Below, piece by piece: positions 1 through 64,000 of a DNA stretch of 64,000 nucleotides; position 1 is the first letter of the stretch, and the number at the start of each line of letters is the position of its first letter. A program made the position numbers and the translations under genes. A model generated the notes under the pieces. The model searched no databases. It was not told where the DNA came from and was given only the letters and a program-made list of their open reading frames with translations. Source of the stretch: Mycobacterium seoulense (lineage in GTDB: Bacteria > Actinomycetota > Actinomycetes > Mycobacteriales > Mycobacteriaceae); NCBI RefSeq assembly GCF_010731595.1, contig NZ_AP022582.1:2852001-2916000 (forward strand), given 5' to 3'.

Positions 1-525
1 CTGTCGAAGTTGCTTGGCTCCCTTGGCCAGCAGCGGCTTTCCGACCGCGACGACGCTGTGGGTCGTCATCCACGGCTCGGCCAGCCGCGCCCGGGCCGCC
101 GCGTCGTCCCCGGTGATGTCCCAACCGTGCAGCACGAGTTCTTCGCGCATGTGTTCGGCGAACCAGGGCACCTTCATGGTGCGGCCCGTCCACGCGACAT
201 CGGTGTCCTGGGGCACCTCGTCGGCCGCCGCCGCGACGCGGCCGAGGGTGGCCATCCGCTCGAGCAGCGCGTCCCACAGGTCCGCGTCGTTCAGCGCGCG
301 CAGCGGACCCTCGCGCTCCTCGAAGCCCCGGGTGGCGACGGCTTGGCCGTCCAGGTGAGCGGCCAGCACTCGGGCGAGTTCCTCGGCGTTTCCGGCCTGA
401 TGGACGACGATGTCGCGCACCGTCCAGGCGTCGCACCAGGTGCCCGCGTCGGGCCGTCGCCGCTGTACCGCGTCCGCGAACGGCCCCCACTCCGGGAACC
501 GGTCGGAGTCGATCTGTCGGTTCAC
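1..525 (-). CDS. MDMPI-family (mycothiol-dependent maleylpyruvate isomerase-like) protein, 3' end cut by window
   Basis: The minus-strand reading frame is open from a GTG at 525 to the window edge (175 codons seen, no stop). An ATG at 530 is followed two codons later by a stop, so GTG is the plausible start. The protein starts VNRQIDSDRFPEW and contains the helical-bundle features of the MDMPI/DinB N-terminal domain: WTVRDIVVHQAGNAEEL with a metal-ligand-type His, and further on MREELVLHGWDIT with another. Family members use mycothiol or are of unknown substrate, so no specific reaction is claimed. It lies downstream of fbiC on the same strand with a 30-bp gap and may be co-transcribed. Confidence 0.75.
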   Translation of the reverse strand, partial: MNRQIDSDRFPEWGPFADAVQRRRPDAGTWCDAWTVRDIVVHQAGNAEELARVLAAHLDGQAVATRGFEEREGPLRALNDADLWDALLERMATLGRVAAAADEVPQDTDVAWTGRTMKVPWFAEHMREELVLHGWDITGDDAAARARLAEPWMTTHSVVAVGKPLLAKGAKQLRQ

Positions 526-555
526 GGCATCGGGTATACCCGCCGCCTCCAGCCG

Positions 556-3126
556 CTAAGCCGCCCGCGGGGCATACGTGGTGGTGCGTTGGCGCGCCGG
601 GCGCCCGATCCCCTCGGCGATCGCGGTCAGCTCCTCGACGGTCTTGGCCGACCCGTGCTCCGACCCGGCCATCCGCGAGATGGTCTCCTCCATCAGCGTG
701 CCGCCCAGATCGTTGGCCCCGCCGTTGAGCATCACCTGTGTGCGCTCGACACCCAACTTGACCCAGCTGGTCTGGATCTGGGATATGCGGCCGTGCAGCA
801 TGATTCGCGCCAACGCGTGCACGGCACGGTTGTCGCGATGGGTGGGCCCGGGGCGGGCCGCGCCCGCCAGGTACAGCGGCGAGCTCTGGTGCACGAACGG
901 CAGCGGCACGAACTCGGTGAACCCGCCGGTGCGGTCCTGGATGCCGCGCAGCACGTTGAGGTGGCCGACCCAGTGCCGCGGGCTGTCGACGTGCCCGTAC
1001 ATCATCGTCGACGACGACCGCAGGCCCACCTCGTGCGCGGTGGTCACGATGTCGATCCATTCCGACGTTGGCAGCTTGCCCTTGGTCAGCACCCAGCGCA
1101 CCTCATCGTCGAGGATCTCGGCGGCCGTGCCCGGGATGGTGTCCAGCCCGGCCTCGCGCAGGCTGATCAGCCACTCGCGAACGCTGAGCCCGCTCTTGGT
1201 CACGCCGTTGGCGATCTCCATCGGCGAGAAGGCATGCACGTGCATCGACGGCACCCGCGCCTTGACCGCGCGGACCAGGTCGGCGTAGCCGGTGACCGGC
1301 AGCTCCGGGTCGATACCGCCCTGCATGCAGACCTCGGTGGCGCCCTCGACGTGCGCCTCCCAGGCGCGGTCGGCCACCTCATCGGTGGACAGCGAGTACG
1401 CGTCGGCGTCGCCCTTGCGCTGCGCGAACGCGCAGAATCGGCACCCGGTGTAGCAGATGTTGGTGAAGTTGATGTTGCGGTTCACCACGAACGTCACGTC
1501 GTCACCCACCACGTCGCGGCGCAGCGAGTTCGCCAGCGCGGCAACGGCTTCCAGCGCCGGCCCGTCGGCCGTCGCCAGCGCCAGATACTCGCTGTCGGTG
1601 CAGCCGGCGGGATCGCGCTCGGCGGCCCGCAGCGCGGCGAGCACATCGGTGTCGATGCGCTCGGGGGCCCGCGCGGTCAGCTCGTGCACGTGTGCGCGGA
1701 TCGATTCCCAGTCGCCGAAGGCGCTGTCCAGATCGCTGCGGGCCTCGGTGGCGCGGCCCTCGGTGTCGATCGCCGCGTTGAGGTCGATCCGCCCGGCCGA
1801 CGCGACGTCGTCGGGCTCCTGCCAGGGCAGCCCCACCGGGTTGACGTCGCGGGCCAGGCCGGTCTCCGGGTCGGCCAGCGCCAGCACGTGTCCGCGCACC
1901 CGCGGGTCGATCCACGCGGCCCCCGCCTGCACGTACTTGGGCTGGGCGGTCAAGCGCTGAACCAGTTCGTATCCGGCCCGCGCGGTGATCTCGGCCAGGA
2001 CGTCGAGGGCGGGCCACGGCCGCTCCGGGTTGACGTGATCGGGCGTCAGCGGCGACACCCCGCCCCAGTCGTCGACCCCGGCACCGACCAGCGCCAGGCA
2101 CTCGTCGCCCGAGACCAGGTTGGGCGGCGCCTGGATGCGCATGCCGGGACCCAGCACCAACCGCGCGACCGCCACCGTCGCCAGGTAGTCGTCGATCCCC
2201 GCGTCGGGGACGGCGGCCATCGCGGTGTGTTCCTTGGCCCGGAAGTTCTGCACAATCACCTCTTGGACGTGCCCGAACTCCTTGTGCGACTTGCGGATCG
2301 CGTGCAATGTCTCCGCGCGTTCGGTCAGCGTCTCGCCGATGCCGACCAGCAGGCCGGTCGTGAACGGGATGGACAGCCGGCCCGCGTCGGTCAGCGCGCG
2401 CAGCCGTACCGCCGGGTCTTTGTCCGGGCTGCCGTAGTGCGCAAGGCCTTTCGTCTCGAACAGCCGTCGCGACGTCGTCTCGAGCATCATCCCCATCGAC
2501 GGCGCCACCGGCTTCAGCCGGGCCATCTCCGACCAACTCATCACACCGGGGTTCAGGTGCGGCAGCAGCCCGGTTTCTTCGAGCACCCGGATGGCCATGG
2601 CCCGCACGTAGGACAGCGTGGAGTCGTAGCCCCGTTCGCCGAGCCACTGCCCGGCCTCCGGCCATCGATCCTCGGGCCGGTCGCCGAGAGTGAAAAGTGC
2701 TTCCTTGCAACCGAGTTCCGCCCCTTGGCGGGCGATGTCGAGGATCTCGTCGGGTTCGAGGTACATGCCCGACCCCTGCGCGCGCAGCTTGCCCGGCACG
2801 GTGACGAAGGTGCAGTAATGACAGGTGTCGCGGCACAAATGGGTGACCGGGATGAACACCTTGCGCGAGTAGCTGATCGGCAACCCGCCGCCGGGGCCAC
2901 GCCGGCCGGCCGACACCAACCCCGCGTCGCGTACCCGCGCGGCGCTGGCGCACAGGTCCACGAGGTCCTCGCCGCGCGCGGTCATCGCGACCGCGGCCTC
3001 ATCGACGTTGAGCGCAACGCCGTCTCGGGCGCGGCGCAGCACCCGCCGCAGCGCCGAGGCGCTGGTCTTCGGCAAAACCACAGGATTAGGAAGAGCGGTA
3101 GGCTCCTCGCCCGGAGTCAGCGGCAC
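556..3126 (-). CDS. fbiC: FbiC, FO synthase (F420 biosynthesis)
   Basis: This bifunctional radical-SAM enzyme makes the deazaflavin FO of coenzyme F420 from tyrosine and the flavin precursor 5-amino-6-ribitylaminouracil. There are two radical-SAM halves: [10 protein letters not shown] (CofG-like) near the N-terminus and [10 protein letters not shown] (CofH-like) in the second half, both of CxxxCxxC form. The open frame extends upstream to 3333, but the GTG at 3126 gives 856 aa, the length of the M. tuberculosis protein as I recall it, and has a GGGGAAG ribosome-binding site 9 nt upstream. An ATG at 3174 is the alternative start. The F420-dependent Rv1155-like reductase at 22267-22710 would use the product. 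Confidence 0.96.
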
Positions 3127-3283
3127 CTTCGTGTAACTTCCCCACGATCGAATTTCATCCGCGTGTCCCAACATGTGAAATTTTCTTCCGACCCGTGCGG
3201 GCCCCGTCTGCGCAACAGTCAACAGTAGCGGCAGGTCCACCCCGGCGAGCGGGGACATCCCGGCCCCGTGCGGCGCACGAACG

Positions 3284-3772
3284 TCAGGACGGGTGGCCGC
3301 GCCGCCACAGCACCCAAAACGGCGGGGCGACACCCAGCACGATCAGCAGCAGGGCCCCGTAGGCCATCAGCCCGCGACCCCCCAGGATGACGTCGTCGGC
3401 CGGGCCGCCCATGCTGATCGCCGCCACCGTGAGCAGCCAGGTCCACAGCGGCAGCGCGGCCAGCCGCGACGACGTCGTCCACCGGCCGGCGGACCAGACC
3501 AGTGCGGCATTGACCAGACCGGAAATCAAGCCGCTGATGGGAAACGGAACCGCCCCGATGTAGGAAGGCAGCAGCAGGGCCCCGGCGAGTGCGGAGAGGA
3601 CCCCGTCGACGGCGAGCAGCGCCAGGACCACGAAACGGATCGCGGGGTCGGTCGCGCCGCCGTCTTCGAGGGACGCGGCGCGCGGCTTGGTTGCGGTCAG
3701 GTCGGAACGCTGTCGATGTTGGAGAGAATCGAGCCGATAACCCACTGCAGGCTGTCGAGCCGGTCCTGCCAA
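3284..3772 (-). CDS. Small integral membrane protein (Rv1171-like)
   Basis: About 150 aa with four hydrophobic segments: [56 protein letters not shown] and [17 protein letters not shown]. The position between mshB and fbiC matches Rv1171 of M. tuberculosis (recalled synteny). No function is known. The start is uncertain. The given start is a TTG at 3772; a GTG at 3745 is in the same frame. Neither has a good ribosome-binding site, and the first ~25 codons overlap the 35-aa ORF at 3697-3804 in another frame. Translation may be coupled to that ORF, beginning nearer its stop codon. Confidence 0.7.
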
Positions 3773-3804
3773 TGCTGCTGATTAGGGTCCAGGTCGGGGT
3801 CCAT
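3697..3804 (-). CDS. 35-aa small protein between mshB and the Rv1171-like gene
   Basis: An ATG at 3804 is preceded by a GGAAGGA ribosome-binding site (about 6 nt spacing), stronger than that of either neighbour. The frame runs 35 codons to TGA. The peptide starts [20 protein letters not shown], is acidic and amphipathic, and includes [16 protein letters not shown]. It sits between the mshB stop and the membrane-protein gene on the same strand and overlaps the 5' part of the latter. It could be a real small protein or a leader ORF coupling translation of the downstream gene. I do not recognise a family. Confidence 0.5.
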   Translation of the reverse strand: MDPDLDPNQQHWQDRLDSLQWVIGSILSNIDSVPT

Positions 3805-3838
3805 GCGAAATCCTTCCGTGGCTGCCTGATTGGCAAGC

Positions 3839-4741
3839 CTACCGCGTGACGACCGCGGTGAAATCAAGCCCCGCAAGCAGATCTGTCTCCCAGCCCCGCC
3901 CGTCGCGCTCCCCCGCCGCGCCGGCGGCCAGCACGTAGTGCTCCTCCGCCAGGATCGGCACCGCCATGTTGTTCGACAGGGCGCAGGCCCGGCCGGTGGG
4001 CCCGACGACCACTTGCGTGGCGTGGGCGGCCAGCGCGGCCCTCTTCGCCGCCCACGCCTGAAGGCCGGGCTCGACGACGGCGTCGATGTCGGCGTCCGCG
4101 TACCCGAAAACGAACTCCTCCTCCGGCGGAATGGTCCACTCGGGCAGCAGATCCTCGCCGGTCAGGGCGCGCAGCCCCGCTGTGAAGGCGTTCGTCGCGA
4201 ACACCGACCAATAGAACTTCGGCACGGTCCACGGCTCGCCCGGAAAGTCGCCGGAGCCGGCGGCGGCCACGGCGGCCGTCGTGACGGTGTGGGTGTGCAC
4301 GTGATCGGGGTGGCCGTAGCCGCCGCCGGGGTCGTAGGTCACGACGACGTGCGGGCGCTGCTCGCGAATGACGGCGACCAGCTCGCCGACGGCCTCACGC
4401 TCGTCGGCGTCGATGAACCGACGGCGCCGCCGCCCGGGCGTGCCCCGCATGCCCGAGTCGCGCCAGCGCCCCGCGCCGCCCAGGTAGTGGGGTGCGCCGA
4501 CGCCCAGCGCACGCAGCGCCTCGGTGAGCTCGCCGATCCGGTAGCCCCCCAACTGATCCGCGCGATCGACGGCCAGTTCCGCCCAGCGATCGCCGATCAC
4601 CTCGCCCTCCTCGCCGAGCGTGCAGGTGACGACGCGGACGTCCGCCCCGCGGGCGGTGTAGTGGGCGATGGTGGCGCCGTTGCTGAGGCTCTCGTCGTCC
4701 GGATGCGCATGGACGAACAGCAGCCGTGGCGTCTCGGGCAT
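3839..4741 (-). CDS. mshB: MshB, GlcNAc-Ins deacetylase (mycothiol biosynthesis)
   Basis: A zinc-dependent LmbE/PIG-L-type deacetylase that removes the acetyl group from GlcNAc-inositol in the second step of mycothiol synthesis. 300 aa. The signature AHPDDE lies at residues 12-17. His13, Asp15, Asp16 and His147 (in GHPDHVHTH) align with the zinc ligands and catalytic base reported for the M. tuberculosis enzyme. The start is ATG at 4741. Downstream are the small ORF, the Rv1171-like gene and fbiC, all on the same strand, so one low-molecular-weight thiol gene and one cofactor gene may share a transcript. Confidence 0.95.
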
Positions 4742-4820
4742 GGACGCACCCTACCGCGCGGTGCCGGCCGTCAGCGGTCTCGTCGCAGCCGATAGGAACG
4801 CATACGGCTACTATCGAGGG

Positions 4821-5435
4821 ATGCCGCAGCTCACCCAGATCGCCCCGGCCGGCGGCCGGAGCCGCCGCCGGGGCGAGGTCCTCGAACGGGCGCTCTACGA
4901 GGCCACTTTGGCCGAACTGGCCGAAGTCGGCTACGGCGGGCTGACGATGGAGGGGATCGCGGCGCGCGCCCACACCGGCAAGGCGGCCCTGTACCGGCGC
5001 TGGACCACCAAGTGCGAGCTGGTGCACGCCGCCCTGGTCCACACCCTGCCGCCGTTGCCCGAGGCCCGGCCCGGCCGTCCGGCCCGGGAGAACCTGCTGA
5101 CGGTGTTCACCGCGCACCGCGACGTCTGCGCCGGCAAGACGGCCTTCCCCGGGATGGCCACCGTCAACCAGCTCCTGCATGAACCCGAGATGCGCGCCAT
5201 CTTCGCCGACGCCGTGGTGGCCCCGCGCCTGCGGATCGTCGAATCGATCCTGCAGGCCGCCGTCGCGGAGGGTGACCTCGATCCGGAGATGATCACCCCG
5301 CTGACCGCGCGCATCGGCCCGGCTCTGATCAACCAGCATTTCCTGCTGACCGGATCGCCGCCGAACCGCCGGGAGCTGGCGCTCATCGTCGACGCGGTGA
5401 TACCGCCGCGAAAGGCGCGGGCGGCCTCCGACTAA
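4821..5435 (+). CDS. TetR-family regulator (Rv1167c-like position)
   Basis: 204 aa with an N-terminal TetR helix-turn-helix: ALYEATLAELAEVGYGGLTMEGIAARAHTGKAALYRRW. The C-terminal region resembles the TetR_C domain often annotated as DUF1956/TetR_C_11 type. The ATG at 4821 follows CTATCGAGGG. It is divergent from mshB (gap 4742-4820), so the shared upstream region could hold its operator. It is convergent with lpqW. In M. tuberculosis this position is Rv1167c, but there PE/PPE genes lie between it and mshB; here they do not. The ligand is unknown. Confidence 0.85.
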   Translation: MPQLTQIAPAGGRSRRRGEVLERALYEATLAELAEVGYGGLTMEGIAARAHTGKAALYRRWTTKCELVHAALVHTLPPLPEARPGRPARENLLTVFTAHRDVCAGKTAFPGMATVNQLLHEPEMRAIFADAVVAPRLRIVESILQAAVAEGDLDPEMITPLTARIGPALINQHFLLTGSPPNRRELALIVDAVIPPRKARAASD

Positions 5436-5439
5436 GGGA

Positions 5440-5472
5440 AAGACCGGCGAGGCCCGCTCAGGGCCCGGTCTT
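5440..5472. terminator. Bidirectional hairpin between tetR and lpqW
   Basis: AAGACCGG (5440-5447) pairs perfectly with CCGGTCTT (5465-5472), and inside it GGCCC/GGGCC forms a second stem around a 5-nt loop. It spans the convergent gene ends and includes the last codons of lpqW. There is no U-tract, as is common for mycobacterial intrinsic terminators. Confidence 0.5.
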
Positions 5473-7332
5473 GACCCATTGGCCGGCGTCGCCGACGATC
5501 CCGACCGGCACCGCACCCGACAGGCTGACGTTCTGCACGCTCGGGCCGGCCGCCACGATCGTGGTGTCCTGCAGGATCGGCAGCACGGTGGACATGTTCC
5601 ACAGTCGCGGCTCGACCGCGGTGATCACGTCGTTGATGTTCTTGGTGCCGTTGAGCGCGGCGTCGATGTTCGACTGCACGCTGCGATCGCAGATCCCGGT
5701 GAGGTTCGACGGCGCCTGCACCAGGGCGTTGGGGTCCGCCGGGCGGCTGGGCGGGGTCGAGGTCGGTGTCGTGGCGGAGGTGCCGGGCGCGGTGGTGGTC
5801 GGCGAGGCCGGGGTGGTGGTCGGCCCCGTGGACGTCGGTACCTGCGTCGCCTGCAGCGCCGGGCAGCCATACCGCGACGCCAGGCGCGTCGCCAGATTCC
5901 CGCCCGCCTGGTGCCAGCCGATGATCGCGTCCACCTGGTTGTTGTTCAGCGCGTCGCGGTACAGCGTCACCGGGTCCAGCGCCAGCACGCTGGCGGCGAT
6001 GCCGACGTTGCGCAACTGGTCGGCCGCGGTGTTCGCCACGGCCACCGACGTCGGGTCGTTGGCCGCCACGCCGATGACCAGCGACAGCTGTTGGCCGTCC
6101 TTGCTGATCCGGCCGCGGATCACTTCGGGCGGCCCGTTGTTCGCCGGGGTCGGCGCCGGCGACGCCGACGAGTTGCCCTCCACCTTGTAGCCGGACCCCT
6201 CCAGCAACCCCAGCGCCGCCGGCGTCGTCATCGCGGGGGGCGCGGTCGGCTCGTAGCCCGGGTCGCTGGGCGCGCGGATCTGGGCCTGGTCCAGCGTGAC
6301 GGTGTTGTCGCTGCCCGCACCCACCGCCGCCAGCAGGTCGACGTCCAGCAGCCCCAGGATCGCCTTGCGCACCTGCGCGTCGGCCAGCTTGGGCTCGTTG
6401 GCCCGCAACGTCAGCTGCATGACCCGGGGCGTCACGATCCGGGCGGTGCGCACGTCGGGGATGGCGGACAGCTGCGCGAACGCCGCCGATCCGCCGTGCA
6501 CCTGGGCCACCTGGGTGTCGCCGTTGCGGACCGAATCGGCCAGCGCCGCAGGCGCTCCGGCGCGCCGGAACAGGATGAGCGCGGGCTTAGCCGGTGATCC
6601 CCAGTAGCGGTCGTTGCGGGCCACCAGGATCTCGTCGCGCTGCGGGTCGATGCTCTCCACGCGGAACTGGCCGCCGGTGACCGGCAGCGCCCGCGCCAGC
6701 CCGGACGCGAACCCGCCCGGCACGTCCTTGACGATGTGCGCCGGAAGGATGTTGCTGAACAGCTCTTTCCACGACGGGTACGGCTGGGCGAAGGTGACCA
6801 CCGCCTGCTTGCCGCCCTCGAGCGACTGCACGCCGGTGATCAGGTCGTAGCCGGCGGGGTCGACGACGCCGGGCTGGCTGACCATCTGCCGCCACAGGTA
6901 CCAGAAGTCATCGGCGGCGATGGGGGCGTTGTCGGTCCACTGCGCCTCCGGCCGGATCTTGTAGGTCACCGTGAACGGGTTCTGGTTGGTGACCTCGGCG
7001 GACTCCAGCAGGGTCGGGTCCATTTCCCAGCGCGAGCCGGTCGGCGTGGCGGGGTCGGGCACCGGCCGGAACGTGCTGGGCAGCACCAGCGCGCTGATCG
7101 CCGCGTTCACCGGGGACAGGTCGGACAGCAGGTGCGGGTTGAAGCCGGCGCCGATCGAGTCGATGCCCATGATGATCTGCGTCGGCCGCGGCGGCGGCGG
7201 GGGCGAGTTGTGCGGCGTGTCCGTGCTCTGCGGCGCGGGCGGGGGGTTGACCGTGCACGCCTCGAGCGCCAGCCCGGACAGCGAGACGACCACGCCGACC
7301 GTCATGAACAAGCGGCGGACTCGTCTCGGCAT
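5458..7332 (-). CDS. lpqW: LpqW lipoprotein (PIM/LAM pathway regulator)
   Basis: A 624-aa solute-binding-protein-fold lipoprotein. In mycobacteria LpqW steers polyprenol/PIM mannosylation between polar PIMs and lipoarabinomannan. The ATG at 7332 is chosen over the upstream frame because it starts a normal signal peptide ([20 protein letters not shown]) ending in a lipobox-like LEAC. Glu at -2 is unusual, where small residues are normal. The mature part begins with a Pro-rich linker ([10 protein letters not shown]), then the SBP_bac_5-like body; a Thr/Pro-rich insertion lies near residues 510-545. It lies downstream of typA with a 51-bp gap. pimE, the mannosyltransferase it functionally relates to, is at 17.3-18.6 kb. 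Confidence 0.93.
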
Positions 7333-7383
7333 GCCGATCAGGGTATCGAGCAGCCGCCCGGCGGCCCGCCCGAGCACGCGCGG

Positions 7384-9273
7384 CTAACCCCGTGCCTTGG
7401 CGCGCGACCGGCTGCGCGCCCGGGTCGTGGCGTCCAACTCGACCTTGCGCACCCGGACGATCTCCGGGGTCACCTCCACGCATTCGTCCTGCGCGCAGAA
7501 CTCCATGGCCTGTTCCAGGTCGAGCTCGAGCGGCTTGGCCAGGGTCTCGATGACGTCCGCCGTCGACGACCGCATGTTGGTGAGCTTCTTCTCCCGGGTG
7601 ACGTTGATGTCGAGATCCTCGGCGCGCGGGTTGATTCCGACGACCATGCCCTCGTAGGTGTCCTGGCCGGGCTCGACGAAGAACTGGCCCCGGTCGGCGA
7701 GCTGAATCAGCGCGAACGGCGTGATGGTGCCGGCGCGGTCGGAGACCAGCGACCCGGTGTGGCGGGCGCGGATCTCCCCGGCCCACGGCCGGTAGCCGTC
7801 GAACACGGCGTTGGCGATCCCGGTGCCACGGGTGAGGGTGAGGAAGTCGGTGCGGAAGCCGATCAGGCCGCGGCTGGGCACGATGAAATCCATCCGGACC
7901 CAGCCGGCGGCGTGGTTGGTCATCTCCTCCATGCGGCCCTTGCGGGCGGCCATCAGCTGGGTGATCGCGCCGACGAACTCGTCGGGGCAGTCGATCGTCA
8001 TCGCCTCGAAGGGCTCGTGCAGCTTGCCGTCGATCGTGCGGGTCACCACCTGCGGCTTGCCGACGGTGAGCTCGAAGCCTTCCCGGCGCATCTGCTCGAC
8101 CAGCACCGCAAGCGCGAGCTCGCCGCGGCCCTGCACCTCCCACGCGTCGGGCCGGCCGATGTCCACGACCCGGATCGACACGTTGCCGACCAGCTCTTGG
8201 TCGAGCCGGCCGCGGACCATGCGCGCGGTCAGTTTGTGGCCCGAGACCTTGCCCGCCAGCGGCGAGGTGTTGGTGCCGATCGTCACCGAGATCGCCGGCT
8301 CGTCGACGGTGATCCGCGGCAGCGCGTGGGCGTGATCGGGATCGGCCAGCGTGTCGCCGATCATGATCTCGGGCAGGCCGGCCACCGCCACGATGTCACC
8401 GGCGATCGCCTCGTCGGTGGGGCTGCGCTCGACGCCTTCGGTCGCGAGCAGCTCGGTGATCTTGGCGCTGGTGATCACGGGCAGCCCGTCGACCTCGCGC
8501 ATCCAGGCCACCTGCTGGCCCTTGCGCAGCTTGCCGTTGTAGATGCGGACCAGGGCGAGCCGGCCGAGGAAGGCCGACGCGTCGAGGTTGGTCACCAGCG
8601 CCTGCAGCGGCGCCTCGGGATCGCCTGCCGGCGCGGGGATGTGCTCCATCAGCACGTCGAACAAGGGGTCCAGGTTGTCGCCGTCGGGCACCTCGCCGTT
8701 GGCCGGCTGGGTGGTGCTGGCCACGCCGGCCCGCCCGGACGCGTAGAGCGTCGGCAGGCCCAGCGCGTGCTCGGCGGCCTTGGCCGCCTCGTCGTCGAGG
8801 TCCGATGCGACGTCCAGCAGCAGGTCGTGGCTCGCCTCCACCACCTCGGCGATGCGCGCGTCGGGCCGGTCGGTCTTGTTGACGACGAGGATCACCGGCA
8901 GGTGCGCGGCCAGCGCCTTGCGCAACACGAACCGCGTCTGCGGCAACGGCCCCTCGGACGCGTCGACCAGCAGCAGCACGCCGTCCACCATCGACAACCC
9001 GCGCTCCACCTCACCGCCGAAGTCGGCGTGCCCGGGGGTGTCGATCACATTGATGACCGTCACCGTCCCGTCCGGGTTGTGCCGATGGACGGCGGTGTTC
9101 TTGGCCAGGATGGTGATGCCCTTTTCCTTCTCGAGGTCACCGCTGTCCATGATGCGTTCCTGGGTGTCGTCGCCCCGGTGGTGCAGCGCCCCGGACTGCC
9201 GCAGCATCGCGTCCACCAGGGTCGTTTTGCCGTGGTCGACGTGGGCGACGATGGCGACGTTGCGGAATGGCAC
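7384..9273 (-). CDS. typA: TypA/BipA ribosome-associated GTPase
   Basis: A translational GTPase of the EF-G superfamily that binds ribosomes under stress and assists assembly. The start is GTG at 9273 (VPFRNVAIVAHVDHGKTT), giving 629 aa, the usual TypA length. G-motifs seen: AHVDHGKTT (G1), DTPGHADFGGEV (G3) and NKTDRPDA (G4). Domain II, the EF-G V-like part and the TypA-specific basic C-terminus (KVELDATTRARSRSRAKARG) follow. It lies directly upstream of lpqW on the same strand. Confidence 0.97.
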   Translation of the reverse strand: MPFRNVAIVAHVDHGKTTLVDAMLRQSGALHHRGDDTQERIMDSGDLEKEKGITILAKNTAVHRHNPDGTVTVINVIDTPGHADFGGEVERGLSMVDGVLLLVDASEGPLPQTRFVLRKALAAHLPVILVVNKTDRPDARIAEVVEASHDLLLDVASDLDDEAAKAAEHALGLPTLYASGRAGVASTTQPANGEVPDGDNLDPLFDVLMEHIPAPAGDPEAPLQALVTNLDASAFLGRLALVRIYNGKLRKGQQVAWMREVDGLPVITSAKITELLATEGVERSPTDEAIAGDIVAVAGLPEIMIGDTLADPDHAHALPRITVDEPAISVTIGTNTSPLAGKVSGHKLTARMVRGRLDQELVGNVSIRVVDIGRPDAWEVQGRGELALAVLVEQMRREGFELTVGKPQVVTRTIDGKLHEPFEAMTIDCPDEFVGAITQLMAARKGRMEEMTNHAAGWVRMDFIVPSRGLIGFRTDFLTLTRGTGIANAVFDGYRPWAGEIRARHTGSLVSDRAGTITPFALIQLADRGQFFVEPGQDTYEGMVVGINPRAEDLDINVTREKKLTNMRSSTADVIETLAKPLELDLEQAMEFCAQDECVEVTPEIVRVRKVELDATTRARSRSRAKARG

Positions 9274-9425
9274 GTCGGTGATTGTGGCAGCGGGGGGCCT
9301 TACAAAGCGAACTGGCAGGCGGCCGGGCCCGCCGTCCGGTGTGCGTGCAGGGCGGCCCGCCACGGCGTGTCGGCGCCCTGGCCGCACATCGAAAGCCCTG
9401 GGCCGCACATTCGACGGCCGGCCTG

Positions 9426-10157
9426 CTACCAGCCCCTGCGGCGTGGCGCCGTGCCGACCAATTCGCCCCCGGTCGCCTCTTCGCGGCTGCGGTAGACGAT
9501 GTAGGGCCGGAACAGGTAGGCGACCGGCGCGCTCAGGATGTGCACCAGCCGGGTGAACGGCAACAGCGTGAACAGCACCATGCCGATCAGGGCGTGCAGT
9601 TGATAGTCCAGCGGAGCGTTGATCATCACCTCGCCGTGTGGCTGCAGGATCCAGATCCGGCGGAACCACAGGCCGACCGTGTAGCGGTAGTGGAACTCGC
9701 CGCTGTGCGGGCCGGTGCCGATCAGGTCGCAGTACAGGCCCACCACGATGGCCAGCACCAGCACCACGTACATCACCTTGTCGCCGCGGGTGGTCGCCAT
9801 GGACACCGCCGGACGGGTGAACCGGCGATAGATCAGCAGCCCGATTCCGGCCAGCGTCGCAAAGCCCGCCAACGACCCGGCGATCACGGCCTGCAGATGG
9901 TAGAGGTGGTCGCTCAGCTTCAACATCTGCGTCACCCGCGGCGGGATCAACAACCCCATCACGTGGCCGGCGAAGACCGCCAGGATGCCGAAGTGAAACA
10001 TCGGGCTGGCGATCCGCAGCAGCCGCGACTCGTAGATCTGCGAGGAGCGGGAGGTCCAGCCGAACTTGTCGTAGCGGTAGCGCCACCAGGTGCCGACGAT
10101 CAACACCGTCAGGGTGACGTACGGCGCGATGTCCCAGAACAGTACGTTGCTAAACAC
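9426..10157 (-). CDS. narI: NarI, respiratory nitrate reductase gamma (cytochrome b) subunit
   Basis: A 243-aa membrane anchor with five hydrophobic segments that carries the b-type hemes passing menaquinol electrons to NarH. His residues typical of heme ligands are seen in FHFGILAVFAGHVMG, DHLYHLQAVIAG and DYQLHALIGMVLF. The start ATG lies inside the 3' end of narJ (8-bp overlap), showing translational coupling. It is the last gene of narGHJI. The 150 bp before typA separates the operon. Confidence 0.95.
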   Translation of the reverse strand: MFSNVLFWDIAPYVTLTVLIVGTWWRYRYDKFGWTSRSSQIYESRLLRIASPMFHFGILAVFAGHVMGLLIPPRVTQMLKLSDHLYHLQAVIAGSLAGFATLAGIGLLIYRRFTRPAVSMATTRGDKVMYVVLVLAIVVGLYCDLIGTGPHSGEFHYRYTVGLWFRRIWILQPHGEVMINAPLDYQLHALIGMVLFTLLPFTRLVHILSAPVAYLFRPYIVYRSREEATGGELVGTAPRRRGW

Positions 10158-10818
10158 CTGGCGCTCCTCCTTCGCGTCGGGGCGGCACGGTCAAGTTGAA
10201 GGGTTGCAGCCCAACGGATTCCGCGGGCGGCCCGGCTTTGGCCAGGCGCTCCGCGCGGCGCACGTCCTGATCCGTCGCGGCGGGCAGCGTCGCACACACC
10301 GCCGCCACGGTGGGCTCGTAGGGCGACTTCGCGTCGGCGAGGGCGCCCCGCAGCACGTCGATCGGGACTCGGTGCTCGGTCAGCAGCCGCCGCCCCGCCT
10401 CGGGGTCGACCGTGGCGGCGAATTCCAGCACGACGGCCAGGTGATCGGGCGCCTCGGCGCGCGGCGGCGCCACGCCCGCCTCCCGGTAGGCGGTGGCGAA
10501 CTCCACCATCTCCCGGCCGCGGTTGCGGGTGTCCCCGGCGGTCCAGTACGTCAGGTACATGGTGCAGTGGCGCCGCATGTCGAAGGTCGCGACGTAGTCC
10601 GTCGCGGCGGCCATCGGCTCGCGGGCGCGCAGCGCGGCCACCGTTTGTCCGAGCAGCGCCGCCGCGGGCCCGCCGAGGTGGCCGAGCAGCTCGTCGACCG
10701 TGTCCAACCGTGCCGGCAGCTCGTCGTCCGGGTAGGCCAGCAGCAGCGACGCCGCCTGCCACACCAGTCGGTCCTGCAGGGTGTGGGTGCGTCCCCCGCG
10801 TCCGGACAGCAGCCTCAT
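10150..10818 (-). CDS. narJ: NarJ, nitrate reductase molybdenum-cofactor assembly chaperone
   Basis: 222 aa. A TorD/NarJ-type chaperone needed for insertion of the molybdenum cofactor and maturation of NarG; it is not part of the final enzyme. The all-helical sequence includes the family region FDMRRHCTMYLTYWTAGDTRNRG and YREAGVAPP. It overlaps narH by 4 bp and narI by 8 bp, as expected in a tightly coupled operon. Confidence 0.95.
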   Translation of the reverse strand: MRLLSGRGGRTHTLQDRLVWQAASLLLAYPDDELPARLDTVDELLGHLGGPAAALLGQTVAALRAREPMAAATDYVATFDMRRHCTMYLTYWTAGDTRNRGREMVEFATAYREAGVAPPRAEAPDHLAVVLEFAATVDPEAGRRLLTEHRVPIDVLRGALADAKSPYEPTVAAVCATLPAATDQDVRRAERLAKAGPPAESVGLQPFNLTVPPRREGGAPGV

Positions 10819-12431
10819 GGCTTCTGCTCTCCGGGAAACATTCCGGCGGGCACCTGGCGTCCGTCCCAGTTCAGCAGGTTCACCCGCGGCCGTCCGTTGG
10901 TGGCGGCCTCGCCGCCGGGCCGCTTGAGCGCGTGGAAGGTCTCCACGGAGACGGGCACCGGTTCACCCGACTCGTACATGCCCGGGCCGCCGTCGCCGGT
11001 CAACGAGCAACCCGTCTCCTCGAGGTCGCGGGCCTGCGGGCTGAACGCGGTCGGAATGACATACCGCTCTTCGTATTTCGCGATCGCCAGCAGCCGGTAC
11101 ATCTTGTAGATCTGCTCTTCGGTCATCCCCACCGAATGCGGGATGTGCGGCTGCGTTTCGCGCCCGAGATTGATGTCGCGCATGTAGGAGCGCATCGCCG
11201 CCAGCCGCCGCAGCACGCCCTCGACCACGGCGGTGTCGCCGGCGGTGAACAGCTCGGCCAGGTACTGCATGGGGATGCGCAGCGCGTCCAGCGCGCCGAA
11301 CAGGTTGCCCAGTTCCTCCCCGTCGTGGCCGTCCCGGCTGACCGCGTCGACCACCGGCGACAGCGGCGGGATGTACCAGACCATCGGCATCGTGCGGTAT
11401 TCGGGATGCAGGGGCAGCGCGACCTTGTAGTCGTTGATCAGCGCGTACACCGGCGAGCGCTGCGCGGCCTCGATCCACTCGTCGGAGATGCCCTCCGCGC
11501 GGGCGGCGGTGATCACCTCGGGATCGTTGGGATCCAACAGGATCCGGCATTGCGCCTCGTACAGGTCGGTGTCGTTCTCCACCGAGGCCGCCTCCAGCAC
11601 CCGGTCGACGTCGTAGAGCACCAGGCCCAGATAGCGCAGCCGTCCCACGCACGTCTCCGAGCAGATGGTCGGCAGGCCGACCTCCATCCGCGGGTAGCAC
11701 AGCGTGCACTTCTCGGCCTTGCCGGTCTTGTGGTTGAAATAGACCTTCTTGTAGGGGCATCCGGAGACGCACATCCGCCAGCCGCGGCAGCGGTCCTGGT
11801 CGACCAGCACGATGCCGTCCTCGCTGCGCTTGTACATCGCGCCCGACGGGCACGACGCCACGCAGGAGGGGTTGAGGCAGTGCTCGCAGATCCGGGGCAG
11901 GTAGAACATGAAGGTCTCTTCGAGGGCGAGTTTGACGTCCTCGCTGACCTTTTTGAGGATCGGATCGCCGGCCAGAATCTCCGGTGAGCCGGCCAGGTTG
12001 TCGTCCCAGTTCGGGCCCCAGGACACCTTCATCGGTTCGCCGCTGATCAGGCTTTTCGGTGCTGCCGTGGGGAACGTGTCACACGCGGGCGCGCTGGTCA
12101 GGTTCTCGTAGTCGTAGGTCCAGGGCTCGTAGTAGTCGTCGATGATCGGCAGCCTGGGGTTGGCGAAGATGCGCAACAGCTTGGCGATGCGGCCACCGTC
12201 GCGCAGCCGCAGCCGCCCCTTCTTGTCGCGTATCCAGCCGCCGCGCCACCGCTCCTGATCCTCGTAGGTGCGCGGATAGCCCTGGCCCGGACGGGTTTCG
12301 ACGTTGTTGAACCACACGTACTCGGTGCCGGACCGGTTGGTCCACGCCTGCTTGCAGGTGACCGAGCAGGTGTGGCAGCCGATGCACTTGTCGAGGTTCA
12401 TCACCATCGCCAGCTGCGCCATTACCTTCAT
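10815..12431 (-). CDS. narH: NarH, nitrate reductase beta (iron-sulfur) subunit
   Basis: 538 aa, the electron-transfer subunit with four Fe-S clusters. The first Cys cluster is at residues 16, 19, 22 and 26 (CIGCHTCSVTC). The others lie in CEHCLNPSCVASCP, CRGWRMCVSGCP and CTLCYPRMEVGLPTICSETC. The Trp in CRGWRMC replaces one Cys and is the signature of the [3Fe-4S] cluster of NarH. narG ends immediately upstream with no spacer; narJ overlaps the 3' end by 4 bp. Confidence 0.97.
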   Translation of the reverse strand: MKVMAQLAMVMNLDKCIGCHTCSVTCKQAWTNRSGTEYVWFNNVETRPGQGYPRTYEDQERWRGGWIRDKKGRLRLRDGGRIAKLLRIFANPRLPIIDDYYEPWTYDYENLTSAPACDTFPTAAPKSLISGEPMKVSWGPNWDDNLAGSPEILAGDPILKKVSEDVKLALEETFMFYLPRICEHCLNPSCVASCPSGAMYKRSEDGIVLVDQDRCRGWRMCVSGCPYKKVYFNHKTGKAEKCTLCYPRMEVGLPTICSETCVGRLRYLGLVLYDVDRVLEAASVENDTDLYEAQCRILLDPNDPEVITAARAEGISDEWIEAAQRSPVYALINDYKVALPLHPEYRTMPMVWYIPPLSPVVDAVSRDGHDGEELGNLFGALDALRIPMQYLAELFTAGDTAVVEGVLRRLAAMRSYMRDINLGRETQPHIPHSVGMTEEQIYKMYRLLAIAKYEERYVIPTAFSPQARDLEETGCSLTGDGGPGMYESGEPVPVSVETFHALKRPGGEAATNGRPRVNLLNWDGRQVPAGMFPGEQKP

Positions 12432-15400
12432 CTAGTACGTCACCTCCTGGCTGCGGCGGCGCACCACGGTGACCTCGTCGCGCTGGTTGCCGGTCGGTCC
12501 CATGTAGTTGAAGGCGAACGCGTGCTGGCCGTAGCCCCCGGCGAGATGGCTGGGCTTGATGCGGACGCGGGTCAGCGCGTTGTGGTTGCCGCCGCGCTTG
12601 TTGTTGGTTTCGGTGCGGGGCGTGTCCACCGTGCGCTCCTGCACGTGGTAGACGTACACCACGCCGTCGGGCATCCGGTGGCTGACGATGGCCCGGCACA
12701 CGTAGATGCCGTTCGCGTTGACCGCCTCGACCCAGTCGTTGTCGCGGACTTCGAGTTTGGCCGCGTCGCCCGGGCTCATCCACATCGTCGGCCCGCCCCG
12801 GGACAGCGAGAGCATGTAGAGGTTGTCCTGGTAGGTGGAGTGGAACGACCACTTCGAGTGCGGCGTCAAATACCGCACGGTCAGCCCGATCCCGTCTTCG
12901 GTGGGGCCGAGCTCGGGCTGTCCGAACAGGCGCGTCATGTCCAGCGGCGGGCGGAACACCGGCAGGTGTTCGCCGAGTTCCTCGACCCAGTCGTGGGCCA
13001 GATAGAAGTGCATCCGCCCGGTGAGCGTGTGGAACGGCTTCAGGTTTTCGATGTTGATGGTGAACGGCGCGTAGCGGCGCCCGCCGGTCTCGCTACCCGA
13101 CCATTCGGGGCTGGTGATCACCGGGACGGGACGCGCCTGGGTGTCGGCGTAGCTGATGCGCCGCTCCTCGCTGCCCTCGGCCAGGTGCGCCAGCCGCTGG
13201 CCCGTCCGCTTTTCCAGCTCGCGGAAGCCCTCGACGGCGAGCCGGCCGTTGGTGGTCCCGGACAGCAGCAGCAGCACGTCGGCCATCCGCGCGGCGGTGG
13301 TGATCGCCGGGCGGCCGGCTGCCGCACCGGAATTCATCACCCCGAACTTGGCCGCCAGCTCCTCGACCTCCCGGAACGGGTGCACGGTGACGCCCTTTGT
13401 GGTGAGCCCGAACGTGTCGACCAGCGGGCCCAGGGTTTGCCATTTGTCGTAGATCGCGCCGTAATCGCGTTCCACCACGGTGAGTTTGGGCATGGTCCGC
13501 CCGGGCACCGGCGTCGCGCCGCTGTGCAGCCAGTCTTCCTCGGTGCCGTCGGGATAGGCCATCGCGTCCGGCGTGTCGTGCTGCAGCGCGGTCAGGACCA
13601 CGTCGCTGCGGGTGCCCAGGTGCCGCTTGGCCAGCGCGCTGAATGCGCGCGCGATCGCACCGAAAGCCTCGAAATCCGAACGGGTCTCCCAGGGCGGGTC
13701 GGTCGCGGCGCTGAACGCGTGCACGTAAGGGTGCATGTCCGTGCTGGAGATGTCGGCTTTCTCGTACCAGGTCGCCGCCGGCAGCACGATGTCCGAGACC
13801 AGCGTCGTCGACGTCATCCGGAAGTCGATCGACATCATCAGGTCGAGCTTGCCCTCGGGGATGTCCCCCTCGCACACCACATCGGCGGGCGGCACGCCGT
13901 CGGTCGGCGGTTCGGCCTGCACATTGGAATCGGTGCCCAGCAGGTGGCGCAGGAAGTATTCGCCGCCCTTGCCCGACGACCCGATCAGGTTGGCCCGCCA
14001 CACCGTAAGCACCCGAGGCCAGTTGACCGGATTGTCGGGATCGGTGACGGAAAGCTTGAGTTTGCGGTCGCGAAGTTGCTCGGCGACGTAGTCGGCCACG
14101 TCGCGGCCCGCGGCGCGTGCCTCATCGGCGACGTCCAGGCTGGACCGGTCGAACTGGGGGTAGAACGGGCTCCAGCCCATGGCCGCCGCCGAGGCCAGCA
14201 GGTCCATCGTGTGCTTGCCGGCGAATCGGCCCCGGCCCAGCGGGCTGGCCAGTTTGTCGGCCCCGTAGCCGTCATAGCGCCACTGGTCGGTGTGCGCGTA
14301 CCAGTAGGAGGCGCCCGGCACCTGCCGCGGCGGTCGCACCCAGTCCGTGGCCATCGCCATCGTCTGAAACCCGGTGAGCGGGCGCACCTTTTCCTGGCCG
14401 ACGTAGTGCGCCCAGCCCCCGCCGTTGCGCCCCATCGAGCCGGTCAGCATCAACAGCGCGAGCACCGCCCGATAGATGGCGTCGCCGTGGAACCACTGGC
14501 AGATGCCGCTGCCCATGATGATCATGGACCGCCCGCCGGATTCCTCTGCGCTGCGCGCGAATTCCCTGGCGACGCGGATGGCCTGCGCGGCCGACACTCC
14601 CGTGATCGCCTCCTGCCACGCGGGGGTGTTCTGCTGGGTCGGGTCGTCGTAGCCGGTCGGCCATTCGCCCGGCAGCCCCGGCCGGGCCACCCCGTATTGG
14701 GCGAGCATCAGGTCGAAAACGGTGCACACCCGATGCGTGCCGACACGGCGCACCGGGACGCCGCGCGCCACGGTGGTGCCTTCGCCGTTGACGGTGTCGA
14801 AGCTGGCCAGGTGCACCAGCGCGGTGTCGCCACCGCCGTTGGCGCCGTGCGTGTTTCGCACGCTCAGCGCCGGCACCAGGGCGCCCAGGTCCAGGTTCCA
14901 TTTGCCGACGCCGTCCTCGCCGTAGCGGAATCCCAGCGAGCCGTGGGGCACCACCACCGAGTCGGTGGACTCGTCGAGCACCGCCGGCTTGAGCGCCGCG
15001 TTCTCGACAGCCTCACCGAGGTCCGCCGCGGTGAGGTTCTTGCCGGGCACCAGCATGTCGCCGCGCTCTTCCAGCTTGATCAGGAACGGCAGGTCGGTGT
15101 AGCGGCGCGCGAAGTCGGCGAAGAACGGAACCTCCTGCCGGACATAGCATTCCGTGAGTATGACGTGACCCATCGCCATGGCCAGCGCGCCGTCGGTGCC
15201 GGCCGCGCACGGCATCCACTCGTCGGCGAACTTCGTGTTGTCGGCGTAGTCGGGACTGACCGTCACCACCTTGGTGCCGCGGTAGCGCGCCTCGGCCATC
15301 CAGTGCGCGTCGGGGGTGCGGGTGATCGGCACGTTGGAGCCCCACATCATCAGATACGCCGCGTCCCACCAGTCCCCGGATTCGGGCACGTCGGTCTGAT

Positions 15401-16130
15401 CGCCGAACACCTGCGGCGAGGCCACCGGCAGGTCGGCGTACCAGTCGTAGAACGACGTCATCGGGGCGCCGATCAGCTCGAAGAACCGCGATCCGGCGGC
15501 GTAGGACACCATGGACATCGCCGGGATGGGCGAGAAGCCGGCGACGCGGTCGGGGCCGTAGGTCTTGATGGTGTGCACGTGAGCGGCGGCGATCAGCTCG
15601 GTGGCCTCGGCCCAGGTGATCCGAACCAGTCCGCCCTTGCCGCGGGCGCGCTGGTAGCGGCGCCGGCGTTCGGGGTCGGCCTGGATGTCGGCCCACGCCA
15701 GCACGGGATCGCCGAGCCGCGCCTTGGCTTCCCGGTACATCTCGACCAGCACGCCGCGGGCGTACGGGTAGCGCACCCGGGTGGGCGAGTAGCTGTACCA
15801 GGAGAACGACGCCCCGCGGGGGCAACCGCGCGGCTCGTATTCCGGCCGGTCCGGGCCGACCGAGGGGTAGTCGGTCTGCTGGGTCTCCCAGGTGATGATC
15901 CCGTCCTTGACGTAGATCTTCCAGGAGCACGAACCGGTGCAGTTGACCCCGTGCGTGGAGCGCACCACCTTGTCGTGGCTCCACCTGTCGCGGTAGAACG
16001 CGTCGGCCTCGCGGCCGCCCCGACGTGTCACCGTGCGCCGGTCGGCCGAAACCTCGCCCGGCGTGAAGAACCGTCCGCTGCGCTCCAGCAATTCCTCGAG
16101 CGCTCCACCAACATGTGGTGTGACCGTCAA
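12432..16130 (-). CDS. narG: NarG, respiratory nitrate reductase alpha (catalytic) subunit
   Basis: 1232 aa. The bis-MGD molybdoenzyme reduces nitrate to nitrite on the cytoplasmic face. The N-terminal THGVNCTGSCSWKIY provides the His/Cys ligands of the FS0 [4Fe-4S] cluster. There is no twin-arginine signal motif, as usual for NarG. The molybdopterin domains continue to the end (YGQHAFAFNYMGPTGNQRD). The start is TTG at 16130 with AGGAGGGA about 6 nt upstream; the sequence MTVTPHVGG matches the known mycobacterial N-terminus. It is the first gene of narGHJI. Confidence 0.97.
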   Translation of the reverse strand: MTVTPHVGGALEELLERSGRFFTPGEVSADRRTVTRRGGREADAFYRDRWSHDKVVRSTHGVNCTGSCSWKIYVKDGIITWETQQTDYPSVGPDRPEYEPRGCPRGASFSWYSYSPTRVRYPYARGVLVEMYREAKARLGDPVLAWADIQADPERRRRYQRARGKGGLVRITWAEATELIAAAHVHTIKTYGPDRVAGFSPIPAMSMVSYAAGSRFFELIGAPMTSFYDWYADLPVASPQVFGDQTDVPESGDWWDAAYLMMWGSNVPITRTPDAHWMAEARYRGTKVVTVSPDYADNTKFADEWMPCAAGTDGALAMAMGHVILTECYVRQEVPFFADFARRYTDLPFLIKLEERGDMLVPGKNLTAADLGEAVENAALKPAVLDESTDSVVVPHGSLGFRYGEDGVGKWNLDLGALVPALSVRNTHGANGGGDTALVHLASFDTVNGEGTTVARGVPVRRVGTHRVCTVFDLMLAQYGVARPGLPGEWPTGYDDPTQQNTPAWQEAITGVSAAQAIRVAREFARSAEESGGRSMIIMGSGICQWFHGDAIYRAVLALLMLTGSMGRNGGGWAHYVGQEKVRPLTGFQTMAMATDWVRPPRQVPGASYWYAHTDQWRYDGYGADKLASPLGRGRFAGKHTMDLLASAAAMGWSPFYPQFDRSSLDVADEARAAGRDVADYVAEQLRDRKLKLSVTDPDNPVNWPRVLTVWRANLIGSSGKGGEYFLRHLLGTDSNVQAEPPTDGVPPADVVCEGDIPEGKLDLMMSIDFRMTSTTLVSDIVLPAATWYEKADISSTDMHPYVHAFSAATDPPWETRSDFEAFGAIARAFSALAKRHLGTRSDVVLTALQHDTPDAMAYPDGTEEDWLHSGATPVPGRTMPKLTVVERDYGAIYDKWQTLGPLVDTFGLTTKGVTVHPFREVEELAAKFGVMNSGAAAGRPAITTAARMADVLLLLSGTTNGRLAVEGFRELEKRTGQRLAHLAEGSEERRISYADTQARPVPVITSPEWSGSETGGRRYAPFTINIENLKPFHTLTGRMHFYLAHDWVEELGEHLPVFRPPLDMTRLFGQPELGPTEDGIGLTVRYLTPHSKWSFHSTYQDNLYMLSLSRGGPTMWMSPGDAAKLEVRDNDWVEAVNANGIYVCRAIVSHRMPDGVVYVYHVQERTVDTPRTETNNKRGGNHNALTRVRIKPSHLAGGYGQHAFAFNYMGPTGNQRDEVTVVRRRSQEVTY

Positions 16131-16557
16131 CAGGTATCCCTCCTACTCCGTAGTGCCTCGAGTCGTAGCCGGGCCGTTGCTTCGACCGCAGATGCGTGGT
16201 GGGGCCGTGTCGGCCACGGGCCGCCGGGTCACCGATCCGCGCCGGCCCGGAACGCCGATGCGATCGTGTCGGCGGCACGCGGGCCCGGGAGCGATCGGGC
16301 ACCGGGATAGGGCGCGGTGGACCCGCCGATCACCTTCGCGGTGCGCGGCCCGTTAACGAAATATTGTCTGGTCAGCATAGGTTTTGCGGACCTAGACGCA
16401 GCCCGCGCGGACGCCGTGACGACGTCAAGACGACGGATCGCTTCCGGCGCGCGCTTCTAGGTCAAGTCGTTATTACAAGCTTCGTTGTTATATTCCAAGT
16501 TCACCTTCGCGACCTTCTGCGGCGCTGAATGTCAGCTGCGGGAAGGCTGTGGACTTG
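16131..16557. promoter_or_regulatory. AT-richer intergenic region upstream of narGHJI
   Basis: 427 bp between the narG start and the mutT2 stop. The half next to narG is GC-rich. From about 16345 to 16560 the composition falls sharply (for example AACGAAATATTG, GTTATTACAAG and TTGTTATATTCC). On the minus strand a TATGCT (plus-strand 16375-16380) is a possible -10 element. The nar promoter should lie here. I saw no DosR-type palindrome and no convincing ORF. Confidence 0.4.
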
Positions 16558-16962
16558 TTATGAGGCCGCTGCGGCCAGCGTCCGCCGCAGGTCAGGGACC
16601 CAGCCGCGGTCGGCGGGCACCCAGTCGACGTCGGGCAGCTCGGCCGCCGTCACCCAACGCACCGCCCCGTGGTCACCCGCCCGCGGTTCGCCGCTGATCA
16701 GGTGCACGCGGTACGCCCGCAGCGTCATGCCGTCCAGCGCGACGTCGTCGCCCAGGCGGCCGCCCACCGCGACGTCGCCGACCGCCAGTCCCAGCTCCTC
16801 GGCCAACTCGCGGGCCAGCGCGTCGGGCTCGGTCTCCCCCGGAACGACCTTGCCGCCGGGCAGTTCCCAGCGGCCGGCCAGCTCCGGCGGCCGGACGCGC
16901 TGCGCCACCAGGACCGTGGCGCCGCGGATGATCGCGCCGGCGACGACGATCTGGGTCGGCAT
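16558..16962 (-). CDS. mutT2: MutT2-like Nudix (d)NTP pyrophosphohydrolase
   Basis: A 134-aa single Nudix domain. The Nudix box [23 protein letters not shown] fits GX5EX7REUXEEXGU, with the catalytic RE..EE glutamates binding Mg2+. It cleans oxidised or modified nucleotides (MutT2 acts on 8-oxo-GTP and 5-methyl-dCTP in other mycobacteria). It is divergent from the pterin dehydratase gene with only 24 bp between starts, so the two promoters overlap. Confidence 0.92.
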
Positions 16963-16986
16963 GGCCAGACGGTATACGGTCGGATC

Positions 16987-17271
16987 ATGGCTGTGTTAAC
17001 GGATGAGCAGGTGGACGCCGCACTGCCCGATCTCAACGGATGGGAGCGCGTCGACGGTGCGCTGCGCCGGTCGATCAAGTTCGACAGTTTCCTCGCCGGC
17101 ATCGACGCGGTGCGCCGGGTGGGTGAGCACGCGGAGAGCAAGGACCATCACCCGGATATCGACATCCGTTGGCGGACGGTGACTTTCGCTCTGGTGACGC
17201 ATTCCGCGGGGGGTATCACCGACAAAGACGTCGCCATGGCGCACGACATCGACGAGATCGTCGGCAGCTAG
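16987..17271 (+). CDS. Pterin-4a-carbinolamine dehydratase family protein
   Basis: 94 aa. The PCD/DCoH signature is seen as [32 protein letters not shown], with the paired catalytic histidines of the HHP motif. The canonical reaction is dehydration of 4a-hydroxytetrahydrobiopterin; in bacteria lacking the hydroxylase the role is often Moco/pterin-linked and unclear. The start is ATG at 16987. Its 3' end overlaps the pimE stop codon by 4 bp (convergent). Confidence 0.9.
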
Positions 17272-18587
17272 CCCTTGGAGCGGCCGGTGGCGGCGATCCA
17301 GGCCAAGGTGGCCACGGCCGCCACGATGTAGACCAGGCCTGCCCAGGCCAGATACCACGGCCGGCTGATCTGCCAGATGCTCGGCTGCGCGAAGAGCAGC
17401 AGCCAGGGCAGGCCGACGATGGTGAGCGCCAGCCAGCCCCACCCCACGATGCGCGCGCCGGCACGCTCGCGCAGTGGGCCGTGAATCGCCCAGATCATCA
17501 GCGGCACCAGCCACACCCAGTGGTGCGTCCAGGAAATCGGGGACAGCAGGAGCCCGAACAGCTCGACCACCAGCAGCCTGCCCAGCCGATCCGAGGTGTC
17601 CAGGGCCCGCCACGCCAGGACGGCCAGCACGGCGGTGACGGCGAGGGCGGCCAGCACCGGCGGGCCGAAACCGGCGTCGTAACCGAGGAGCCGGGAAATG
17701 CCGCCGCGCCATGATTGATTGATCGACGTGGCGATGGGCCCCACGCGGTGCGCGTCGCCCAGCAGTTTTGTGAAGTAGTAGCGGGTCTGGTCGCCGACGA
17801 CCAGGGCGGACACGGCGATGGTGGCGAGGAAGGCCAGCGCGGAGAAGGCCGCCGCGGCCCACCGGCGCACGCCGACCAGGTAGACGCCGGCGATCGCCGG
17901 CGTCAGCTTGATGCCGGCCGCCACGCCGACGAGTAGGCCCGACAGCCACCACCGCGTCGTCAGGACCGCCCACAGCACCGCGATCATCAGCAACACGTTG
18001 ACCTGCCCGTAGTCGAACGTGCTGCGCAGCGGCTCGATCCAGATGGTGACCGCCGTCCACGCCATGGCCAGGCGGCGGCCGTCGGCGCCGGCCGCAACGC
18101 CGATCAGGCGCTGACTGATCCGGATCGCGCCGTACAGGGCGGCGATCGTCGCGACCTGCCACAGGAAGGCGACCAGCCCGAACGGCAGCAGGCTCAGCGG
18201 ATAGAAGACGACCGCCGCGAACGGCGGGTAGGTGAACGGCAGCGGGAAGTCCGGCGTCTGGTCGGCGTAGACGTAGCTGTAGAGGGTGCCGGGGTGGTCG
18301 ATCGCGGCGGCACCGCCGAGGTAGACGTGCAGGTCGACGAAGTTCGCGCCGTGGGGCGACAGATAGGTCCAGCCGAGTCGCGCCGCGACGCTGGCGATCA
18401 GCAGCGCGGGTGCCGCCGCCCGAAGCAGACTCGCGTAGCGCCGGTGCGCGGGTGCCGCCGGGGCGGCCGAGGTGGTGTCTATCCGCCCGACTTTAGCGAT
18501 GGGCGCGCGCCGGGCGGCGTGGGCGGACCTCACGCACCCTGAACGCCTGGTCGCCCGCCGTTCGGTCACCGCCGTCACTCGTATCAA
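17268..18587 (-). CDS. pimE: PimE, polyprenol-phosphate-mannose-dependent alpha-1,2-mannosyltransferase
   Basis: A GT-C/GT87 integral membrane enzyme adding the fifth mannose of polar PIMs on the periplasmic side. 439 aa from the TTG at 18587. The catalytic aspartate is in [12 protein letters not shown], just after the first membrane segment. About ten hydrophobic segments follow, with conserved [31 protein letters not shown] and [15 protein letters not shown]. The start is uncertain: GTGs at 18578 and 18533 are in frame. It is divergent from the secreted-protein gene at 18682, with a shared 94-bp promoter region. Confidence 0.92.
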
Positions 18588-18681
18588 TAACGATCAAATA
18601 AATGCCACACGTGTCACTTGAGTCCCACCAGTATCAACGTAACTTCGGCGGCGGACCCGTTTTCCACAACCAGGGAGAGTC

Positions 18682-19356
18682 ATGCCAACCATCTGGACTT
18701 ACATGCGTGCCGCGGCCGTCGTCGTCGGTTCGTCCGCAGCCCTACTCACGGGCGGTATCGCCCACGCCGACCCCGTGCCGGCTCCACCCATTCCGAACAT
18801 TCCGCAGCAGCTGATCAGTTCGGCGGCCAACGCGCCGCAGATCCTGCAGAACCTCGCCACCGCCCTCGGTGCGACGCCGCCGGCCGCGCCGGCCGCGCCC
18901 GGTATCACGTTCCCGGGAGTTCCGTCGGCGGCCGCAACGTCACCGGCGACGGCAGCCGTGCCCTCGATTCCCGGCCTGGCCCAGGCGCCGACGCCGTCGG
19001 CACCTTCCGCCCCGGCGGCGCAGGGTCTGCAGGGGTTGATCCCCGGCCTGACGCAACAGGCTCCCGCGGCGCCCGCCGCCCCCGCCACGTCGTCCATTCC
19101 CGGACTGCCGGCCATCCCGGGGCTGTCGACGCCGACCGCCCCCGCCACACCGCCGACCCCGCAGCTCCCGCAGGCCAAGGTCGACATGCCGGCGTTCCTG
19201 CCCAACCTGCCGGTCAACATGCCCGCGCAGATGACCCTGCCGCAGGACCTGCCGGCACTGGCCGGGGCCCCCGCCGCGCCGGCCGCACCCGCCGCGCCGG
19301 CCGCACCGGCAACCGGGGCCAACCCGGTGGCGCCGCTGCTCGCCGCCCTGCCCTGA
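18682..19356 (+). CDS. Secreted Ala/Pro-rich protein (Rv1158c-like)
   Basis: 224 aa. A signal peptide (MPTIWTYMRAAAVVVGSSAALLTGGIAHA, cleavage after AHA) is followed by a low-complexity chain rich in Pro and Ala (IPGLPAIPGLSTPTAPATPPTPQ, APAAPAAPAAPAAPA). There is no catalytic domain. The position next to pimE matches Rv1158c of M. tuberculosis. It probably lies in the cell wall or outside it; the function is unknown. Ribosome-binding site AGGGAGAG lies before ATG 18682. Confidence 0.85.
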   Translation: MPTIWTYMRAAAVVVGSSAALLTGGIAHADPVPAPPIPNIPQQLISSAANAPQILQNLATALGATPPAAPAAPGITFPGVPSAAATSPATAAVPSIPGLAQAPTPSAPSAPAAQGLQGLIPGLTQQAPAAPAAPATSSIPGLPAIPGLSTPTAPATPPTPQLPQAKVDMPAFLPNLPVNMPAQMTLPQDLPALAGAPAAPAAPAAPAAPATGANPVAPLLAALP

Positions 19357-19409
19357 GTAGTTAGCCAGACAGCAAAGCCAGCCACCACCTAATGACCGGA
19401 GGACGCACC

Positions 19410-20525
19410 GTGGCAACCACTTGGAATCTGTCCAAAGGATTGGCCGCTGTCGTCACGGCATCGGCTGCCGCGTTCGGGTTCTGCCCGAGCGCGGCAGCCG
19501 ACCCGGCGGCACCGCAACCGAGCTCGACCCAAGAACTCCCGGGCCTGCCCGCACTGTCGCAGCTGAGCCCGATCATTCAGCAAGCGGCCAGCAATCCTGG
19601 GCAGGCGACACAGCTGCTCATGGCCGCAGCGCAAGCTTTCAGTCACAACCAGGGCGCCCCCACCGAGTCCCGGAACGTGGCCGCATCGGTGAACCAGTTC
19701 CTGGCCGAGCCCGGCGCGGCCCTGCCGGACGGCTCGCCCGTGCCGCACGTGCCGGCGGCGGGCGTCGAACCGGGCGCCCAGTCGCACCTGCCGACCGGCA
19801 TCGACCCGGCACACGCCGCCGGTCCCGGACCGGTCGCGGCCCCGCCGGCCGCAGCCGTCGAACCGGGTACGCAGGCGCACCTGCCGAACGGCATCGACCC
19901 GGCACACGCCGCCGGTCCGGGACAGTCCGCGGCCCCGCCGGTGGCAGCGCCGCCGGCGTCCGCACCGACGACCGGCACCGTCGCCCCCGTCGCCGCGCCC
20001 GCACCGGTGCCCCCGGCGCCGGCCGAAGCCGCACCGGCCGCCATCCCGGCGCCGGCCGCCGCCCCGGCTCCCGCGCCCGCCGCCGCGCCGGCGGCGGCTC
20101 CGGGATTCGGCCCCGATGCTCCGCCCACCCAGGACTTCATGTATCCCTCGATCGGCACCAATTGCCTGGCGGACGGCACCAGCGCGATCGCCACCGCGCT
20201 GTCGGTGGCGGGACCGGCGAAGATCCCGACTCCCGGGCCGGGCCCCGGGCAGACCGCCTACGTGTTCACCGCCGTCGGCACCCCCGGACCCGCCGAGGTG
20301 CAGAAGCTGCCGTTGAACGTCACGTGGGTGAACCTGACGACGGGCAAGTCGGGGACGGTGGCGCTCAAGCCGCGCACCGACATCAACGGCGACGGCCCGA
20401 CGACGCTGACCGCGATCGCCGACACCGGGTCGGGCAGCATCATGTCGACCATCTTCGGTCAGGTCACCACCAAGGAAAAGCAGTGCCAGTTCATGCCCAC
20501 GATCGGCTCCACGGTGGTGCCGTAG
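19410..20525 (+). CDS. Secreted Ala/Pro-rich protein (Rv1157c-like)
   Basis: 371 aa from GTG 19410, chosen over ATG 19392 because GGAGG sits 7 nt upstream and the length equals the M. tuberculosis homologue as I recall. A signal peptide ends near PSAAADP. The middle holds two near-identical 22-residue units and a long Pro-Ala stretch. The C-terminal ~130 residues (FMYPSIGTNCLADGTSAIATALSVAG to CQFMPTIGSTVVP) look globular, with two Cys that may form a disulfide. It follows the Rv1158c-like gene after 53 bp, probably as one transcription unit ending at the hairpin 20550-20579. Confidence 0.85.
   Translation: MATTWNLSKGLAAVVTASAAAFGFCPSAAADPAAPQPSSTQELPGLPALSQLSPIIQQAASNPGQATQLLMAAAQAFSHNQGAPTESRNVAASVNQFLAEPGAALPDGSPVPHVPAAGVEPGAQSHLPTGIDPAHAAGPGPVAAPPAAAVEPGTQAHLPNGIDPAHAAGPGQSAAPPVAAPPASAPTTGTVAPVAAPAPVPPAPAEAAPAAIPAPAAAPAPAPAAAPAAAPGFGPDAPPTQDFMYPSIGTNCLADGTSAIATALSVAGPAKIPTPGPGPGQTAYVFTAVGTPGPAEVQKLPLNVTWVNLTTGKSGTVALKPRTDINGDGPTTLTAIADTGSGSIMSTIFGQVTTKEKQCQFMPTIGSTVVP
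19764..19922 (+). repeat. Two-copy 66-bp coding repeat inside the Rv1157c-like gene
   Basis: Copy 1 (19764-19829) encodes VEPGAQSHLPTGIDPAHAA plus GPG. Copy 2 (19857-19922) encodes the same 22 residues with T for A at position 5, A for S at position 7 and N for T at position 11. The copies start 93 bp apart. This looks like a recent in-frame duplication and may vary in number between strains. Confidence 0.8.
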
Positions 20526-20549
20526 TCCGGCACTGTTCCCTGCCCTGAG

Positions 20550-20579
20550 CGCGCGTGTTCCCCACCGGGAGCACGCGCG
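20550..20579 (+). terminator. Hairpin after the Rv1157c-like gene
   Basis: CGCGCGTG (20550-20557) pairs with CACGCGCG (20572-20579), and TCCC/GGGA extends the stem inside the loop. It lies 25 bp after the stop codon and 18 bp before the convergent small gene. There is no U-tract. Confidence 0.55.
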
Positions 20580-20597
20580 TTCCCGTCTGACGAACGG

Positions 20598-20744
20598 CTA
20601 GTACGCCATGAACAGGATCGCGTCGCGGTCGTACTCGAGGCCCGGATGATCGCTGGCGAGATGAGCCTGGGTCAGCTCAACCAGCTCGTCCTCATCCTTG
20701 CCGACGATGGCTTCCCCGCACGGACACGTCAGGTGTGTCTTCAC
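20598..20744 (-). CDS. 48-aa DUF1059-like small protein
   Basis: The GTG at 20744 (preceded by GAAGGGAAGG) opens a 48-codon frame: VKTHLTCPCGEAIVGKDEDE, then LVELTQAHLASDHPGL and ILFMAY at the end. The CPCG pair plus the spaced histidines (QAHLASDHP) fit the DUF1059 pattern of small, possibly metal-binding proteins. It lies just downstream of the HhH-GPD gene on the same strand (29-bp gap), probably one operon. Confidence 0.7.
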   Translation of the reverse strand: MKTHLTCPCGEAIVGKDEDELVELTQAHLASDHPGLEYDRDAILFMAY

Positions 20745-20773
20745 GTTGCCGCCCTTCCCTTCTGGTCACCCAG

Positions 20774-21352
20774 CTACTTCGCCGCCTTGGCCGCTGCCTT
20801 CATCTGCTTCTTGTAGGACCGGACTTTGCCCATCGATTGGGCGTCGACGATGTCGGCGACGGAGATGTGCGTGCCGTCCTTGCCGAACTGCCCGGCCGCC
20901 GCGCGCCAGCCCTTCGGGGTGACGCCGTACTGCTTGCCCAGCAACGCCAGGAAGATCTGCGCCTTGACGTCGCCGAAACCGGGCAGCCCCTTGATGCGCC
21001 GCAGCAGCTCGGCGCCATCCGGGTCGCCGGCGGTCCACAGGCCGGCGGCGTCGCCGTCGTAGCGGTCCACGATGATCTGCGCCAGGGCCTGGATCCGCTT
21101 GGCCATCGATCCCGGAAAGCGATGTATCGCAGGCTTTTCCGAGCACAGGGCGGCGAACTTGTCGGGGTCGTACTCGGCGATTTCATGAGCGCCGAAGCCG
21201 CCCATGCGGTCCGCGATCTTCTTCGGTCCGGCGAAGGCCGTCTCGAAAGGCACCTGCTGGTCCAGAACCATCCCGATGAGCAGGGCCAACGGATCCTCGT
21301 CCAGCAGCGCGTCGGCCTCCGGGTCTTGAGCGAGCCAAAGTTTCACCGTCAA
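20774..21352 (-). CDS. HhH-GPD-type base-excision-repair-like protein (Rv1156-like)
   Basis: 192 aa. The helix-hairpin-helix LLRRIKGLPGFGDVKAQIFLALLGKQYGV resembles endonuclease III/AlkA-fold glycosylases. I do not see the catalytic Lys/Asp of classical enzymes clearly placed after the hairpin, nor a Cys-type [4Fe-4S] loop. Activity is therefore uncertain. DNA binding through the hairpin is likely. The ATG at 21352 is the start. Confidence 0.8.
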   Translation of the reverse strand: MTVKLWLAQDPEADALLDEDPLALLIGMVLDQQVPFETAFAGPKKIADRMGGFGAHEIAEYDPDKFAALCSEKPAIHRFPGSMAKRIQALAQIIVDRYDGDAAGLWTAGDPDGAELLRRIKGLPGFGDVKAQIFLALLGKQYGVTPKGWRAAAGQFGKDGTHISVADIVDAQSMGKVRSYKKQMKAAAKAAK

Positions 21353-21462
21353 CGACCAACCTTTCCGCTGAACAGCCTAAGACCGACGCCTCTGTGTTCG
21401 ACAGACTACTCACCTGGTCGGCGACGACGACCGGCACATAACCACCGCGTTATCGTGACCTG

Positions 21463-21993
21463 GTGGTGGATGAGGCCCGATTGGCGCTGATGCTGGCCCG
21501 CGACGAACTGCATGCGCTCGTCACCGCGTATTGCCGCGCCGTCGACCGCGCCGACTATGCCGCGCTTCGCGACCTGTACCACCCCGAGGCGACCGACTCG
21601 CACGGCTCGTTCTCGACGGGCGGCGTCGACCAGTTCATCGCGCAGCTACGGGCCGCCGAACCCTATGTGCGTGTCTCCCAACACAACATCACCACGACGA
21701 ACTTCGTGATCGAGGACGACACCGCCCGCGGCGAGATCTACTGCCTGGTGTTCCACACGTTCGCAGGTCCCGACCACGACGTGGACGTCATCATCGGCGG
21801 CCGATACCTGGACAGCTACGCCAGACACGACGGCCGCTGGAAGTTCCTCGAACGCACCATCGTGGCGGACTGGGCCTACCAGAACGACCCGTCGCAACTG
21901 AACTTCGGACACCCCAGCACCCGGGGAAGCCTGCGCGGCACGCCCGGCCAGGCCGACCCGTCCATCAGCCTGTTCACGCCGCCCCGGGCCTGA
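21463..21993 (+). CDS. SnoaL/NTF2-like fold protein
   Basis: 176 aa from GTG 21463. The N-terminal ELHALVTAYCRAVDRADYAALRDLYHPEATDSHGSF and later SQHNITTTNFVIEDDTARGEIYCLVFH are typical of SnoaL_4 domains, a cone-shaped fold used by small isomerases, dehydratases and ring-hydroxylating dioxygenase beta-like proteins. Conserved Tyr, Asp and His line the possible pocket. The reaction is unknown. It ends at a perfect hairpin shared with the convergent gene. Confidence 0.78.
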   Translation: MVDEARLALMLARDELHALVTAYCRAVDRADYAALRDLYHPEATDSHGSFSTGGVDQFIAQLRAAEPYVRVSQHNITTTNFVIEDDTARGEIYCLVFHTFAGPDHDVDVIIGGRYLDSYARHDGRWKFLERTIVADWAYQNDPSQLNFGHPSTRGSLRGTPGQADPSISLFTPPRA

Positions 21994-22005
21994 GCCGGGT
22001 CCACG

Positions 22006-22036
22006 CCGTAAGTCGTTGGCGTGCAACGCCTTACGG
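22006..22036. terminator. Bidirectional hairpin between SnoaL-like and DUF5302-like genes
   Basis: CCGTAAG (22006-22012) pairs with CTTACGG (22030-22036), and CGTT/AACG continues the stem inside, leaving a short loop. It fills the 47-bp gap of a convergent pair. Confidence 0.65.
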
Positions 22037-22040
22037 AGGG

Positions 22041-22229
22041 CTACCCGCTCTTGCGGCGGAATTCGCGGCGGCTCTCCACCGGGCCGTGCGCCCGTGACTG
22101 CTTGCCGCCACCGTTCTTGTGGTCGGTCGTGCCCGACGACTTGGCCATCTTGCGGTCGAGGGCCTCACGGAACTTGCGCTTGGTGTCGTCGTCCGATTCC
22201 GGCGCCTCGGAAGACTTGGGTTCAGCCAT
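22041..22229 (-). CDS. DUF5302-like small protein (62 aa)
   Basis: A very hydrophilic 62-aa protein starting MAEPKSSEAPESDDDTKRKF, with an acidic N-terminus and a basic C-terminus (RREFRRKSG). It resembles the DUF5302 family of small mycobacterial proteins (KRKFREAL.RK ... HGP...RREFRRK). The function is unknown, and the charge pattern suggests intrinsic disorder or nucleic-acid contact. It follows the Rv1155-like gene on the same strand after 37 bp. Confidence 0.75.
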   Translation of the reverse strand: MAEPKSSEAPESDDDTKRKFREALDRKMAKSSGTTDHKNGGGKQSRAHGPVESRREFRRKSG

Positions 22230-22266
22230 ACCGGCAGCCTAGCCCGCGGTCGGGGGAATCGGGCGG

Positions 22267-22719
<453 letters not shown>

Positions 22720-22786
22720 CTACGTCGCGGGTCCAGCGACCGGTCCCGGATCGCGGCGGCGCGGACCGTCCTGGTGAAATCGGACC

Positions 22787-23308
22787 ATGACCGAATACGC
22801 GGCGTTCCTGCGCGGCGTCAACGTCGGCGGCGTCAACCTCAAGATGGCCGAGGTGGCGCGCGCGTTGACCGGCGCGGGATTCACCAACGTGCGCACCATC
22901 CTGGCCAGCGGCAACGTCGTGCTGGAGTCACGCGCGGGTGCCGCGGCGGTGCGCAAGAAGACGGAAGCCACGCTGCGCGAGAAGTTCGGGTACGACGCGT
23001 GGGTGCTGGTGTACGACCTCGCAACGGTGCGGGCCGTGGTCGACGCCTACCCGTTCGAACCCGAGGTCGACGGCTACCAGTCCTACGTCACGTTCGTCGC
23101 CGACAAAGCGGTGCTCGACGAACTCGCCACGCTGGGCGAGGGCGCGGGCCCGCACGAGAGGATCGGCGTCGGCGCGGGCGTCATCTATTGGCAGGTACCC
23201 AAGGGCGGCACCCTGGACAGCACGATCGGCAAGACGATGGGCAAGCCGCGCTACAAGTCTTCGACCACGACGCGCAACCTGCGCACGCTCGCCAAGGTGT
23301 TGCGGTAA
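22787..23308 (+). CDS. DUF1697 family protein
   Basis: 173 aa. The family opening (YAAFLRGVNVGGVNLKMAEV) and the end (IGKTMGKPRYKSSTTTRNLRTLAKVL, matching the KxxxxxTTRNWNT-type motif) are clear. DUF1697 proteins are small alpha/beta proteins without an established reaction. In M. tuberculosis the space between Rv1155 and Rv1152 holds a methyltransferase pair instead, so gene content differs here. It is divergent from the Rv1155-like gene. Confidence 0.85.
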   Translation: MTEYAAFLRGVNVGGVNLKMAEVARALTGAGFTNVRTILASGNVVLESRAGAAAVRKKTEATLREKFGYDAWVLVYDLATVRAVVDAYPFEPEVDGYQSYVTFVADKAVLDELATLGEGAGPHERIGVGAGVIYWQVPKGGTLDSTIGKTMGKPRYKSSTTTRNLRTLAKVLR

Positions 23309-23329
23309 AGCTCGGCGCGCCAAGCGCGC

Positions 23330-23695
23330 TCAGTCGTCCGGCACGTTGGTCAGGTAGCGCATCGCGTCGGACTTGCTGAGCCCCAGCGCCCGCGCCACCT
23401 CGACGTACTCCTTGGCGGCGGCCGCCATCGCTGCGTCGGTCGGGTCGAAGCGGGAGATGAAAGTGCCGAAGCGCCCACGGGTTTCGACGATCGCCGCCGA
23501 CTCGAGCTCCCGATAGGCGCGGGCCACGGTGTTCGCCGCGACGCCCAGCTGGCCGGCCAGGTCGCGCACCGTGGGGAGCCGGGACCCGGGCGGCAGCGCG
23601 CCGGCGCGAACGCCGTCGATGACCTGGGTCCTGAGCTGGTCGAACAGCGGCTTGCCCGCCTTCACGTCGACCTTCAGCAAATCCCGCAGCTCCAC
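23330..23695 (-). CDS. GntR/YtrA-type transcriptional regulator (Rv1152-like)
   Basis: 121 aa from GTG 23695 ([20 protein letters not shown]), the length of Rv1152 as I recall; the frame extends further upstream but without support. The winged helix is complete: [39 protein letters not shown]. The short C-terminal helix without a ligand domain places it in the YtrA subgroup. It is divergent from the sirtuin gene with 37 bp between starts, so it may control both. Confidence 0.88.
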
Positions 23696-23732
23696 GTCTT
23701 CAGTATGTCCCAAGCACGGCTATCTTTGTGGG

Positions 23733-24446
23733 ATGCGGGTAACGGTGCTGAGCGGCGCGGGGATCTCCGCGGAGAGCGGGGTGCCGACCTTCCGCGACGA
23801 CAAAAACGGACTGTGGGCCCGGTTCGACCCCTACGAGCTGTCCAGCACCCAGGGGTGGCGCGACAATCCCGAGCGGGTCTGGGGTTGGTACCTGTGGCGT
23901 CACTATCTGGTGGCCGACGTCGCGCCCAACGTCGGGCACCGCGCCATCGCCGCCTGGCAGGACGGCGCCGAGGTCAGCGTCATCACCCAGAACGTCGACG
24001 ACCTGCACGAGCGCGCCGGGAGCATGCCGGTGCACCACCTGCACGGCAGCCTGTTCGAATTCCGCTGCGACCGTTGCGGTATGCCCTACACCGGTGCGCT
24101 GCCCGAGATGCCCGAACCGATGCTCGAGGTCGAGCCGCCGGTCTGTCACTGCGGCGGTCTGATCCGGCCCGACATCGTGTGGTTCGGTGAGCCGTTGCCC
24201 GACGAGGCGTGGCAGAGCGCCGTCGAGGCGACCGAGGCCGCCGATGTGATGGTGGTGGTCGGCACCTCGGCGATCGTCTATCCGGCGGCCGGGCTGGCCG
24301 AGCTGGCGCTGTCGCGCGGCGCCGCCGTCATCGAGGTCAATCCCGAGGTCACCCCACTGTCCAGGAACGCCACGATCAGCATCCGCGAGACCGCCGGCCA
24401 GGCGTTGCCCGGGTTGCTGCAGCGACTGCCCGCCCTGCTGAGGTAG
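23733..24446 (+). CDS. cobB: NAD-dependent protein deacylase (sirtuin, CobB/Rv1151c type)
   Basis: 237 aa. The NAD-binding motifs [14 protein letters not shown] and [12 protein letters not shown] are present. The catalytic His104 is in HLHGS. The zinc Cys residues are 112, 115, 138 and 140 (CDRC, CHC). Tyr53 and Arg56 (YLWR) form the YxxR pair that class III sirtuins use to bind succinyl or malonyl lysine, so desuccinylase activity is likely besides deacetylation. It can reactivate acyl-CoA synthetases, including acetyl-CoA synthetase, in mycobacteria. Confidence 0.93.
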
Positions 24447-24454
24447 CCCGCGAG

Positions 24455-25084
24455 CTACGGCCTGCGGGCGCGGCCCAGCAGCAGTTCCGAAACCGGCATC
24501 GGTGCCCACGCCGGCAGCGTGAACTCGCGCCGGGAAACGTCGACCTCGAAGCCGGCCTCGACGATCGCGCGCTCGGTGTCGCGGTGGGTGTGGCAGTTGC
24601 CGAACAGTCGGGGCCACACCGTCGCGTCGGCGATCCGTTGCAGGCGGCCCCGCCCGCCGGCGCTCGCCACGTGCTCGAGGTAGCGCAGCTCCCCGCCCGG
24701 GCGCAGCAACGAATACAGGCGTCGCAGCACGCCGTCGGGGTCGCGCACCGAGCACAACACCAGCGAGCAGACCACGGCGTCGAACGGCTCGCCGCCGCTG
24801 AACCCCTCTGCGGTCTCGCCGGTCACGGTGACGCGGGCGGGCACCACGTCCGCCGCGGCGCGGGCCTGGGCCGCCAGCCGCGGCTCGGGCTCCATCGCCA
24901 CCACCTCGTGGACCGCCTCGGGGTAGTGGGGAAAGTTCGTACCGATGCCCGCGCCGACTTCCAGCACCCGCCCCGACAACCCGGCCAGATTCTCCCGCCG
25001 CAGGGCCCGGATGGCCTCGGTTTCGTGGGTGGCCACGACGGGCCAGATGCGCGCGAAGAACGGGTTGTCCACCGCCGTTGTCAT
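24455..25084 (-). CDS. SAM-dependent methyltransferase (Rv1147-like)
   Basis: A 209-aa class I methyltransferase. The SAM motif is RVLEVGAGIGTNFPHYP; the acidic second-strand residue is in VVAMEPEPRL; motif IV is FDAVVCSLVLCSVRD. The ATG at 25084 has GGAAGG about 11 nt upstream and is preferred to the TTG nine bases earlier. The substrate is unknown; similar proteins are annotated as phospholipid methyltransferases without proof. In M. tuberculosis this neighbourhood also holds a 13E12 repeat and transposase genes, absent here. Confidence 0.85.
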   Translation of the reverse strand: MTTAVDNPFFARIWPVVATHETEAIRALRRENLAGLSGRVLEVGAGIGTNFPHYPEAVHEVVAMEPEPRLAAQARAAADVVPARVTVTGETAEGFSGGEPFDAVVCSLVLCSVRDPDGVLRRLYSLLRPGGELRYLEHVASAGGRGRLQRIADATVWPRLFGNCHTHRDTERAIVEAGFEVDVSRREFTLPAWAPMPVSELLLGRARRP

Positions 25085-25146
25085 CAAGGTCAACCTTCCG
25101 ATTCGGATGGGCCCCAGAATAGGGTGTTGCCGACGCGGTCGGCGCG

Positions 25147-27462
25147 TCAGCCGATGTTGGGTACGGGTTCCCCCAGCCGGACCCCGTCAAGCGGGATCGG
25201 CTCAGCGTATCCGTGGGTCCCACCCTCGCTGACGCCGAACCGATCGTGCAGCCAGGCCATCGGCTTGGGCGCCCACCAATTCCACCGGCCCATCACATGC
25301 ATGAACGCCGGCACCACAACCATCCGCACCAGGGTGGCGTCGGCGAGCACGGCAAGCGTCAGGCCGAGGCCGAACATCCGCATGAAGGACACGTGGGCGG
25401 CGATGAGCGCGGCGAACGACATCGACATCACCAGCGCGGCCGCGGTGATCACCCGGCCGGTGCGGGCCACACCGAGCGCCACGCTCTCGTCGTTGGCGGC
25501 GTCGGCCGCCTTCGGGTGCGGTTTCGCCGGGCGAGCGGCCCCGGACGCCAGCCAGTACTCGCGGATGCGCGAGAGCAGGAACACCTCGTAGTCCATGGAC
25601 AACCCGAAGGCGATGCAGAACAGCAGCACGGGCATGTTGGCGACCAGCGTCCCGCTCGGCGTCGTGCCGAGCGCGCCCAGGTGCCCGTCCTGGAAGATCC
25701 ACACCAGCGCACCGAAGGCCGCGGTGAGCGACAGGATGTTGCAGGCCAGCGCCTTGGCCGGCAGCAGCACGCTGCCGGTGAGCAGGAACAGCAGCGCGAA
25801 GGTGATCGCGGCCATCAGCCCGAGGACCAGCGGGAGGCGGTCCGTCACCGCGTCGACGCTGTCGCGGTTGACCTGGGCGACGCCGCCCATCACGACGGAT
25901 CGCCCGGCCGGCCCTGGCACCTCGTGCAATCGCTTGAGCTGGGCGTCGTTCGCGCCGGAGAACAGCGGCGCCGTGCTGCTGACGGTCAGGAAGGCGCTGC
26001 CGTCGGCCAGCCCGGTGGCGCCGGCCGGCGGCCCCGTCCGGTTCCCGCCGACGAACGTCCCGCCGGGCGCCGCCACCGCCGCCACGTCGGGCACCCGCGA
26101 CAAGTCGGCGGCGTACCTGTCGAGGTCCGCCGGGCTCAGCCCGCGCGCGTCGGGGACGACCACCGGCACGGCCGTCGCGGGGTCGTGCGCGAAGTCGGTG
26201 CGCAACTGGTCCCCGACCTGGTGCGACGACGCCGACCGCGGCAACACCCGGTCGTCCGGGAAACCCCATTTGACGCCCATGAAGGGAAGGCCGAGCAGGA
26301 GCAACAGCGCCACGACGGTCAGGCCGATCGGGGCCCAGCGGCGCATCACCAGCTTGCTCGACCGGTACCAGAACAGTTGCTCGACGGGCTTGCGCGCCGG
26401 TTCCGGCCGGCGGAAGACCCGGCGGATGAGCCGGCGCACGTCCAGTGCGTCGAGCCGGGGGCCCAGCAGCACGATGGCGGCCGGGGTGATCACGATCGAG
26501 GCGGTCGCGACGAACGCGACGGTGGCCACGCCGGCGTAGGCGAACGACTTGAGGAAGTACATCGGAAACGCCACGGTCGCCGACATGGACAACGCCACGG
26601 TGACCGCGGAGAACAACACCGTGCGACCGGAGGTGGCCATGGTCCGGACCAGCGCCTCGTCTCGGTCGCCGCACTCGGCCAATTCGTCGCGGTACCGGCT
26701 CACGATCAGCAGGGTGTAGTCGATGGCCAGCGCCAGCCCCAGCGCGGTGCTCAGGTTGAGCGCGAAGATCGACACTTCGGTGGTGAAGGTGATCAGCCGC
26801 AACACCGTCATCGACCCGACGACGGCCAGCGCGCCCAGCGCCATCGGCAACGCCGCGGCCAAAAGGCCGCCGAACACCCAGATCAGGACCAGGAAGCTCA
26901 GCGGCAGCGCGATCATCTCCATCAACAGCAGGTCGGCCTGATTCTGGGTGTTGATCTGGGCGTACTGCATGGCAGCGCCGCCGGCGCGAACGGTGACGCC
27001 GTCGCGGTCGTGGATGAATTGGTCCGCGACGGTTTGGGCGTTGCTCTGCGCGTAGTTCTCGCCGCCCTTGAGGTTGACCACGACCAGACCCGACTTGCCG
27101 TCGCGGCTGACCAGGTCGGCGGCCGCCTGCGGGGGGACCGTCCACGGCGATGACACGTTGTACACCAGCGGTGACTTCTGCAACTGGTTGACGAGGTCGG
27201 TGCCCACGATGCGGGCCTGTGCGCCGTCGTTGCCGCCGGGAGCGGTCACCACGATCAGCATCTGCTGACCGCTCTGGCCGAACTTGTCGGTCAACACCTG
27301 AATCGCGTGGGCGGACTCCGAGTGGGGATCCTGGAAACCGCCCGGGGACAGGCTCTTGGCGACCGGGACACCGAAGATCGCGGCGGCGATGAAAATCAGG
27401 ACGCCGATGGCGATGATGCGGCGGGGCGCCGCGATGGCCAGGCGAGCGATCCCCTGCAGCAT
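25147..27462 (-). CDS. mmpL13: MmpL13-like RND lipid transporter, intact
   Basis: 771 aa, a full MmpL/RND layout: TM1, a first periplasmic domain (about 45-185), TM2-6 with the Asp-Tyr pair in LALAIDYTLLIVSRYR, a cytoplasmic loop, TM7, a second periplasmic domain (about 410-550), and TM8-12 with FGLSMDYEVFLLSRIREYW. In M. tuberculosis the same locus is split into mmpL13a and mmpL13b (about 303 + 470 aa); the single frame here equals their sum. The exported lipid is unknown. A palindrome 58-77 bp upstream of the ATG probably binds a regulator. Confidence 0.92.
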   Translation of the reverse strand: MLQGIARLAIAAPRRIIAIGVLIFIAAAIFGVPVAKSLSPGGFQDPHSESAHAIQVLTDKFGQSGQQMLIVVTAPGGNDGAQARIVGTDLVNQLQKSPLVYNVSSPWTVPPQAAADLVSRDGKSGLVVVNLKGGENYAQSNAQTVADQFIHDRDGVTVRAGGAAMQYAQINTQNQADLLLMEMIALPLSFLVLIWVFGGLLAAALPMALGALAVVGSMTVLRLITFTTEVSIFALNLSTALGLALAIDYTLLIVSRYRDELAECGDRDEALVRTMATSGRTVLFSAVTVALSMSATVAFPMYFLKSFAYAGVATVAFVATASIVITPAAIVLLGPRLDALDVRRLIRRVFRRPEPARKPVEQLFWYRSSKLVMRRWAPIGLTVVALLLLLGLPFMGVKWGFPDDRVLPRSASSHQVGDQLRTDFAHDPATAVPVVVPDARGLSPADLDRYAADLSRVPDVAAVAAPGGTFVGGNRTGPPAGATGLADGSAFLTVSSTAPLFSGANDAQLKRLHEVPGPAGRSVVMGGVAQVNRDSVDAVTDRLPLVLGLMAAITFALLFLLTGSVLLPAKALACNILSLTAAFGALVWIFQDGHLGALGTTPSGTLVANMPVLLFCIAFGLSMDYEVFLLSRIREYWLASGAARPAKPHPKAADAANDESVALGVARTGRVITAAALVMSMSFAALIAAHVSFMRMFGLGLTLAVLADATLVRMVVVPAFMHVMGRWNWWAPKPMAWLHDRFGVSEGGTHGYAEPIPLDGVRLGEPVPNIG

Positions 27463-27519
27463 TTCCCGAGCCCTTCCGCCGCCGGTGCTGATCGCGCTGG
27501 CTGCTGGCGTACCGGCGAC

Positions 27520-27539
27520 AAACTAGCAAACGCTAGTTT
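27520..27539. promoter_or_regulatory. Palindromic operator upstream of mmpL13
   Basis: AAACTAGC and GCTAGTTT form a perfect 8-bp inverted repeat around AAAC, 58 bp before the mmpL13 ATG. Size and symmetry fit a TetR-family dimer site. No TetR gene is adjacent, so the regulator is unlinked or unknown. Confidence 0.6.
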
Positions 27540-27628
27540 TCACGCGTCAAACAGATTCCTCCCTAAGCACGCACGGCATGCGCCGCCCGGTTCAACGCGG
27601 CGTTTCAAACCGCGGACACAATAAGAGT

Positions 27629-27648
27629 CCGGCCAGAAAATTGGCCGG
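27629..27648. repeat. Inverted repeat CCGGCCA-6-TGGCCGG
   Basis: A perfect 7-bp repeat around GAAAAT in the 312-bp non-coding gap between mmpL13 and the small-ORF unit. It could be a hairpin or a protein site. The rest of 27463-27700 shows no ORF of either strand that I can support. Confidence 0.45.
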
Positions 27649-27713
27649 CAATTAAGCAGGTCACGGGGCTAAAGGGCGCGCTTGACGGCGCTCAACCTAC
27701 CCGTCGGTAAATT

Positions 27714-27767
27714 GCCACCATTTTCCGAATCGTGACTCAAAGATTCCTTAATGGTGGCCCATACGCT
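27714..27767 (+). promoter_or_regulatory. Likely leaderless promoter within a 9-bp inverted repeat
   Basis: GCCACCATT (27714-27722) and AATGGTGGC (27750-27758) are perfect inverted copies 27 bp apart; GAATC/GATTC form a second, nested pair (27727-27731, 27742-27746). TACGCT at 27762-27767 matches the mycobacterial TANNNT -10 element. The ATG of the next ORF begins exactly 7 nt later, at the expected transcription start of a leaderless mRNA, and no Shine-Dalgarno is seen. The repeats would then flank the -35 region as an operator. Confidence 0.6.
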
Positions 27768-27774
27768 CAGTGTC

Positions 27775-27897
27775 ATGTGGATCGACGACACAAGTGCCGA
27801 CGTCATCAAGGTTGACTTCGAAGCCCTCTACCACGGCGACGTGCTGGTGGAAGGGGAGACCTCGGAGCAGTTCGAAGAACTGCAAGCGGCGAGCTGA
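27775..27897 (+). CDS. 40-aa acidic small protein, unknown family
   Basis: The ORF runs from ATG 27775 to TGA 27897. It starts MWIDDTSADVIKVDFEALYH and continues GDVLVEGETSEQFEELQAAS. It is strongly acidic, with no Cys and no hydrophobic segment long enough to cross a membrane. It is too short for most gene callers. Support comes from its place: a -10 element 7 nt upstream, a second ORF starting 3 nt after its stop, and a perfect terminator after that. I do not recognise the family. It could be a small regulator, a peptide precursor or one half of a peptide pair. Confidence 0.5.
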   Translation: MWIDDTSADVIKVDFEALYHGDVLVEGETSEQFEELQAAS

Positions 27898-27899
27898 CC

Positions 27900-27962
27900 A
27901 TGAGTATGCTCGCGCGGCTGTTGATGGCCGAACCCGCCGTCAGTCGATGGTTCCGTCGCTAG
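27900..27962 (+). CDS. 20-aa cationic peptide ORF, coupled to the 40-aa ORF
   Basis: ATG 27900 lies two bases after the TGA of the preceding ORF, so ribosomes could re-initiate. The 20-aa peptide has a hydrophobic start (MSMLARLLMAEP) and a basic aromatic end (SRWFRR); as a helix it would be amphipathic and membrane-seeking. The terminator follows 13 bp later. It is proposed as a real product only because of this arrangement; conservation between species has to decide. Confidence 0.4.
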   Translation: MSMLARLLMAEPAVSRWFRR

Positions 27963-27975
27963 ACGTTCCTCCGTT

Positions 27976-28010
27976 ACGAAAGCCCCCCGCTCATCGCGGG
28001 GGGCTTTCGT
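27976..28010. terminator. Perfect 15-bp stem terminator
   Basis: ACGAAAGCCCCCCGC (27976-27990) and GCGGGGGGCTTTCGT (27996-28010) pair without mismatch around TCATC. It is the strongest hairpin in the window. It lies between the small-ORF unit and the convergent SDR gene and can serve both. There is a short T-containing sequence after it but no true U-tract. Confidence 0.85.
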
Positions 28011-28021
28011 GTTCACCGAAC

Positions 28022-28774
28022 TCAGCGGGGCGCCATGCGGATGGCGCCATCCAGGCGGATGACCTCGCCGTTGAGCATCGGGTTCTCGATGATGTGCACC
28101 GCGAGCGCCCCGTACTCGTCGGGGTCACCGAGCCGGGCCGGGTGCGGGACCTGCTTGCCCAGCGACTTCTGCGCCTCCTCGGGCAGCGAACCCAGCAGCG
28201 GGGTCTTGAACAGCCCGGGCGCGATGGTCACCACGCGGATGAGCTCGCGCGACAGGTCGCGTGCGATCGGCAGCGTCATGCCGACCACACCGCCCTTGGA
28301 CGCCGAGTAGGCGGCCTGGCCGATCTGGCCCTCGAACGCGGCGACCGAGGCGGTGTTGATGATGACGCCGCGCTCCTCGCCGATGGGTTCCGTCTTGGCG
28401 ATGCGCTCGGCGGCCAGCCGCAGCACGTTGAACGTGCCGATCAGGTTGACCCCGACGACCTTCTTGAACGCGTCCAGCGGGAACGGGCCGTCTTTGGACA
28501 GCGTCTTGATGGCGTTGCCGATGCCCGCGCAGTTGACGTTGATGCGCAGCGGGCCCATCGACTCGGCGGTGTCCAGCGCCTTGCCGACGGCGGCCTCGTC
28601 GGTGACGTCGGCCTGCACGAATCGGGCGCGTTCGCCCAGCTCCTGGACCGCCTCTTCGCCCCGCAGGTCGATCACCACCACCTGCGCACCGGCGTCCAGC
28701 AGCCGCTTGGTGGTGGCCAGGCCCAGCCCTGAGGCGCCCCCGGTGACGACGGCAACGGCGTCTTTGATCTTCAT
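28022..28774 (-). CDS. SDR 3-hydroxyacyl-CoA dehydrogenase (HSD10-like, Rv1144-like)
   Basis: A 250-aa classical short-chain dehydrogenase. It has cofactor motif [14 protein letters not shown], Asp in VVVIDLRG (NAD preference), NCAGI, and active-site Ser and Tyr-x-x-x-Lys in [22 protein letters not shown]. The sequence resembles human HSD10/HADH2, which oxidises 2-methyl-3-hydroxyacyl-CoA and steroids. GGAAGGA precedes ATG 28774. Downstream of mcr; its own palindromic site lies in the 65-bp gap. Confidence 0.88.
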
Positions 28775-28819
28775 CCAAATCCTTCCTTGCGAATCCCTCG
28801 CGAACCCCTTGCGAGTCCA

Positions 28820-28837
28820 GCCAACCAGTTGGTTGGC
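28820..28837. promoter_or_regulatory. Palindrome GCCAACCA-GT-TGGTTGGC
   Basis: Perfect 8-bp arms around GT, 46 bp upstream of the SDR start and inside the gap after mcr. A TetR-family operator is likely. The related CCAACGCGTTGG lies before the thiolase gene at 37910-37921, suggesting a shared regulator of acyl-CoA genes. Confidence 0.55.
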
Positions 28838-28839
28838 GA

Positions 28840-29925
28840 CTATACCCAGTCGGTCAGCACGGCCTCGACGTCGGCCAGCGGCGCGGCCGGCGGTCGGGGG
28901 ACGTCGGGCGTGGTGCGGGAGAACCGCGGCGCCGGCAGCGGCTGCAGCCCACCGTCCACGTCGTAGAAGGTGTTCCGCTCGGTGATGTGCGGCTCGGTGT
29001 GCACCTCGCCGAACGCCAGCACCGGCGTCACGCAGGCGTCGGAGTCGGCGAACACCTTCGCCCAGTGGTCGCGGTCGTGAGCGGCGAAGGCTGCCGTCAG
29101 CGCCCCGCGCAACTCGGGCCAGCGGGTCACGTCGTTCTGCGCCGGCAGGCTGGCGGCGTCCAGACCCAGCCCGGCGAGCATGGCCGCGTAGAACTGCGGC
29201 TCGATGGCGCCGACGGCGACATAGCGCCCGTCGGCGCACTCGTAGGTGTCGTAGTAGGGCGCGCCGCCGTCGAGCATGTTGGTGCCGCGCACGTCCGACC
29301 ACATGCCCAGCCCCCGCATCGCCCACATCATCTGGATCAGCACGCTGGAGCCGTCGACCATGGCGGCGTCGATCACCTGCCCCTTGCCGGAGTTCTGCCG
29401 CTCCCACAGCGCGGACAGGATTCCGACCAGTAAGAACATCGAGCCGCCGCCGAAATCGCCGACCAGGTTCAGCGGCGGCACCGGCCGCTCGTCGGCGCGC
29501 CCGATGGCGTGCAGGATGCCGTTGAGCGAGATGTAGTTGATGTCGTGCCCGGCCTGCTGACTGCGCGGGCCGGTCTGTCCCCAGCCGGTCATGCGGGCGT
29601 AGATCAGCCGCTCGTTGACCTCGGCGCACTGCTCGGGCCCGAGGCCGAGCCGCTCGGTGACGCCGGGACGGAATCCCTCGATCAACACGTCGGCCTTGGC
29701 GACCAGCCGAAGCACGACGGCTCGCCCTTCGTCGGACTTGAGGTCGACGGTCAGGACGCGCCGGTTGCGCAGCATGGCGTCCTTCGCCACACCGCCGGGA
29801 CCGCTGGACGGCCGGTCGATGCGCACCACGTCGGCTCCCAGATCCCCCAGGATCATCGCCGCGTGCGGACCCGGCCCGATGCCGGCCAATTCGACGACCC
29901 GAAGTCCCTTCAGCGGTCCAGCCAC
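28840..29925 (-). CDS. mcr: Alpha-methylacyl-CoA racemase (MCR)
   Basis: 361 aa, a family III CoA-transferase fold. It epimerises 2-methylacyl-CoA between R and S, needed before beta-oxidation of methyl-branched and sterol side chains. His127 (QQAGHDINY) and Asp157 (LVGDFGGG) correspond, one residue shifted, to the catalytic His126/Asp156 of the M. tuberculosis enzyme. The start is GTG 29925 ([13 protein letters not shown]); the longer frame upstream is not supported. It is transcribed towards the HSD10-like dehydrogenase, a sensible partner. Confidence 0.93.
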
Positions 29926-30022
29926 GACCCACCGACCTTTCGTCTGCTCTGACGCCCGTTGTTGTTGGCATCTTCGCAGCCGCCCGCAGCGGGCGCGCAG
30001 CCCGGTCACTTAGGGTGAGCCC

Positions 30023-30832
30023 ATGCCGCAATCCGCGATCGACGCCCTCACCCCCGTCGCAGGCCTTTCCGTCACGCTGTCCGACGGCGTGTTGGCGGTG
30101 ACCATCGACCGTCCCGACAGCCTCAATTCGCTGACCGTGCCGGTGATTACCGGCATCGCCGACGTGATGGAACGCGCCGCGACCGACCCGGAGGTGAAGC
30201 TGGTGCGCCTCGGCGGCGCGGGCCGCGGCTTCTGCTCCGGCGCGGGGATCAGCGCCGACGACGTATCCGAGACCGGGCTCTCGCCGGACGAGATCGTCCT
30301 GGAGATCAACCGGCTGATCCGGGCGATCGCCGCCGTGCCGCACCCGGTGGTCGCCGTGGTGCAGGGACCGGCGGCCGGCGTCGGCGTCTCCCTGGCGTTG
30401 GCGTGCGACATCGTATTGGCTTCGGAGAGCGCCTTTTTCATGCTCGCCTTCACCAAGATCGGCCTGATGCCCGACGGCGGTGCGTCCGCTCTGATCGCCG
30501 CCGCCGTCGGCCGCATCCGCGCGATGCACATGGCGTTGCTGCCCGACCGCCTCCCGGCCGCCGAGGCGCTGTCCTGGGGTCTGGTCAGCGCCGTCTACCC
30601 CGCCGACGCATTCGAGGCCGAGGTCGACAAGGTGATCACCCGGCTGCTGGCGGGCCCCGTGGCCGCGTTCGGCAAGACCAAGCTCGCGATCAACGCGGCC
30701 ACGCTCCCCCAGCTGGATCCGGCGCTGCGGCGTGAATACGACGGCCAGGCCGTCCTGCTGCGGTCCCACGACTTCGTCGAGGGCACAAAGGCTTTCCAGC
30801 AGCGCCGCGCGCCCGAGTTCACCGATCGCTGA
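30023..30832 (+). CDS. Enoyl-CoA hydratase/isomerase family protein (EchA10/11-like)
   Basis: 269 aa, crotonase fold. The oxyanion-hole regions are seen as [16 protein letters not shown] and [23 protein letters not shown]. In place of the catalytic Glu pair of true hydratases I see [12 protein letters not shown], with Asp at the second position, so isomerase or another crotonase reaction is possible. M. tuberculosis carries two tandem copies here (echA10, echA11); only one is present. It is divergent from mcr across 97 bp. Confidence 0.87.
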
Positions 30833-30916
30833 CCTGTGGCGCTTACCGGTGGCCCACACCGGTAATCCTCCCCCGCGTCGGGTCCGAATAATTGGAAGAC
30901 GACGAACGGAGAAGCC

Positions 30917-32266
30917 ATGGCTGGACAGGTTCGCTGTCTCGTGACGGGGGCGACCGGCTACATCGGCGCCCGGCTGGTGCCGCGACTGCTGGACGAAGGC
31001 CACGTGGTGCGCGCCCTGGCGCGCAACCCGGCCAAGCTGGCGGACGTGCCGTGGCGGCAGCAGGCGGAGGTCGCGCGCGGCGACCTGGGTGACGTCGATT
31101 CCCTCATCGCGGCCTTCGACGGGATCGATGTCGTCTACTACCTGGTTCATTCGATGGGCACGGCGAAGGATTTCGCCGACGAGGAGATGCGCGCGGTCCG
31201 CAACGTCGTGACCGCGGCCCGCCGCACCGGGGTGCGGCGCGTCGTGTATCTGAGCGGGCTGCATCCCGAGGGCCGCAAGCTCTCGCCGCACCTCGAGTCG
31301 CGGGCGGCCGTCGGCGACGCGCTCATCGCGTCGGGCATCGAAACGATCGTGCTGCAGGCGGGCGTCGTCGTCGGTTCGGGGTCGGCGTCGTTCGAGATGA
31401 TCCGGCACCTCACCGACCGGTTGCCGGTGATGACCACCCCGAAATGGGTGCACAACAAGATTCAGCCGATCGCGGTGCGCGACGTGCTGTACTACCTGGT
31501 CGACGCGGCCACGGCGGCGGTGCCAGAAAAGGACAAGTCGCGCACCTGGGACATCGGCGGACCCGACGTGCTGGAATACGGCGACATGATGCGGGTGTAC
31601 GCCGACGTCGCGGGCCTGGGCAAGCGCTATCTGATCGTGCTGCCGTTCTTGACACCCACGATCGCCAGCCTCTGGGTCGGCACCGTGACGCCGATCCCGC
31701 CCGGTCTGGCGCGCCCGCTGATCGAGTCGCTGGAGTGCGACGCGGTGATGCGCGACCACGAGGTCGACAGCATCATCGAGCCCCCGCCCGCCGGGCTGAC
31801 CGGCTACCGCCGCGCCGTCGAGTTGGCGCTCGACCGCGCGGCGCACGGCGTCCCGGAGCCCTCCTGGTCATCGTTGCGGTCAGACCCCGCCGAGGCGCTG
31901 CCCACAGACCCGGAGTGGGCGGGCGAGATCGTCTACGCCGACGTGCGCACCGAGGACGTCACCGCCGCGCCCGCCGACGTCTGGGCGGCGGCGGAGGACG
32001 CCGTGAACGCACGGGCTGGCGGCTGGAAGGTCGAGGAGCGCGAGGCGGGAGCCCTGTTGCGGCTGCGCTCGCCCAGGCGAGCGCCGGGACGGGAATGGCT
32101 CGAGATCGCGGTCACGCCGCACGACGGCGGCGGCAGTCGCTACACCCAGCGGTCCATCTTTCTGCCGAGGGGCATCCCGGGGCGGGTGTACTGGTTCTTC
32201 GTGCGGCCGTTCCACACCGCCGCGATGCGTGCGCTGGCCCGCGAGGTGGTCGATTCGGCCCGATAA
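30917..32266 (+). CDS. Atypical SDR/NmrA-like epimerase fused to a DUF2867-type domain
   Basis: 449 aa. The N-terminal Rossmann part (about 1-300) has [19 protein letters not shown] and the family hallmark [11 protein letters not shown]. The C-terminal ~130 residues ([25 protein letters not shown] to [20 protein letters not shown]) match the DUF2867 SRPBCC-like domain usual in this architecture. The ATG at 30917 follows GGAG. The substrate is unknown. The protein at 32991-34136 is a clear paralogue of the N-terminal part. Confidence 0.85.
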
Positions 32267-32271
32267 CGGCG

Positions 32272-32994
32272 TCAGACGCCGAACATCGGGGGCAGCGCAA
32301 GCACCATGATCAGCCCCCACACCAAGTGGGTGAGCATCGGCGCCAGGACACCGCCGGTTGCCCGGCGTTCGAACGCGCACACCGTCCCCAGGATGACCGC
32401 GGCGAAACCGAGCATGGGGTTACCGCTGGCCAGCGTCGCGCAGGCGTAGAGGACGGTCGAAATCATGACGGGGTGATAGCGGCCCAGGGCGGTGTAGAGC
32501 GCGCCGCGGAAGAACACTTCCTCGGCGACGCCGTTGACGAGCGTGATCGCCACGATCACCGGATACCAGCCGTGGTGGGCGTATTCCAGCACCCGGGTTA
32601 TCCACTCCGCCACCGGCGTGATCTCCCGGGCGATCAGCCCGCCGATCACGAAGACCCCACCGAGCAGGAGACCGATTGTCGTCCCGGTGATGACCGGCCG
32701 TTGATTGCGGCCGCGCCAGCAGATCCCGCCCAGGTGCAGCGGGCCGGAGACCAACCCGCCGGCGACCCACACGCCCGCCAGCGCCAGGGTCAGCCAGTAG
32801 AAGCTCGACTCTCCCGGGTGGCGCCGCAGCGAGAACCCCAGCACCGCCGCGCCGACCAACAGCGTCAGCGTCACGATGACGCGCCGGCGCCGCACGACGG
32901 CCGGCGATTCGTGATGGGGCACAGCGACATTGGTGAGCGCGCGCCACCACTCGGACAGCGTGCCGGAGTGGGACCGAGCGGTTGACTGGCTCAT
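32272..32994 (-). CDS. CPBP-family intramembrane metalloprotease-like protein
   Basis: 240 aa with six to seven hydrophobic segments. The CAAX-protease/Abi motif EExxxR is AEEVFFRG, followed by the second (here SGNPMLGFAA in place of a clear FxxxH) and the third motif with His in LAPMLTHLVW. CPBP proteins cleave prenylated or membrane substrates, but bacterial roles are mostly unknown. Its ATG overlaps the TGA of the epimerase-like gene (ATGA), so the two are translated together. Confidence 0.82.
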   Translation of the reverse strand: MSQSTARSHSGTLSEWWRALTNVAVPHHESPAVVRRRRVIVTLTLLVGAAVLGFSLRRHPGESSFYWLTLALAGVWVAGGLVSGPLHLGGICWRGRNQRPVITGTTIGLLLGGVFVIGGLIAREITPVAEWITRVLEYAHHGWYPVIVAITLVNGVAEEVFFRGALYTALGRYHPVMISTVLYACATLASGNPMLGFAAVILGTVCAFERRATGGVLAPMLTHLVWGLIMVLALPPMFGV

Positions 32995-34136
32995 GCGGGG
33001 TGCACCTTCGGGGTCAGGGCGATCAGGAGGTCAAGGCCGGTGCGAAGCGCGCCGGCGAGCGGACCGGGCACCATGCTCACCAGCCCCAGAACCGGCCGCG
33101 CGATGGGCGGGGTGACCCGGCGCGCGACGCGGCGGATGCGCCGCGCGTCTCCGCCGGCCCACGCGGGATCGGTGTCGGCGAGGTGGTGGGGATCGGCCAG
33201 CGCGTTGACCGGGGACGGGCGATTCGAGTGATCGGCCAAGGCTAGGGCAATGGCGTCGCCCACGCCGAGCAACCCACCGGGCGGGTCGGGCACCCGATCG
33301 CGAAGGTCGCCCTTCGCCGCCACCATCGGATGGTCCAGCGATTCGACCAGGTCCCCCGCCAGGCCCGGCGGCACCGGCAGGGCGACGCCGGTGATCAGCG
33401 ACGCCAGCCCCGTGGCGACCCTGCCGACCGGCACCCCCGCGTGCCACCTGCCGGAGATGCGCGTGTACGTCTCGAGCAGCTCCCGGTAGGTCGTGGTGTC
33501 TGGACCACAGATGTCATACGCCCCGGCCGGCACCCGGCCGGGGTCGGCGGCGGCGACGAGGTAGTGCAGGACATCGCGGATCGAGATCGGGTCGATCGGG
33601 TTGTCCATCCAGCTCGGTATGGGCATGAGCGGGAAACGGTCGCCGACGTAGCGCATCATCTCGAACGAGGTCGAGCCGGCCCCGATGATCATCGCCGCGC
33701 CCAGCCACACCAGCTCCGGGCCGTTTTGGACCGTCAGGGCCGCGGCGACCTCGGCCCGGCTCGTCAGGTGCTCGGACAGCACCTCGCCGGCGGGCACGAA
33801 CCCGCCCAGGTAGACGATCCGGCGCACACCGGCGGCCCGGGCCGCCGCGGCCAGGTTCGCAGCCGCGGCCTTGTCGGCGTCGCGGAAGCCGGGCTGACCG
33901 ATGGCGTGCACCAGGTAATACACCACGTCGACGGGCCCGGAGGCGGCGAAGGCGGCCCGGGTCGAGGCGGGATCCCCGGCATCGAGGGCAACCGGAGTGA
34001 CGTCGTCGAACCACCCGAACCGCCTGAGGCGCGCGGGCTCTCGGGTGGCGGCCACGATGTGGTGCCGGTCCGCCAGCAGCGCGGTGACCAGCCGCGATCC
34101 GACATATCCGGTGGCACCGGTGACGAGGACCCGCAT
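32991..34136 (-). CDS. NAD(P)-binding epimerase-like protein, paralogue of 30917-32266
   Basis: 381 aa from ATG 34136. [21 protein letters not shown] is the Rossmann start. [53 protein letters not shown] align segment by segment with the neighbouring paralogue, but the DUF2867 domain is replaced by a short hydrophobic C-terminus (PVLGLVSMVPGPLAGALRTGLDLLIAL) that may touch the membrane. It is coupled to the CPBP gene by a 4-bp overlap. Confidence 0.83.
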   Translation of the reverse strand: MRVLVTGATGYVGSRLVTALLADRHHIVAATREPARLRRFGWFDDVTPVALDAGDPASTRAAFAASGPVDVVYYLVHAIGQPGFRDADKAAAANLAAAARAAGVRRIVYLGGFVPAGEVLSEHLTSRAEVAAALTVQNGPELVWLGAAMIIGAGSTSFEMMRYVGDRFPLMPIPSWMDNPIDPISIRDVLHYLVAAADPGRVPAGAYDICGPDTTTYRELLETYTRISGRWHAGVPVGRVATGLASLITGVALPVPPGLAGDLVESLDHPMVAAKGDLRDRVPDPPGGLLGVGDAIALALADHSNRPSPVNALADPHHLADTDPAWAGGDARRIRRVARRVTPPIARPVLGLVSMVPGPLAGALRTGLDLLIALTPKVHPA

Positions 34137-34321
34137 ACCTTCCAACCTAGCCCGGCGGCGACGCGCGCAAACCTGGCGGGCACGGGCCGCCGATCGCGAA
34201 CGTAGCGCCACGGCGCTTTTCGGGCCGGATTTTCGCCACGCCGTTACGCTCGCGGATGTTGAACCCCCGCGCCGGCGACGCCGTGATCGGGTATGAAACA
34301 TCGGCAACAGATAGCGGAGAC

Positions 34322-34822
34322 ATGTACTACCTGCTGGTTTTGGCGGTCGGCATCGAACGCGTGGTGGAGCTGGTGGTGTCCAACCGGAACGCGCAATGGT
34401 CTTTTGCCCAGGGCGCCAAGGAGTTTGGCCGACCGCACTACCCCGTGATGGTGTTCGTCCACACCGCGCTGCTGGCCGGCTGCCTCATCGAGCCGTGGGC
34501 GCTGCACCGGCCGTTCATCTGGTGGCTGGGCTGGCCGATGCTGGCGGTGGTGGCGCTCAGCCAGGGCCTGCGCTGGTGGTGCATTGCCACGCTCGGCCGG
34601 CGCTGGAACACCCGGGTGATCGTGCTGCCGGATGCCCCGCTCGTGCGGCGGGGCCCCTACCGCTGGCTGCACCACCCGAACTATGTTGCAGTGGTGGCCG
34701 AGGGGTTGGCGCTGCCGTTGGTGCACACGGCGTGGCTGACCGCGGCCCTTTTCACGCTGGCCAACGCGGCGCTGCTCAGGGTGCGGCTGCGGGTCGAGAA
34801 CTCGGCTCTGGGCTACGCGTGA
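34322..34822 (+). CDS. ICMT-like membrane methyltransferase (Rv1139c-like)
   Basis: 166 aa from ATG 34322, the length of Rv1139c as I recall. Four to five membrane segments end with RRGPYRWLHHPNYVAVVAEGLALPL, the SAM-binding signature of isoprenylcysteine carboxyl methyltransferase-type enzymes (RHPxY). The substrate in mycobacteria is unknown; a polyketide or prenyl-like lipid is possible. Its TGA overlaps the GTG of the flavoprotein gene, so the two act together. Confidence 0.87.
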   Translation: MYYLLVLAVGIERVVELVVSNRNAQWSFAQGAKEFGRPHYPVMVFVHTALLAGCLIEPWALHRPFIWWLGWPMLAVVALSQGLRWWCIATLGRRWNTRVIVLPDAPLVRRGPYRWLHHPNYVAVVAEGLALPLVHTAWLTAALFTLANAALLRVRLRVENSALGYA

Positions 34823-35835
34823 GCGGTTACGACACCGACCTGTTGGTCGTCGGCGGCGGGCCGGGAGGCCTGGCCACCGCGTTACACGCTCGCCGGCACG
34901 GACTTTCGGTGATCGTCGCCGACCCGCGCGAGGGTCCCATCGACAAGGCCTGCGGCGAGGGCCTGATGCCCGGCGGGTTGGCCGAGCTGATGTCGCTCGG
35001 GGTCGACCCGGCCGGCATGCCCTTTCACGGGATCGCCTACGTCAGCGAACACCGCCGGGCGCAGGCCCGGTTTCGCACCGGGCCGGGCCGGGGCGTGCGG
35101 CGGACCACTTTGCACGCCGCGCTCGCCGCACGCGCGAAAGAGCAAGACGTCGAACGGCTTCGGGCGCGGGTGACCACCGTGGAGCAGGACGCCCACGGGG
35201 TGATGGCCGCCGGTGTGCGCGCGAAATGGATGGTGGCGGCCGACGGGCTGCATTCACAGGTCAGGCGGGCCGCCGGAATCACCGCGACCGCCGGAACACC
35301 GCGGCGCTACGGTGTGCGCTGGCATTTCCGGGTGCCGGCATGGTCGGAATTCGTCGAGGTGCACTGGTCGCGGTGGGGTGAGGCGTACGTGACCCCGGTG
35401 GAACCGGACCTGGTCGGCGTGGCGGTCCTCTCGCGCGGCAGGCCCGACCTGGCCTGGTTCCCCTCGCTGGCCCCGCAGTTGGCGGGCGCGGCGCCCGGGC
35501 CGGCCCGGGGGTGCGGCCCACTGCGGCAGGTGGTGTCCCGGCGGGTCGCGGGGCGGGTGCTGCTGGTGGGCGACGCGGCGGGGTATGAGGACGCGCTCAC
35601 CGGCGAGGGCATCAGCCTGGCGGTCAAGCAAGCCGCCGCCGCCGTCGCCGCCATCGTCGACGATTCCCCGGCGTCGTATGAGCTTGCGTGGCACCGGATT
35701 ACCCGCAACTACCGACTACTCACCCGCGCCCTGGTGCTGGCCAGCGCCCCCGCGGCCACCCGCCGTGCCATCGTGCCGGCCTGCGCGCTGCTGCCCGGCG
35801 CGTTCCGGCGCGGGGTGAATGTCCTGGCGACCTAG
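34819..35835 (+). CDS. FAD-dependent oxidoreductase, geranylgeranyl-reductase-like (Rv1138c-like)
   Basis: 338 aa from GTG 34819. It has FAD-binding LLVVGGGPGGLATALHARRHG, a second FAD motif RVLLVGDAAGYEDALTGEGISLAVKQA, and the conserved PIDKACGEGLMP segment of the family. It probably reduces or hydroxylates a lipid double bond. The 4-bp overlap with the ICMT-like gene suggests that one modifies what the other methylates. Confidence 0.88.
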   Translation: MSGYDTDLLVVGGGPGGLATALHARRHGLSVIVADPREGPIDKACGEGLMPGGLAELMSLGVDPAGMPFHGIAYVSEHRRAQARFRTGPGRGVRRTTLHAALAARAKEQDVERLRARVTTVEQDAHGVMAAGVRAKWMVAADGLHSQVRRAAGITATAGTPRRYGVRWHFRVPAWSEFVEVHWSRWGEAYVTPVEPDLVGVAVLSRGRPDLAWFPSLAPQLAGAAPGPARGCGPLRQVVSRRVAGRVLLVGDAAGYEDALTGEGISLAVKQAAAAVAAIVDDSPASYELAWHRITRNYRLLTRALVLASAPAATRRAIVPACALLPGAFRRGVNVLAT

Positions 35836-35896
35836 CGGGGTTGGTCCCGATGGTGGCGACCCGCGTCGCCCGGCCGCGCCGCGCTCGCGATGGCGA

Positions 35897-36700
35897 CTAG
35901 CGCGCCTTCCAGACCGGCTCCCGCTTCTCGGCGAACGCCAGCGGGCCCTCCCTGGCGTCTTCGGACCTGATCAGCACGCCCATCTCGGCCATCGTGCGCG
36001 CCCAGCCCGCCTCTTCGTCGGTGACGACGCCGTCGTCGACCCCATACGCGATGCGCTTGCTCGCCTGCACCGACAGCGGCGCGTTGACGGTCACCCGCGC
36101 GGCCAGGGCAAGCGCGGCCTCGAGCACCGTGCCTGCCTTGACGACCTGGTTGATCAGGCCCCATTCGAAGGCGTCGGCGGCGGTGATCGGCTCGCCGGTC
36201 AGCAGCAGCTCCATCCCCACCTTGCGCGGCAACTGCTGCACGATCCGGAACACGCCGCCGGCGGCCGCGATCAGCCCGCGTTTGACCTCCGGCAGGCCGA
36301 ACTTGGCCCGCTCGTCGGCCACCACCAGGTCACTGGCCAGGGCCAGCTCGGTGCCGCCGCCCAGCGCGGTGCCGTTGACCGCCGCGATGGTGGGCTTGTC
36401 GATGAAGTGGTGGACGTAGCCGGCGAATCCCCACTCCCCGTGGTCGGGGTGATACAGGTTCTCCCGGCGCGAGATCGCCTTGAGGTCGGCACCGGCGCAA
36501 AACGACTTGTCGCCGGCGCCGGTGATGACCACGGCCCGCACCTCGGGGTCGCGTTGCGCCTCGTCGAGCGCGTCCCCCACGCCGATGCTGACGGCGCCGT
36601 TGACCGCGTTGCGGGCTTCGGGCCGGTTGATCGTGATCAGCATGACGTTGCCGCGGCGTTCGACCAGCACCGCCGGCCGGTCGACCGGGGCGTCGGTCAC
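35897..36700 (-). CDS. Enoyl-CoA hydratase/carnitine-racemase-like crotonase (Rv1136-like)
   Basis: 267 aa from GTG 36700. The crotonase core includes ITGAGDKSFCAGADLKAIS and VNGTALGGGTELALASDLVVADERAKFGLPEVKRG, the latter carrying one catalytic-type Glu. It overlaps the thiolase stop by 4 bp (GTGA), so it follows it in one operon. In M. tuberculosis the matching pair is Rv1136 and the truncated thiolase Rv1135A; here both are full length. Confidence 0.88.
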   Translation of the reverse strand: MTDAPVDRPAVLVERRGNVMLITINRPEARNAVNGAVSIGVGDALDEAQRDPEVRAVVITGAGDKSFCAGADLKAISRRENLYHPDHGEWGFAGYVHHFIDKPTIAAVNGTALGGGTELALASDLVVADERAKFGLPEVKRGLIAAAGGVFRIVQQLPRKVGMELLLTGEPITAADAFEWGLINQVVKAGTVLEAALALAARVTVNAPLSVQASKRIAYGVDDGVVTDEEAGWARTMAEMGVLIRSEDAREGPLAFAEKREPVWKAR

Positions 36701-37842
36701 AACAGCTCCACGATGGTGGCGTTGGCCTGGCCACCGCCCTCGCACATCGTCTGCAGGCCGTAGCGAATTCCCTTGTCCCGCATGTGATAGAGCAGCGTGG
36801 TCATCAACCGCGCACCCGAGCCGCCGAGCGGGTGGCCCAGCGCGATGGCGCCGCCGTTGGGGTTGAGCTTCTTCTCGTCGGCCCCAATGTCCTTCAGCCA
36901 CGCCAGCGGGACGGGCGCGAACGCCTCGTTGACCTCGTAGGCCCCGATGTCGCCGATGGACAGGCCGGACTTCTTGAGCGCCTTCTGCGTCGCCGGGATG
37001 GGCGCCGTCAGCATGATCACCGGGTCGGCGCCGGCCAGTACCGCGGTGTGCACCCTGGCGATCGGCGTGAGGCCCAGTTCCTTGGCCTTCTCTGCCGACA
37101 TGAACAGCAGTGCGGCCGAACCGTCGGTGATCTGCGAGGAGTTGCCCGCGTGGATCACCCCGTCCTCCTTGAAGGCCGGCTTCAGCGACGCCATCTTCTC
37201 CATCGGGGTGCCGCGGCGGATGCCCTCATCCTTCAAGACCACGTTGCCGTCCTGATCCTTGATGCCCACGATCTGGTCGTCGAACGCGCCCGAATCTTGT
37301 GCCGCGGCGGCCTTTTCGTGTGATCCCAGCGAAAACTCGTCGAGCGCGGTGCGGTCGAAGCCCCACTGCTCGGCGATCATTTCGGCACCGATGCCCTGGT
37401 TCGGCGTCCGGTGGTAGCGGTCCTTGAAAGCCTGGGGGTACGGGTTGCCGCCGTTGGCCAGCGACGATCCCATCGGCGTCCGTGACATCGACTCCACACC
37501 GCCGGCGACGACGACGTCGTAGTGGCCCGCGACCACGCCCGCCGCGGCGAAGTGGATGGACTGCTGGCTCGACCCGCACTGGCGGTCGACGGTCACGCCG
37601 GGCACGGTCTCGGGCCAGCCGGCGGCCAGCAGCGCGGTGCGGCCGATGTCGAGGGCCTGCTCACCGGCCTGCATCACGCAGCCCCAGATGACGTCGTCAA
37701 CCATTCCCGGGTCGATGCCGGCCTTGTCGACCAGCCCGTTGAGGACCTGCGCGGACAGGTCGGCCGGGTGCACCCCGGACAGCCCGCCGTTGCGCTTGCC
37801 GAGCGGTGAGCGGACGGCCTCGACGATGACGGCTTCAGCCAT
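36697..37842 (-). CDS. Acetyl-CoA acyltransferase (thiolase)
   Basis: 381 aa. The nucleophilic Cys89 is in VDRQCGSSQQ; NEAFAP, GHPLGGSGARL and the second active Cys in TMCEGGGQANA are all present, so the enzyme looks active. It performs the last step of beta-oxidation. GGAGACACC precedes ATG 37842. A CCAACGCGTTGG palindrome lies 68-79 bp upstream. It marks the left edge of the extra block compared with M. tuberculosis. Confidence 0.93.
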   Translation of the reverse strand: MAEAVIVEAVRSPLGKRNGGLSGVHPADLSAQVLNGLVDKAGIDPGMVDDVIWGCVMQAGEQALDIGRTALLAAGWPETVPGVTVDRQCGSSQQSIHFAAAGVVAGHYDVVVAGGVESMSRTPMGSSLANGGNPYPQAFKDRYHRTPNQGIGAEMIAEQWGFDRTALDEFSLGSHEKAAAAQDSGAFDDQIVGIKDQDGNVVLKDEGIRRGTPMEKMASLKPAFKEDGVIHAGNSSQITDGSAALLFMSAEKAKELGLTPIARVHTAVLAGADPVIMLTAPIPATQKALKKSGLSIGDIGAYEVNEAFAPVPLAWLKDIGADEKKLNPNGGAIALGHPLGGSGARLMTTLLYHMRDKGIRYGLQTMCEGGGQANATIVELL

Positions 37843-37909
37843 GGTGGTGTCTCCTTTGACGCTAGAACCTCAGGTATTGGTGAAAGTGAGCCTTGCCGTC
37901 GATTGTCAA

Positions 37910-37921
37910 CCAACGCGTTGG
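37910..37921. promoter_or_regulatory. Palindrome CCAACGCGTTGG upstream of thiolase
   Basis: A perfect 12-bp palindrome in the promoter region of the thiolase-crotonase operon. It shares CCAAC/GTTGG half-sites with the site at 28820-28837. Confidence 0.5.
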
Positions 37922-37987
37922 GAGGGCGCGGGGCGGGGTCGATTCTCGGCGCCGCACCGCGAGCCGCCGTTCTGCGGGAGCGGTGAC

Positions 37988-38647
37988 CTACTGCTTCCCG
38001 GGCAGCAGCCGGCGGCGGAGTAAGGGCAGCCCCGGCCCGTCGAGAAGGTGTAGGAGTGCGGGGCGGCCGCTGACGGCCATCATCAAGGCGGGCGCCGGTC
38101 CTCGGACTTCCATTCCCCTCCCCCACGCCCGATCAATGTCGTTGGCATACAAGGAGATGCCCCGGAGTCGACCCAGCGGCACGAATCCGAACGGCCATGG
38201 CCCGGTCAAGAAATCCAGCGCCAACGCCGCAAGCCCCCGGTCGGGCTCGAACGGCAGATTGAGCGGAATCCGGATATCACCGCTATGGACCAAGATATCG
38301 GCGAGCGGGTCGAGCGGCCCGAAAAGCGGCGGACTCAGGGGATGGTCGGCGCACCCGCGTAGGGTCGCGGCGATGTCGGTCGCCGGCAGCCGGGCGCCAC
38401 GCCGCGCAAGTTCGTCGATCGCGCGAGCCATGCTGCGGCGGCGCAGAGCCGTTCCCATGAAAACCCAGAAACTGTCGGCGAAGACGCTGATCAGGTGCGC
38501 GGCGACCGTCTTGATATCCCAGCCAGCGCACAGGCTTGGCGCCGCCAGTTGGGCGTCGTCCAGCCGGTCGATCAGGGTCGCGACCTGGCGTCGCTCGTCT
38601 GCAACAGCGGCGAAGACCTCCTCGCGTTGGGCGCGCACCAGGAGCAC
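37988..38647 (-). CDS. MDMPI/DinB-like protein at the left end of the regulon
   Basis: 219 aa from GTG 38647 (a GTG at 38638 is also possible). It resembles the mycothiol-dependent maleylpyruvate isomerase N-terminal domain: LSLCAGWDIKTVAAHLISVF with a metal-type His, DPLADILVHSGDIRIPL with another, and GLRGISLYANDIDRAWG-like text near the end. The substrate is unknown. It shares an intergenic region with the divergent WS/DGAT gene; operator site 1 lies only 10 bp upstream of its start and would block transcription directly. Confidence 0.75.
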   Translation of the reverse strand: MLLVRAQREEVFAAVADERRQVATLIDRLDDAQLAAPSLCAGWDIKTVAAHLISVFADSFWVFMGTALRRRSMARAIDELARRGARLPATDIAATLRGCADHPLSPPLFGPLDPLADILVHSGDIRIPLNLPFEPDRGLAALALDFLTGPWPFGFVPLGRLRGISLYANDIDRAWGRGMEVRGPAPALMMAVSGRPALLHLLDGPGLPLLRRRLLPGKQ

Positions 38648-38656
38648 TCTAGCTCG

Positions 38657-38673
38657 GAACAGATATTTGGTTC
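38657..38673 (+). promoter_or_regulatory. Operator site 1 (GAACAGATATTTGGTTC)
   Basis: The best match to the 17-bp palindrome found seven times in 38.6-57.1 kb. It lies between divergent starts at 38647 and 38752 and can control both. Confidence 0.75.
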
Positions 38674-38751
38674 AATTGCGGATGGGAATTGGCCGGGATG
38701 CCAAACGAGTAATTCGTTCTGCGCAAGCCGTGCCGTGGCGATAATGGTCGG

Positions 38752-40143
38752 GTGAAGCGGCTCAACGGCATGGATGCGATGCTCCTGTACAGCGAGACGC
38801 CGAACCTGCACACGCACACGTTGAAGGTGGCGATCGTCGACGCCGCCGACTACCCCGGCGACTTCGATTTCGAGCTGTTCCGCCACACCTTCCTGCGGCG
38901 GTTGCACCTCCTGGATCCGTTGCGCTACAAGCTCGTCGACATCCCCTGGCAACTGCATCATCCGATGTGGCTGCAGAACTGCGAGGTCGATCCCGACTAT
39001 CACCTGCGACGCATCCGGGTGCCCGGCGCCGGTGGTCGCCGGGAGCTCGACGGGGTCATCGGTGACATCGCCACCACCCCGCTGGACCGCGCCCGCCCGC
39101 TCTGGGAGTTCTATTTCGCCGAAGGTATGGCCGGCCACAGGTTCGCGATCATCGGAAAGCTGCACCACGCCCTGGCCGACGGGGTGGCGTCGGCGAACCT
39201 CTTGGCGAGAATGATGGATACGGCGGGCGCGATGCCCGACGAGCGCGACAGCGAGACGACCTGTGCGCGGCCGACGAGCGGCGAGCTGCTACGCGCGGCG
39301 GGACGCGACCATGCCCAACAGTTGGCCGCGCTGCCCCGAGTCGTGGCAGACGCGGTTTCCGGGGCGCGGCGGCTGCGCCGGCGCGCCCGTGAGCGCGGCA
39401 CGCAGCCCGACCTCGCCCGAATGCTGCACGCGCCGCCGACATTCATCAACCATGTGGTGTCGCCGGTGCGGACTTTTGCGACCGCGACGCTGTCGCTGGC
39501 ACAAGTGAAGCAGACCGGTAAAGCCCTGGGGATCACGGTCAACGACGTGGTGATGGCGAGCGCCGCGGGTGCGTTGCGGGAGTTGCTGTTGCGCTACGAC
39601 GGGAGCGCGGACCGACCGCTCGTCGCATCCGTGCCGGCGAGTACGGACAGGTCACCGAACCGGATCAGCGGCAACGAGCTCGGCGGCATGGCGGTGTCGC
39701 TGCCGACGCACATCGCCGACCCATTGGAGCGGGTGAAGCTCACAGCTACGAGCACCGCGATCGCCAAGGAAAACAACGAACTGTTCGGCCCCGAGCTGTA
39801 CGGCAAGTTGATCACCTACCTGCCGCCGTTCGCTGCCCACTCGGCCTTCAAATGGTTGGCCCGGCGGAATGCGCAGACCAGGCTGTTCAACCTCCCCGTG
39901 TCCAATGTCGCGGGGCCACGCGAGCAGGGGCGATTCGCCGGCGCTCCGGTCACTGAGATCTATTCGGCCGGTCCGCTGATCGCCGGGTGCGGCGTCAACA
40001 TCACCGTCTGGAGCTATGTCGACCAGCTCAACATCTCGGTCATCGCCGACGACCGCACCTTTGGCGACACTCATGAGATGACCGACGCCATGGTCTGCTC
40101 ATTCCGTGAAATCCATTCGGCGGCGGGGTTTTCCACGGGCTAG
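38752..40143 (+). CDS. Wax ester synthase/diacylglycerol acyltransferase (WS/DGAT)
   Basis: 463 aa from GTG 38752, starting MKRLNGMDAMLLYSETPNLH as family members do. The catalytic motif HHALADG is at residues 138-144. The second conserved region NDVVMASAAGALRELLL and the C-terminal LFNLPVSNVAGPREQ are present. It transfers acyl groups from acyl-CoA to alcohols or diacylglycerol, storing or masking lipid. Under operator site 1, so co-regulated with the P450 and dehydrogenase genes. Confidence 0.92.
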   Translation: MKRLNGMDAMLLYSETPNLHTHTLKVAIVDAADYPGDFDFELFRHTFLRRLHLLDPLRYKLVDIPWQLHHPMWLQNCEVDPDYHLRRIRVPGAGGRRELDGVIGDIATTPLDRARPLWEFYFAEGMAGHRFAIIGKLHHALADGVASANLLARMMDTAGAMPDERDSETTCARPTSGELLRAAGRDHAQQLAALPRVVADAVSGARRLRRRARERGTQPDLARMLHAPPTFINHVVSPVRTFATATLSLAQVKQTGKALGITVNDVVMASAAGALRELLLRYDGSADRPLVASVPASTDRSPNRISGNELGGMAVSLPTHIADPLERVKLTATSTAIAKENNELFGPELYGKLITYLPPFAAHSAFKWLARRNAQTRLFNLPVSNVAGPREQGRFAGAPVTEIYSAGPLIAGCGVNITVWSYVDQLNISVIADDRTFGDTHEMTDAMVCSFREIHSAAGFSTG

Positions 40144-40158
40144 CGCCGGGCCAGCGGC

Positions 40159-40950
40159 TCAGCCCAGAATGGGGAACCGCCGCTGGCGGGCCAGTTGGTC
40201 GAGCGCGGTCTGCATCCGCGACCGGATTTCCGCGTCGACTTCGGAAACGTCAGGGTCGCAGCCGAATCGGGCTGCCACGTCGATCGGGTGCAGAACCTGG
40301 GTGACGATCTTGGTGGGCAACGGGAGGTTGAACGGCACAATGGCGCTGAGCCCGAACGGAAATCCCAGGGTTACCGGCAGAATGTCTGACCGGAATCGGG
40401 ACAGGCCGAGCCGCCTCGCCAGCCAGGTGCCCCGCGTCAAGAACAGCTGGCTTTCCTGCCCGCCGATGGACACGGCCGGGACGATCGGCGCGCCTGCGTC
40501 GATGGCGCACCTGACATACCCGGTACGCCCGTTGAAGTCGATGACGTTTTCGGCCAGCGTCGGCCGGTAGGCATCGTAGATGCCGCCGGGGAAGACCAGC
40601 ACGACACCGCCCGACCGCAGCGCGTTGGTGGCGTTTTCCGTGCTGGCGTGGATCACGCCGAGGCGGGCCAGCCAGTCGGCCACCGGTCCGGGAAACAGTC
40701 CGTCGTGGCCGAGCGTGTAGAGCGGGCGGTCGTAGCCGAACGCGCCGTAGAAGGCCGCTGCGAAGATCAGCACATCGGGTGTCAGCATGCCGCCCGAATG
40801 GTTAGCCACCAGCAGGGCGCCGCCCGTGGCGGGGAACGCCTCCAGGCCACGCACCTCGTACCGAAACCAGCGCCGGGCAACGGGTTCGACGGCGCCGACC
40901 CACCGCTCGGTGAAGTCAGGATCCCACCCGGCGATCTCGGTGGTGCTCAC
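40159..40950 (-). CDS. PlsC-like lysophospholipid acyltransferase family protein
   Basis: 263 aa. The acyltransferase motif is VANHSGGMLTPD, with the HX4D spacing lengthened as in a known actinobacterial subgroup; the FPGG in VLVFPGGIYDAYRP takes the place of FPEG. No strong membrane helix is seen apart from LIFAAAFYGAFG. It overlaps the P450 stop by 4 bp and is therefore the second gene of that operon. It is probably an acyl-CoA:lipid or acyl-CoA:alcohol transferase. Confidence 0.82.
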   Translation of the reverse strand: MSTTEIAGWDPDFTERWVGAVEPVARRWFRYEVRGLEAFPATGGALLVANHSGGMLTPDVLIFAAAFYGAFGYDRPLYTLGHDGLFPGPVADWLARLGVIHASTENATNALRSGGVVLVFPGGIYDAYRPTLAENVIDFNGRTGYVRCAIDAGAPIVPAVSIGGQESQLFLTRGTWLARRLGLSRFRSDILPVTLGFPFGLSAIVPFNLPLPTKIVTQVLHPIDVAARFGCDPDVSEVDAEIRSRMQTALDQLARQRRFPILG

Positions 40951-42215
40951 GCGACCGGTGTGAACCCGAGGTGCAGCTCGGTGAGACCGCGCATCTGCCA
41001 GGTCGGTTCGTAGCTGTAGCGGCGCCCATCCGCCGGACCGTGCTGCGCCTCGACAATGCTGATGTCCGACATCCGATCGAGCACCCGGTTGAGCGAAATC
41101 CGTCCCTCCGCCCGCGCCAGCGGCGCACCGGGGCAGGAATGGTTGCCTCGCCCGAACGCCACATGCTCGCGGACATTCGGTCGATCGATGCGAAACTCGT
41201 TGGGTTGAACAAACTTACGCGAGTCGCGATTGCTCGCGCCGGGCAGCAGCATCACCGTGCTGCCTGCCGGGATTGGAATGTCGCCGATCGATGCCGAGGT
41301 GCGGGCCATGCGGAAGTGACACTTGACCGGGCTCTCCATGCGCAGCGTCTCTTCGACGAAAGTCGGAATCTTGCTGCGATCTTCGCGCAGCAAGGCCTGC
41401 AATTCGGGGTCCTCGGCGATCATCCGGAGGCCGAAGCTGAGCAGCTTCGTCGTGGTCTCCTGGCCGGCCGCGAAAAGGAAAGTCGCGAGCCGGACGACAT
41501 CGATGACCTCGGGGGTCGAACCGTCGGGATACTTGGCCTGAGCGAGCTCGGTCAGCACATCGTCCCGGGGTTCACGCCGGCGTTCGGTGATGTGGGCGGT
41601 GAACTTTTCGTCGAGGTACTCCAGCGGGTTGTGGGCGCGCGTTATCGAGTCGTCCTCGATTCCGCCCGAGACCTTGCCGGAGAAGGCGACACGGAACTCC
41701 TCGTGGTCTTCGGGCGGAACTCCCAGTAGGTCGGCGATCACCAGCCCCGAGAACGGCCGCGCGTAGTCATCGAGGAACTCACACGTGCCGCGGGACACGA
41801 ATTCGTCGAGCTGCTCATCCGCGAGCCGCCACATGAATTCTTCATTCTCCTTGAGCCGCTTGGGTGTCAGCAGCCGGCCGAGCAGCCCGCGCGTGCGGGC
41901 GTGTTCCGGCGGATCTTGGGTGACAATGTGTTCGCTCATTGGAATCTGCGAACGATGCTGTTCGATCAGCGCACCGATGTCGTCACCCTCGGGCTCGAAC
42001 GGCAATCCGGAGAACGGGCCCGCGACCGAGACACACGACGAGAACGCCGGGTCTTTGTAGACGGCGAGCGCTTCGGCGTGCCCGGTGATCGCCACCACGC
42101 CCGCCCCGGGCTGCGGCAGCACGGGGCAACGTTGCCGCAAGTGATCGAAATAGGGGTACGGGTCTGGGACCAGGGTCGGGTCACTGAAGAAATCGACCGA
42201 CTCGAAATCGCGCAA
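40947..42215 (-). CDS. Cytochrome P450
   Basis: 422 aa from TTG 42215, selected because GAGGAG lies 5 nt upstream; the frame is open to 42239. The I-helix oxygen motif is FLFAAGQETTTKLL, the K-helix ExxR is ETLRMESP, and the heme loop is FGRGNHSCPGAPLARAE, with Cys as the fifth ligand. It is soluble, so it needs a separate ferredoxin and reductase; none is in the window. Operator site 2 is 82 bp upstream of the start. The substrate is unknown, probably hydrophobic given the neighbours. Confidence 0.93.
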   Translation of the reverse strand: MRDFESVDFFSDPTLVPDPYPYFDHLRQRCPVLPQPGAGVVAITGHAEALAVYKDPAFSSCVSVAGPFSGLPFEPEGDDIGALIEQHRSQIPMSEHIVTQDPPEHARTRGLLGRLLTPKRLKENEEFMWRLADEQLDEFVSRGTCEFLDDYARPFSGLVIADLLGVPPEDHEEFRVAFSGKVSGGIEDDSITRAHNPLEYLDEKFTAHITERRREPRDDVLTELAQAKYPDGSTPEVIDVVRLATFLFAAGQETTTKLLSFGLRMIAEDPELQALLREDRSKIPTFVEETLRMESPVKCHFRMARTSASIGDIPIPAGSTVMLLPGASNRDSRKFVQPNEFRIDRPNVREHVAFGRGNHSCPGAPLARAEGRISLNRVLDRMSDISIVEAQHGPADGRRYSYEPTWQMRGLTELHLGFTPVA

Positions 42216-42296
42216 CGGAACTCCTCGGCTTCCAAGCAATCGCCCCCAGCGCAGGCCAACCGGGGCCTCACGAACCTAGACTCCAATGTACGATCT

Positions 42297-42313
42297 GAAC
42301 AAATATTAGGTCA
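42297..42313 (+). promoter_or_regulatory. Operator site 2 (GAACAAATATTAGGTCA)
   Basis: A 17-bp match between the divergent P450 (start 42215) and the small DUF2510-like gene (start 42446). Only the last two positions and one central base deviate from site 1. Confidence 0.7.
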
Positions 42314-42445
42314 AGGCGAGTGGCGCCGCGGTGGCGGGGCAGAGCATTCCCCTACGGTTTGACACCAGCTCTTCGGCGGCGCGTACCGCGGCGGTCATGT
42401 TCGGTTCATAGTTCCGGAAGCCTCAGCGACGTAGGGTGCCCCGAT

Positions 42446-42736
42446 GTGAGCACCCCTTCACCCGGCCCCGGCTGGTGGCTGGCATCGGACGGCAAGTGGT
42501 ATCCCCAGCAATGGGAAAGCACCTTCGTCGCGTACACGAACGAGTCGCTGCAAGCGGTGCTGGAGGAGGCGAACCGGCTGACGCAGGCCTACGGAGAACA
42601 GGGCTGGGAGATCGTCGGGTCATCGGTGCAACGCACCCAGGTCGCCCACCGCTTCAAGGACTACGACAAGGGCGGCGACCACTACTTCGAGTGGAGCATC
42701 GTCTGCACCCTGAAACGGCCCGTCGCACCGGGCTGA
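42446..42736 (+). CDS. 96-aa protein with DUF2510-like WW-type motif
   Basis: GTG 42446 (an ATG two bases earlier runs at once into a stop). The N-terminus STPSPGPGWWLASDGKWYPQ is the GWW..SDGKWYP motif of DUF2510-like segments found in actinobacterial surface and membrane proteins. The rest (LTQAYGEQGWEIVGSSVQRTQVAHRFKD) resembles small DUF4177-type beta proteins. The function is unknown. It faces the ALDH gene convergently with a long hairpin between. Confidence 0.7.
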   Translation: MSTPSPGPGWWLASDGKWYPQQWESTFVAYTNESLQAVLEEANRLTQAYGEQGWEIVGSSVQRTQVAHRFKDYDKGGDHYFEWSIVCTLKRPVAPG

Positions 42737-42748
42737 CGCCGCCGTCGC

Positions 42749-42805
42749 CGAGATTGCCGCGATGGTCGTGAAGGGGTCAAAACCACGGCCATAGCGGCAA
42801 TCTCG
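42749..42805. terminator. Long inverted repeat between convergent genes
   Basis: Arms 42749-42770 and 42784-42805 (22 nt each) match at 20 positions, with a 13-nt loop. The repeat lies 13 bp after one stop codon and 15 bp before the other. It is a candidate two-way terminator or a dispersed palindromic element. Confidence 0.6.
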
Positions 42806-42819
42806 TCGACAAATTCCCC

Positions 42820-44304
42820 CTAGCCGGCGGGGTAGCCGACCGATTTGATCTCGGTGTACTGGTCGAACCCGGCGACCCCGTTCTGCCGGCCCACCCCGCT
42901 GTACTTGTAACCGCCGAACGGGGTGTCGGCGCCGTACGGTGCGCCGCCGTTGACGCCCATGAAGCCGGCCCGGATCCGGCGGGCCACCGCCAGCGAGCGC
43001 TCCAGCGAGCCCGACATCACGTTGCCGGCCAGGCCGTACTTGCTGTCGTTGGCGATCCGGATCGCGTCCTCCTCGTCCTCGAACGGGATGACGGCGAGCA
43101 CCGGGCCGAAGATCTCCTCCTGGGCGATGGTCATGGAGTTGTCGACATCGGTGAAAAGCGTTGGCCTGACGTAGAAACCCTTGTCGAAGCCGGTGGGCGC
43201 GTCCGGCCCGCCGACGAGCGCGGTCGCGCCCTCTTCGACGCCCTTGCGGATGTAGCCCATCACGCGGTTGCGCTGCACCTCCGAGATCACCGGCCCGCAC
43301 AGCGTTCCCGGGTCCTGCGGGTCGCCGCACGTGACGTTCTCGTAGATGCTCTTGAGGATTTCCACGCCCTCGTCGTAGCGGGACCGCGGCAACAGCATCC
43401 GGGTGGGATTCGCGCAGCCCTGCCCGGCGTGCATGCAGGGTGCGATCCCGATCGCGCACGCCATGCCGAAGTCGGCGTCCTCCAACACGATGGTGGCCGA
43501 CTTGCCCCCGAGCTCGAGGAACAGCCGCTTCATGGTCGCGGCGCCCTTTTCCATGATCCGCTGCCCCACCACCGTCGACCCGGTGAAGGAGATCAGGTCG
43601 ACCTTGGGCGAGAGCGTAAGTTCCTCGCCCACAAAGTGATCCGACGCGGTGACGACGTTGACCACGCCCGCGGGGATGTCGGTCTTCTCGGCGATCAACC
43701 GGCCCAGCCGGGTCGCGTTGAACGGCGTGTTCGGCGCCGGCTTGAGCACCACGGTGTTGCCGGTGCCCAGCGCCTGCCCGAGCTTGTTGAGGGTCACCTC
43801 GAACGGGAAGTTCCACGGCACGATCGCGCCGACGACGCCCACCGGCTCGCGCCACACCTTGCGGGTGGTCAGCGTGCCGGTCAGGCTGATCACCTTGTCA
43901 CCCAGGTCGGTCTCCCAGGCGTACTCGTCGATCAACCTGGCGGGGTACTTCAGCCCGTCCTCCAGCGGGGCGTCCAGCTGGGGCCCGAAGGTGATGGCCC
44001 GCGGCGATCCCACCTCGAGGATCAGCTCCTCGCGCAGCTCTTCCTTCTCCGATTCGATCGCCTCGTGCAGCTGCAGCAGGCAACGCTTGCGCAGCTCCCG
44101 GTTGGTCGACCAGTCGCTCTCGTCGAAGGCGCGCCGGGCGGCGTCGATCGCGCGGTGCATGTCCTCCTTGGATGCGTCGGCGACCTCGCCGAGCGGCTCT
44201 TCGGTGGCGGGGTTGATGTTGGTGAAGGTGCCGGCTTGGCCGTCGACGAGCTTGCCGTCGATCATCATCTTCGGCTCGAAACGCACCTTTACAGCCTCGG
44301 TCAT
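42820..44304 (-). CDS. NAD(P)-dependent aldehyde dehydrogenase
   Basis: 494 aa from ATG 44304; the frame extends 25 codons further without support. The ALDH catalytic Glu is in ELGGKSATIVLED and the nucleophilic Cys in HAGQGCANPTRML; the cofactor motif FTGSTVVGQRIM is present. It oxidises an aldehyde to acid, probably the product of P450 oxidation and alcohol dehydrogenation. It is the last gene of the five-gene operon starting at 48856; the 90-bp gap before it is the largest in the operon. Confidence 0.94.
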   Translation of the reverse strand: MTEAVKVRFEPKMMIDGKLVDGQAGTFTNINPATEEPLGEVADASKEDMHRAIDAARRAFDESDWSTNRELRKRCLLQLHEAIESEKEELREELILEVGSPRAITFGPQLDAPLEDGLKYPARLIDEYAWETDLGDKVISLTGTLTTRKVWREPVGVVGAIVPWNFPFEVTLNKLGQALGTGNTVVLKPAPNTPFNATRLGRLIAEKTDIPAGVVNVVTASDHFVGEELTLSPKVDLISFTGSTVVGQRIMEKGAATMKRLFLELGGKSATIVLEDADFGMACAIGIAPCMHAGQGCANPTRMLLPRSRYDEGVEILKSIYENVTCGDPQDPGTLCGPVISEVQRNRVMGYIRKGVEEGATALVGGPDAPTGFDKGFYVRPTLFTDVDNSMTIAQEEIFGPVLAVIPFEDEEDAIRIANDSKYGLAGNVMSGSLERSLAVARRIRAGFMGVNGGAPYGADTPFGGYKYSGVGRQNGVAGFDQYTEIKSVGYPAG

Positions 44305-44394
44305 ATCTGTCACTCTCTTTTGAATCGCGGAGGGGCTATGGAGAGCCTTACCGGAAACTAGCCGATTGGCAAGCGCCAACGTCTGAGGGCCTGG

Positions 44395-45609
44395 TCATTG
44401 GGGGTCGAACAGCACCGGCACCGACGTGGGCGAGCGGAAGACCTGCCCGCGGATGTGCGGGTCGTCCGCGTCGGGGTCTAGCCGCAGGTTGGGCAGCCGG
44501 TCGAGCAAAAGGTTGACGGCGGTGCGCATTTCCAGCCGCGCCAGGTGCATGCCGAGGCAGACGTGCACGCCGTGCCCCCAGCCCAGGTGGGCCCTGGATG
44601 AGCGGAAGATGTCGAACCTGTCCGGATCGGGGTAGCGGTCTTCCTGGCGGTTGGCGGAGCCCAGCATCGGCATCACCGTCGAGCCTTCCGGTATCGGCAC
44701 CCCGCCGAGTTCGGTGTCCCGGGTGGCCACCCGGGTGATGGTCAGCAGGGGCGGCTCCCACCGCACGCCCTCCTCGATGGCCTGCGGCAGCAGCGACCGG
44801 TCCGCGCGGATGGCGTCCAGCTGTGTGGGATCCGAAAGCAGGCCCAGCAGCAGGCTGCCCAACGACCGGTACGTCGTCTCCACCCCGGCGGGCAGCAGCA
44901 GGCGCAGAAACGAGTAGATCTCCTCGTCCGCGAGCTTCTCCCCGTCGATCTCCGCCTCAGCCAGCGCGCTGATCAGATCGTCCTTGGGTTCGGCGCGGCG
45001 GGCCTGCAGGATAGGTGCGAAGTAGTCACAGAGCGCGGCCGAGGCGGCAAGGCCGCGTTCGGGGTTCAGGATCCAACTCAGCAACGAGATCGACCACCGC
45101 TGGAACTGCGGATAGTCCTCCTCCGGCAGGCCCAGCAGGCCCGCGATGATCTGGCTCGGGTAGTCGAAGGTGAATTCCTTGACCAGGTCGGCCTTTCCGT
45201 TCGCCGCGAACTTGTCGATCAGGCTGTTGCCCACCCGCCCGACAAGCTCGTCCTCCCAGCGCGCCAGGGCCTTCTGCGAGAACGCCTTTGACACCAGTGA
45301 CCGCAGCCGCCCGTGCACCGGTTCGTCCATGCCCAGCATGACGCGCTCCCCCAGCACCGGGCCGAACGCGGCGATGACGGCCGCAGACGAGAACGTCTCG
45401 TTGTCGCGCAGCATCTGCTGGGCTTCTTCGTAGCGGTAGACGATGAAGACCGGTTTGGATTCCTCATGCGGCATCCCGGAAACGTCCAGGCGCTGAACGG
45501 GGTCCTCGCGGCGCAGCCGCGCCAGTTCCGTGTACGGGTCGCGCACGTCGCCCGAGACCGCGTCGTCGAAGGCGCCGAAGTCCTCCAGGTCGTCGAAAAG
45601 CTGTTCCAT
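44395..45609 (-). CDS. Cytochrome P450
   Basis: 404 aa. I-helix LLLPAGVETTYRSL (Gly-Val in place of the usual Gly-x-Asp/Glu before Thr-Thr), ExxR in EEGVRWEPP, heme loop GWGHGVHVCLGMHLARLE. This is a different subfamily from the P450 at 40947. It follows the SDR by 2 bp and precedes the ALDH, so hydroxylation, alcohol oxidation and aldehyde oxidation functions are encoded in one operon. Confidence 0.93.
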   Translation of the reverse strand: MEQLFDDLEDFGAFDDAVSGDVRDPYTELARLRREDPVQRLDVSGMPHEESKPVFIVYRYEEAQQMLRDNETFSSAAVIAAFGPVLGERVMLGMDEPVHGRLRSLVSKAFSQKALARWEDELVGRVGNSLIDKFAANGKADLVKEFTFDYPSQIIAGLLGLPEEDYPQFQRWSISLLSWILNPERGLAASAALCDYFAPILQARRAEPKDDLISALAEAEIDGEKLADEEIYSFLRLLLPAGVETTYRSLGSLLLGLLSDPTQLDAIRADRSLLPQAIEEGVRWEPPLLTITRVATRDTELGGVPIPEGSTVMPMLGSANRQEDRYPDPDRFDIFRSSRAHLGWGHGVHVCLGMHLARLEMRTAVNLLLDRLPNLRLDPDADDPHIRGQVFRSPTSVPVLFDPQ

Positions 45610-45611
45610 TG

Positions 45612-46601
45612 TTACCCCTCATTTCCCCTGCGGCGCTTCGCCGCCAGCGCGGCCAAGCGTTGCAACACCGGCTGCGGTAGAACGCGCGCCGCGAACACCA
45701 TCGCCCGTTGGCCCACCGTCAGCGGCCAGGCGCCGTCCCGCATCGAACCCTGCCTGGGTATGCCAAGCACGACCCGCGACATGTGATGCATGCCGGAAGC
45801 CGGCAGGATCCTGTTGGCCGCCAACAGCATCGACGCATCCGGTCCGATCCCGCGGCGGCGGAAGGGCACCCGGTCATCCAGCGCCTTGACCAGGCCGTCG
45901 GCGAACCGCTCGGGTGGCCTGGCGAGTTTCATCGCGGCCCTGCCCCGGCTGTTCATGGTGTTGTGCAGCCGGGCGTACGGACCGCCGAGGTCGCGATCGT
46001 CGGTGGTGCCCGCGTCGGTGATGATCTCGGTGTCGTACGTGCCGGCAACCAGGACGGTGACGCCCAGTCCGAAGGGCGCGATCTCGCACGCCATCGCTTC
46101 ACCCCACCGCTCCAACGCGCCCTTGGCCGCCGAGTACGGCGCGGTGGCCGGCTGGCCGCGCACCCCGGCCGCACTGGAGACCAGGACGATGCGTCCCTCG
46201 CCGGCCGCCCGCATCGATGGCAGCAATGCCTGGGTGAGCGCAACCGGGCCCATGACGTTGGTTTGGAACATCCTGTGCCACAAGGCCATATCGGTCTCTT
46301 CCACCATTCCGGCGGCGGAGATCCCGGCGTTGTGCACCAGCGCATAGGGAGCGCCGACGGCTTCCTCGATGGCCTTGGCCGCCGCTGAGATCGACGCGGG
46401 ATCGAGCAGGTCGAGCTGCACGCCGACCAGCCGGTCGTCGTCGTGCGCGGCCCCGGTGGCCTCCCGCAGCAGCGGGAGCCCGCCGTCGGGTGTGCGCATG
46501 GCCGCGACCACGCGCCAGCCTTCGCGGTACAGGCGCACCGCCGACGCGAACCCCAGACCTCGGGACGCGCCGGTGATGACGACGCTGCGCGGCTCAGCCA
46601 T
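45612..46601 (-). CDS. SDR-family oxidoreductase
   Basis: 329 aa from ATG 46601. Cofactor motif VVITGASRGLGFASA, NAG motif LVHNAGISAAG, catalytic VLVSSAAGVRGQPATAPYSAAKGALERW. The C-terminal extension is basic. It is probably an alcohol/ketone oxidoreductase. It overlaps the AveC-like gene by 8 bp and abuts the P450. Confidence 0.9.
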   Translation of the reverse strand: MAEPRSVVITGASRGLGFASAVRLYREGWRVVAAMRTPDGGLPLLREATGAAHDDDRLVGVQLDLLDPASISAAAKAIEEAVGAPYALVHNAGISAAGMVEETDMALWHRMFQTNVMGPVALTQALLPSMRAAGEGRIVLVSSAAGVRGQPATAPYSAAKGALERWGEAMACEIAPFGLGVTVLVAGTYDTEIITDAGTTDDRDLGGPYARLHNTMNSRGRAAMKLARPPERFADGLVKALDDRVPFRRRGIGPDASMLLAANRILPASGMHHMSRVVLGIPRQGSMRDGAWPLTVGQRAMVFAARVLPQPVLQRLAALAAKRRRGNEG

Positions 46602-47736
46602 GCGCGCTCGGGGTTGCGCAGGGGCCCACACCCGGCGGCGGCGGATCGACGTGCGGCCGCCCGTTCGGTTCACCGCTCGCCCACGTCGACCAGATACCGA
46701 CCGAGTACGGGCCTTTGGCGCCGGCCTTCTCGTAGAACCCTTGCGGGTCATACACTTTGGCTTCCGGATACGGCCACGGGCAGGCGACGGAGGTCGCCGC
46801 GTGACTGACCTTGATGGCCCAGAACCACGCCCCGTAGGCGAAGTAGGACACGTTGATGATGGCGAACATCACCAGAAATGTGCCGAGCACCGGACGCGTC
46901 GGGAAGATCCTGGCCTTCGCGGCCAGCTTCTCCGCCACCGATTTACCGGTGTCGTCGCGGTAGCAGAGTATCGCCGCCGGAACCATCACGAAGGTCACCG
47001 AGAACGACTCCCAGATCAGCGGGAACTGGAACGTCGTGCCGGTGAACACCGAGCCCCACGGGATCACCTGGGAGTAGATGTACATGCCCATGTGGACGAG
47101 CTGAATTTCCAGCCAGGCGTCGAAGACGAAGCCGATCGCACAGGTCAGCAGGCCCAGGCTGACCAGCGGGTGGCGCGACACGAACGCCGTCGGCCCGTAC
47201 TTGGCCTGCAGTTTGCGCAGGATCCAGATCGCCGGGAAGTAGGGCCCGAAATAGAACATCACATAACCGAATACGACGAAGGGCTCGACGGTCGGCGACA
47301 GCGAGACCAGCGGCCACGACTCCGGCCAGTGGATCAGGTCGGGGTTGTAGACCGCGAACGGCGACCAGTTCATGATCGGGTCCTGCCACACGATCAGCGT
47401 GGTGCACAGGAACATCAGCATCACGGGGCTGCCGGGGTTGCGGCGCCAGCCCCTGATGAACACCGCCAGCAACACGAGCAGCATGACGCAGGTGGCAACG
47501 TGCAGGAAGGTGATGTAGTCCAGGCCGAAGATGAACTTCACCGGGCGGGGCCGGCCCTGCACGTTCGGGTTTGCGACGCGTGGGTCCAGGGCGACGCGGC
47601 AATTCGCGATGAAGAAGAGCGCGAACGCGGCGAGGGCGGCGCCGGCGATCCAGCCGCCCCAGCCCCGCTGCCCGGCGTGCCGCGGGGACGCGGATTGCTC
47701 CTGCGCCACCGGCGATGTGGATTGGCCAGTGCTCAT
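46594..47736 (-). CDS. AveC-like multi-pass membrane protein
   Basis: 380 aa from ATG 47736. About eight hydrophobic segments, among them GWGGWIAGAALAAFALFFIA, YITFLHVATCVMLLVLLAVF, LMFLCTTLIVWQDPIMNW and VLGTFLVMFAIINVSYFAYG. Conserved polar residues lie between them (WQDPIMNWSPFAVYNPDL, DAWLEIQLVHMGMYIY). It resembles proteins annotated as spirocyclase AveC family; AveC acts on spiroketal formation in avermectin synthesis, but mycobacterial members are uncharacterised. A role in cyclisation, hydration or transport of the cluster substrate is possible. The family call is from memory of the pattern. Confidence 0.65.
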   Translation of the reverse strand: MSTGQSTSPVAQEQSASPRHAGQRGWGGWIAGAALAAFALFFIANCRVALDPRVANPNVQGRPRPVKFIFGLDYITFLHVATCVMLLVLLAVFIRGWRRNPGSPVMLMFLCTTLIVWQDPIMNWSPFAVYNPDLIHWPESWPLVSLSPTVEPFVVFGYVMFYFGPYFPAIWILRKLQAKYGPTAFVSRHPLVSLGLLTCAIGFVFDAWLEIQLVHMGMYIYSQVIPWGSVFTGTTFQFPLIWESFSVTFVMVPAAILCYRDDTGKSVAEKLAAKARIFPTRPVLGTFLVMFAIINVSYFAYGAWFWAIKVSHAATSVACPWPYPEAKVYDPQGFYEKAGAKGPYSVGIWSTWASGEPNGRPHVDPPPPGVGPCATPSAHG

Positions 47737-47743
47737 TGCAGCC

Positions 47744-48856
47744 TCACTCTCCGAAGCGATCGACGAGATGCGAGTTGGTGCCGTCGGCGTCCAGCGTCCG
47801 GGCCACCAGATAGCCCGCGCCCATCCACGCGCGGCGAGTCCATTTCCCGAAGGAGACGCGGGTGCCCGGCGCACCTGAGGCGGCCGGCATCATCTTGACC
47901 CGCTCCAACGCCTCTTTGACCCCGCGCGGGCTCAGCGGGTGCGCGTCGGCGAACGCGCGGACGAGTGTGGCTGCCACGTCATGGTTCACCACCGATACGC
48001 AATATTCGGGCCGGCTGCCGTCGTACTTCTGCGCGTACCGGTCGAGGAAATCCTGACCCAGCCGGTTCTGCTCGTCGTACTGGTCGACCCCGACCCAGCC
48101 CATGAACGCGTTCCACATGATCGGGTTGACCCAGGCGTTCTGGAATGCGGTGGTGGTGAATCGCGGCGGATCCCAGTCCACCGCCTCCAGCGCGGGGTTG
48201 ATGAAGACGATGCCGAAGCCAAACCCCAGATGCACGATCGCCTCGGCCTTGGCCTCGTGCAGCGTGCGGACGGCGTCGTTGATGTCTTGCGCGGTCTGGG
48301 CGATGGCCGCTTCCGCGACGATGCGGATGCCCTTGCGGCGGCACGCGCTTCGCAGGTTCTTCAGATAGCTCTCGCCGATCAAATTCTGTTCCACGAGGAC
48401 CCCGATTTCGGAGAGCCCGCGTTTGGTGACGAGGTCGGCGATGAAGATCGGCTCGTCGGTCATCGAGCCCTGCGGGAACGCGAACGTCCATTCGCCCAGC
48501 CAGTCGTCGGTGCCGGTGACGCTGATCGCAGGCACCTTGAACCGCTCTTCGATCGCCTCGCGGGTCGGCACGCAGTTGTCGGTGATGTGCGGCCCGAACA
48601 CCACCAGGCAGCCCTCGTCGACGAGCTCACCGAACGCGTCGATCACGGCCTTGACCGAACCCTTGGGCAAGCCCTCCACTTCCCGGTAGACCATCTGCAC
48701 GGGGCGATCGATCAGGCCCTGTCCAAGGGCCTCTTCGAAGATGAGGTCGAAGCACCGCGTGAAACTCGCCATCAGTTCCTCGGGGAATCCCGGCGGCAGC
48801 GTGAAGTCCATCAGGTAGCCGACCTTGATCGGCTCAGCGCTGCTTTCGTAGGACAT
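47744..48856 (-). CDS. Branched-chain amino-acid/urea-type solute-binding protein without signal peptide
   Basis: A 370-aa periplasmic-binding-protein type I fold (Peripla_BP_6/LivJ-like): IKVGYLMDFTLPPGFPEEL at the start, VVFGPHITDNCVPTREAIEERFKVPAISVTGTDDW, and IGVLVEQNLIGESYLKNLRSACRRKG. The N-terminus MSYESSAEPIKVG has no signal peptide and no lipobox, and no permease or ATPase subunit is nearby. It should therefore be cytosolic and serve as a sensor, carrier or enzyme. It is the first gene of the operon, with GGGAGG before ATG 48856 and operator site 3 upstream. Confidence 0.85.
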   Translation of the reverse strand: MSYESSAEPIKVGYLMDFTLPPGFPEELMASFTRCFDLIFEEALGQGLIDRPVQMVYREVEGLPKGSVKAVIDAFGELVDEGCLVVFGPHITDNCVPTREAIEERFKVPAISVTGTDDWLGEWTFAFPQGSMTDEPIFIADLVTKRGLSEIGVLVEQNLIGESYLKNLRSACRRKGIRIVAEAAIAQTAQDINDAVRTLHEAKAEAIVHLGFGFGIVFINPALEAVDWDPPRFTTTAFQNAWVNPIMWNAFMGWVGVDQYDEQNRLGQDFLDRYAQKYDGSRPEYCVSVVNHDVAATLVRAFADAHPLSPRGVKEALERVKMMPAASGAPGTRVSFGKWTRRAWMGAGYLVARTLDADGTNSHLVDRFGE

Positions 48857-48896
48857 CCGACCTCCCAGGTGACAGCTTCACACGCGGACCCATGGC

Positions 48897-48913
48897 AAAC
48901 CTAATATTTGTTC
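48897..48913 (-). promoter_or_regulatory. Operator site 3 (GAACAAATATTAGGTTT on minus strand)
   Basis: 41 bp upstream of the first gene of the operon SBP-AveC-SDR-P450-ALDH. The first 15 bases are identical to site 2. Confidence 0.7.
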
Positions 48914-48944
48914 AGACCCTAGCGGTGGCGGTATGCAGCGTCAA

Positions 48945-49787
48945 TCATCCGGCCGCGCCGCCCAGGTAGATCTCGATCATCTCGCCCAGGGCCCTGCCCA
49001 CCGCCACGTCGTCGGTGAGCGGTCCCGCTATCGCGGCCCGGGCCGCCTCCCGCATGGTGAGCCCCTCCGCCACCAGCCTGCCCGCGGCGATCAGCACGCG
49101 GGTCGACGCGACCTCGCGCAGCCCGCCGGTTTCCAGCCGGCGGATGGCCTGCCCTAAACGCACCAGTTCCGCGGCGGTGACACCGTCCACGCCGGCCTCG
49201 TGCGCGACGATCCCCTGTTCGACATCGGCTGCGGGGAAATCGAATTCGATGGCGACCATCCGCTGCCGGGTCGAATCCTTGAGGTCTTTCAGCACGCTCT
49301 GATAGCCGGGGTTGTAGGACACCACCAGGCCGAACCCGGGCGCCGCGTCCAGCGTGACGCCGAGACGCTCGATCGGCAGCTGCCGCCGGTGATCCGCGAG
49401 CGGATGCAGGACCACGGTGGTGTCCTGGCGGGCTTCCACCACCTCGTCGAGGTAGCAGATCGCCCCTTCGCGCACCGCGCGCGTCAGCGGGCCGTCAACC
49501 CACACGGTTTCGTCGCCCTGCAGCAGGTACCGGCCGACCAGGTCGGCGGTGGTGAGGTCGTCATGGCAGGCGACCGTGATCAGCGGCCGGCCGAGATCGT
49601 GAGCCATGGCCTCGACGAATCGGGTCTTGCCACAACCCGTGGGCCCCTTCAGGACCAGCGCCAGACCCTGGCGGTACGCCGCCTTGAAAATGGCTTCCTC
49701 GCCGCCGATCGCCTTGTAGTAGGGGCGCGACCCCTCGGCCTCGGGCATCGCGCCGTTGCGGTGCACCAGCCCGGACTCGTTGGCCAT
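48945..49787 (-). CDS. MoxR-type AAA+ ATPase of the NorQ/NirQ/CbbQ group
   Basis: 280 aa from ATG 49787 (AGGGGAA upstream). Walker [13 protein letters not shown], Walker [10 protein letters not shown] and the group signature VVSYNPGYQ are present. NorQ/CbbQ proteins pair with a VWA protein (NorD/CbbO) and remodel or activate a metalloenzyme. The VWA partner follows upstream at 49896-51587. No nitric oxide reductase or RuBisCO is in the window, so the client is different, perhaps an enzyme of this block. Confidence 0.9.
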
Positions 49788-49828
49788 AGCTTCCCCTTTG
49801 CTACCCACGGTGAAGCGAGCCTATCGCG

Positions 49829-49845
49829 GAACAGATGTTTGTTTC
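49829..49845 (+). promoter_or_regulatory. Operator site 4 (GAACAGATGTTTGTTTC)
   Basis: 42 bp upstream of the AAA+ ATPase start, in the 108-bp gap after the VWA gene. Two bases deviate from site 1. Confidence 0.7.
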
Positions 49846-49895
49846 AAGCTCCCTGACGAGCCGGTTTAGGCTCGACAACCCAATCCCGTAGCCCG

Positions 49896-51587
49896 TCATG
49901 ACACCCTGCGCCGGACCTCGGCCGAGCGCAGCGCGGACCGGAAAAGCGGGCCGATCACGCCCGCGAGTTGGTCCGGGCGCGCGATCGTGGCGTGTGCGGC
50001 GCTACCGAACACCCGGCGCAGCGATTGCACGTCGGTGCCCGCGCCGACGGTCAAGCACACGCAGCCGGTGCCGCGGCGGCGGGCCTCGGTCAAGGCGCGG
50101 CGGGCATCGGCGGCACCGTAGGCCCGCTCGTAGCCGTGGTCGTAGGCCAGTCCATCGGACAGCACCACCAGCAGCCGTCGCGACGTACCGCCGCGCGCCT
50201 CCAGCACCGCCGATCCGTGCCGGATGGCCGCGCCCAGGCGCGAATACGCTCCCGGCTCGAGGCTGTTGAGCCGCCGCATGACTCGGGCGTCGAGGTGGTC
50301 GTCGAACCGCTTGACCGGCACCATGTTCACCGCGTGCCGGCCCTGCGAGTAGTAGGCGTAGAGCGCGACCCGGTCACCCAGGTCGTGCAGGGCGACCATG
50401 AGGTTGGCGACCGCCGTGCGCTGTTGCTCGTGCACCGTGCGCCCGACCGTGCCGGGCTCCGCGGCCGACCCCGACACATCGAGCAGAAGGAGCACCGACA
50501 GATCTCGCCGGCGCCGCAGGCTGTCGAGGTACACCGCCTCGTCGGGCACCGACCCCGCCAGCACCTCGACGCGAGCCTCGACCGCCGCGTCGATGTCGAT
50601 GTCGTCGCCCTGCGTCTGCCGGTGGCGGCGGTGCAGGCCCATCCCGAGCCTAGACAGCGGGCGGCGCACGCTGACCGCGGCTTCGATCGCATGCGTCGCC
50701 GACGTTTTGATCTCGGCCTCGACCTCGCGCACGGTGCACCACGCCGGCCGGTACATCCTTCGCCCGACGTCCCATTCCGGGTAGGTGACACCGTCGGTGG
50801 ACTTCGGCTGGTCCCCGTCCTCCCCGCTCGACGTGGCGGCCAGCGACGTCACCGCGTGCAATCCGCGCTTGGCGGAGTTGGTCCGATGCGTCGGGGTATC
50901 CGCGCCGGGTGGTCCCCCGCCGCTCCCGGTCTTGCGCGCCGACGAGAGCATCTTCTTCAGCCACTTGCCGATGAAACCGCCCCCGCCCACCGGGCTGGTG
51001 AACATGTCGGGATCGTCGCAATCGTCGGTCTCGCCGTCGTCGAGTTCCGCCAGTTCGCTGGTGGCGGGGCGCCTCGGTACGTGCTGGGGGTTTTCCTTGT
51101 CCCGCCGTTCGGCCGCCCGGGCGCAGGCGGCCAGCACCTTCGCCGCGCGGATGACGCCGAATTCCGGTGCCGCATCGCCGATCGCCATCCGCCCGTTGGC
51201 GATCCGCAGCGAAGCCGCGGGCGAATCGCTGCGCCGCGCGGTGTCGGGGTCGCCCAGGGACGCCAGCACACCCGGCAGCAGGTCGGCATTGGCGGCGAGC
51301 GCGCGGTGCCCCTCCACCGCCAGGTAGCGCTTGGCCACCCGTGGGCGGCGCAGCAGGCGGCGCATCACGTCCGGATCCAGGCTACCGGCCGCGATCATCG
51401 ACGCCTGCACGGCAACGGCTTCGAGCTGCCCGCGGGCGCTCGCACCGGCATCGACGTGAATGGTCTGGCCGTGGGTCCATGACGGTTCGCCCGGACCCAC
51501 TTCGGCGACCGCCACGGCCCGGCCCGCCAGCGCGGACGCGAGCATGCCGAGGCCCGGCAACCGGTCACCCCGAACGTCGGTGGACAC
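49896..51587 (-). CDS. VWA-domain protein, NorD/CbbO-like partner of the AAA+ ATPase
   Basis: 563 aa from GTG 51587, with GGAG 7 nt upstream; the frame extends to 51623 but would run into operator site 5. The C-terminal von Willebrand A domain has a full MIDAS: DVSGS (in LLLLDVSGSAAEP), a Thr region and the distal Asp in LVVLSDGLAYDHGYE. The middle is low-complexity and acidic (DDGETDDCDDPD), and the N-terminal part is helical. By analogy it recruits the client for the neighbouring ATPase. Confidence 0.87.
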   Translation of the reverse strand: MSTDVRGDRLPGLGMLASALAGRAVAVAEVGPGEPSWTHGQTIHVDAGASARGQLEAVAVQASMIAAGSLDPDVMRRLLRRPRVAKRYLAVEGHRALAANADLLPGVLASLGDPDTARRSDSPAASLRIANGRMAIGDAAPEFGVIRAAKVLAACARAAERRDKENPQHVPRRPATSELAELDDGETDDCDDPDMFTSPVGGGGFIGKWLKKMLSSARKTGSGGGPPGADTPTHRTNSAKRGLHAVTSLAATSSGEDGDQPKSTDGVTYPEWDVGRRMYRPAWCTVREVEAEIKTSATHAIEAAVSVRRPLSRLGMGLHRRHRQTQGDDIDIDAAVEARVEVLAGSVPDEAVYLDSLRRRRDLSVLLLLDVSGSAAEPGTVGRTVHEQQRTAVANLMVALHDLGDRVALYAYYSQGRHAVNMVPVKRFDDHLDARVMRRLNSLEPGAYSRLGAAIRHGSAVLEARGGTSRRLLVVLSDGLAYDHGYERAYGAADARRALTEARRRGTGCVCLTVGAGTDVQSLRRVFGSAAHATIARPDQLAGVIGPLFRSALRSAEVRRRVS

Positions 51588-51616
51588 GCTCAATCTCCGA
51601 ACCGCCTGGACTCCGT

Positions 51617-51633
51617 TGACCAAATATCTGTTC
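51617..51633 (-). promoter_or_regulatory. Operator site 5 (GAACAGATATTTGGTCA on minus strand)
   Basis: Lies between the divergent VWA gene (start 51587) and SDR gene (start 51680). Identical to site 1 except for the last two bases. Confidence 0.72.
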
Positions 51634-51679
51634 CACCGTAGAGTCCGGTGCCACGGCAGTCAATCAGGGCAAGGAGCAC

Positions 51680-52657
51680 ATGGTGATTGACTTCACCGGG
51701 CAGGTCGCGGTCGTCACCGGCGCGGGCCGCGGACTGGGTCGGCTGTACGCGTTGGACCTGGCGCGCCGCGGCGCCGCGGTGGTGGTCAATGACATCGGGA
51801 GCTCGATGCGCGGCGAGGGCACGGACTCCCGCGTCGCCGACGACGTGGTCAACGAGATCAAGACGGCCGGTGGCACCGCGATCGCCTCCTACGACTCGGT
51901 CGACAGCCCCGCGGGCGGCCAGGCGATCATCGACGCGGCCGCCGGTGCGTTCGGGCGGTTGGACGCGGTCATCAGCAACGCCGGCATCTTCGGCACCGTC
52001 GCATTCGAGGACCTCTCGCTCGACGACTGGTCCCGGATGCTGCGGGTGCATCTCGACGGCGGCTTCCATCTGTCGCAGCCGGCGTACCGCGTGATGAAGA
52101 ACAACGGGGGCGGCCGGTTCGTGTTCATCTCGTCGTCCGCCGGGATCTTCGGTCAGCCGATGGAGGCCCACTACGCCGCGGCGAAGGCGGGCCTGGTGGG
52201 GTTGACGAACGTGATCGCGATCGAGGGCGAGGCGCACGGCATCGTCGCGAACTCCGTTATGCCGACCGGCTTCTCACGCATGGTGACCGAGACCGTCGGC
52301 GACGAGAAGTTCCTCGCCGAATCCGGCTTCATGCAGGCCATCAGACCCGAACTCGTCGTGCCGCTGGTGACCTTCCTCGCCAGCAGCGCGTGCAGGTTCA
52401 CCCACCGCAATTATTCGGCCGCCGCCGGCCGCTACGCGCGCGTGTTCGTCGGACTGAGCGAGGGATGGCTCGCGGACGCCCAGAGCCAACCGACGGCCGA
52501 AGACATCCAGGCGCACCTCGAGGAGATCTCGTCGACGGAGAAGTTCTTCGTGCCCGCGTCGATCGTGGACGAGGTGCTCGAAGTATGTGCGCGACGCGGC
52601 GTCAGCGCGATGCCGGGCGGGGCCGACGTCGCCTTCCCCGAACCACCGGGGAGCTAG
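51680..52657 (+). CDS. SDR dehydrogenase, multifunctional-enzyme-2-like
   Basis: 325 aa. Cofactor motif VTGAGRGLGRLYALDLARRGAAVVVND, NAG, and catalytic ISSSAGIFGQPMEAHYAAAKAGL. The GRGLGR...DLARRGAAVVVNDIG pattern is that of the 3-hydroxyacyl-CoA dehydrogenase part of peroxisomal MFE-2/17beta-HSD4. AAGGAG lies 3 nt before ATG 51680 and 6 nt before GTG 51683, so GTG may be the true start. First gene of the plus-strand unit with the two acyl-CoA dehydrogenases and the nitroreductase. Confidence 0.9.
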   Translation: MVIDFTGQVAVVTGAGRGLGRLYALDLARRGAAVVVNDIGSSMRGEGTDSRVADDVVNEIKTAGGTAIASYDSVDSPAGGQAIIDAAAGAFGRLDAVISNAGIFGTVAFEDLSLDDWSRMLRVHLDGGFHLSQPAYRVMKNNGGGRFVFISSSAGIFGQPMEAHYAAAKAGLVGLTNVIAIEGEAHGIVANSVMPTGFSRMVTETVGDEKFLAESGFMQAIRPELVVPLVTFLASSACRFTHRNYSAAAGRYARVFVGLSEGWLADAQSQPTAEDIQAHLEEISSTEKFFVPASIVDEVLEVCARRGVSAMPGGADVAFPEPPGS

Positions 52658-52747
52658 GGCTACGCGCTGTCGCCGACGTTGTTGACCGGCTATCGGCTCA
52701 ACCGTAAAGTCCGGCTAGGTCGCAAATTCACCAGAGAACAAGGAAAA

Positions 52748-53893
52748 GTGGACTTTTCATACCCGGCGGAAGTGGAGCAGTTCCGCATCGAGCTGCGCGA
52801 CTGGCTATCGGAGAACCTGACCGACGAGCTGGTGGCCGCGCGTCGGCCCTCCGGACGCGATGACGCCGCGTTCGAGATGCTGCGCGCGTGGAGCGCGACG
52901 ATGGCCGATGCGGGCTGGGCCGCGGTCTCGTGGCCTCGCGAGTACGGCGGCCGCGGCGCGACGGTTCTCGAGCAACTGGTCTACACCGAGGAAACCACGC
53001 GGGCCCGAGCCCCCATGCCGCTCAACGTCATTGGGCTCAACAACATCGCGCCGGCCATCATGCAATACGGAACGGAGTCACAGAAGCTCGCGCTGCTCCC
53101 CCGCATGATGCGCGCCGACGACATCTGGTGCCAAGGGATGTCGGAACCCGAAGCGGGGTCCGATCTCGCGGCACTGCGCACTCGCGCGGTGCGCGATGGT
53201 GACGACTTCGTCGTCAACGGCCAGAAGATCTGGACGTCGCTCGGGCATCGGGCGGACTGGTGCCAGCTATACGTGCGCACTGATCCCGAAGCGCCCAAGC
53301 ACAAGGGCATCTCCTGCCTGATCGTCGACATGACACTGCCCGGCATCGAAGTGCGTCCGCTGGTGACGCTCAACGGCGACGCCGATTTCGCCGAGGTCTT
53401 CTTTCACGACGTGCGCGTGCCGGCGGACGCGTTGCTCGGGCCGCTGAATGGCGGCTGGCGGGTGGCCACCACCACGCTCAGCCACGAGCGCGCCGGCGCT
53501 GCCCGGCTGTACGCCGAAATGCAGGTTCGGCTCGAAGAATTGGCCGACGACATCGCCGCGCACACCGACGCGCTCGCAGACCCCGTGACTTTGCGGCGCC
53601 TCGGTGAAATCGCGCTTCGCATCAAGTATCTGGAAGTCCTGTGCCAGAGGTCGATCTCGGCCACGCTGCACGGCGGTGACGCGTTCGGGTCGGCCAGCCT
53701 CGCCAAGACCGTGTGGGGGGAAATCGGGCAGGACATGGCCGCCCTGGCCTTCGACGTGCTGGGCACCAGCGGCGCCGGCGCGCCGTGGGCGAACTACCGC
53801 CTGACGTCGCGCTCGCTCACCATCGCGGGCGGCACCAGTCAGATCAACAAGAACATCACCGCCCAGCGGGTTCTGGGGTTGCCGCGCACATGA
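52748..53893 (+). CDS. Acyl-CoA dehydrogenase, first subunit (catalytic Glu position not conserved)
   Basis: 381 aa from GTG 52748 (AAGGA upstream). FAD/substrate motifs: WCQGMSEPEAGSDLAALRT and IWTSLGHRADWC. At the end, SLTIAGGTSQINKNI stands where active medium-chain enzymes have YEGTSQIQ, so the usual catalytic Glu is Gly here. The next gene overlaps by 4 bp and supplies a candidate Glu. This is the pattern of mycobacterial heteromeric FadE pairs acting on steroid side-chain CoA esters. Confidence 0.92.
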   Translation: MDFSYPAEVEQFRIELRDWLSENLTDELVAARRPSGRDDAAFEMLRAWSATMADAGWAAVSWPREYGGRGATVLEQLVYTEETTRARAPMPLNVIGLNNIAPAIMQYGTESQKLALLPRMMRADDIWCQGMSEPEAGSDLAALRTRAVRDGDDFVVNGQKIWTSLGHRADWCQLYVRTDPEAPKHKGISCLIVDMTLPGIEVRPLVTLNGDADFAEVFFHDVRVPADALLGPLNGGWRVATTTLSHERAGAARLYAEMQVRLEELADDIAAHTDALADPVTLRRLGEIALRIKYLEVLCQRSISATLHGGDAFGSASLAKTVWGEIGQDMAALAFDVLGTSGAGAPWANYRLTSRSLTIAGGTSQINKNITAQRVLGLPRT

Positions 53894-54993
53894 ACCTCGA
53901 ACTCACCGACGAACAGGTGGCGCTGCGCGACACCACGCGCCGCTATCTCGCGGAAAAGGCGTCCGTCTCCGATCATGTGCGCCCGCTGCTCGACGGCCCG
54001 ACCGGCACCACCGAACCTGTGTGGCGCGGCCTGGCCGGGCTCGGGACCACCGGCCTGCTGGTGCCGGAGGACTACGGCGGCGCCGGCATGACGATGGTGG
54101 AGGCCGGAATCGTTGCCGAAGAACTCGGTGCCGCCCTGCACCCGGGCCCGTGGTTGTCGACCGCGGTCGCCGCGGCCCGGGCGCTGACGCGGCTCGGCGC
54201 CACCGCCGCCGCGGCCGAGCTGCTCACCGGGATCGCCGACGGCACCACGGTCGCCACCGTGTGCTTCCTGAATGCCGACACCGCGTCGGTCGCCGCGAGC
54301 CGCCAAGGCGGCGACGTCGTGTTGCGAGGCGAAATCGCCGCCGTACCCGACGCCGCCGCCGCGGACGTGCTGTTGGCCCTCGCCGAGGACGACGGCGGTC
54401 CAGGGCTTTTCGCGGTGCGGACCGCGTCGCCGGGTGTCTCGGTCGCCCCCGAGCGCGGTATCGACCAGACCCGCAAGCAGTTCCGGGTGGCGTTCGACTC
54501 GGCGCCCGCACAGCGACTCGCCACGGCGTCACCGGCGGATGCCGCGGCGGTGATTGACGACGTGTTGATCGCCACCGCCGCCGACGCGCTCGGTGCCGCG
54601 CGAGCCGTCATGACCATGGCCATCGAATACGCCAAAACCAGAACGCAATTCGGGCAGCCGATCGGCTCGTTCCAGGCGGTCCAGCATTTGTGCGTCGACA
54701 TGTTCGAGACCGTCGAATTGGCCCGCAGCGGTGTGATCCACGCGCTGTGGGCCGCCGACAACGCCGACGCCGACGAGCGGCACCAGTCCGCCATCCGGAC
54801 GAAGGCGTTCGCCGGGCGCCTCGCCACGGTGGGCGACACGGCCATCCAGGTGTTCGGCGGAATCGGCTACACCTGGGAGCACGACGCGCACCTCTACCTC
54901 AAGCGCCTGCTGAGCTGGAGCGCGTTCCTGGCTGGGCCGGACCGATACCTCACCGAACTCGGTGCGCGCCTTGCGAACAGGGGTCATCGGTGA
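53890..54993 (+). CDS. Acyl-CoA dehydrogenase, second subunit (candidate catalytic Glu present)
   Basis: 367 aa from ATG 53890, overlapping the previous stop (ATGA). The N-terminal half is divergent and shortened (missing the clear EPEAGSD motif). The C-terminal half has KTRTQFGQPIGSFQAVQH and FGGIGYTWEHDAHLYLKR, where Glu in TWEHD is the likely base. It probably forms an alpha2beta2 enzyme with the upstream protein. Confidence 0.92.
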   Translation: MNLELTDEQVALRDTTRRYLAEKASVSDHVRPLLDGPTGTTEPVWRGLAGLGTTGLLVPEDYGGAGMTMVEAGIVAEELGAALHPGPWLSTAVAAARALTRLGATAAAAELLTGIADGTTVATVCFLNADTASVAASRQGGDVVLRGEIAAVPDAAAADVLLALAEDDGGPGLFAVRTASPGVSVAPERGIDQTRKQFRVAFDSAPAQRLATASPADAAAVIDDVLIATAADALGAARAVMTMAIEYAKTRTQFGQPIGSFQAVQHLCVDMFETVELARSGVIHALWAADNADADERHQSAIRTKAFAGRLATVGDTAIQVFGGIGYTWEHDAHLYLKRLLSWSAFLAGPDRYLTELGARLANRGHR

Positions 54994-55640
54994 TGGATAT
55001 CGAATACCTCCTCACCGCCACCCGCTCGGCGCGCAAGACGCTCGACGTGGACGCGCCGGTCGACCTCGCGGACATCCGGGAGTGCCTGCGCATCGGTTTG
55101 CAAGCGGCCAACGGGTCCAATCAGCAGTCCTGGCGGTGGCTCGTGGTCAGCGACCCGGCTTTGCGCAACGAGATCGCCGAGCTGTACCGCGCGGCGTACC
55201 TGCTGCGGGTCGGTGGCCGGCTGATCGCCGACCTGATGCCGGGGGGGACGCCCGAAGGCCGGATCATGTCGTCGACGGAGTGGTTGGTCACCAACATGGC
55301 GAGGGTTCCGCTGCTGGTGATTCCCTGCTACCAGCCCTACCTGCCGCGCATCGAGGGCGACGAATCATTTCACCAGGCCACACTCTACGGCTCGATCTTC
55401 CCGGCAGTGTGGAACTTTCAGCTGGCGCTGCACACCCGGGGCTACGGCACCTGCATCACCACCCTGCATCTGCATCGCGAGCAGGAGGTGCGGCGGTTGC
55501 TCGGGATTCCCGAAACCTATGTCCAGGGATGTCTGCTTCCGGTGGGCCGGCTGCGCGCCGGGCACACGTTCCGGCCCGCCCGGCGACGGCCCGTCGGCGA
55601 GGTGGTCGCGAGTGACGGTTGGGACGGGCCCGCGTTCTAG
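54993..55640 (+). CDS. Nitroreductase-family flavoprotein
   Basis: 215 aa from ATG 54993 (or the overlapping GTG 54990). FMN-binding features: TATRSARKTLD, GLQAANGSNQQSWRWLVVSD and the end GYGTCITTLHLHREQEVRRLLGIPETYVQGCLLPVGR. Family members reduce nitro groups, enones or quinones with NAD(P)H. In this setting an ene-reduction or dehydrogenation is more probable than nitro chemistry. It overlaps the acyl-CoA dehydrogenase stop. Confidence 0.87.
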   Translation: MDIEYLLTATRSARKTLDVDAPVDLADIRECLRIGLQAANGSNQQSWRWLVVSDPALRNEIAELYRAAYLLRVGGRLIADLMPGGTPEGRIMSSTEWLVTNMARVPLLVIPCYQPYLPRIEGDESFHQATLYGSIFPAVWNFQLALHTRGYGTCITTLHLHREQEVRRLLGIPETYVQGCLLPVGRLRAGHTFRPARRRPVGEVVASDGWDGPAF

Positions 55641-55698
55641 AATGGTCCCCGTCACCGCCGCTATGCAGCGCATTCGTCGCGCCCGGTCTGATAACCTT

Positions 55699-55715
55699 TA
55701 ACAAAGATTTGGTTC
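55699..55715 (+). promoter_or_regulatory. Operator site 6 (TAACAAAGATTTGGTTC), autoregulatory
   Basis: 46 bp upstream of the tandem TetR gene. It suggests that the regulator controls its own gene. Confidence 0.68.
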
Positions 55716-55761
55716 GGCGAGAGGGACGAATGCGAATGGATGCCAGTCCGCAGTCGTCCGG

Positions 55762-57060
55762 ATGCGCGCACCGCTGATCATGCCGAAAGCGGAGTCATTG
55801 CGAGCCGGCGCCACAGCCGATCTGGGTACGCGCCGAACCGAAATCCTGACCACGGCGGCCTCGTTGATCGCGCAATCGGGATTACGCACGTCGTTGCAGG
55901 AGATCGCCGACGCGGCCGGCATTCTGCCCGGCAGTCTCTATCACCACTTCGAGTCCAAAGAAGCGATCCTCATCGAGTTGATCCACCGCTATCAGGACGA
56001 TCTGGACCGGATCGGGCAAGCCGCGCAAGCGAAGTTGGACAAAGCCGACCCGCGCCCCGTCCCCGAGCAGATTGTCGAGCTGGGCTCGGCCATCGCCAAC
56101 TGCGCCGTGCAGCACCGCGCCGCGTTACAGATGTCGTTCTACGAGGGGCCGAGCACGGACCCGGAGTTGATGAAACTGACGCAGCAGCGGCCCGTGGCCA
56201 TCCAGGAGGCGATGCTGCAGACGCTGCGCGCCGGCAGGTGGAGCGGCTACATCAAACCCGACATCGACCTGCCCACGTTGGCCGACCGGATCTGCCAGAC
56301 CATGCTGCAGGTCGGCCTTGACGTCATGCGTCACAAGTCCCCCGCCGACCAGGTGGCCGCGCTGCTTTGCCGAATCATGTTGCAGGGGCTGGCAACCCGG
56401 CCGCCCACCGACTCGGCGCTCGACCGGTCCAATGCCTTCGCAGCCGCCAGGGACGTCATCGCAACGTGGTCGGACGACAGCGAGGCCGACCCCAGCGACA
56501 AGGCGGCGCACGTCCGCGCGGTGGCGCGAACGGAATTCGGCCGCAAGGGCTACGAGGCCACCACCATCCGGGACATCGCCTCCGCGGCCGGCCTGGGCAC
56601 CGGAACCGTCTACCGGGTGATCGGATCCAAGGACGAACTTCTCGCGTCGATCATGGAATCGTTCGGCCGCAAGGTCGAGGCAGGCTGGGTCGACGTCCTG
56701 CGCGCGGATGCCACGCCCATCGAAAAGCTTGACGCGCTGAGCTGGGTCAACGTCAACGCCCTCGATCGGTTCTCCGACGAATTCCGCATTCAGCTCGCGT
56801 GGATGCGGCAATCACCGCCGGACACTCCCAACCCGGGCTGGCTGTACGCGACCCGGCTTCGGCAGATGAAAACGCTTCTTTCCGAAGGCATCCGCTCCGG
56901 GGAGATCAGTGTGGACGCGGCATCCACCACGATGCTCGCGCGGTGCGTCATCGGCCTGCAGTGGATACCGGAGAACATTCTTGCCGAGGTCGGCAAACGC
57001 GCCGCGCTGGTGCACGTCCGCGACACGGTTTTGCGTGGCGTCGCGGTTCGCGCCGGGTAG
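55762..57060 (+). CDS. Tandem (double) TetR-family regulator, probable master regulator of the block
   Basis: 432 aa with two complete TetR units. Helix-turn-helix 1 (about 25-75): EILTTAASLIAQSGLRTSLQEIADAAGILPGSLYHHFESKEAIL. Helix-turn-helix 2 (about 250-300): ARTEFGRKGYEATTIRDIASAAGLGTGTVYRVIGSKDELL. Each is followed by a ligand-type helical domain. Mce3R is a known mycobacterial regulator with this double architecture, but the sequence is not close. The start is ATG 55762; an ATG at 55780 (MPKAES) is also possible. Operator copies lie before it and before the next gene. Confidence 0.92.
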   Translation: MRAPLIMPKAESLRAGATADLGTRRTEILTTAASLIAQSGLRTSLQEIADAAGILPGSLYHHFESKEAILIELIHRYQDDLDRIGQAAQAKLDKADPRPVPEQIVELGSAIANCAVQHRAALQMSFYEGPSTDPELMKLTQQRPVAIQEAMLQTLRAGRWSGYIKPDIDLPTLADRICQTMLQVGLDVMRHKSPADQVAALLCRIMLQGLATRPPTDSALDRSNAFAAARDVIATWSDDSEADPSDKAAHVRAVARTEFGRKGYEATTIRDIASAAGLGTGTVYRVIGSKDELLASIMESFGRKVEAGWVDVLRADATPIEKLDALSWVNVNALDRFSDEFRIQLAWMRQSPPDTPNPGWLYATRLRQMKTLLSEGIRSGEISVDAASTTMLARCVIGLQWIPENILAEVGKRAALVHVRDTVLRGVAVRAG

Positions 57061-57065
57061 GTGTT

Positions 57066-57082
57066 GAACCAAAAAACTGTTA
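57066..57082 (-). promoter_or_regulatory. Operator site 7 (TAACAGTTTTTTGGTTC on minus strand)
   Basis: 55 bp upstream of the SDR gene at 57138 and 6 bp after the regulator stop. The half-sites are kept, but the centre is an A/T run. Confidence 0.62.
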
Positions 57083-57137
57083 CCCATACAGTTGGGCGAT
57101 TAGAACCGCGTTGGCAATGAACGAGAAGGGGATTTCC

Positions 57138-57980
57138 ATGACTATTGTCGATCGGTTGCGCTACGACGGCAAGCGGGCTCTTGTCGTAGGCGGCGCCACC
57201 GGCATGGGTGCGGCCGCGGCCAAGTCAGCGGCCGAGTTGGGCGCCGAAGTGATCGTGATGGACTACGCGCCGGTGAACTACGACGTCGCCAAGTCCATCC
57301 AGGTGGACCTGCGCGATCCCGCATCGATCGACGCCGCACTCGAGCAGTTGGACGGTCCGGTCCACGCCTTGTTCTCGGCCGCCGGCATCGCCGACGGAAC
57401 AACCGACCTGATGGCGATCAACTTCATCGGCCACCGCCACCTCATCGACCGGCTGCTCGAGAAGAACCAGCTACCCTCGGGCTCGGCGATCTGCTTCATC
57501 TCCTCGGTCGCCGGCATGGGCTGGGAGAACGACCTGGAGCTGCTGACGGAGTTCCTCGCCACGCCGGACTTCGCCTCTGCGCAGGAGTGGGTCAAGGCGC
57601 ACGAAGCCGAAGGCATCATCCACTACGGCTTCTCCAAGAAGGTCGTGAACGCCTACGTCGCGACCCAGGGCTACCCGCTGCTGAAGAAGGGCATCCGGAT
57701 CAACGCGATCTGCCCCGGCCCCACCGACACCCCCCTCGCCCAGGCCAACGCCGACCTCTGGCTCACCTTCGCCCAGGACTACCGCGAAGAGACCGGTTCG
57801 AAGGTGCACACCCCGGAGCAGATGGGTGACGTGATGGCGTTCCTCAACAGCGCCGCCGCCTTCGGCATCAGCGGGATCACGCTGCTGGTGGACTACGGGC
57901 ACACGATGGCCTCGCTCACCAACGCCTACCCGCCGGGCAAGCCGATCATCGACATCATCATGGGGCGCGTGAAGCTTTAG
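57138..57980 (+). CDS. SDR oxidoreductase (3-alpha-hydroxysteroid-dehydrogenase-like pattern)
   Basis: 280 aa from ATG 57138 (AAGGGG upstream). Cofactor motif VVGGATGMGAAAAKSAAELGAEVIVMD, short deletion in the first half, catalytic CFISSVAGMGWEND and Tyr-x-x-x-Lys in HYGFSKKVVNAYV. The long segment ENDLELLTEFLATPDFASAQEWVKAHEAEG between Ser and Tyr is typical of HsdA-like steroid/coniferyl-alcohol dehydrogenases. It has its own operator copy, so is likely the last gene of the regulon. Confidence 0.88.
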   Translation: MTIVDRLRYDGKRALVVGGATGMGAAAAKSAAELGAEVIVMDYAPVNYDVAKSIQVDLRDPASIDAALEQLDGPVHALFSAAGIADGTTDLMAINFIGHRHLIDRLLEKNQLPSGSAICFISSVAGMGWENDLELLTEFLATPDFASAQEWVKAHEAEGIIHYGFSKKVVNAYVATQGYPLLKKGIRINAICPGPTDTPLAQANADLWLTFAQDYREETGSKVHTPEQMGDVMAFLNSAAAFGISGITLLVDYGHTMASLTNAYPPGKPIIDIIMGRVKL

Positions 57981-58020
57981 TAGCAGCCGTCGGGTGCCCG
58001 GCCAGCCGGGCGCCGAGCCG

Positions 58021-58046
58021 CGAGCGCCCGGCTGACCGGGTGCTCG
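58021..58046 (+). terminator. Hairpin after the SDR gene
   Basis: CGAGCGCCCGG (58021-58031) pairs with CCGGGTGCTCG (58036-58046), with one G-U pair and loop CTGA. It lies 40 bp after the stop of the SDR gene and marks the right end of the regulon. Confidence 0.55.
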
Positions 58047-58071
58047 GCGCGCGAACGCTACCGTCGGGGGC

Positions 58072-58731
58072 ATGGCACGGATCATCATCGTCGGCGGCCA
58101 CGGCAAGGTCGCGCTGCAACTGGCCCGCATCCTGAGCCAACGCGGTGACGAGGTGGGTTCGGTGTTCCGTAACCCCGACCACTCCGACGACGTCGCCGCC
58201 ACCGGCGCCACGCCGGTGGTGGCCGACATCGAGGCGCTGGACACCGATGCCCTCGCCGGCCTGCTTGCCGGGCACGACGCGGTCGTCTTCTCGGCGGGGG
58301 CCGGCGGCGGCGACCCGGCGCGGACCTACGCCGTCGACCGCGACGCCGCCATGCGGGTGATCGACGCCGCCTCGCGGGCCGGCGTCCGGCGATTCGTGAT
58401 GGTCTCCTACTTAGGGGCGGGGCCGGATCATGGTGTGCCGAGCGAGAATTCGTTCTTTCACTACGCGGAGGCCAAGGCGGCGGCCGATGCCCACCTGCGC
58501 GCCAGCGGTCTCGACTGGACCGTTCTGGGACCGGGGCGGCTCACCCTCGAACCGCCCACCGGTCACATCACCCTCGGCCGGGGCAAGGGCGAGGTCTCGC
58601 GGGCCGACGTCGCGCTCGTGGTGGCCGCCGCGCTCGCGGACGATTCGACCGTCGGCCGAACGATCGACTTCAACAACGGCGAGACACCGATCGCCGACGC
58701 GTTGGCAAGCAGAATCCGAAGGCCGGGGTAG
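58072..58731 (+). CDS. NAD(P)H-binding SDR-a5/NmrA-like protein
   Basis: A 219-aa atypical SDR: IIIVGGHGKVALQLARILSQRGDEV is the Rossmann start, then DAVVFSAGAGGG, RFVMVSYLGAG and the substrate-side SFFHYAEAKAAADAHLRASGLDWTVLGPGRLT. Such proteins bind NADPH and serve as flavin-reductase-like or regulatory enzymes. It has no copy of the 17-bp operator, so it is probably outside the regulon. It ends 41 bp before the cobalamin riboswitch. Confidence 0.85.
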   Translation: MARIIIVGGHGKVALQLARILSQRGDEVGSVFRNPDHSDDVAATGATPVVADIEALDTDALAGLLAGHDAVVFSAGAGGGDPARTYAVDRDAAMRVIDAASRAGVRRFVMVSYLGAGPDHGVPSENSFFHYAEAKAAADAHLRASGLDWTVLGPGRLTLEPPTGHITLGRGKGEVSRADVALVVAAALADDSTVGRTIDFNNGETPIADALASRIRRPG

Positions 58732-58772
58732 GCTCCGGTACGCAGCTGGTTTGCCGTCGCCGCAACCGTGGC

Positions 58773-58954
58773 GCCGGCATCGAGCGAGGCACGTTAGACA
58801 TGCGACGCGAGAGGGAACCCGGTGGAAGTCCGGGACTGTCCCGCAGCGGTGAGCAGGAACGACCGCCGTCACACGCACTGATCGAAAGATTGGGAAGCGA
58901 CGGCCAGTAGGAGCACCGGTCGGTGCGCGCCTGCGAGTCCGAAGACCTGCCGGC
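58773..58954 (+). ncRNA. Cobalamin (adenosylcobalamin) riboswitch upstream of metE
   Basis: The conserved core is readable: GAGAGGGAACCCGGTGGAAG with TCCGGGACTGTCCCGC, a GGGAAGCGACGGCCAGTAGG segment, and the B12-box-like end GAGTCCGAAGACCTGCC. The closing stem P1 is GCCGGCA (58773-58779) with TGCCGGC (58948-58954). A B12 riboswitch represses metE in M. tuberculosis too. The expression platform lies in 58955-59104, which contains several further GC-rich hairpins and the metE start. Confidence 0.92.
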
Positions 58955-59104
58955 TGTGCCGGGCGCGCCGCGTCCGGCGGTTCATCGCCCCGTGGAATGG
59001 GCGTATAGCTGAAGGCGTTGCGGTTGTGCGAAAGGTGCACACCGGAACGGGTCGGCTGCACGTCCTCCGGCGGTGACCACCCCGCTGATTGATAGGACCA
59101 GATC

Positions 59105-61375
59105 GTGACCTCTCAACCATTCACCGCCACCGTCATCGGCTCCCCCCGCATCGGCCCGAAACGCGAACTCAAGCGCGCCACCGAGGGCTACTGGGCCGGA
59201 CGAACCAGCCGGGCTGAACTCGAAAACGTCGCCGCCACACTGCGCCGCGACACGTGGAAGTCACTCAACGACGCCGGCCTGGACTCGGTTCCGGTGAACA
59301 CCTTCTCCTATTACGACCAGATGCTGGACACGGCGGTGATGCTCGGCGCCTTGCCCGCCCGCACCGCACAGGTCTCCGACGATCTGGACCGCTACTTCGC
59401 CGCGGCGCGGGGCAACTCCGACGTCGCGCCGCTGGAGATGACCAAGTGGTTCGACACGAACTATCACTACCTGGTTCCCGAGATCGAGCCGACGACCACG
59501 TTCTCGCTCAACCCCGACAAGGTGCTTTCCGAGCTGAAAGAGGCTCTCGGGCAAGGGATTCCCGCCCGCCCTGTCGTCATCGGGCCGATCACGTTCCTGC
59601 TGTTGAGCAAAGCTGTCAACGGCTCAGGCGCTCCCGTCGATCGGCTCGAGGAGCTGGTGGGAATCTACGCGGATCTGCTGTCCTTGCTCGCCGACAACGG
59701 CGCGCAGTGGGTGCAGCTCGACGAGCCGGCGCTGGTGACCGACATCTCCCCCGATGCGCCGGCACTGGCCGAGGCCGCGTACAACGCGCTCGGGAAATCG
59801 GCCAACCGCCCGGCCATCTTCGTCGCGACCTACTTCGGCGATCCCGGCGCCTCCCTGGCCGGGCTGGCCCGCACCCCGGTCGAGGCGATCGGCGTCGACC
59901 TGGTTTACGGAGCCGACGCCGCCGTGGCGGGCATTCCGGAGTTGTCCGGCAAGACCCTGGTGGCCGGCGTCGTCGACGGACGCAACGTCTGGCGCACCGA
60001 CCTGGAGGCGGCGCTCGGCAAACTGGCCACCCTGCTGGGTTCGGCTGCCACGGTGGCGGTTTCGACCTCCTGCTCCACGATGCACGTCCCGTACTCGCTG
60101 GAACCGGAAACCGAACTCGACGACGCGCTCCGCAGCTGGCTAGCGTTCGGGCAGGAGAAGGTGATCGAGGTGGTGACGCTCGCGCGCGCCCTGCGCGACG
60201 GGCGCGAGGCCGTCGCCGAGGAGATCGCGGCGTCCAACGCCGCGGTGGCCTCCCGCAAGAGCGATCCGCGGCTGCACAACGACGGGCTGCGAGCCCGCAT
60301 CGACTCGATCGTCGCCAGCGGCACCCACCGCGGCGACGCGGCACGGCGCCGCGCCAGCCAGGAAGCGCGGCTGCAGCTGCCGCCGCTGCCGACGACGACC
60401 ATCGGCTCCTACCCGCAGACCTCCGCGATCCGCAAGGCGCGCGCGGCGCTGCGGGCCGGCGAGATCGACCAGGCGGAGTACGAGAAGCGGATGCGCGAGG
60501 AGATCGCCGGCGTCATCAAGTTGCAGGAGGAGCTCGGCCTCGACGTGCTGGTGCACGGCGAGCCCGAACGCAACGACATGGTGCAGTACTTCGCCGAGCA
60601 GCTGGAGGGGTTCTTCGCGACGCAGAACGGCTGGGTGCAGTCGTACGGCAGCCGCTGCGTGCGGCCGCCGATCCTCTACGGCGACGTGATCCGCGCCCAC
60701 CCGATGACCGTCGAATGGATCACGTACGCGCAGTCGTTGACCGACAAGCCGGTGAAGGGCATGCTCACCGGTCCGGTCACGATCCTGGCGTGGTCGTTCG
60801 TCCGCGACGACCAGCCGCTGGCCGACACCGCCAACCAGGTGGCGCTGGCCATCCGTGACGAGACCGTGGACCTGCAATCCGCCGGCATCGCCGTGATCCA
60901 GGTCGACGAGCCGGCGCTGCGGGAGCTGCTTCCCCTGCGCCGCGCCGATCAGGAGGACTACTTGCGTTGGGCCGTAGGGTCTTTCCGCTTGGCCACCTCG
61001 GGCGTCGCGGACTCCACGCAGATCCACACCCACCTGTGCTACTCGGAGTTCGGTGAGGTGATCGGGGCCATCGCCGACCTGGACGCCGACGTGACGTCCA
61101 TCGAGGCGGCACGCTCGCGCATGGAGGTGCTGGACGACCTGAACTCCGTCGGCTTCTCCAACAGCGTCGGCCCGGGCGTCTACGACATCCACTCACCGCG
61201 GGTGCCGAGCACGCACGAGATGGCCGAGTCGTTGCGCGCGGCGCTGAGAGCCGTGCCGGCGGAACGGCTGTGGGTGAATCCCGACTGCGGGCTGAAGACC
61301 CGCAACCCCGACGAGGTGACCGCGTCGCTGCGGAACATGGTCGCCGCGGCGCGGGAGGTGCGGGCGGGGGCTTGA
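59105..61375 (+). CDS. metE: MetE, cobalamin-independent methionine synthase
   Basis: 756 aa from GTG 59105. It transfers a methyl group from 5-methyltetrahydropteroyltriglutamate to homocysteine. Two duplicated TIM barrels are seen; the second holds the zinc ligands in [11 protein letters not shown] and [11 protein letters not shown]. The N-terminal repeat starts [17 protein letters not shown] and the second [16 protein letters not shown]. The upstream riboswitch should shut the gene off when B12 allows MetH to work. Confidence 0.97.
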
Positions 61376-61398
61376 GGTTTCGTGGTTACGCTCGCGGG

Positions 61399-61447
61399 CG
61401 TAACGCCAGGGCGACTATGGGGCAACAGATTCCGCCCGGGCGTTACG
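61399..61447. terminator. Inverted repeat between metE and the Rv1132-like gene
   Basis: CGTAACGCCAGGGCG (61399-61413) and CGCCCGGGCGTTACG (61433-61447) pair at 14 of 15 positions, in the 90-bp gap of a convergent gene pair. Confidence 0.6.
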
Positions 61448-61465
61448 ACCGCGGGGCTCGCTCGC

Positions 61466-63190
61466 CTACTCGGAAACCACCTCGACGGGGACGTCGTCGG
61501 CCCACGGCTGCCGGGTCACCATGTCGGCGACGCGGACGATGCCGCGCTCGAACTCGCCCGTCGCCGCGTCCACCAGCCGATAGGCCTGGATCTGCTTGTG
61601 GATCGGCTGGGCGTCGAGCAGGACCACCCGCACCTCGCCGGGCTCGAAGTGGCAGCGCTCCTGCAGCGCGGCGATCAGCTGCTCGTTGTGCATGTGGCCG
61701 TCACCGAAATTCCAGCCGATGGCGGTGCTGCAAATGCGCTCGCCGTCGATGAGGATGTAGTCGTCCTCGTTCTGGCCCGCCATCGCGCGGTGCGCCAGCG
61801 TGAACAGCGCGCGGCCGTGAGTGTTGAACCCGCGGAACGCATATCCCATGTAGAGCGGGATCTGGGCGGCCTCCGGGCTGCCGTAGAACCGCTCCAGCTG
61901 AGCCTGCGGCATGCTCGCGATCGCCACGATGCCCCGGGTGATCTTGTCGTTGGCCGAGGGTTTGATGCACCACAGCGTGGTGTCCCAGTTCCCGGCGTAG
62001 TACCGCATCCCGGGCAGGAACGAGATTTTGCGTGGAAACAGGTTGCCCAGCAAGACGATTCCCGCGATGACCACGAACAGGATCGCCACCACCACCGGGT
62101 GTCTCAGGTCGCGTAGGCCCAGCCTGGCGTGCGCGACGAACAACGCGAGCACGCCGTAGATCATGAAGACGTTCCACTCCAGCGGGACGCCCATCGGGAT
62201 CGACACGAGAATGCCCAAGTGGAAACAGACCATGACGATGGCCGCCACCGTGATCGGCCAGCCGCTGTGGCAGAAGAACAACGGCAGCGGCACCAGCATC
62301 TCGATGGCGGTGCTCACGTGCGCCACCCAGCGCGACAGCCGGCCGGGCCGCAGGTCGTCCGGGAACCTCTCGAAGAACTGCCGCTTCAGCCACCGGGGAC
62401 GCACCAGCGGGTTGTTGGACATCATCGTGGAGATCACGAACGGGAAGTGCTTGTTGAGCTTCGAGGTGGCGGCGCCCATCCAGATGACCAGGAACACCAC
62501 CTTGGACGCGACGATCATGTCCACCCCGCCGAAGAGGAACGTCACCGCCATGGTCGCGTAGACCTCGCCACGCGCGGCCAGGAAGATGACCTTGTCGCGC
62601 AGGCCGAGCACGCCGAGCAGCAGCAGGATCAGCACGATCTTCCAGGCCGGCAGCAATCCGACCGTCGTCCCGAGCTCGGGCATCGGCCCGGTGCCGTCGG
62701 CGAACAACGCGCTCAGCGTCACCAGCAGAAACAGCGCGTACAGCGCGACGTCGATCGGCTTGCGCTTGGTGCCGCCGGTCAGGGGCACTCGGTCCGGCCA
62801 CGGTGGCAGCCGGATGGTGCCGAATCGCATCCAGTACAGGATCGAGCCCATGGGCGGAAAGAACCGGTTGTTCAGCGGCCCGAACCCGCAACCCAGCCCG
62901 ATCACCTCGAACAGCATCGTGTAGAGGACGACCTTCTCGAAAGCGATGGGCTCCGACCACCACGACGCGACGTTGGTGAAGCCGCCGAACCCGTTGGTCG
63001 CCGAGGCGAACAGCCAGGCGCCGAGGATGTAGAGCAGGATTTTGACGACGTAGAACAGGTGCAGCGCGACCGGCGTGCCGAAGCCGACCTCGGCCCAGTG
63101 CTTGGCCATCGGACGGATCTTCTCGCTACGGGTGCCCTTGTTCCACTCGGCCATGTCGAGCTGCGGCAGCTCAGGCTTGAGAAATCCCAT
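61466..63190 (-). CDS. DUF3556 multi-pass membrane protein (Rv1132-like)
   Basis: 574 aa from ATG 63190. About ten hydrophobic segments in the first two-thirds (for example FYVVKILLYILGAWLFA, VALYALFLLVTLSALFA, WPITVAAIVMVCFHLGIL); the C-terminal third is soluble (IDGERICSTAIGWNFGDGHMHNEQLIAALQERCHFEPGE). Length and place next to metE match Rv1132. The function is unknown. A KstR-type operator 11 bp upstream of the ATG links it to cholesterol-responsive genes. Confidence 0.88.
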   Translation of the reverse strand: MGFLKPELPQLDMAEWNKGTRSEKIRPMAKHWAEVGFGTPVALHLFYVVKILLYILGAWLFASATNGFGGFTNVASWWSEPIAFEKVVLYTMLFEVIGLGCGFGPLNNRFFPPMGSILYWMRFGTIRLPPWPDRVPLTGGTKRKPIDVALYALFLLVTLSALFADGTGPMPELGTTVGLLPAWKIVLILLLLGVLGLRDKVIFLAARGEVYATMAVTFLFGGVDMIVASKVVFLVIWMGAATSKLNKHFPFVISTMMSNNPLVRPRWLKRQFFERFPDDLRPGRLSRWVAHVSTAIEMLVPLPLFFCHSGWPITVAAIVMVCFHLGILVSIPMGVPLEWNVFMIYGVLALFVAHARLGLRDLRHPVVVAILFVVIAGIVLLGNLFPRKISFLPGMRYYAGNWDTTLWCIKPSANDKITRGIVAIASMPQAQLERFYGSPEAAQIPLYMGYAFRGFNTHGRALFTLAHRAMAGQNEDDYILIDGERICSTAIGWNFGDGHMHNEQLIAALQERCHFEPGEVRVVLLDAQPIHKQIQAYRLVDAATGEFERGIVRVADMVTRQPWADDVPVEVVSE

Positions 63191-63201
63191 GGTGGTCAGA
63201 T

Positions 63202-63215
63202 TAGAACGTGTTCTA
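63202..63215. promoter_or_regulatory. KstR-type operator TAGAACGTGTTCTA
   Basis: A 14-bp palindrome that fits the established KstR consensus TnnAACnnGTTnnA at every fixed position. It lies 11 bp upstream of the DUF3556 start, where binding would block initiation. Confidence 0.75.
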
Positions 63216-63312
63216 GGCGCGCGGCACCCGAGCCGGGCAAGAAACCTTTGCCCACGACTTGGGCGACGGATAGCGTTAAGGCGGGTCGGCACGGGCCTTA
63301 GGAGACGTCACC

Positions 63313-63522
63313 ATGAGCAGACTTCGAATCCTCAGCTCGGTCGCCGTGTTGGCCGTCGCCACCGCCGTCGCACCGGCCGCCCGGGCCGACGCGCCGGGGC
63401 CGGGCGATGCCTGCACGGTGCTGCATGCGACCACCCAGGACGCCAACAACAGGACGATGTGGTGCAACCCGACGATGACCGGCGCCCACGACCTGGTGTG
63501 GCAGTACGGCGGGCCGGGCTAA
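63313..63522 (+). CDS. Small secreted protein (69 aa)
   Basis: A signal peptide (MSRLRILSSVAVLAVATAVAPAARA, cleavage after ARA) followed by a ~44-aa mature part. It has two Cys (DACTVLHATTQ, MWCNPTM) that could form one disulfide, and ends in GGPG. The function is unknown. It is divergent from the DUF3556 gene, with the KstR-type site between the starts. A long hairpin follows 34 bp after the stop. Confidence 0.72.
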   Translation: MSRLRILSSVAVLAVATAVAPAARADAPGPGDACTVLHATTQDANNRTMWCNPTMTGAHDLVWQYGGPG

Positions 63523-63556
63523 GCCGCGGTCGCACGCGTCGGAGCGTGAGCTGAGG

Positions 63557-63620
63557 GCTTTCAGTGTGCATCCAGGGCGAGAAACCCGCGGAATCTGCGC
63601 CTTGGATGCACACTCAAAGC
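63557..63620. repeat. 23-bp-arm intergenic palindrome
   Basis: Arms 63557-63579 and 63598-63620 match at 21 of 23 positions, with an 18-nt loop. It lies between the small secreted protein gene and the convergent prpD. It may be a terminator, but the size and the conserved GTGTGCATCCA core suggest a dispersed mycobacterial palindromic element. Confidence 0.6.
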
Positions 63621-63639
63621 CGTGAGAGCACACGCGATT

Positions 63640-64000
63640 TCACTCCCGGAAGATGCCCGGCGCGATCACCGGCGCCCGCTCGAGCGCCCGCCGATCGACC
63701 ACGACGTTGAGCGCGTCGAGGTCGCCCGCCCGCAGGTCGGCCAGCGCGGCCACAGCGGAGAGAAACCTTTCCCGCTCAGCCGGTTCCACGACGTCTCCAG
63801 CGAGCTCGGCGAACTTCTGCACGTACTGGGGCCGCCGGAACGGCCGCGCGCCCAACGGATGGGCGTCCGCCACGGCCAGCTCGTCGACGATCACTTCACC
63901 GCTCTTCAGCGTGACCTCGGCGCGCGCCCCGAACGCCCTCTCCGCCGGATCAGCCGCGTGGTAGCGGCGGGTCCACTCCGGATCCTCGACGGTGGAGATC
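63640..64000 (-). CDS. prpD: PrpD, 2-methylcitrate dehydratase, C-terminal part
   Basis: The window contains the last 120 codons. The text [33 protein letters not shown] and [24 protein letters not shown] is the MmgE/PrpD C-terminal pattern. It acts in the methylcitrate cycle that clears propionyl-CoA from odd-chain, branched and sterol catabolism. In M. tuberculosis prpD (Rv1130) is likewise two to three genes from metE. The N-terminal part lies beyond the window. Confidence 0.87.

Follow-up and report, generated by a model that had tools for sequence, protein, structure and literature searches.

A 17-bp directional operator probably marks the regulon of a double TetR-family regulator in mycobacteria

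Introduction

M. tuberculosis has a double TetR repressor, Mce3R, whose operator is asymmetric; two 25-bp sites that lie 53 bp apart are reported for it (PMC11667970). The same paper reports the first structure of a double TetR protein and cites 204 such proteins as predicted in Actinomycetes. Double TetR proteins are sparsely studied. KstR2, a TetR repressor of cholesterol catabolism, binds a palindrome, as stated in the accessible text of PMC4482099.

Here we describe another double TetR protein, which we call DTR, together with its sharply defined putative operator. Both lie in a 64,000-nucleotide stretch of the Mycobacterium seoulense genome (the window, to which coordinates refer unless prefixed G000). 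A preliminary description of the window had proposed that seven copies of an operator mark a single, undescribed and self-contained regulon. We found no paper on DTR or its operator in the open-access literature that we searched, and to that extent "undescribed" stands. It does not extend to the kind of protein, since a double TetR repressor is known in Mce3R (PMC11667970, accessible part).

Results

The DTR gene (55762..57060, + strand; start at 55762 or 55780) encodes a 432-aa protein. Pfam found two PF00440 (TetR_N helix-turn-helix) stretches in it (E 7.8e-28), which places it in the TetR family and agrees with the two TetR units first proposed. Two units in one chain are the layout of the Mce3R-type double TetR class of ~400 aa, as judged by Pfam and by a fold match over both halves. 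A predicted model of DTR (pTM 0.83) aligned with the Mce3R structure 9b7y over 364 residues (4.3 A, residues 16-429), with 18% identity in the structural alignment. Homologues at E<=1e-40 occur in 92 of the 148 sampled genomes of the genus, M. seoulense included, and provide natural variation in DTR.

DTR is not the Mce3R orthologue, because a different gene in the same genome matches Mce3R (G000:C1:1697927, 88% identical over a 91-aa query). Like Mce3R, DTR has two TetR units in one chain and an asymmetric putative operator. The putative DTR operator is 17 bp long and nearly palindromic, in contrast to the two 25-bp sites 53 bp apart of Mce3R (accessible part of PMC11667970). By its predicted model, DTR is a two-headed regulator of many mycobacteria, similar in shape to Mce3R yet distinct from it. 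The N-terminal half also matched KstR2 chains (E 4e-14), and only RHA5900 matched it better. KstR2 is a single-unit protein of ~200 aa, judging from chain lengths, whereas the 432 aa of DTR form two dissimilar units and its site is directional. We therefore rejected DTR as KstR2.

All seven proposed operator sites are present, with 0, 3, 2, 2, 2, 1 and 2 mismatches to KAACARATATTTGGTTC in coordinate order. As claimed earlier, the window holds no further match at <=3 mismatches. We expected 0.03 matches in the window by chance, and none of 100 shuffles reached seven. In the whole genome, the pattern gave 10 matches at <=3 mismatches, seven of them in the block, and the reversed-pattern control gave 0. 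Inspection of ORF translations by eye placed one of the three matches outside the block at a LexA-like gene start, where it resembles the SOS box. Another precedes a PPE-like gene by 229 bp, and the third falls within a P450-like ORF. A refined matrix built with relatives scored the seven block sites at 23.8-32.4 versus <=13.6 for these three, and we rejected the three as regulon members. The window shuffles, the genome control and the relatives led us to reject chance as the origin of the sites.

The halves of the operator are unequal (left GAACARAT, right ATTWGGTY). None of 262 non-redundant sites scored equally well when reversed (median 28.3 versus 10.0), a count biased by choosing sites with a directional matrix; the inequality is visible in matrix-free alignments too.

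The pattern is not a complete description of the operator, because it missed an eighth site. This site (G000:C1:2208705-2208721) lies outside the window, 682 kb away, and has 4 mismatches to the original consensus and an exact match to a generalised one. Its promoter is poor. The site recurs in 38 of 43 examined stretches upstream of its target, a DapB-like/LLM unit (own genome included), as counted with a matrix trained partly on few loci that include this DapB1/LLM target. A self-contained regulon is thus not supported, and the matches point to a minimum of eight operator positions in this genome. TetR-family regulons of the BkaR type in mycobacteria likewise have one TetR-type regulator and nearby metabolic genes, as far as the accessible text of PMC3920632 goes; DTR differs from them in its double-unit regulator and in one target far away.

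Operator 1 (38657..38673, + strand; GAACAGATATTTGGTTC) lies between the genes for an MDMPI_N-domain protein (37988..38647, - strand; PF11716) and a wax ester synthase/DGAT (WS/DGAT; 38752..40143, + strand), a possible target. It has a promoter on the - strand (TTGAAC-18-TAGAGT). Because the predicted -10 overlaps the start at 38647, the true start of the MDMPI-like gene is probably downstream. In relatives, two starts of each gene could be tested, and none had a site scoring >=16; a site 34 bp before WS/DGAT occurs in one relative (score 19.0 with the seven-site matrix). The targets of operator 1 have the weakest backing from relatives. Operator 2 (42297..42313, + strand; promoter TTGACC-18-TACATT, - strand) precedes the gene for cytochrome P450a (40947..42239, - strand; closest solved structure CYP150A6, 6dcd), which overlaps an acyltransferase gene (40159..40950, - strand; PF01553) by 4 bp. 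A site is present at 2 of 6 P450a starts that could be tested in relatives.

Operator 3 (48897..48913, - strand) is upstream of a - strand unit of five genes, which encode a Peripla_BP_6 protein (PBP6; 47744..48856), an AveC-like protein (46594..47874), the short-chain dehydrogenase SDRa (45612..46751), cytochrome P450b (44395..45609) and an aldehyde dehydrogenase (ALDH; 42820..44379). By eye, PBP6, the product of the first gene, has no obvious signal peptide. The operator immediately follows the -10 of TTGACG-17-TAGGGT, and 75 of 81 PBP6 starts in relatives have a site, in the same orientation in 75/75. Operator 4 (49829..49845, + strand; promoter TTGAAA-18-TAGGCT, - strand) precedes a gene for a CbbQ/NorQ-type AAA ATPase (48945..49808, - strand; start 49808 or, more likely, 49787), with a site at 74 of 83 starts in relatives and the opposite orientation in all 74.

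Operator 5 (51617..51633, - strand) lies between divergent genes for a VWA-domain protein (49896..51623, - strand; true start probably near 51587) and SDRb (51680..52657, + strand). SDRb heads a + strand unit with acyl-CoA dehydrogenases 1 (ACAD1; 52679..53893) and 2 (ACAD2; 53713..54993) and a nitroreductase-family protein (54690..55640; true start probably downstream). This single site is at both promoters, TTGACT-17-TACGGT for VWA and TTGACC-17-TAGAGT for SDRb, and relatives have it at 74/76 VWA starts and 48/61 SDRb starts.

Operator 6 (55699..55715, + strand) precedes the DTR gene itself. A -10-like TAACCT stands just ahead of it, and we found no good -35 at this promoter in the window. 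The upstream copy first noted for the regulator recurs at 87 of 101 regulator starts in relatives (76 in the same orientation, 11 in the opposite one). Operator 7 (57066..57082, - strand; promoter TTGAAC-17-TACAGT, + strand) precedes the SDRc gene (57138..57980, + strand; start 57117 or 57138), and 64 of 71 starts in relatives have a site, oriented oppositely in 64/64. The gene downstream of SDRc, for an NAD(P)H-binding protein (58072..58731, + strand), has its own site at 1 of 66 relatives' starts, and its membership in the regulon is uncertain. The distances of 42, 41, 46 and 55 bp from operator to start given previously were reproduced to within ~1 bp when 49787 is taken as the start of CbbQ and 57138 as that of SDRc.

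Discussion

The motif searches in the genome and in relatives support a single operator and a single regulon conserved with DTR across the genus, most likely run and auto-regulated by DTR. From the sites, their conservation, orientation and promoter overlap, the co-occurrence with the regulator and the predicted fold, we infer that the 17-bp element is very probably the operator of DTR and that DTR would repress the units at eight sites until released by a ligand.

Alternatively, the sites could be operators of a different regulator while DTR controls something else. The block is inherited together with DTR, so co-occurrence alone cannot tell DTR from a hypothetical other regulator. PBP6 (88/92 regulator-positive genomes versus 1/56 others) and DapB1 are both nearly confined to regulator-positive genomes, and target loss without regulator loss therefore cannot separate the regulator from its targets. 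We nevertheless consider another regulator unlikely: the exact motif is missing from 54 of 56 genomes without DTR, the DTR promoter itself usually has a site, and Pfam found no other transcription factor among 20 block ORFs scanned. Nor did we find an operator match scoring >=8 around Mce3R-like genes in 18 stretches from 12 genomes, M. seoulense included; these stretches were chosen for their Mce3R-like gene, whatever its neighbours. We consider Mce3R itself an unlikely binder, given its separate gene and the lack of a match in these stretches. One genome (G089) has one site and no regulator at E<=1e-20, and another (G053) has the regulator and a weak site. In a paralogue clade with ~53% identity, we asked in a small sample of three loci (L125, L138 and L139) whether the second HTH and the motif covary; the distant L139 has no site scoring 20 or more.

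DTR could also bind these sites as an activator, since TetR family activators are described in the accessible text of PMC12455991. We think this improbable, because the six sites with recognisable promoters overlap the -35/spacer or directly follow the -10, positions expected to block polymerase, and none is clear upstream of the -35. That the element, AT-rich and located at promoters, is instead a special promoter sequence for an alternative sigma factor is scarcely credible, given ordinary -35/-10 hexamers at 6/8 sites in two opposite registers relative to the element and its near absence where DTR is absent.

According to the repressor model, the two halves of a DTR chain most likely pair with each other, as in Mce3R, and its two different helix-turn-helix domains would each read one unequal half of a single directional site. 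Two unlike domains in one chain and two unlike half-sites make DTR a directly testable case. Bound DTR would block RNA polymerase in either of two modes, depending on the orientation of the site. On a site opposed to the gene, DTR would cover the -35 and the spacer of a sigma-70-type promoter; on a site oriented along the gene, it would sit over the presumed start point, 1-2 bp downstream of the -10. Between the divergent VWA and SDRb genes, a single site may serve both modes. DTR would be freed from DNA by a ligand, which is probably a CoA intermediate or a substrate of the pathway, and all the units at the eight sites, including the DTR gene and the unit 682 kb away, would come on together.

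We give an even chance to the full form of this reading, in which a single-chain DTR uses an operator whose orientation at each promoter is conserved across the genus, silences a divergent promoter in two modes (one occluding -35/spacer, the other covering the start point) and controls a conserved catabolic pathway split between distant loci. With two P450s, two acyl-CoA dehydrogenases, several other dehydrogenases, DapB-like/LLM oxidoreductases and acyltransferases, the gene set suggests a pathway that breaks down an alicyclic, terpenoid- or steroid-like compound by oxidation. The shared operator ties these scattered oxidative genes into one probable pathway.

Seven window sites and an eighth form a conserved, probable operator set

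We found that the 17-bp site set is real and widely conserved. The seven sites are at 38657, 42297, 48897, 49829, 51617, 55699, and 57066 (operators 1 to 7), as the preliminary description had placed them, with 0 to 3 mismatches to KAACARATATTTGGTTC. It had also reported no other copy in the window by eye, and we found no further match to KAACARATATTTGGTTC there (0.03 expected). The M. seoulense genome is one contig of 5.53 Mb, of which the window is 2852001-2916000. Searching it with this pattern at ≤3 mismatches gave 10 places, 7 of them in the block, and the reversed pattern gave 0. A generalized pattern derived from relatives, NAACARWNNTTWGKTY, matched exactly at eight places: the seven block sites and 2208706-2208720. 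One mismatch added seven places, one overlapping operator 4 on the opposite strand and another at ~39771 in the window; the reversed control matched at ten places (≤1 mismatch, exact and one-mismatch matches pooled). Within the window, NAACARWNNTTWGKTY had 7 matches versus 0.00 expected, a count that tests completeness more than significance because the pattern was derived from the sites and their relatives.

We scored 80 named orthologous loci, the best 80 of 451 stretches encoding a relative, with a matrix built from the seven sites and obtained 346 hits of score ≥20 in 1.58 Mb. The first 20 loci had 89 hits; of 20 column-permuted matrices tried on them, 19 gave no hit and the remaining one gave 2. 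In 20 more distant, hand-chosen loci (regulator identity, 53 to 74%), a site of score ≥20 was present in 19, mostly by the same genes even with altered gene order, and L139 had none. Five upstream regions, aligned without the matrix (80, 46, 57, 61, and 65 distinct sequences), gave the same location: in all five, the most conserved 17-mer overlapped the operator by 15 to 17 of 17 bp, with an identity of 0.914 to 0.959 versus region means of 0.69 to 0.84. The logo of 262 non-redundant sites was limited to the 17 bp, except that positions -7 to -5, which coincide with the -10 hexamers, are more weakly TA-rich. Outside the block, a 3-mismatch match to the original pattern (L007:1501-1517), located where a LexA-like gene begins, resembles the mycobacterial SOS box.

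The eighth site, 682 kb away from the block in this genome, is flanked by two divergently oriented genes. On the minus strand are a gene for a DapB-like protein (PF19328) and then a luciferase-like (LLM) gene; on the plus strand is DapB1, 96% identical to a relative's protein matching PF19328 and DapB_N. A DapB1 homologue (E≤1e-170) occurred in 44 of 148 genus genomes, that is, in 44/92 regulator-positive genomes versus 0/56 others (Fisher, 5e-12). A contig edge truncated the 44th gene, and we fetched the upstream stretches of the other 43. Sites scoring ≥16 were found in 38 of the 43, using a matrix partly trained on distant loci containing a few DapB1/LLM targets; one of the five site-less stretches was a 121-bp stub. 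The mononucleotide-shuffled control had a site in 1/860. In some relatives, DapB1 is near the regulator gene (G039 and G144, ~2.5 to 4 kb). A simple scan rated the eighth-site promoter poor.

The sites are almost always found with the regulator

Conservation of the sites with the 432-amino-acid double TetR regulator (DTR; 55762..57060, plus strand) had been named as support for the regulon, and the sites show it. Across 148 genomes, the regulator (E≤1e-40) and the exact motif GAACARATNTTWGKTY, which matches 5/7 window sites, were both present in 91, the regulator only in 1, the motif only in 2, and neither in 54 (Fisher, 8e-37); reversed GAACARATNTTWGKTY occurred in 0/148. In the regulator-only genome, G053, a weak site scoring 18.5 precedes the regulator gene by 66 bp. 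In the motif-only genomes, G005 (an assembly 84% complete in 720 contigs) and G089, the regulator was not found at E≤1e-20. The one site of G089 (L158:5126-5142) is strong (26.5), and no neighboring DapB1/LLM gene was located under the thresholds applied; it is a remnant or a chance match. PBP6, the Peripla_BP_6 gene (E≤1e-120), was found in 89/148 genomes, namely 88 regulator-positive genomes and G005. Genes, sites, and regulator are therefore inherited almost as one unit. The sites are best explained as the putative operator set, with at least eight operator places, of an Mce3R-like double TetR repressor.

In 119 loci (L041-L159; refined matrix, ≥16), including L147-L156 and L158, which were fetched for already having a site, upstream sites were found at the first genes PBP6 (75/81), CbbQ (74/83), VWA (74/76), SDRb (48/61), SDRc (64/71), DTR (87/101), LLM (16/24), and DapB1 (10/10). 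The acyl-CoA dehydrogenase gene ACAD1 had one at 43/73 starts in relatives; in the window, it is second behind SDRb, without its own site. No upstream site was found in these loci at P450b (0/28), SDRa (0/67), AveC (0/27), ACAD2 (0/73), or the nitroreductase-family gene NTR (0/38), which are unit-internal in the window, or at MDMPI, WS/DGAT, and the acyltransferase gene, with two testable starts each. Sites were rarer at P450a (2/6), ALDH (4/22), the NAD(P)H-binding NmrA gene (1/66), and DapB2 (1/11). Within the regulon, support is weakest for the predicted targets of operator 1. On a separate contig of G081, L156:4956-4972 has the same sequence as operator 5 and lies upstream of an SDRb-like (40%) gene, a possible regulon expansion.

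Operator architecture and predicted promoters

The operator is directional, with GAACARAT as the left half and ATTWGGTY as the right. The half-sites are unequal because inner CARAT/ATTTG and outer GAAC/GTTC are symmetric about centers half a base apart. The sites at PBP6 and VWA always have the same orientation as the gene, and those at CbbQ, SDRb, and SDRc always the opposite one; the regulator's own sites are mostly in one orientation (76 same, 11 opposite). With transcription start points inferred from sequence, the promoter scan placed the opposite-type window sites (38657, 42297, 49829, 51617 for SDRb, and 57066) over the -35 element and spacer of TTGA(A/C)(A/C)-17/18-TAnnnT promoters. 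Same-type sites start 1 to 2 bp behind the -10 element: 48897 (TTGACG-17-TAGGGT), 51617 for VWA (TTGACT-17-TACGGT), and 55699 (TAACCT, without a good -35). At 51617, a single site lies at both divergent promoters.

Possible function and relatives of the regulator

P450a closely matches CYP150A6 (E, 1.7e-181); a related enzyme, CYP150A5, is reported to convert beta-ionone to 4-hydroxy-beta-ionone (PMC6237146). The best solved match of P450b is CYP125MRCA, and those of ACAD1 are 4x28, a steroid side-chain enzyme, and Tcur3483. Together, the P450s, ACAD1, SDRs, ALDH, LLM, and DapB-like oxidoreductases point to a putative pathway that would oxidatively degrade an alicyclic isoprenoid-like compound. 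PBP6 (47744-48856) heads the largest unit, and by eye its N terminus has no obvious signal peptide; no ABC permease was found among 20 block open reading frames scanned. PBP6 could be a cytosolic ligand binder. The oxidative block also contains a CbbQ-type AAA ATPase and VWA protein pair (48945-51623) with one operator each. Such pairs usually activate metalloenzymes, but no client enzyme was evident.

We found no description of DTR or its operator in the open-access literature searched, which is weak evidence of absence. A study examining motifs for 30 conserved TetR regulators called those of Mce3R larger and more complex (PMC4482099). Regulators of this kind are already known; this member, its operator, and its regulon appear to be new. 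M. seoulense has a separate Mce3R relative (L170; G000:C1:1697927-1698199), 88% identical over a 91-amino-acid query. A paralogue clade of ~53 to 55% identity is represented in L138, in L139, and, close to the end of L125, by a second copy of the regulator. Residues of the second recognition helix are changed in its aligned members, and sites near its regulators are few or weak, possibly a natural covariation of helix-turn-helix and operator.
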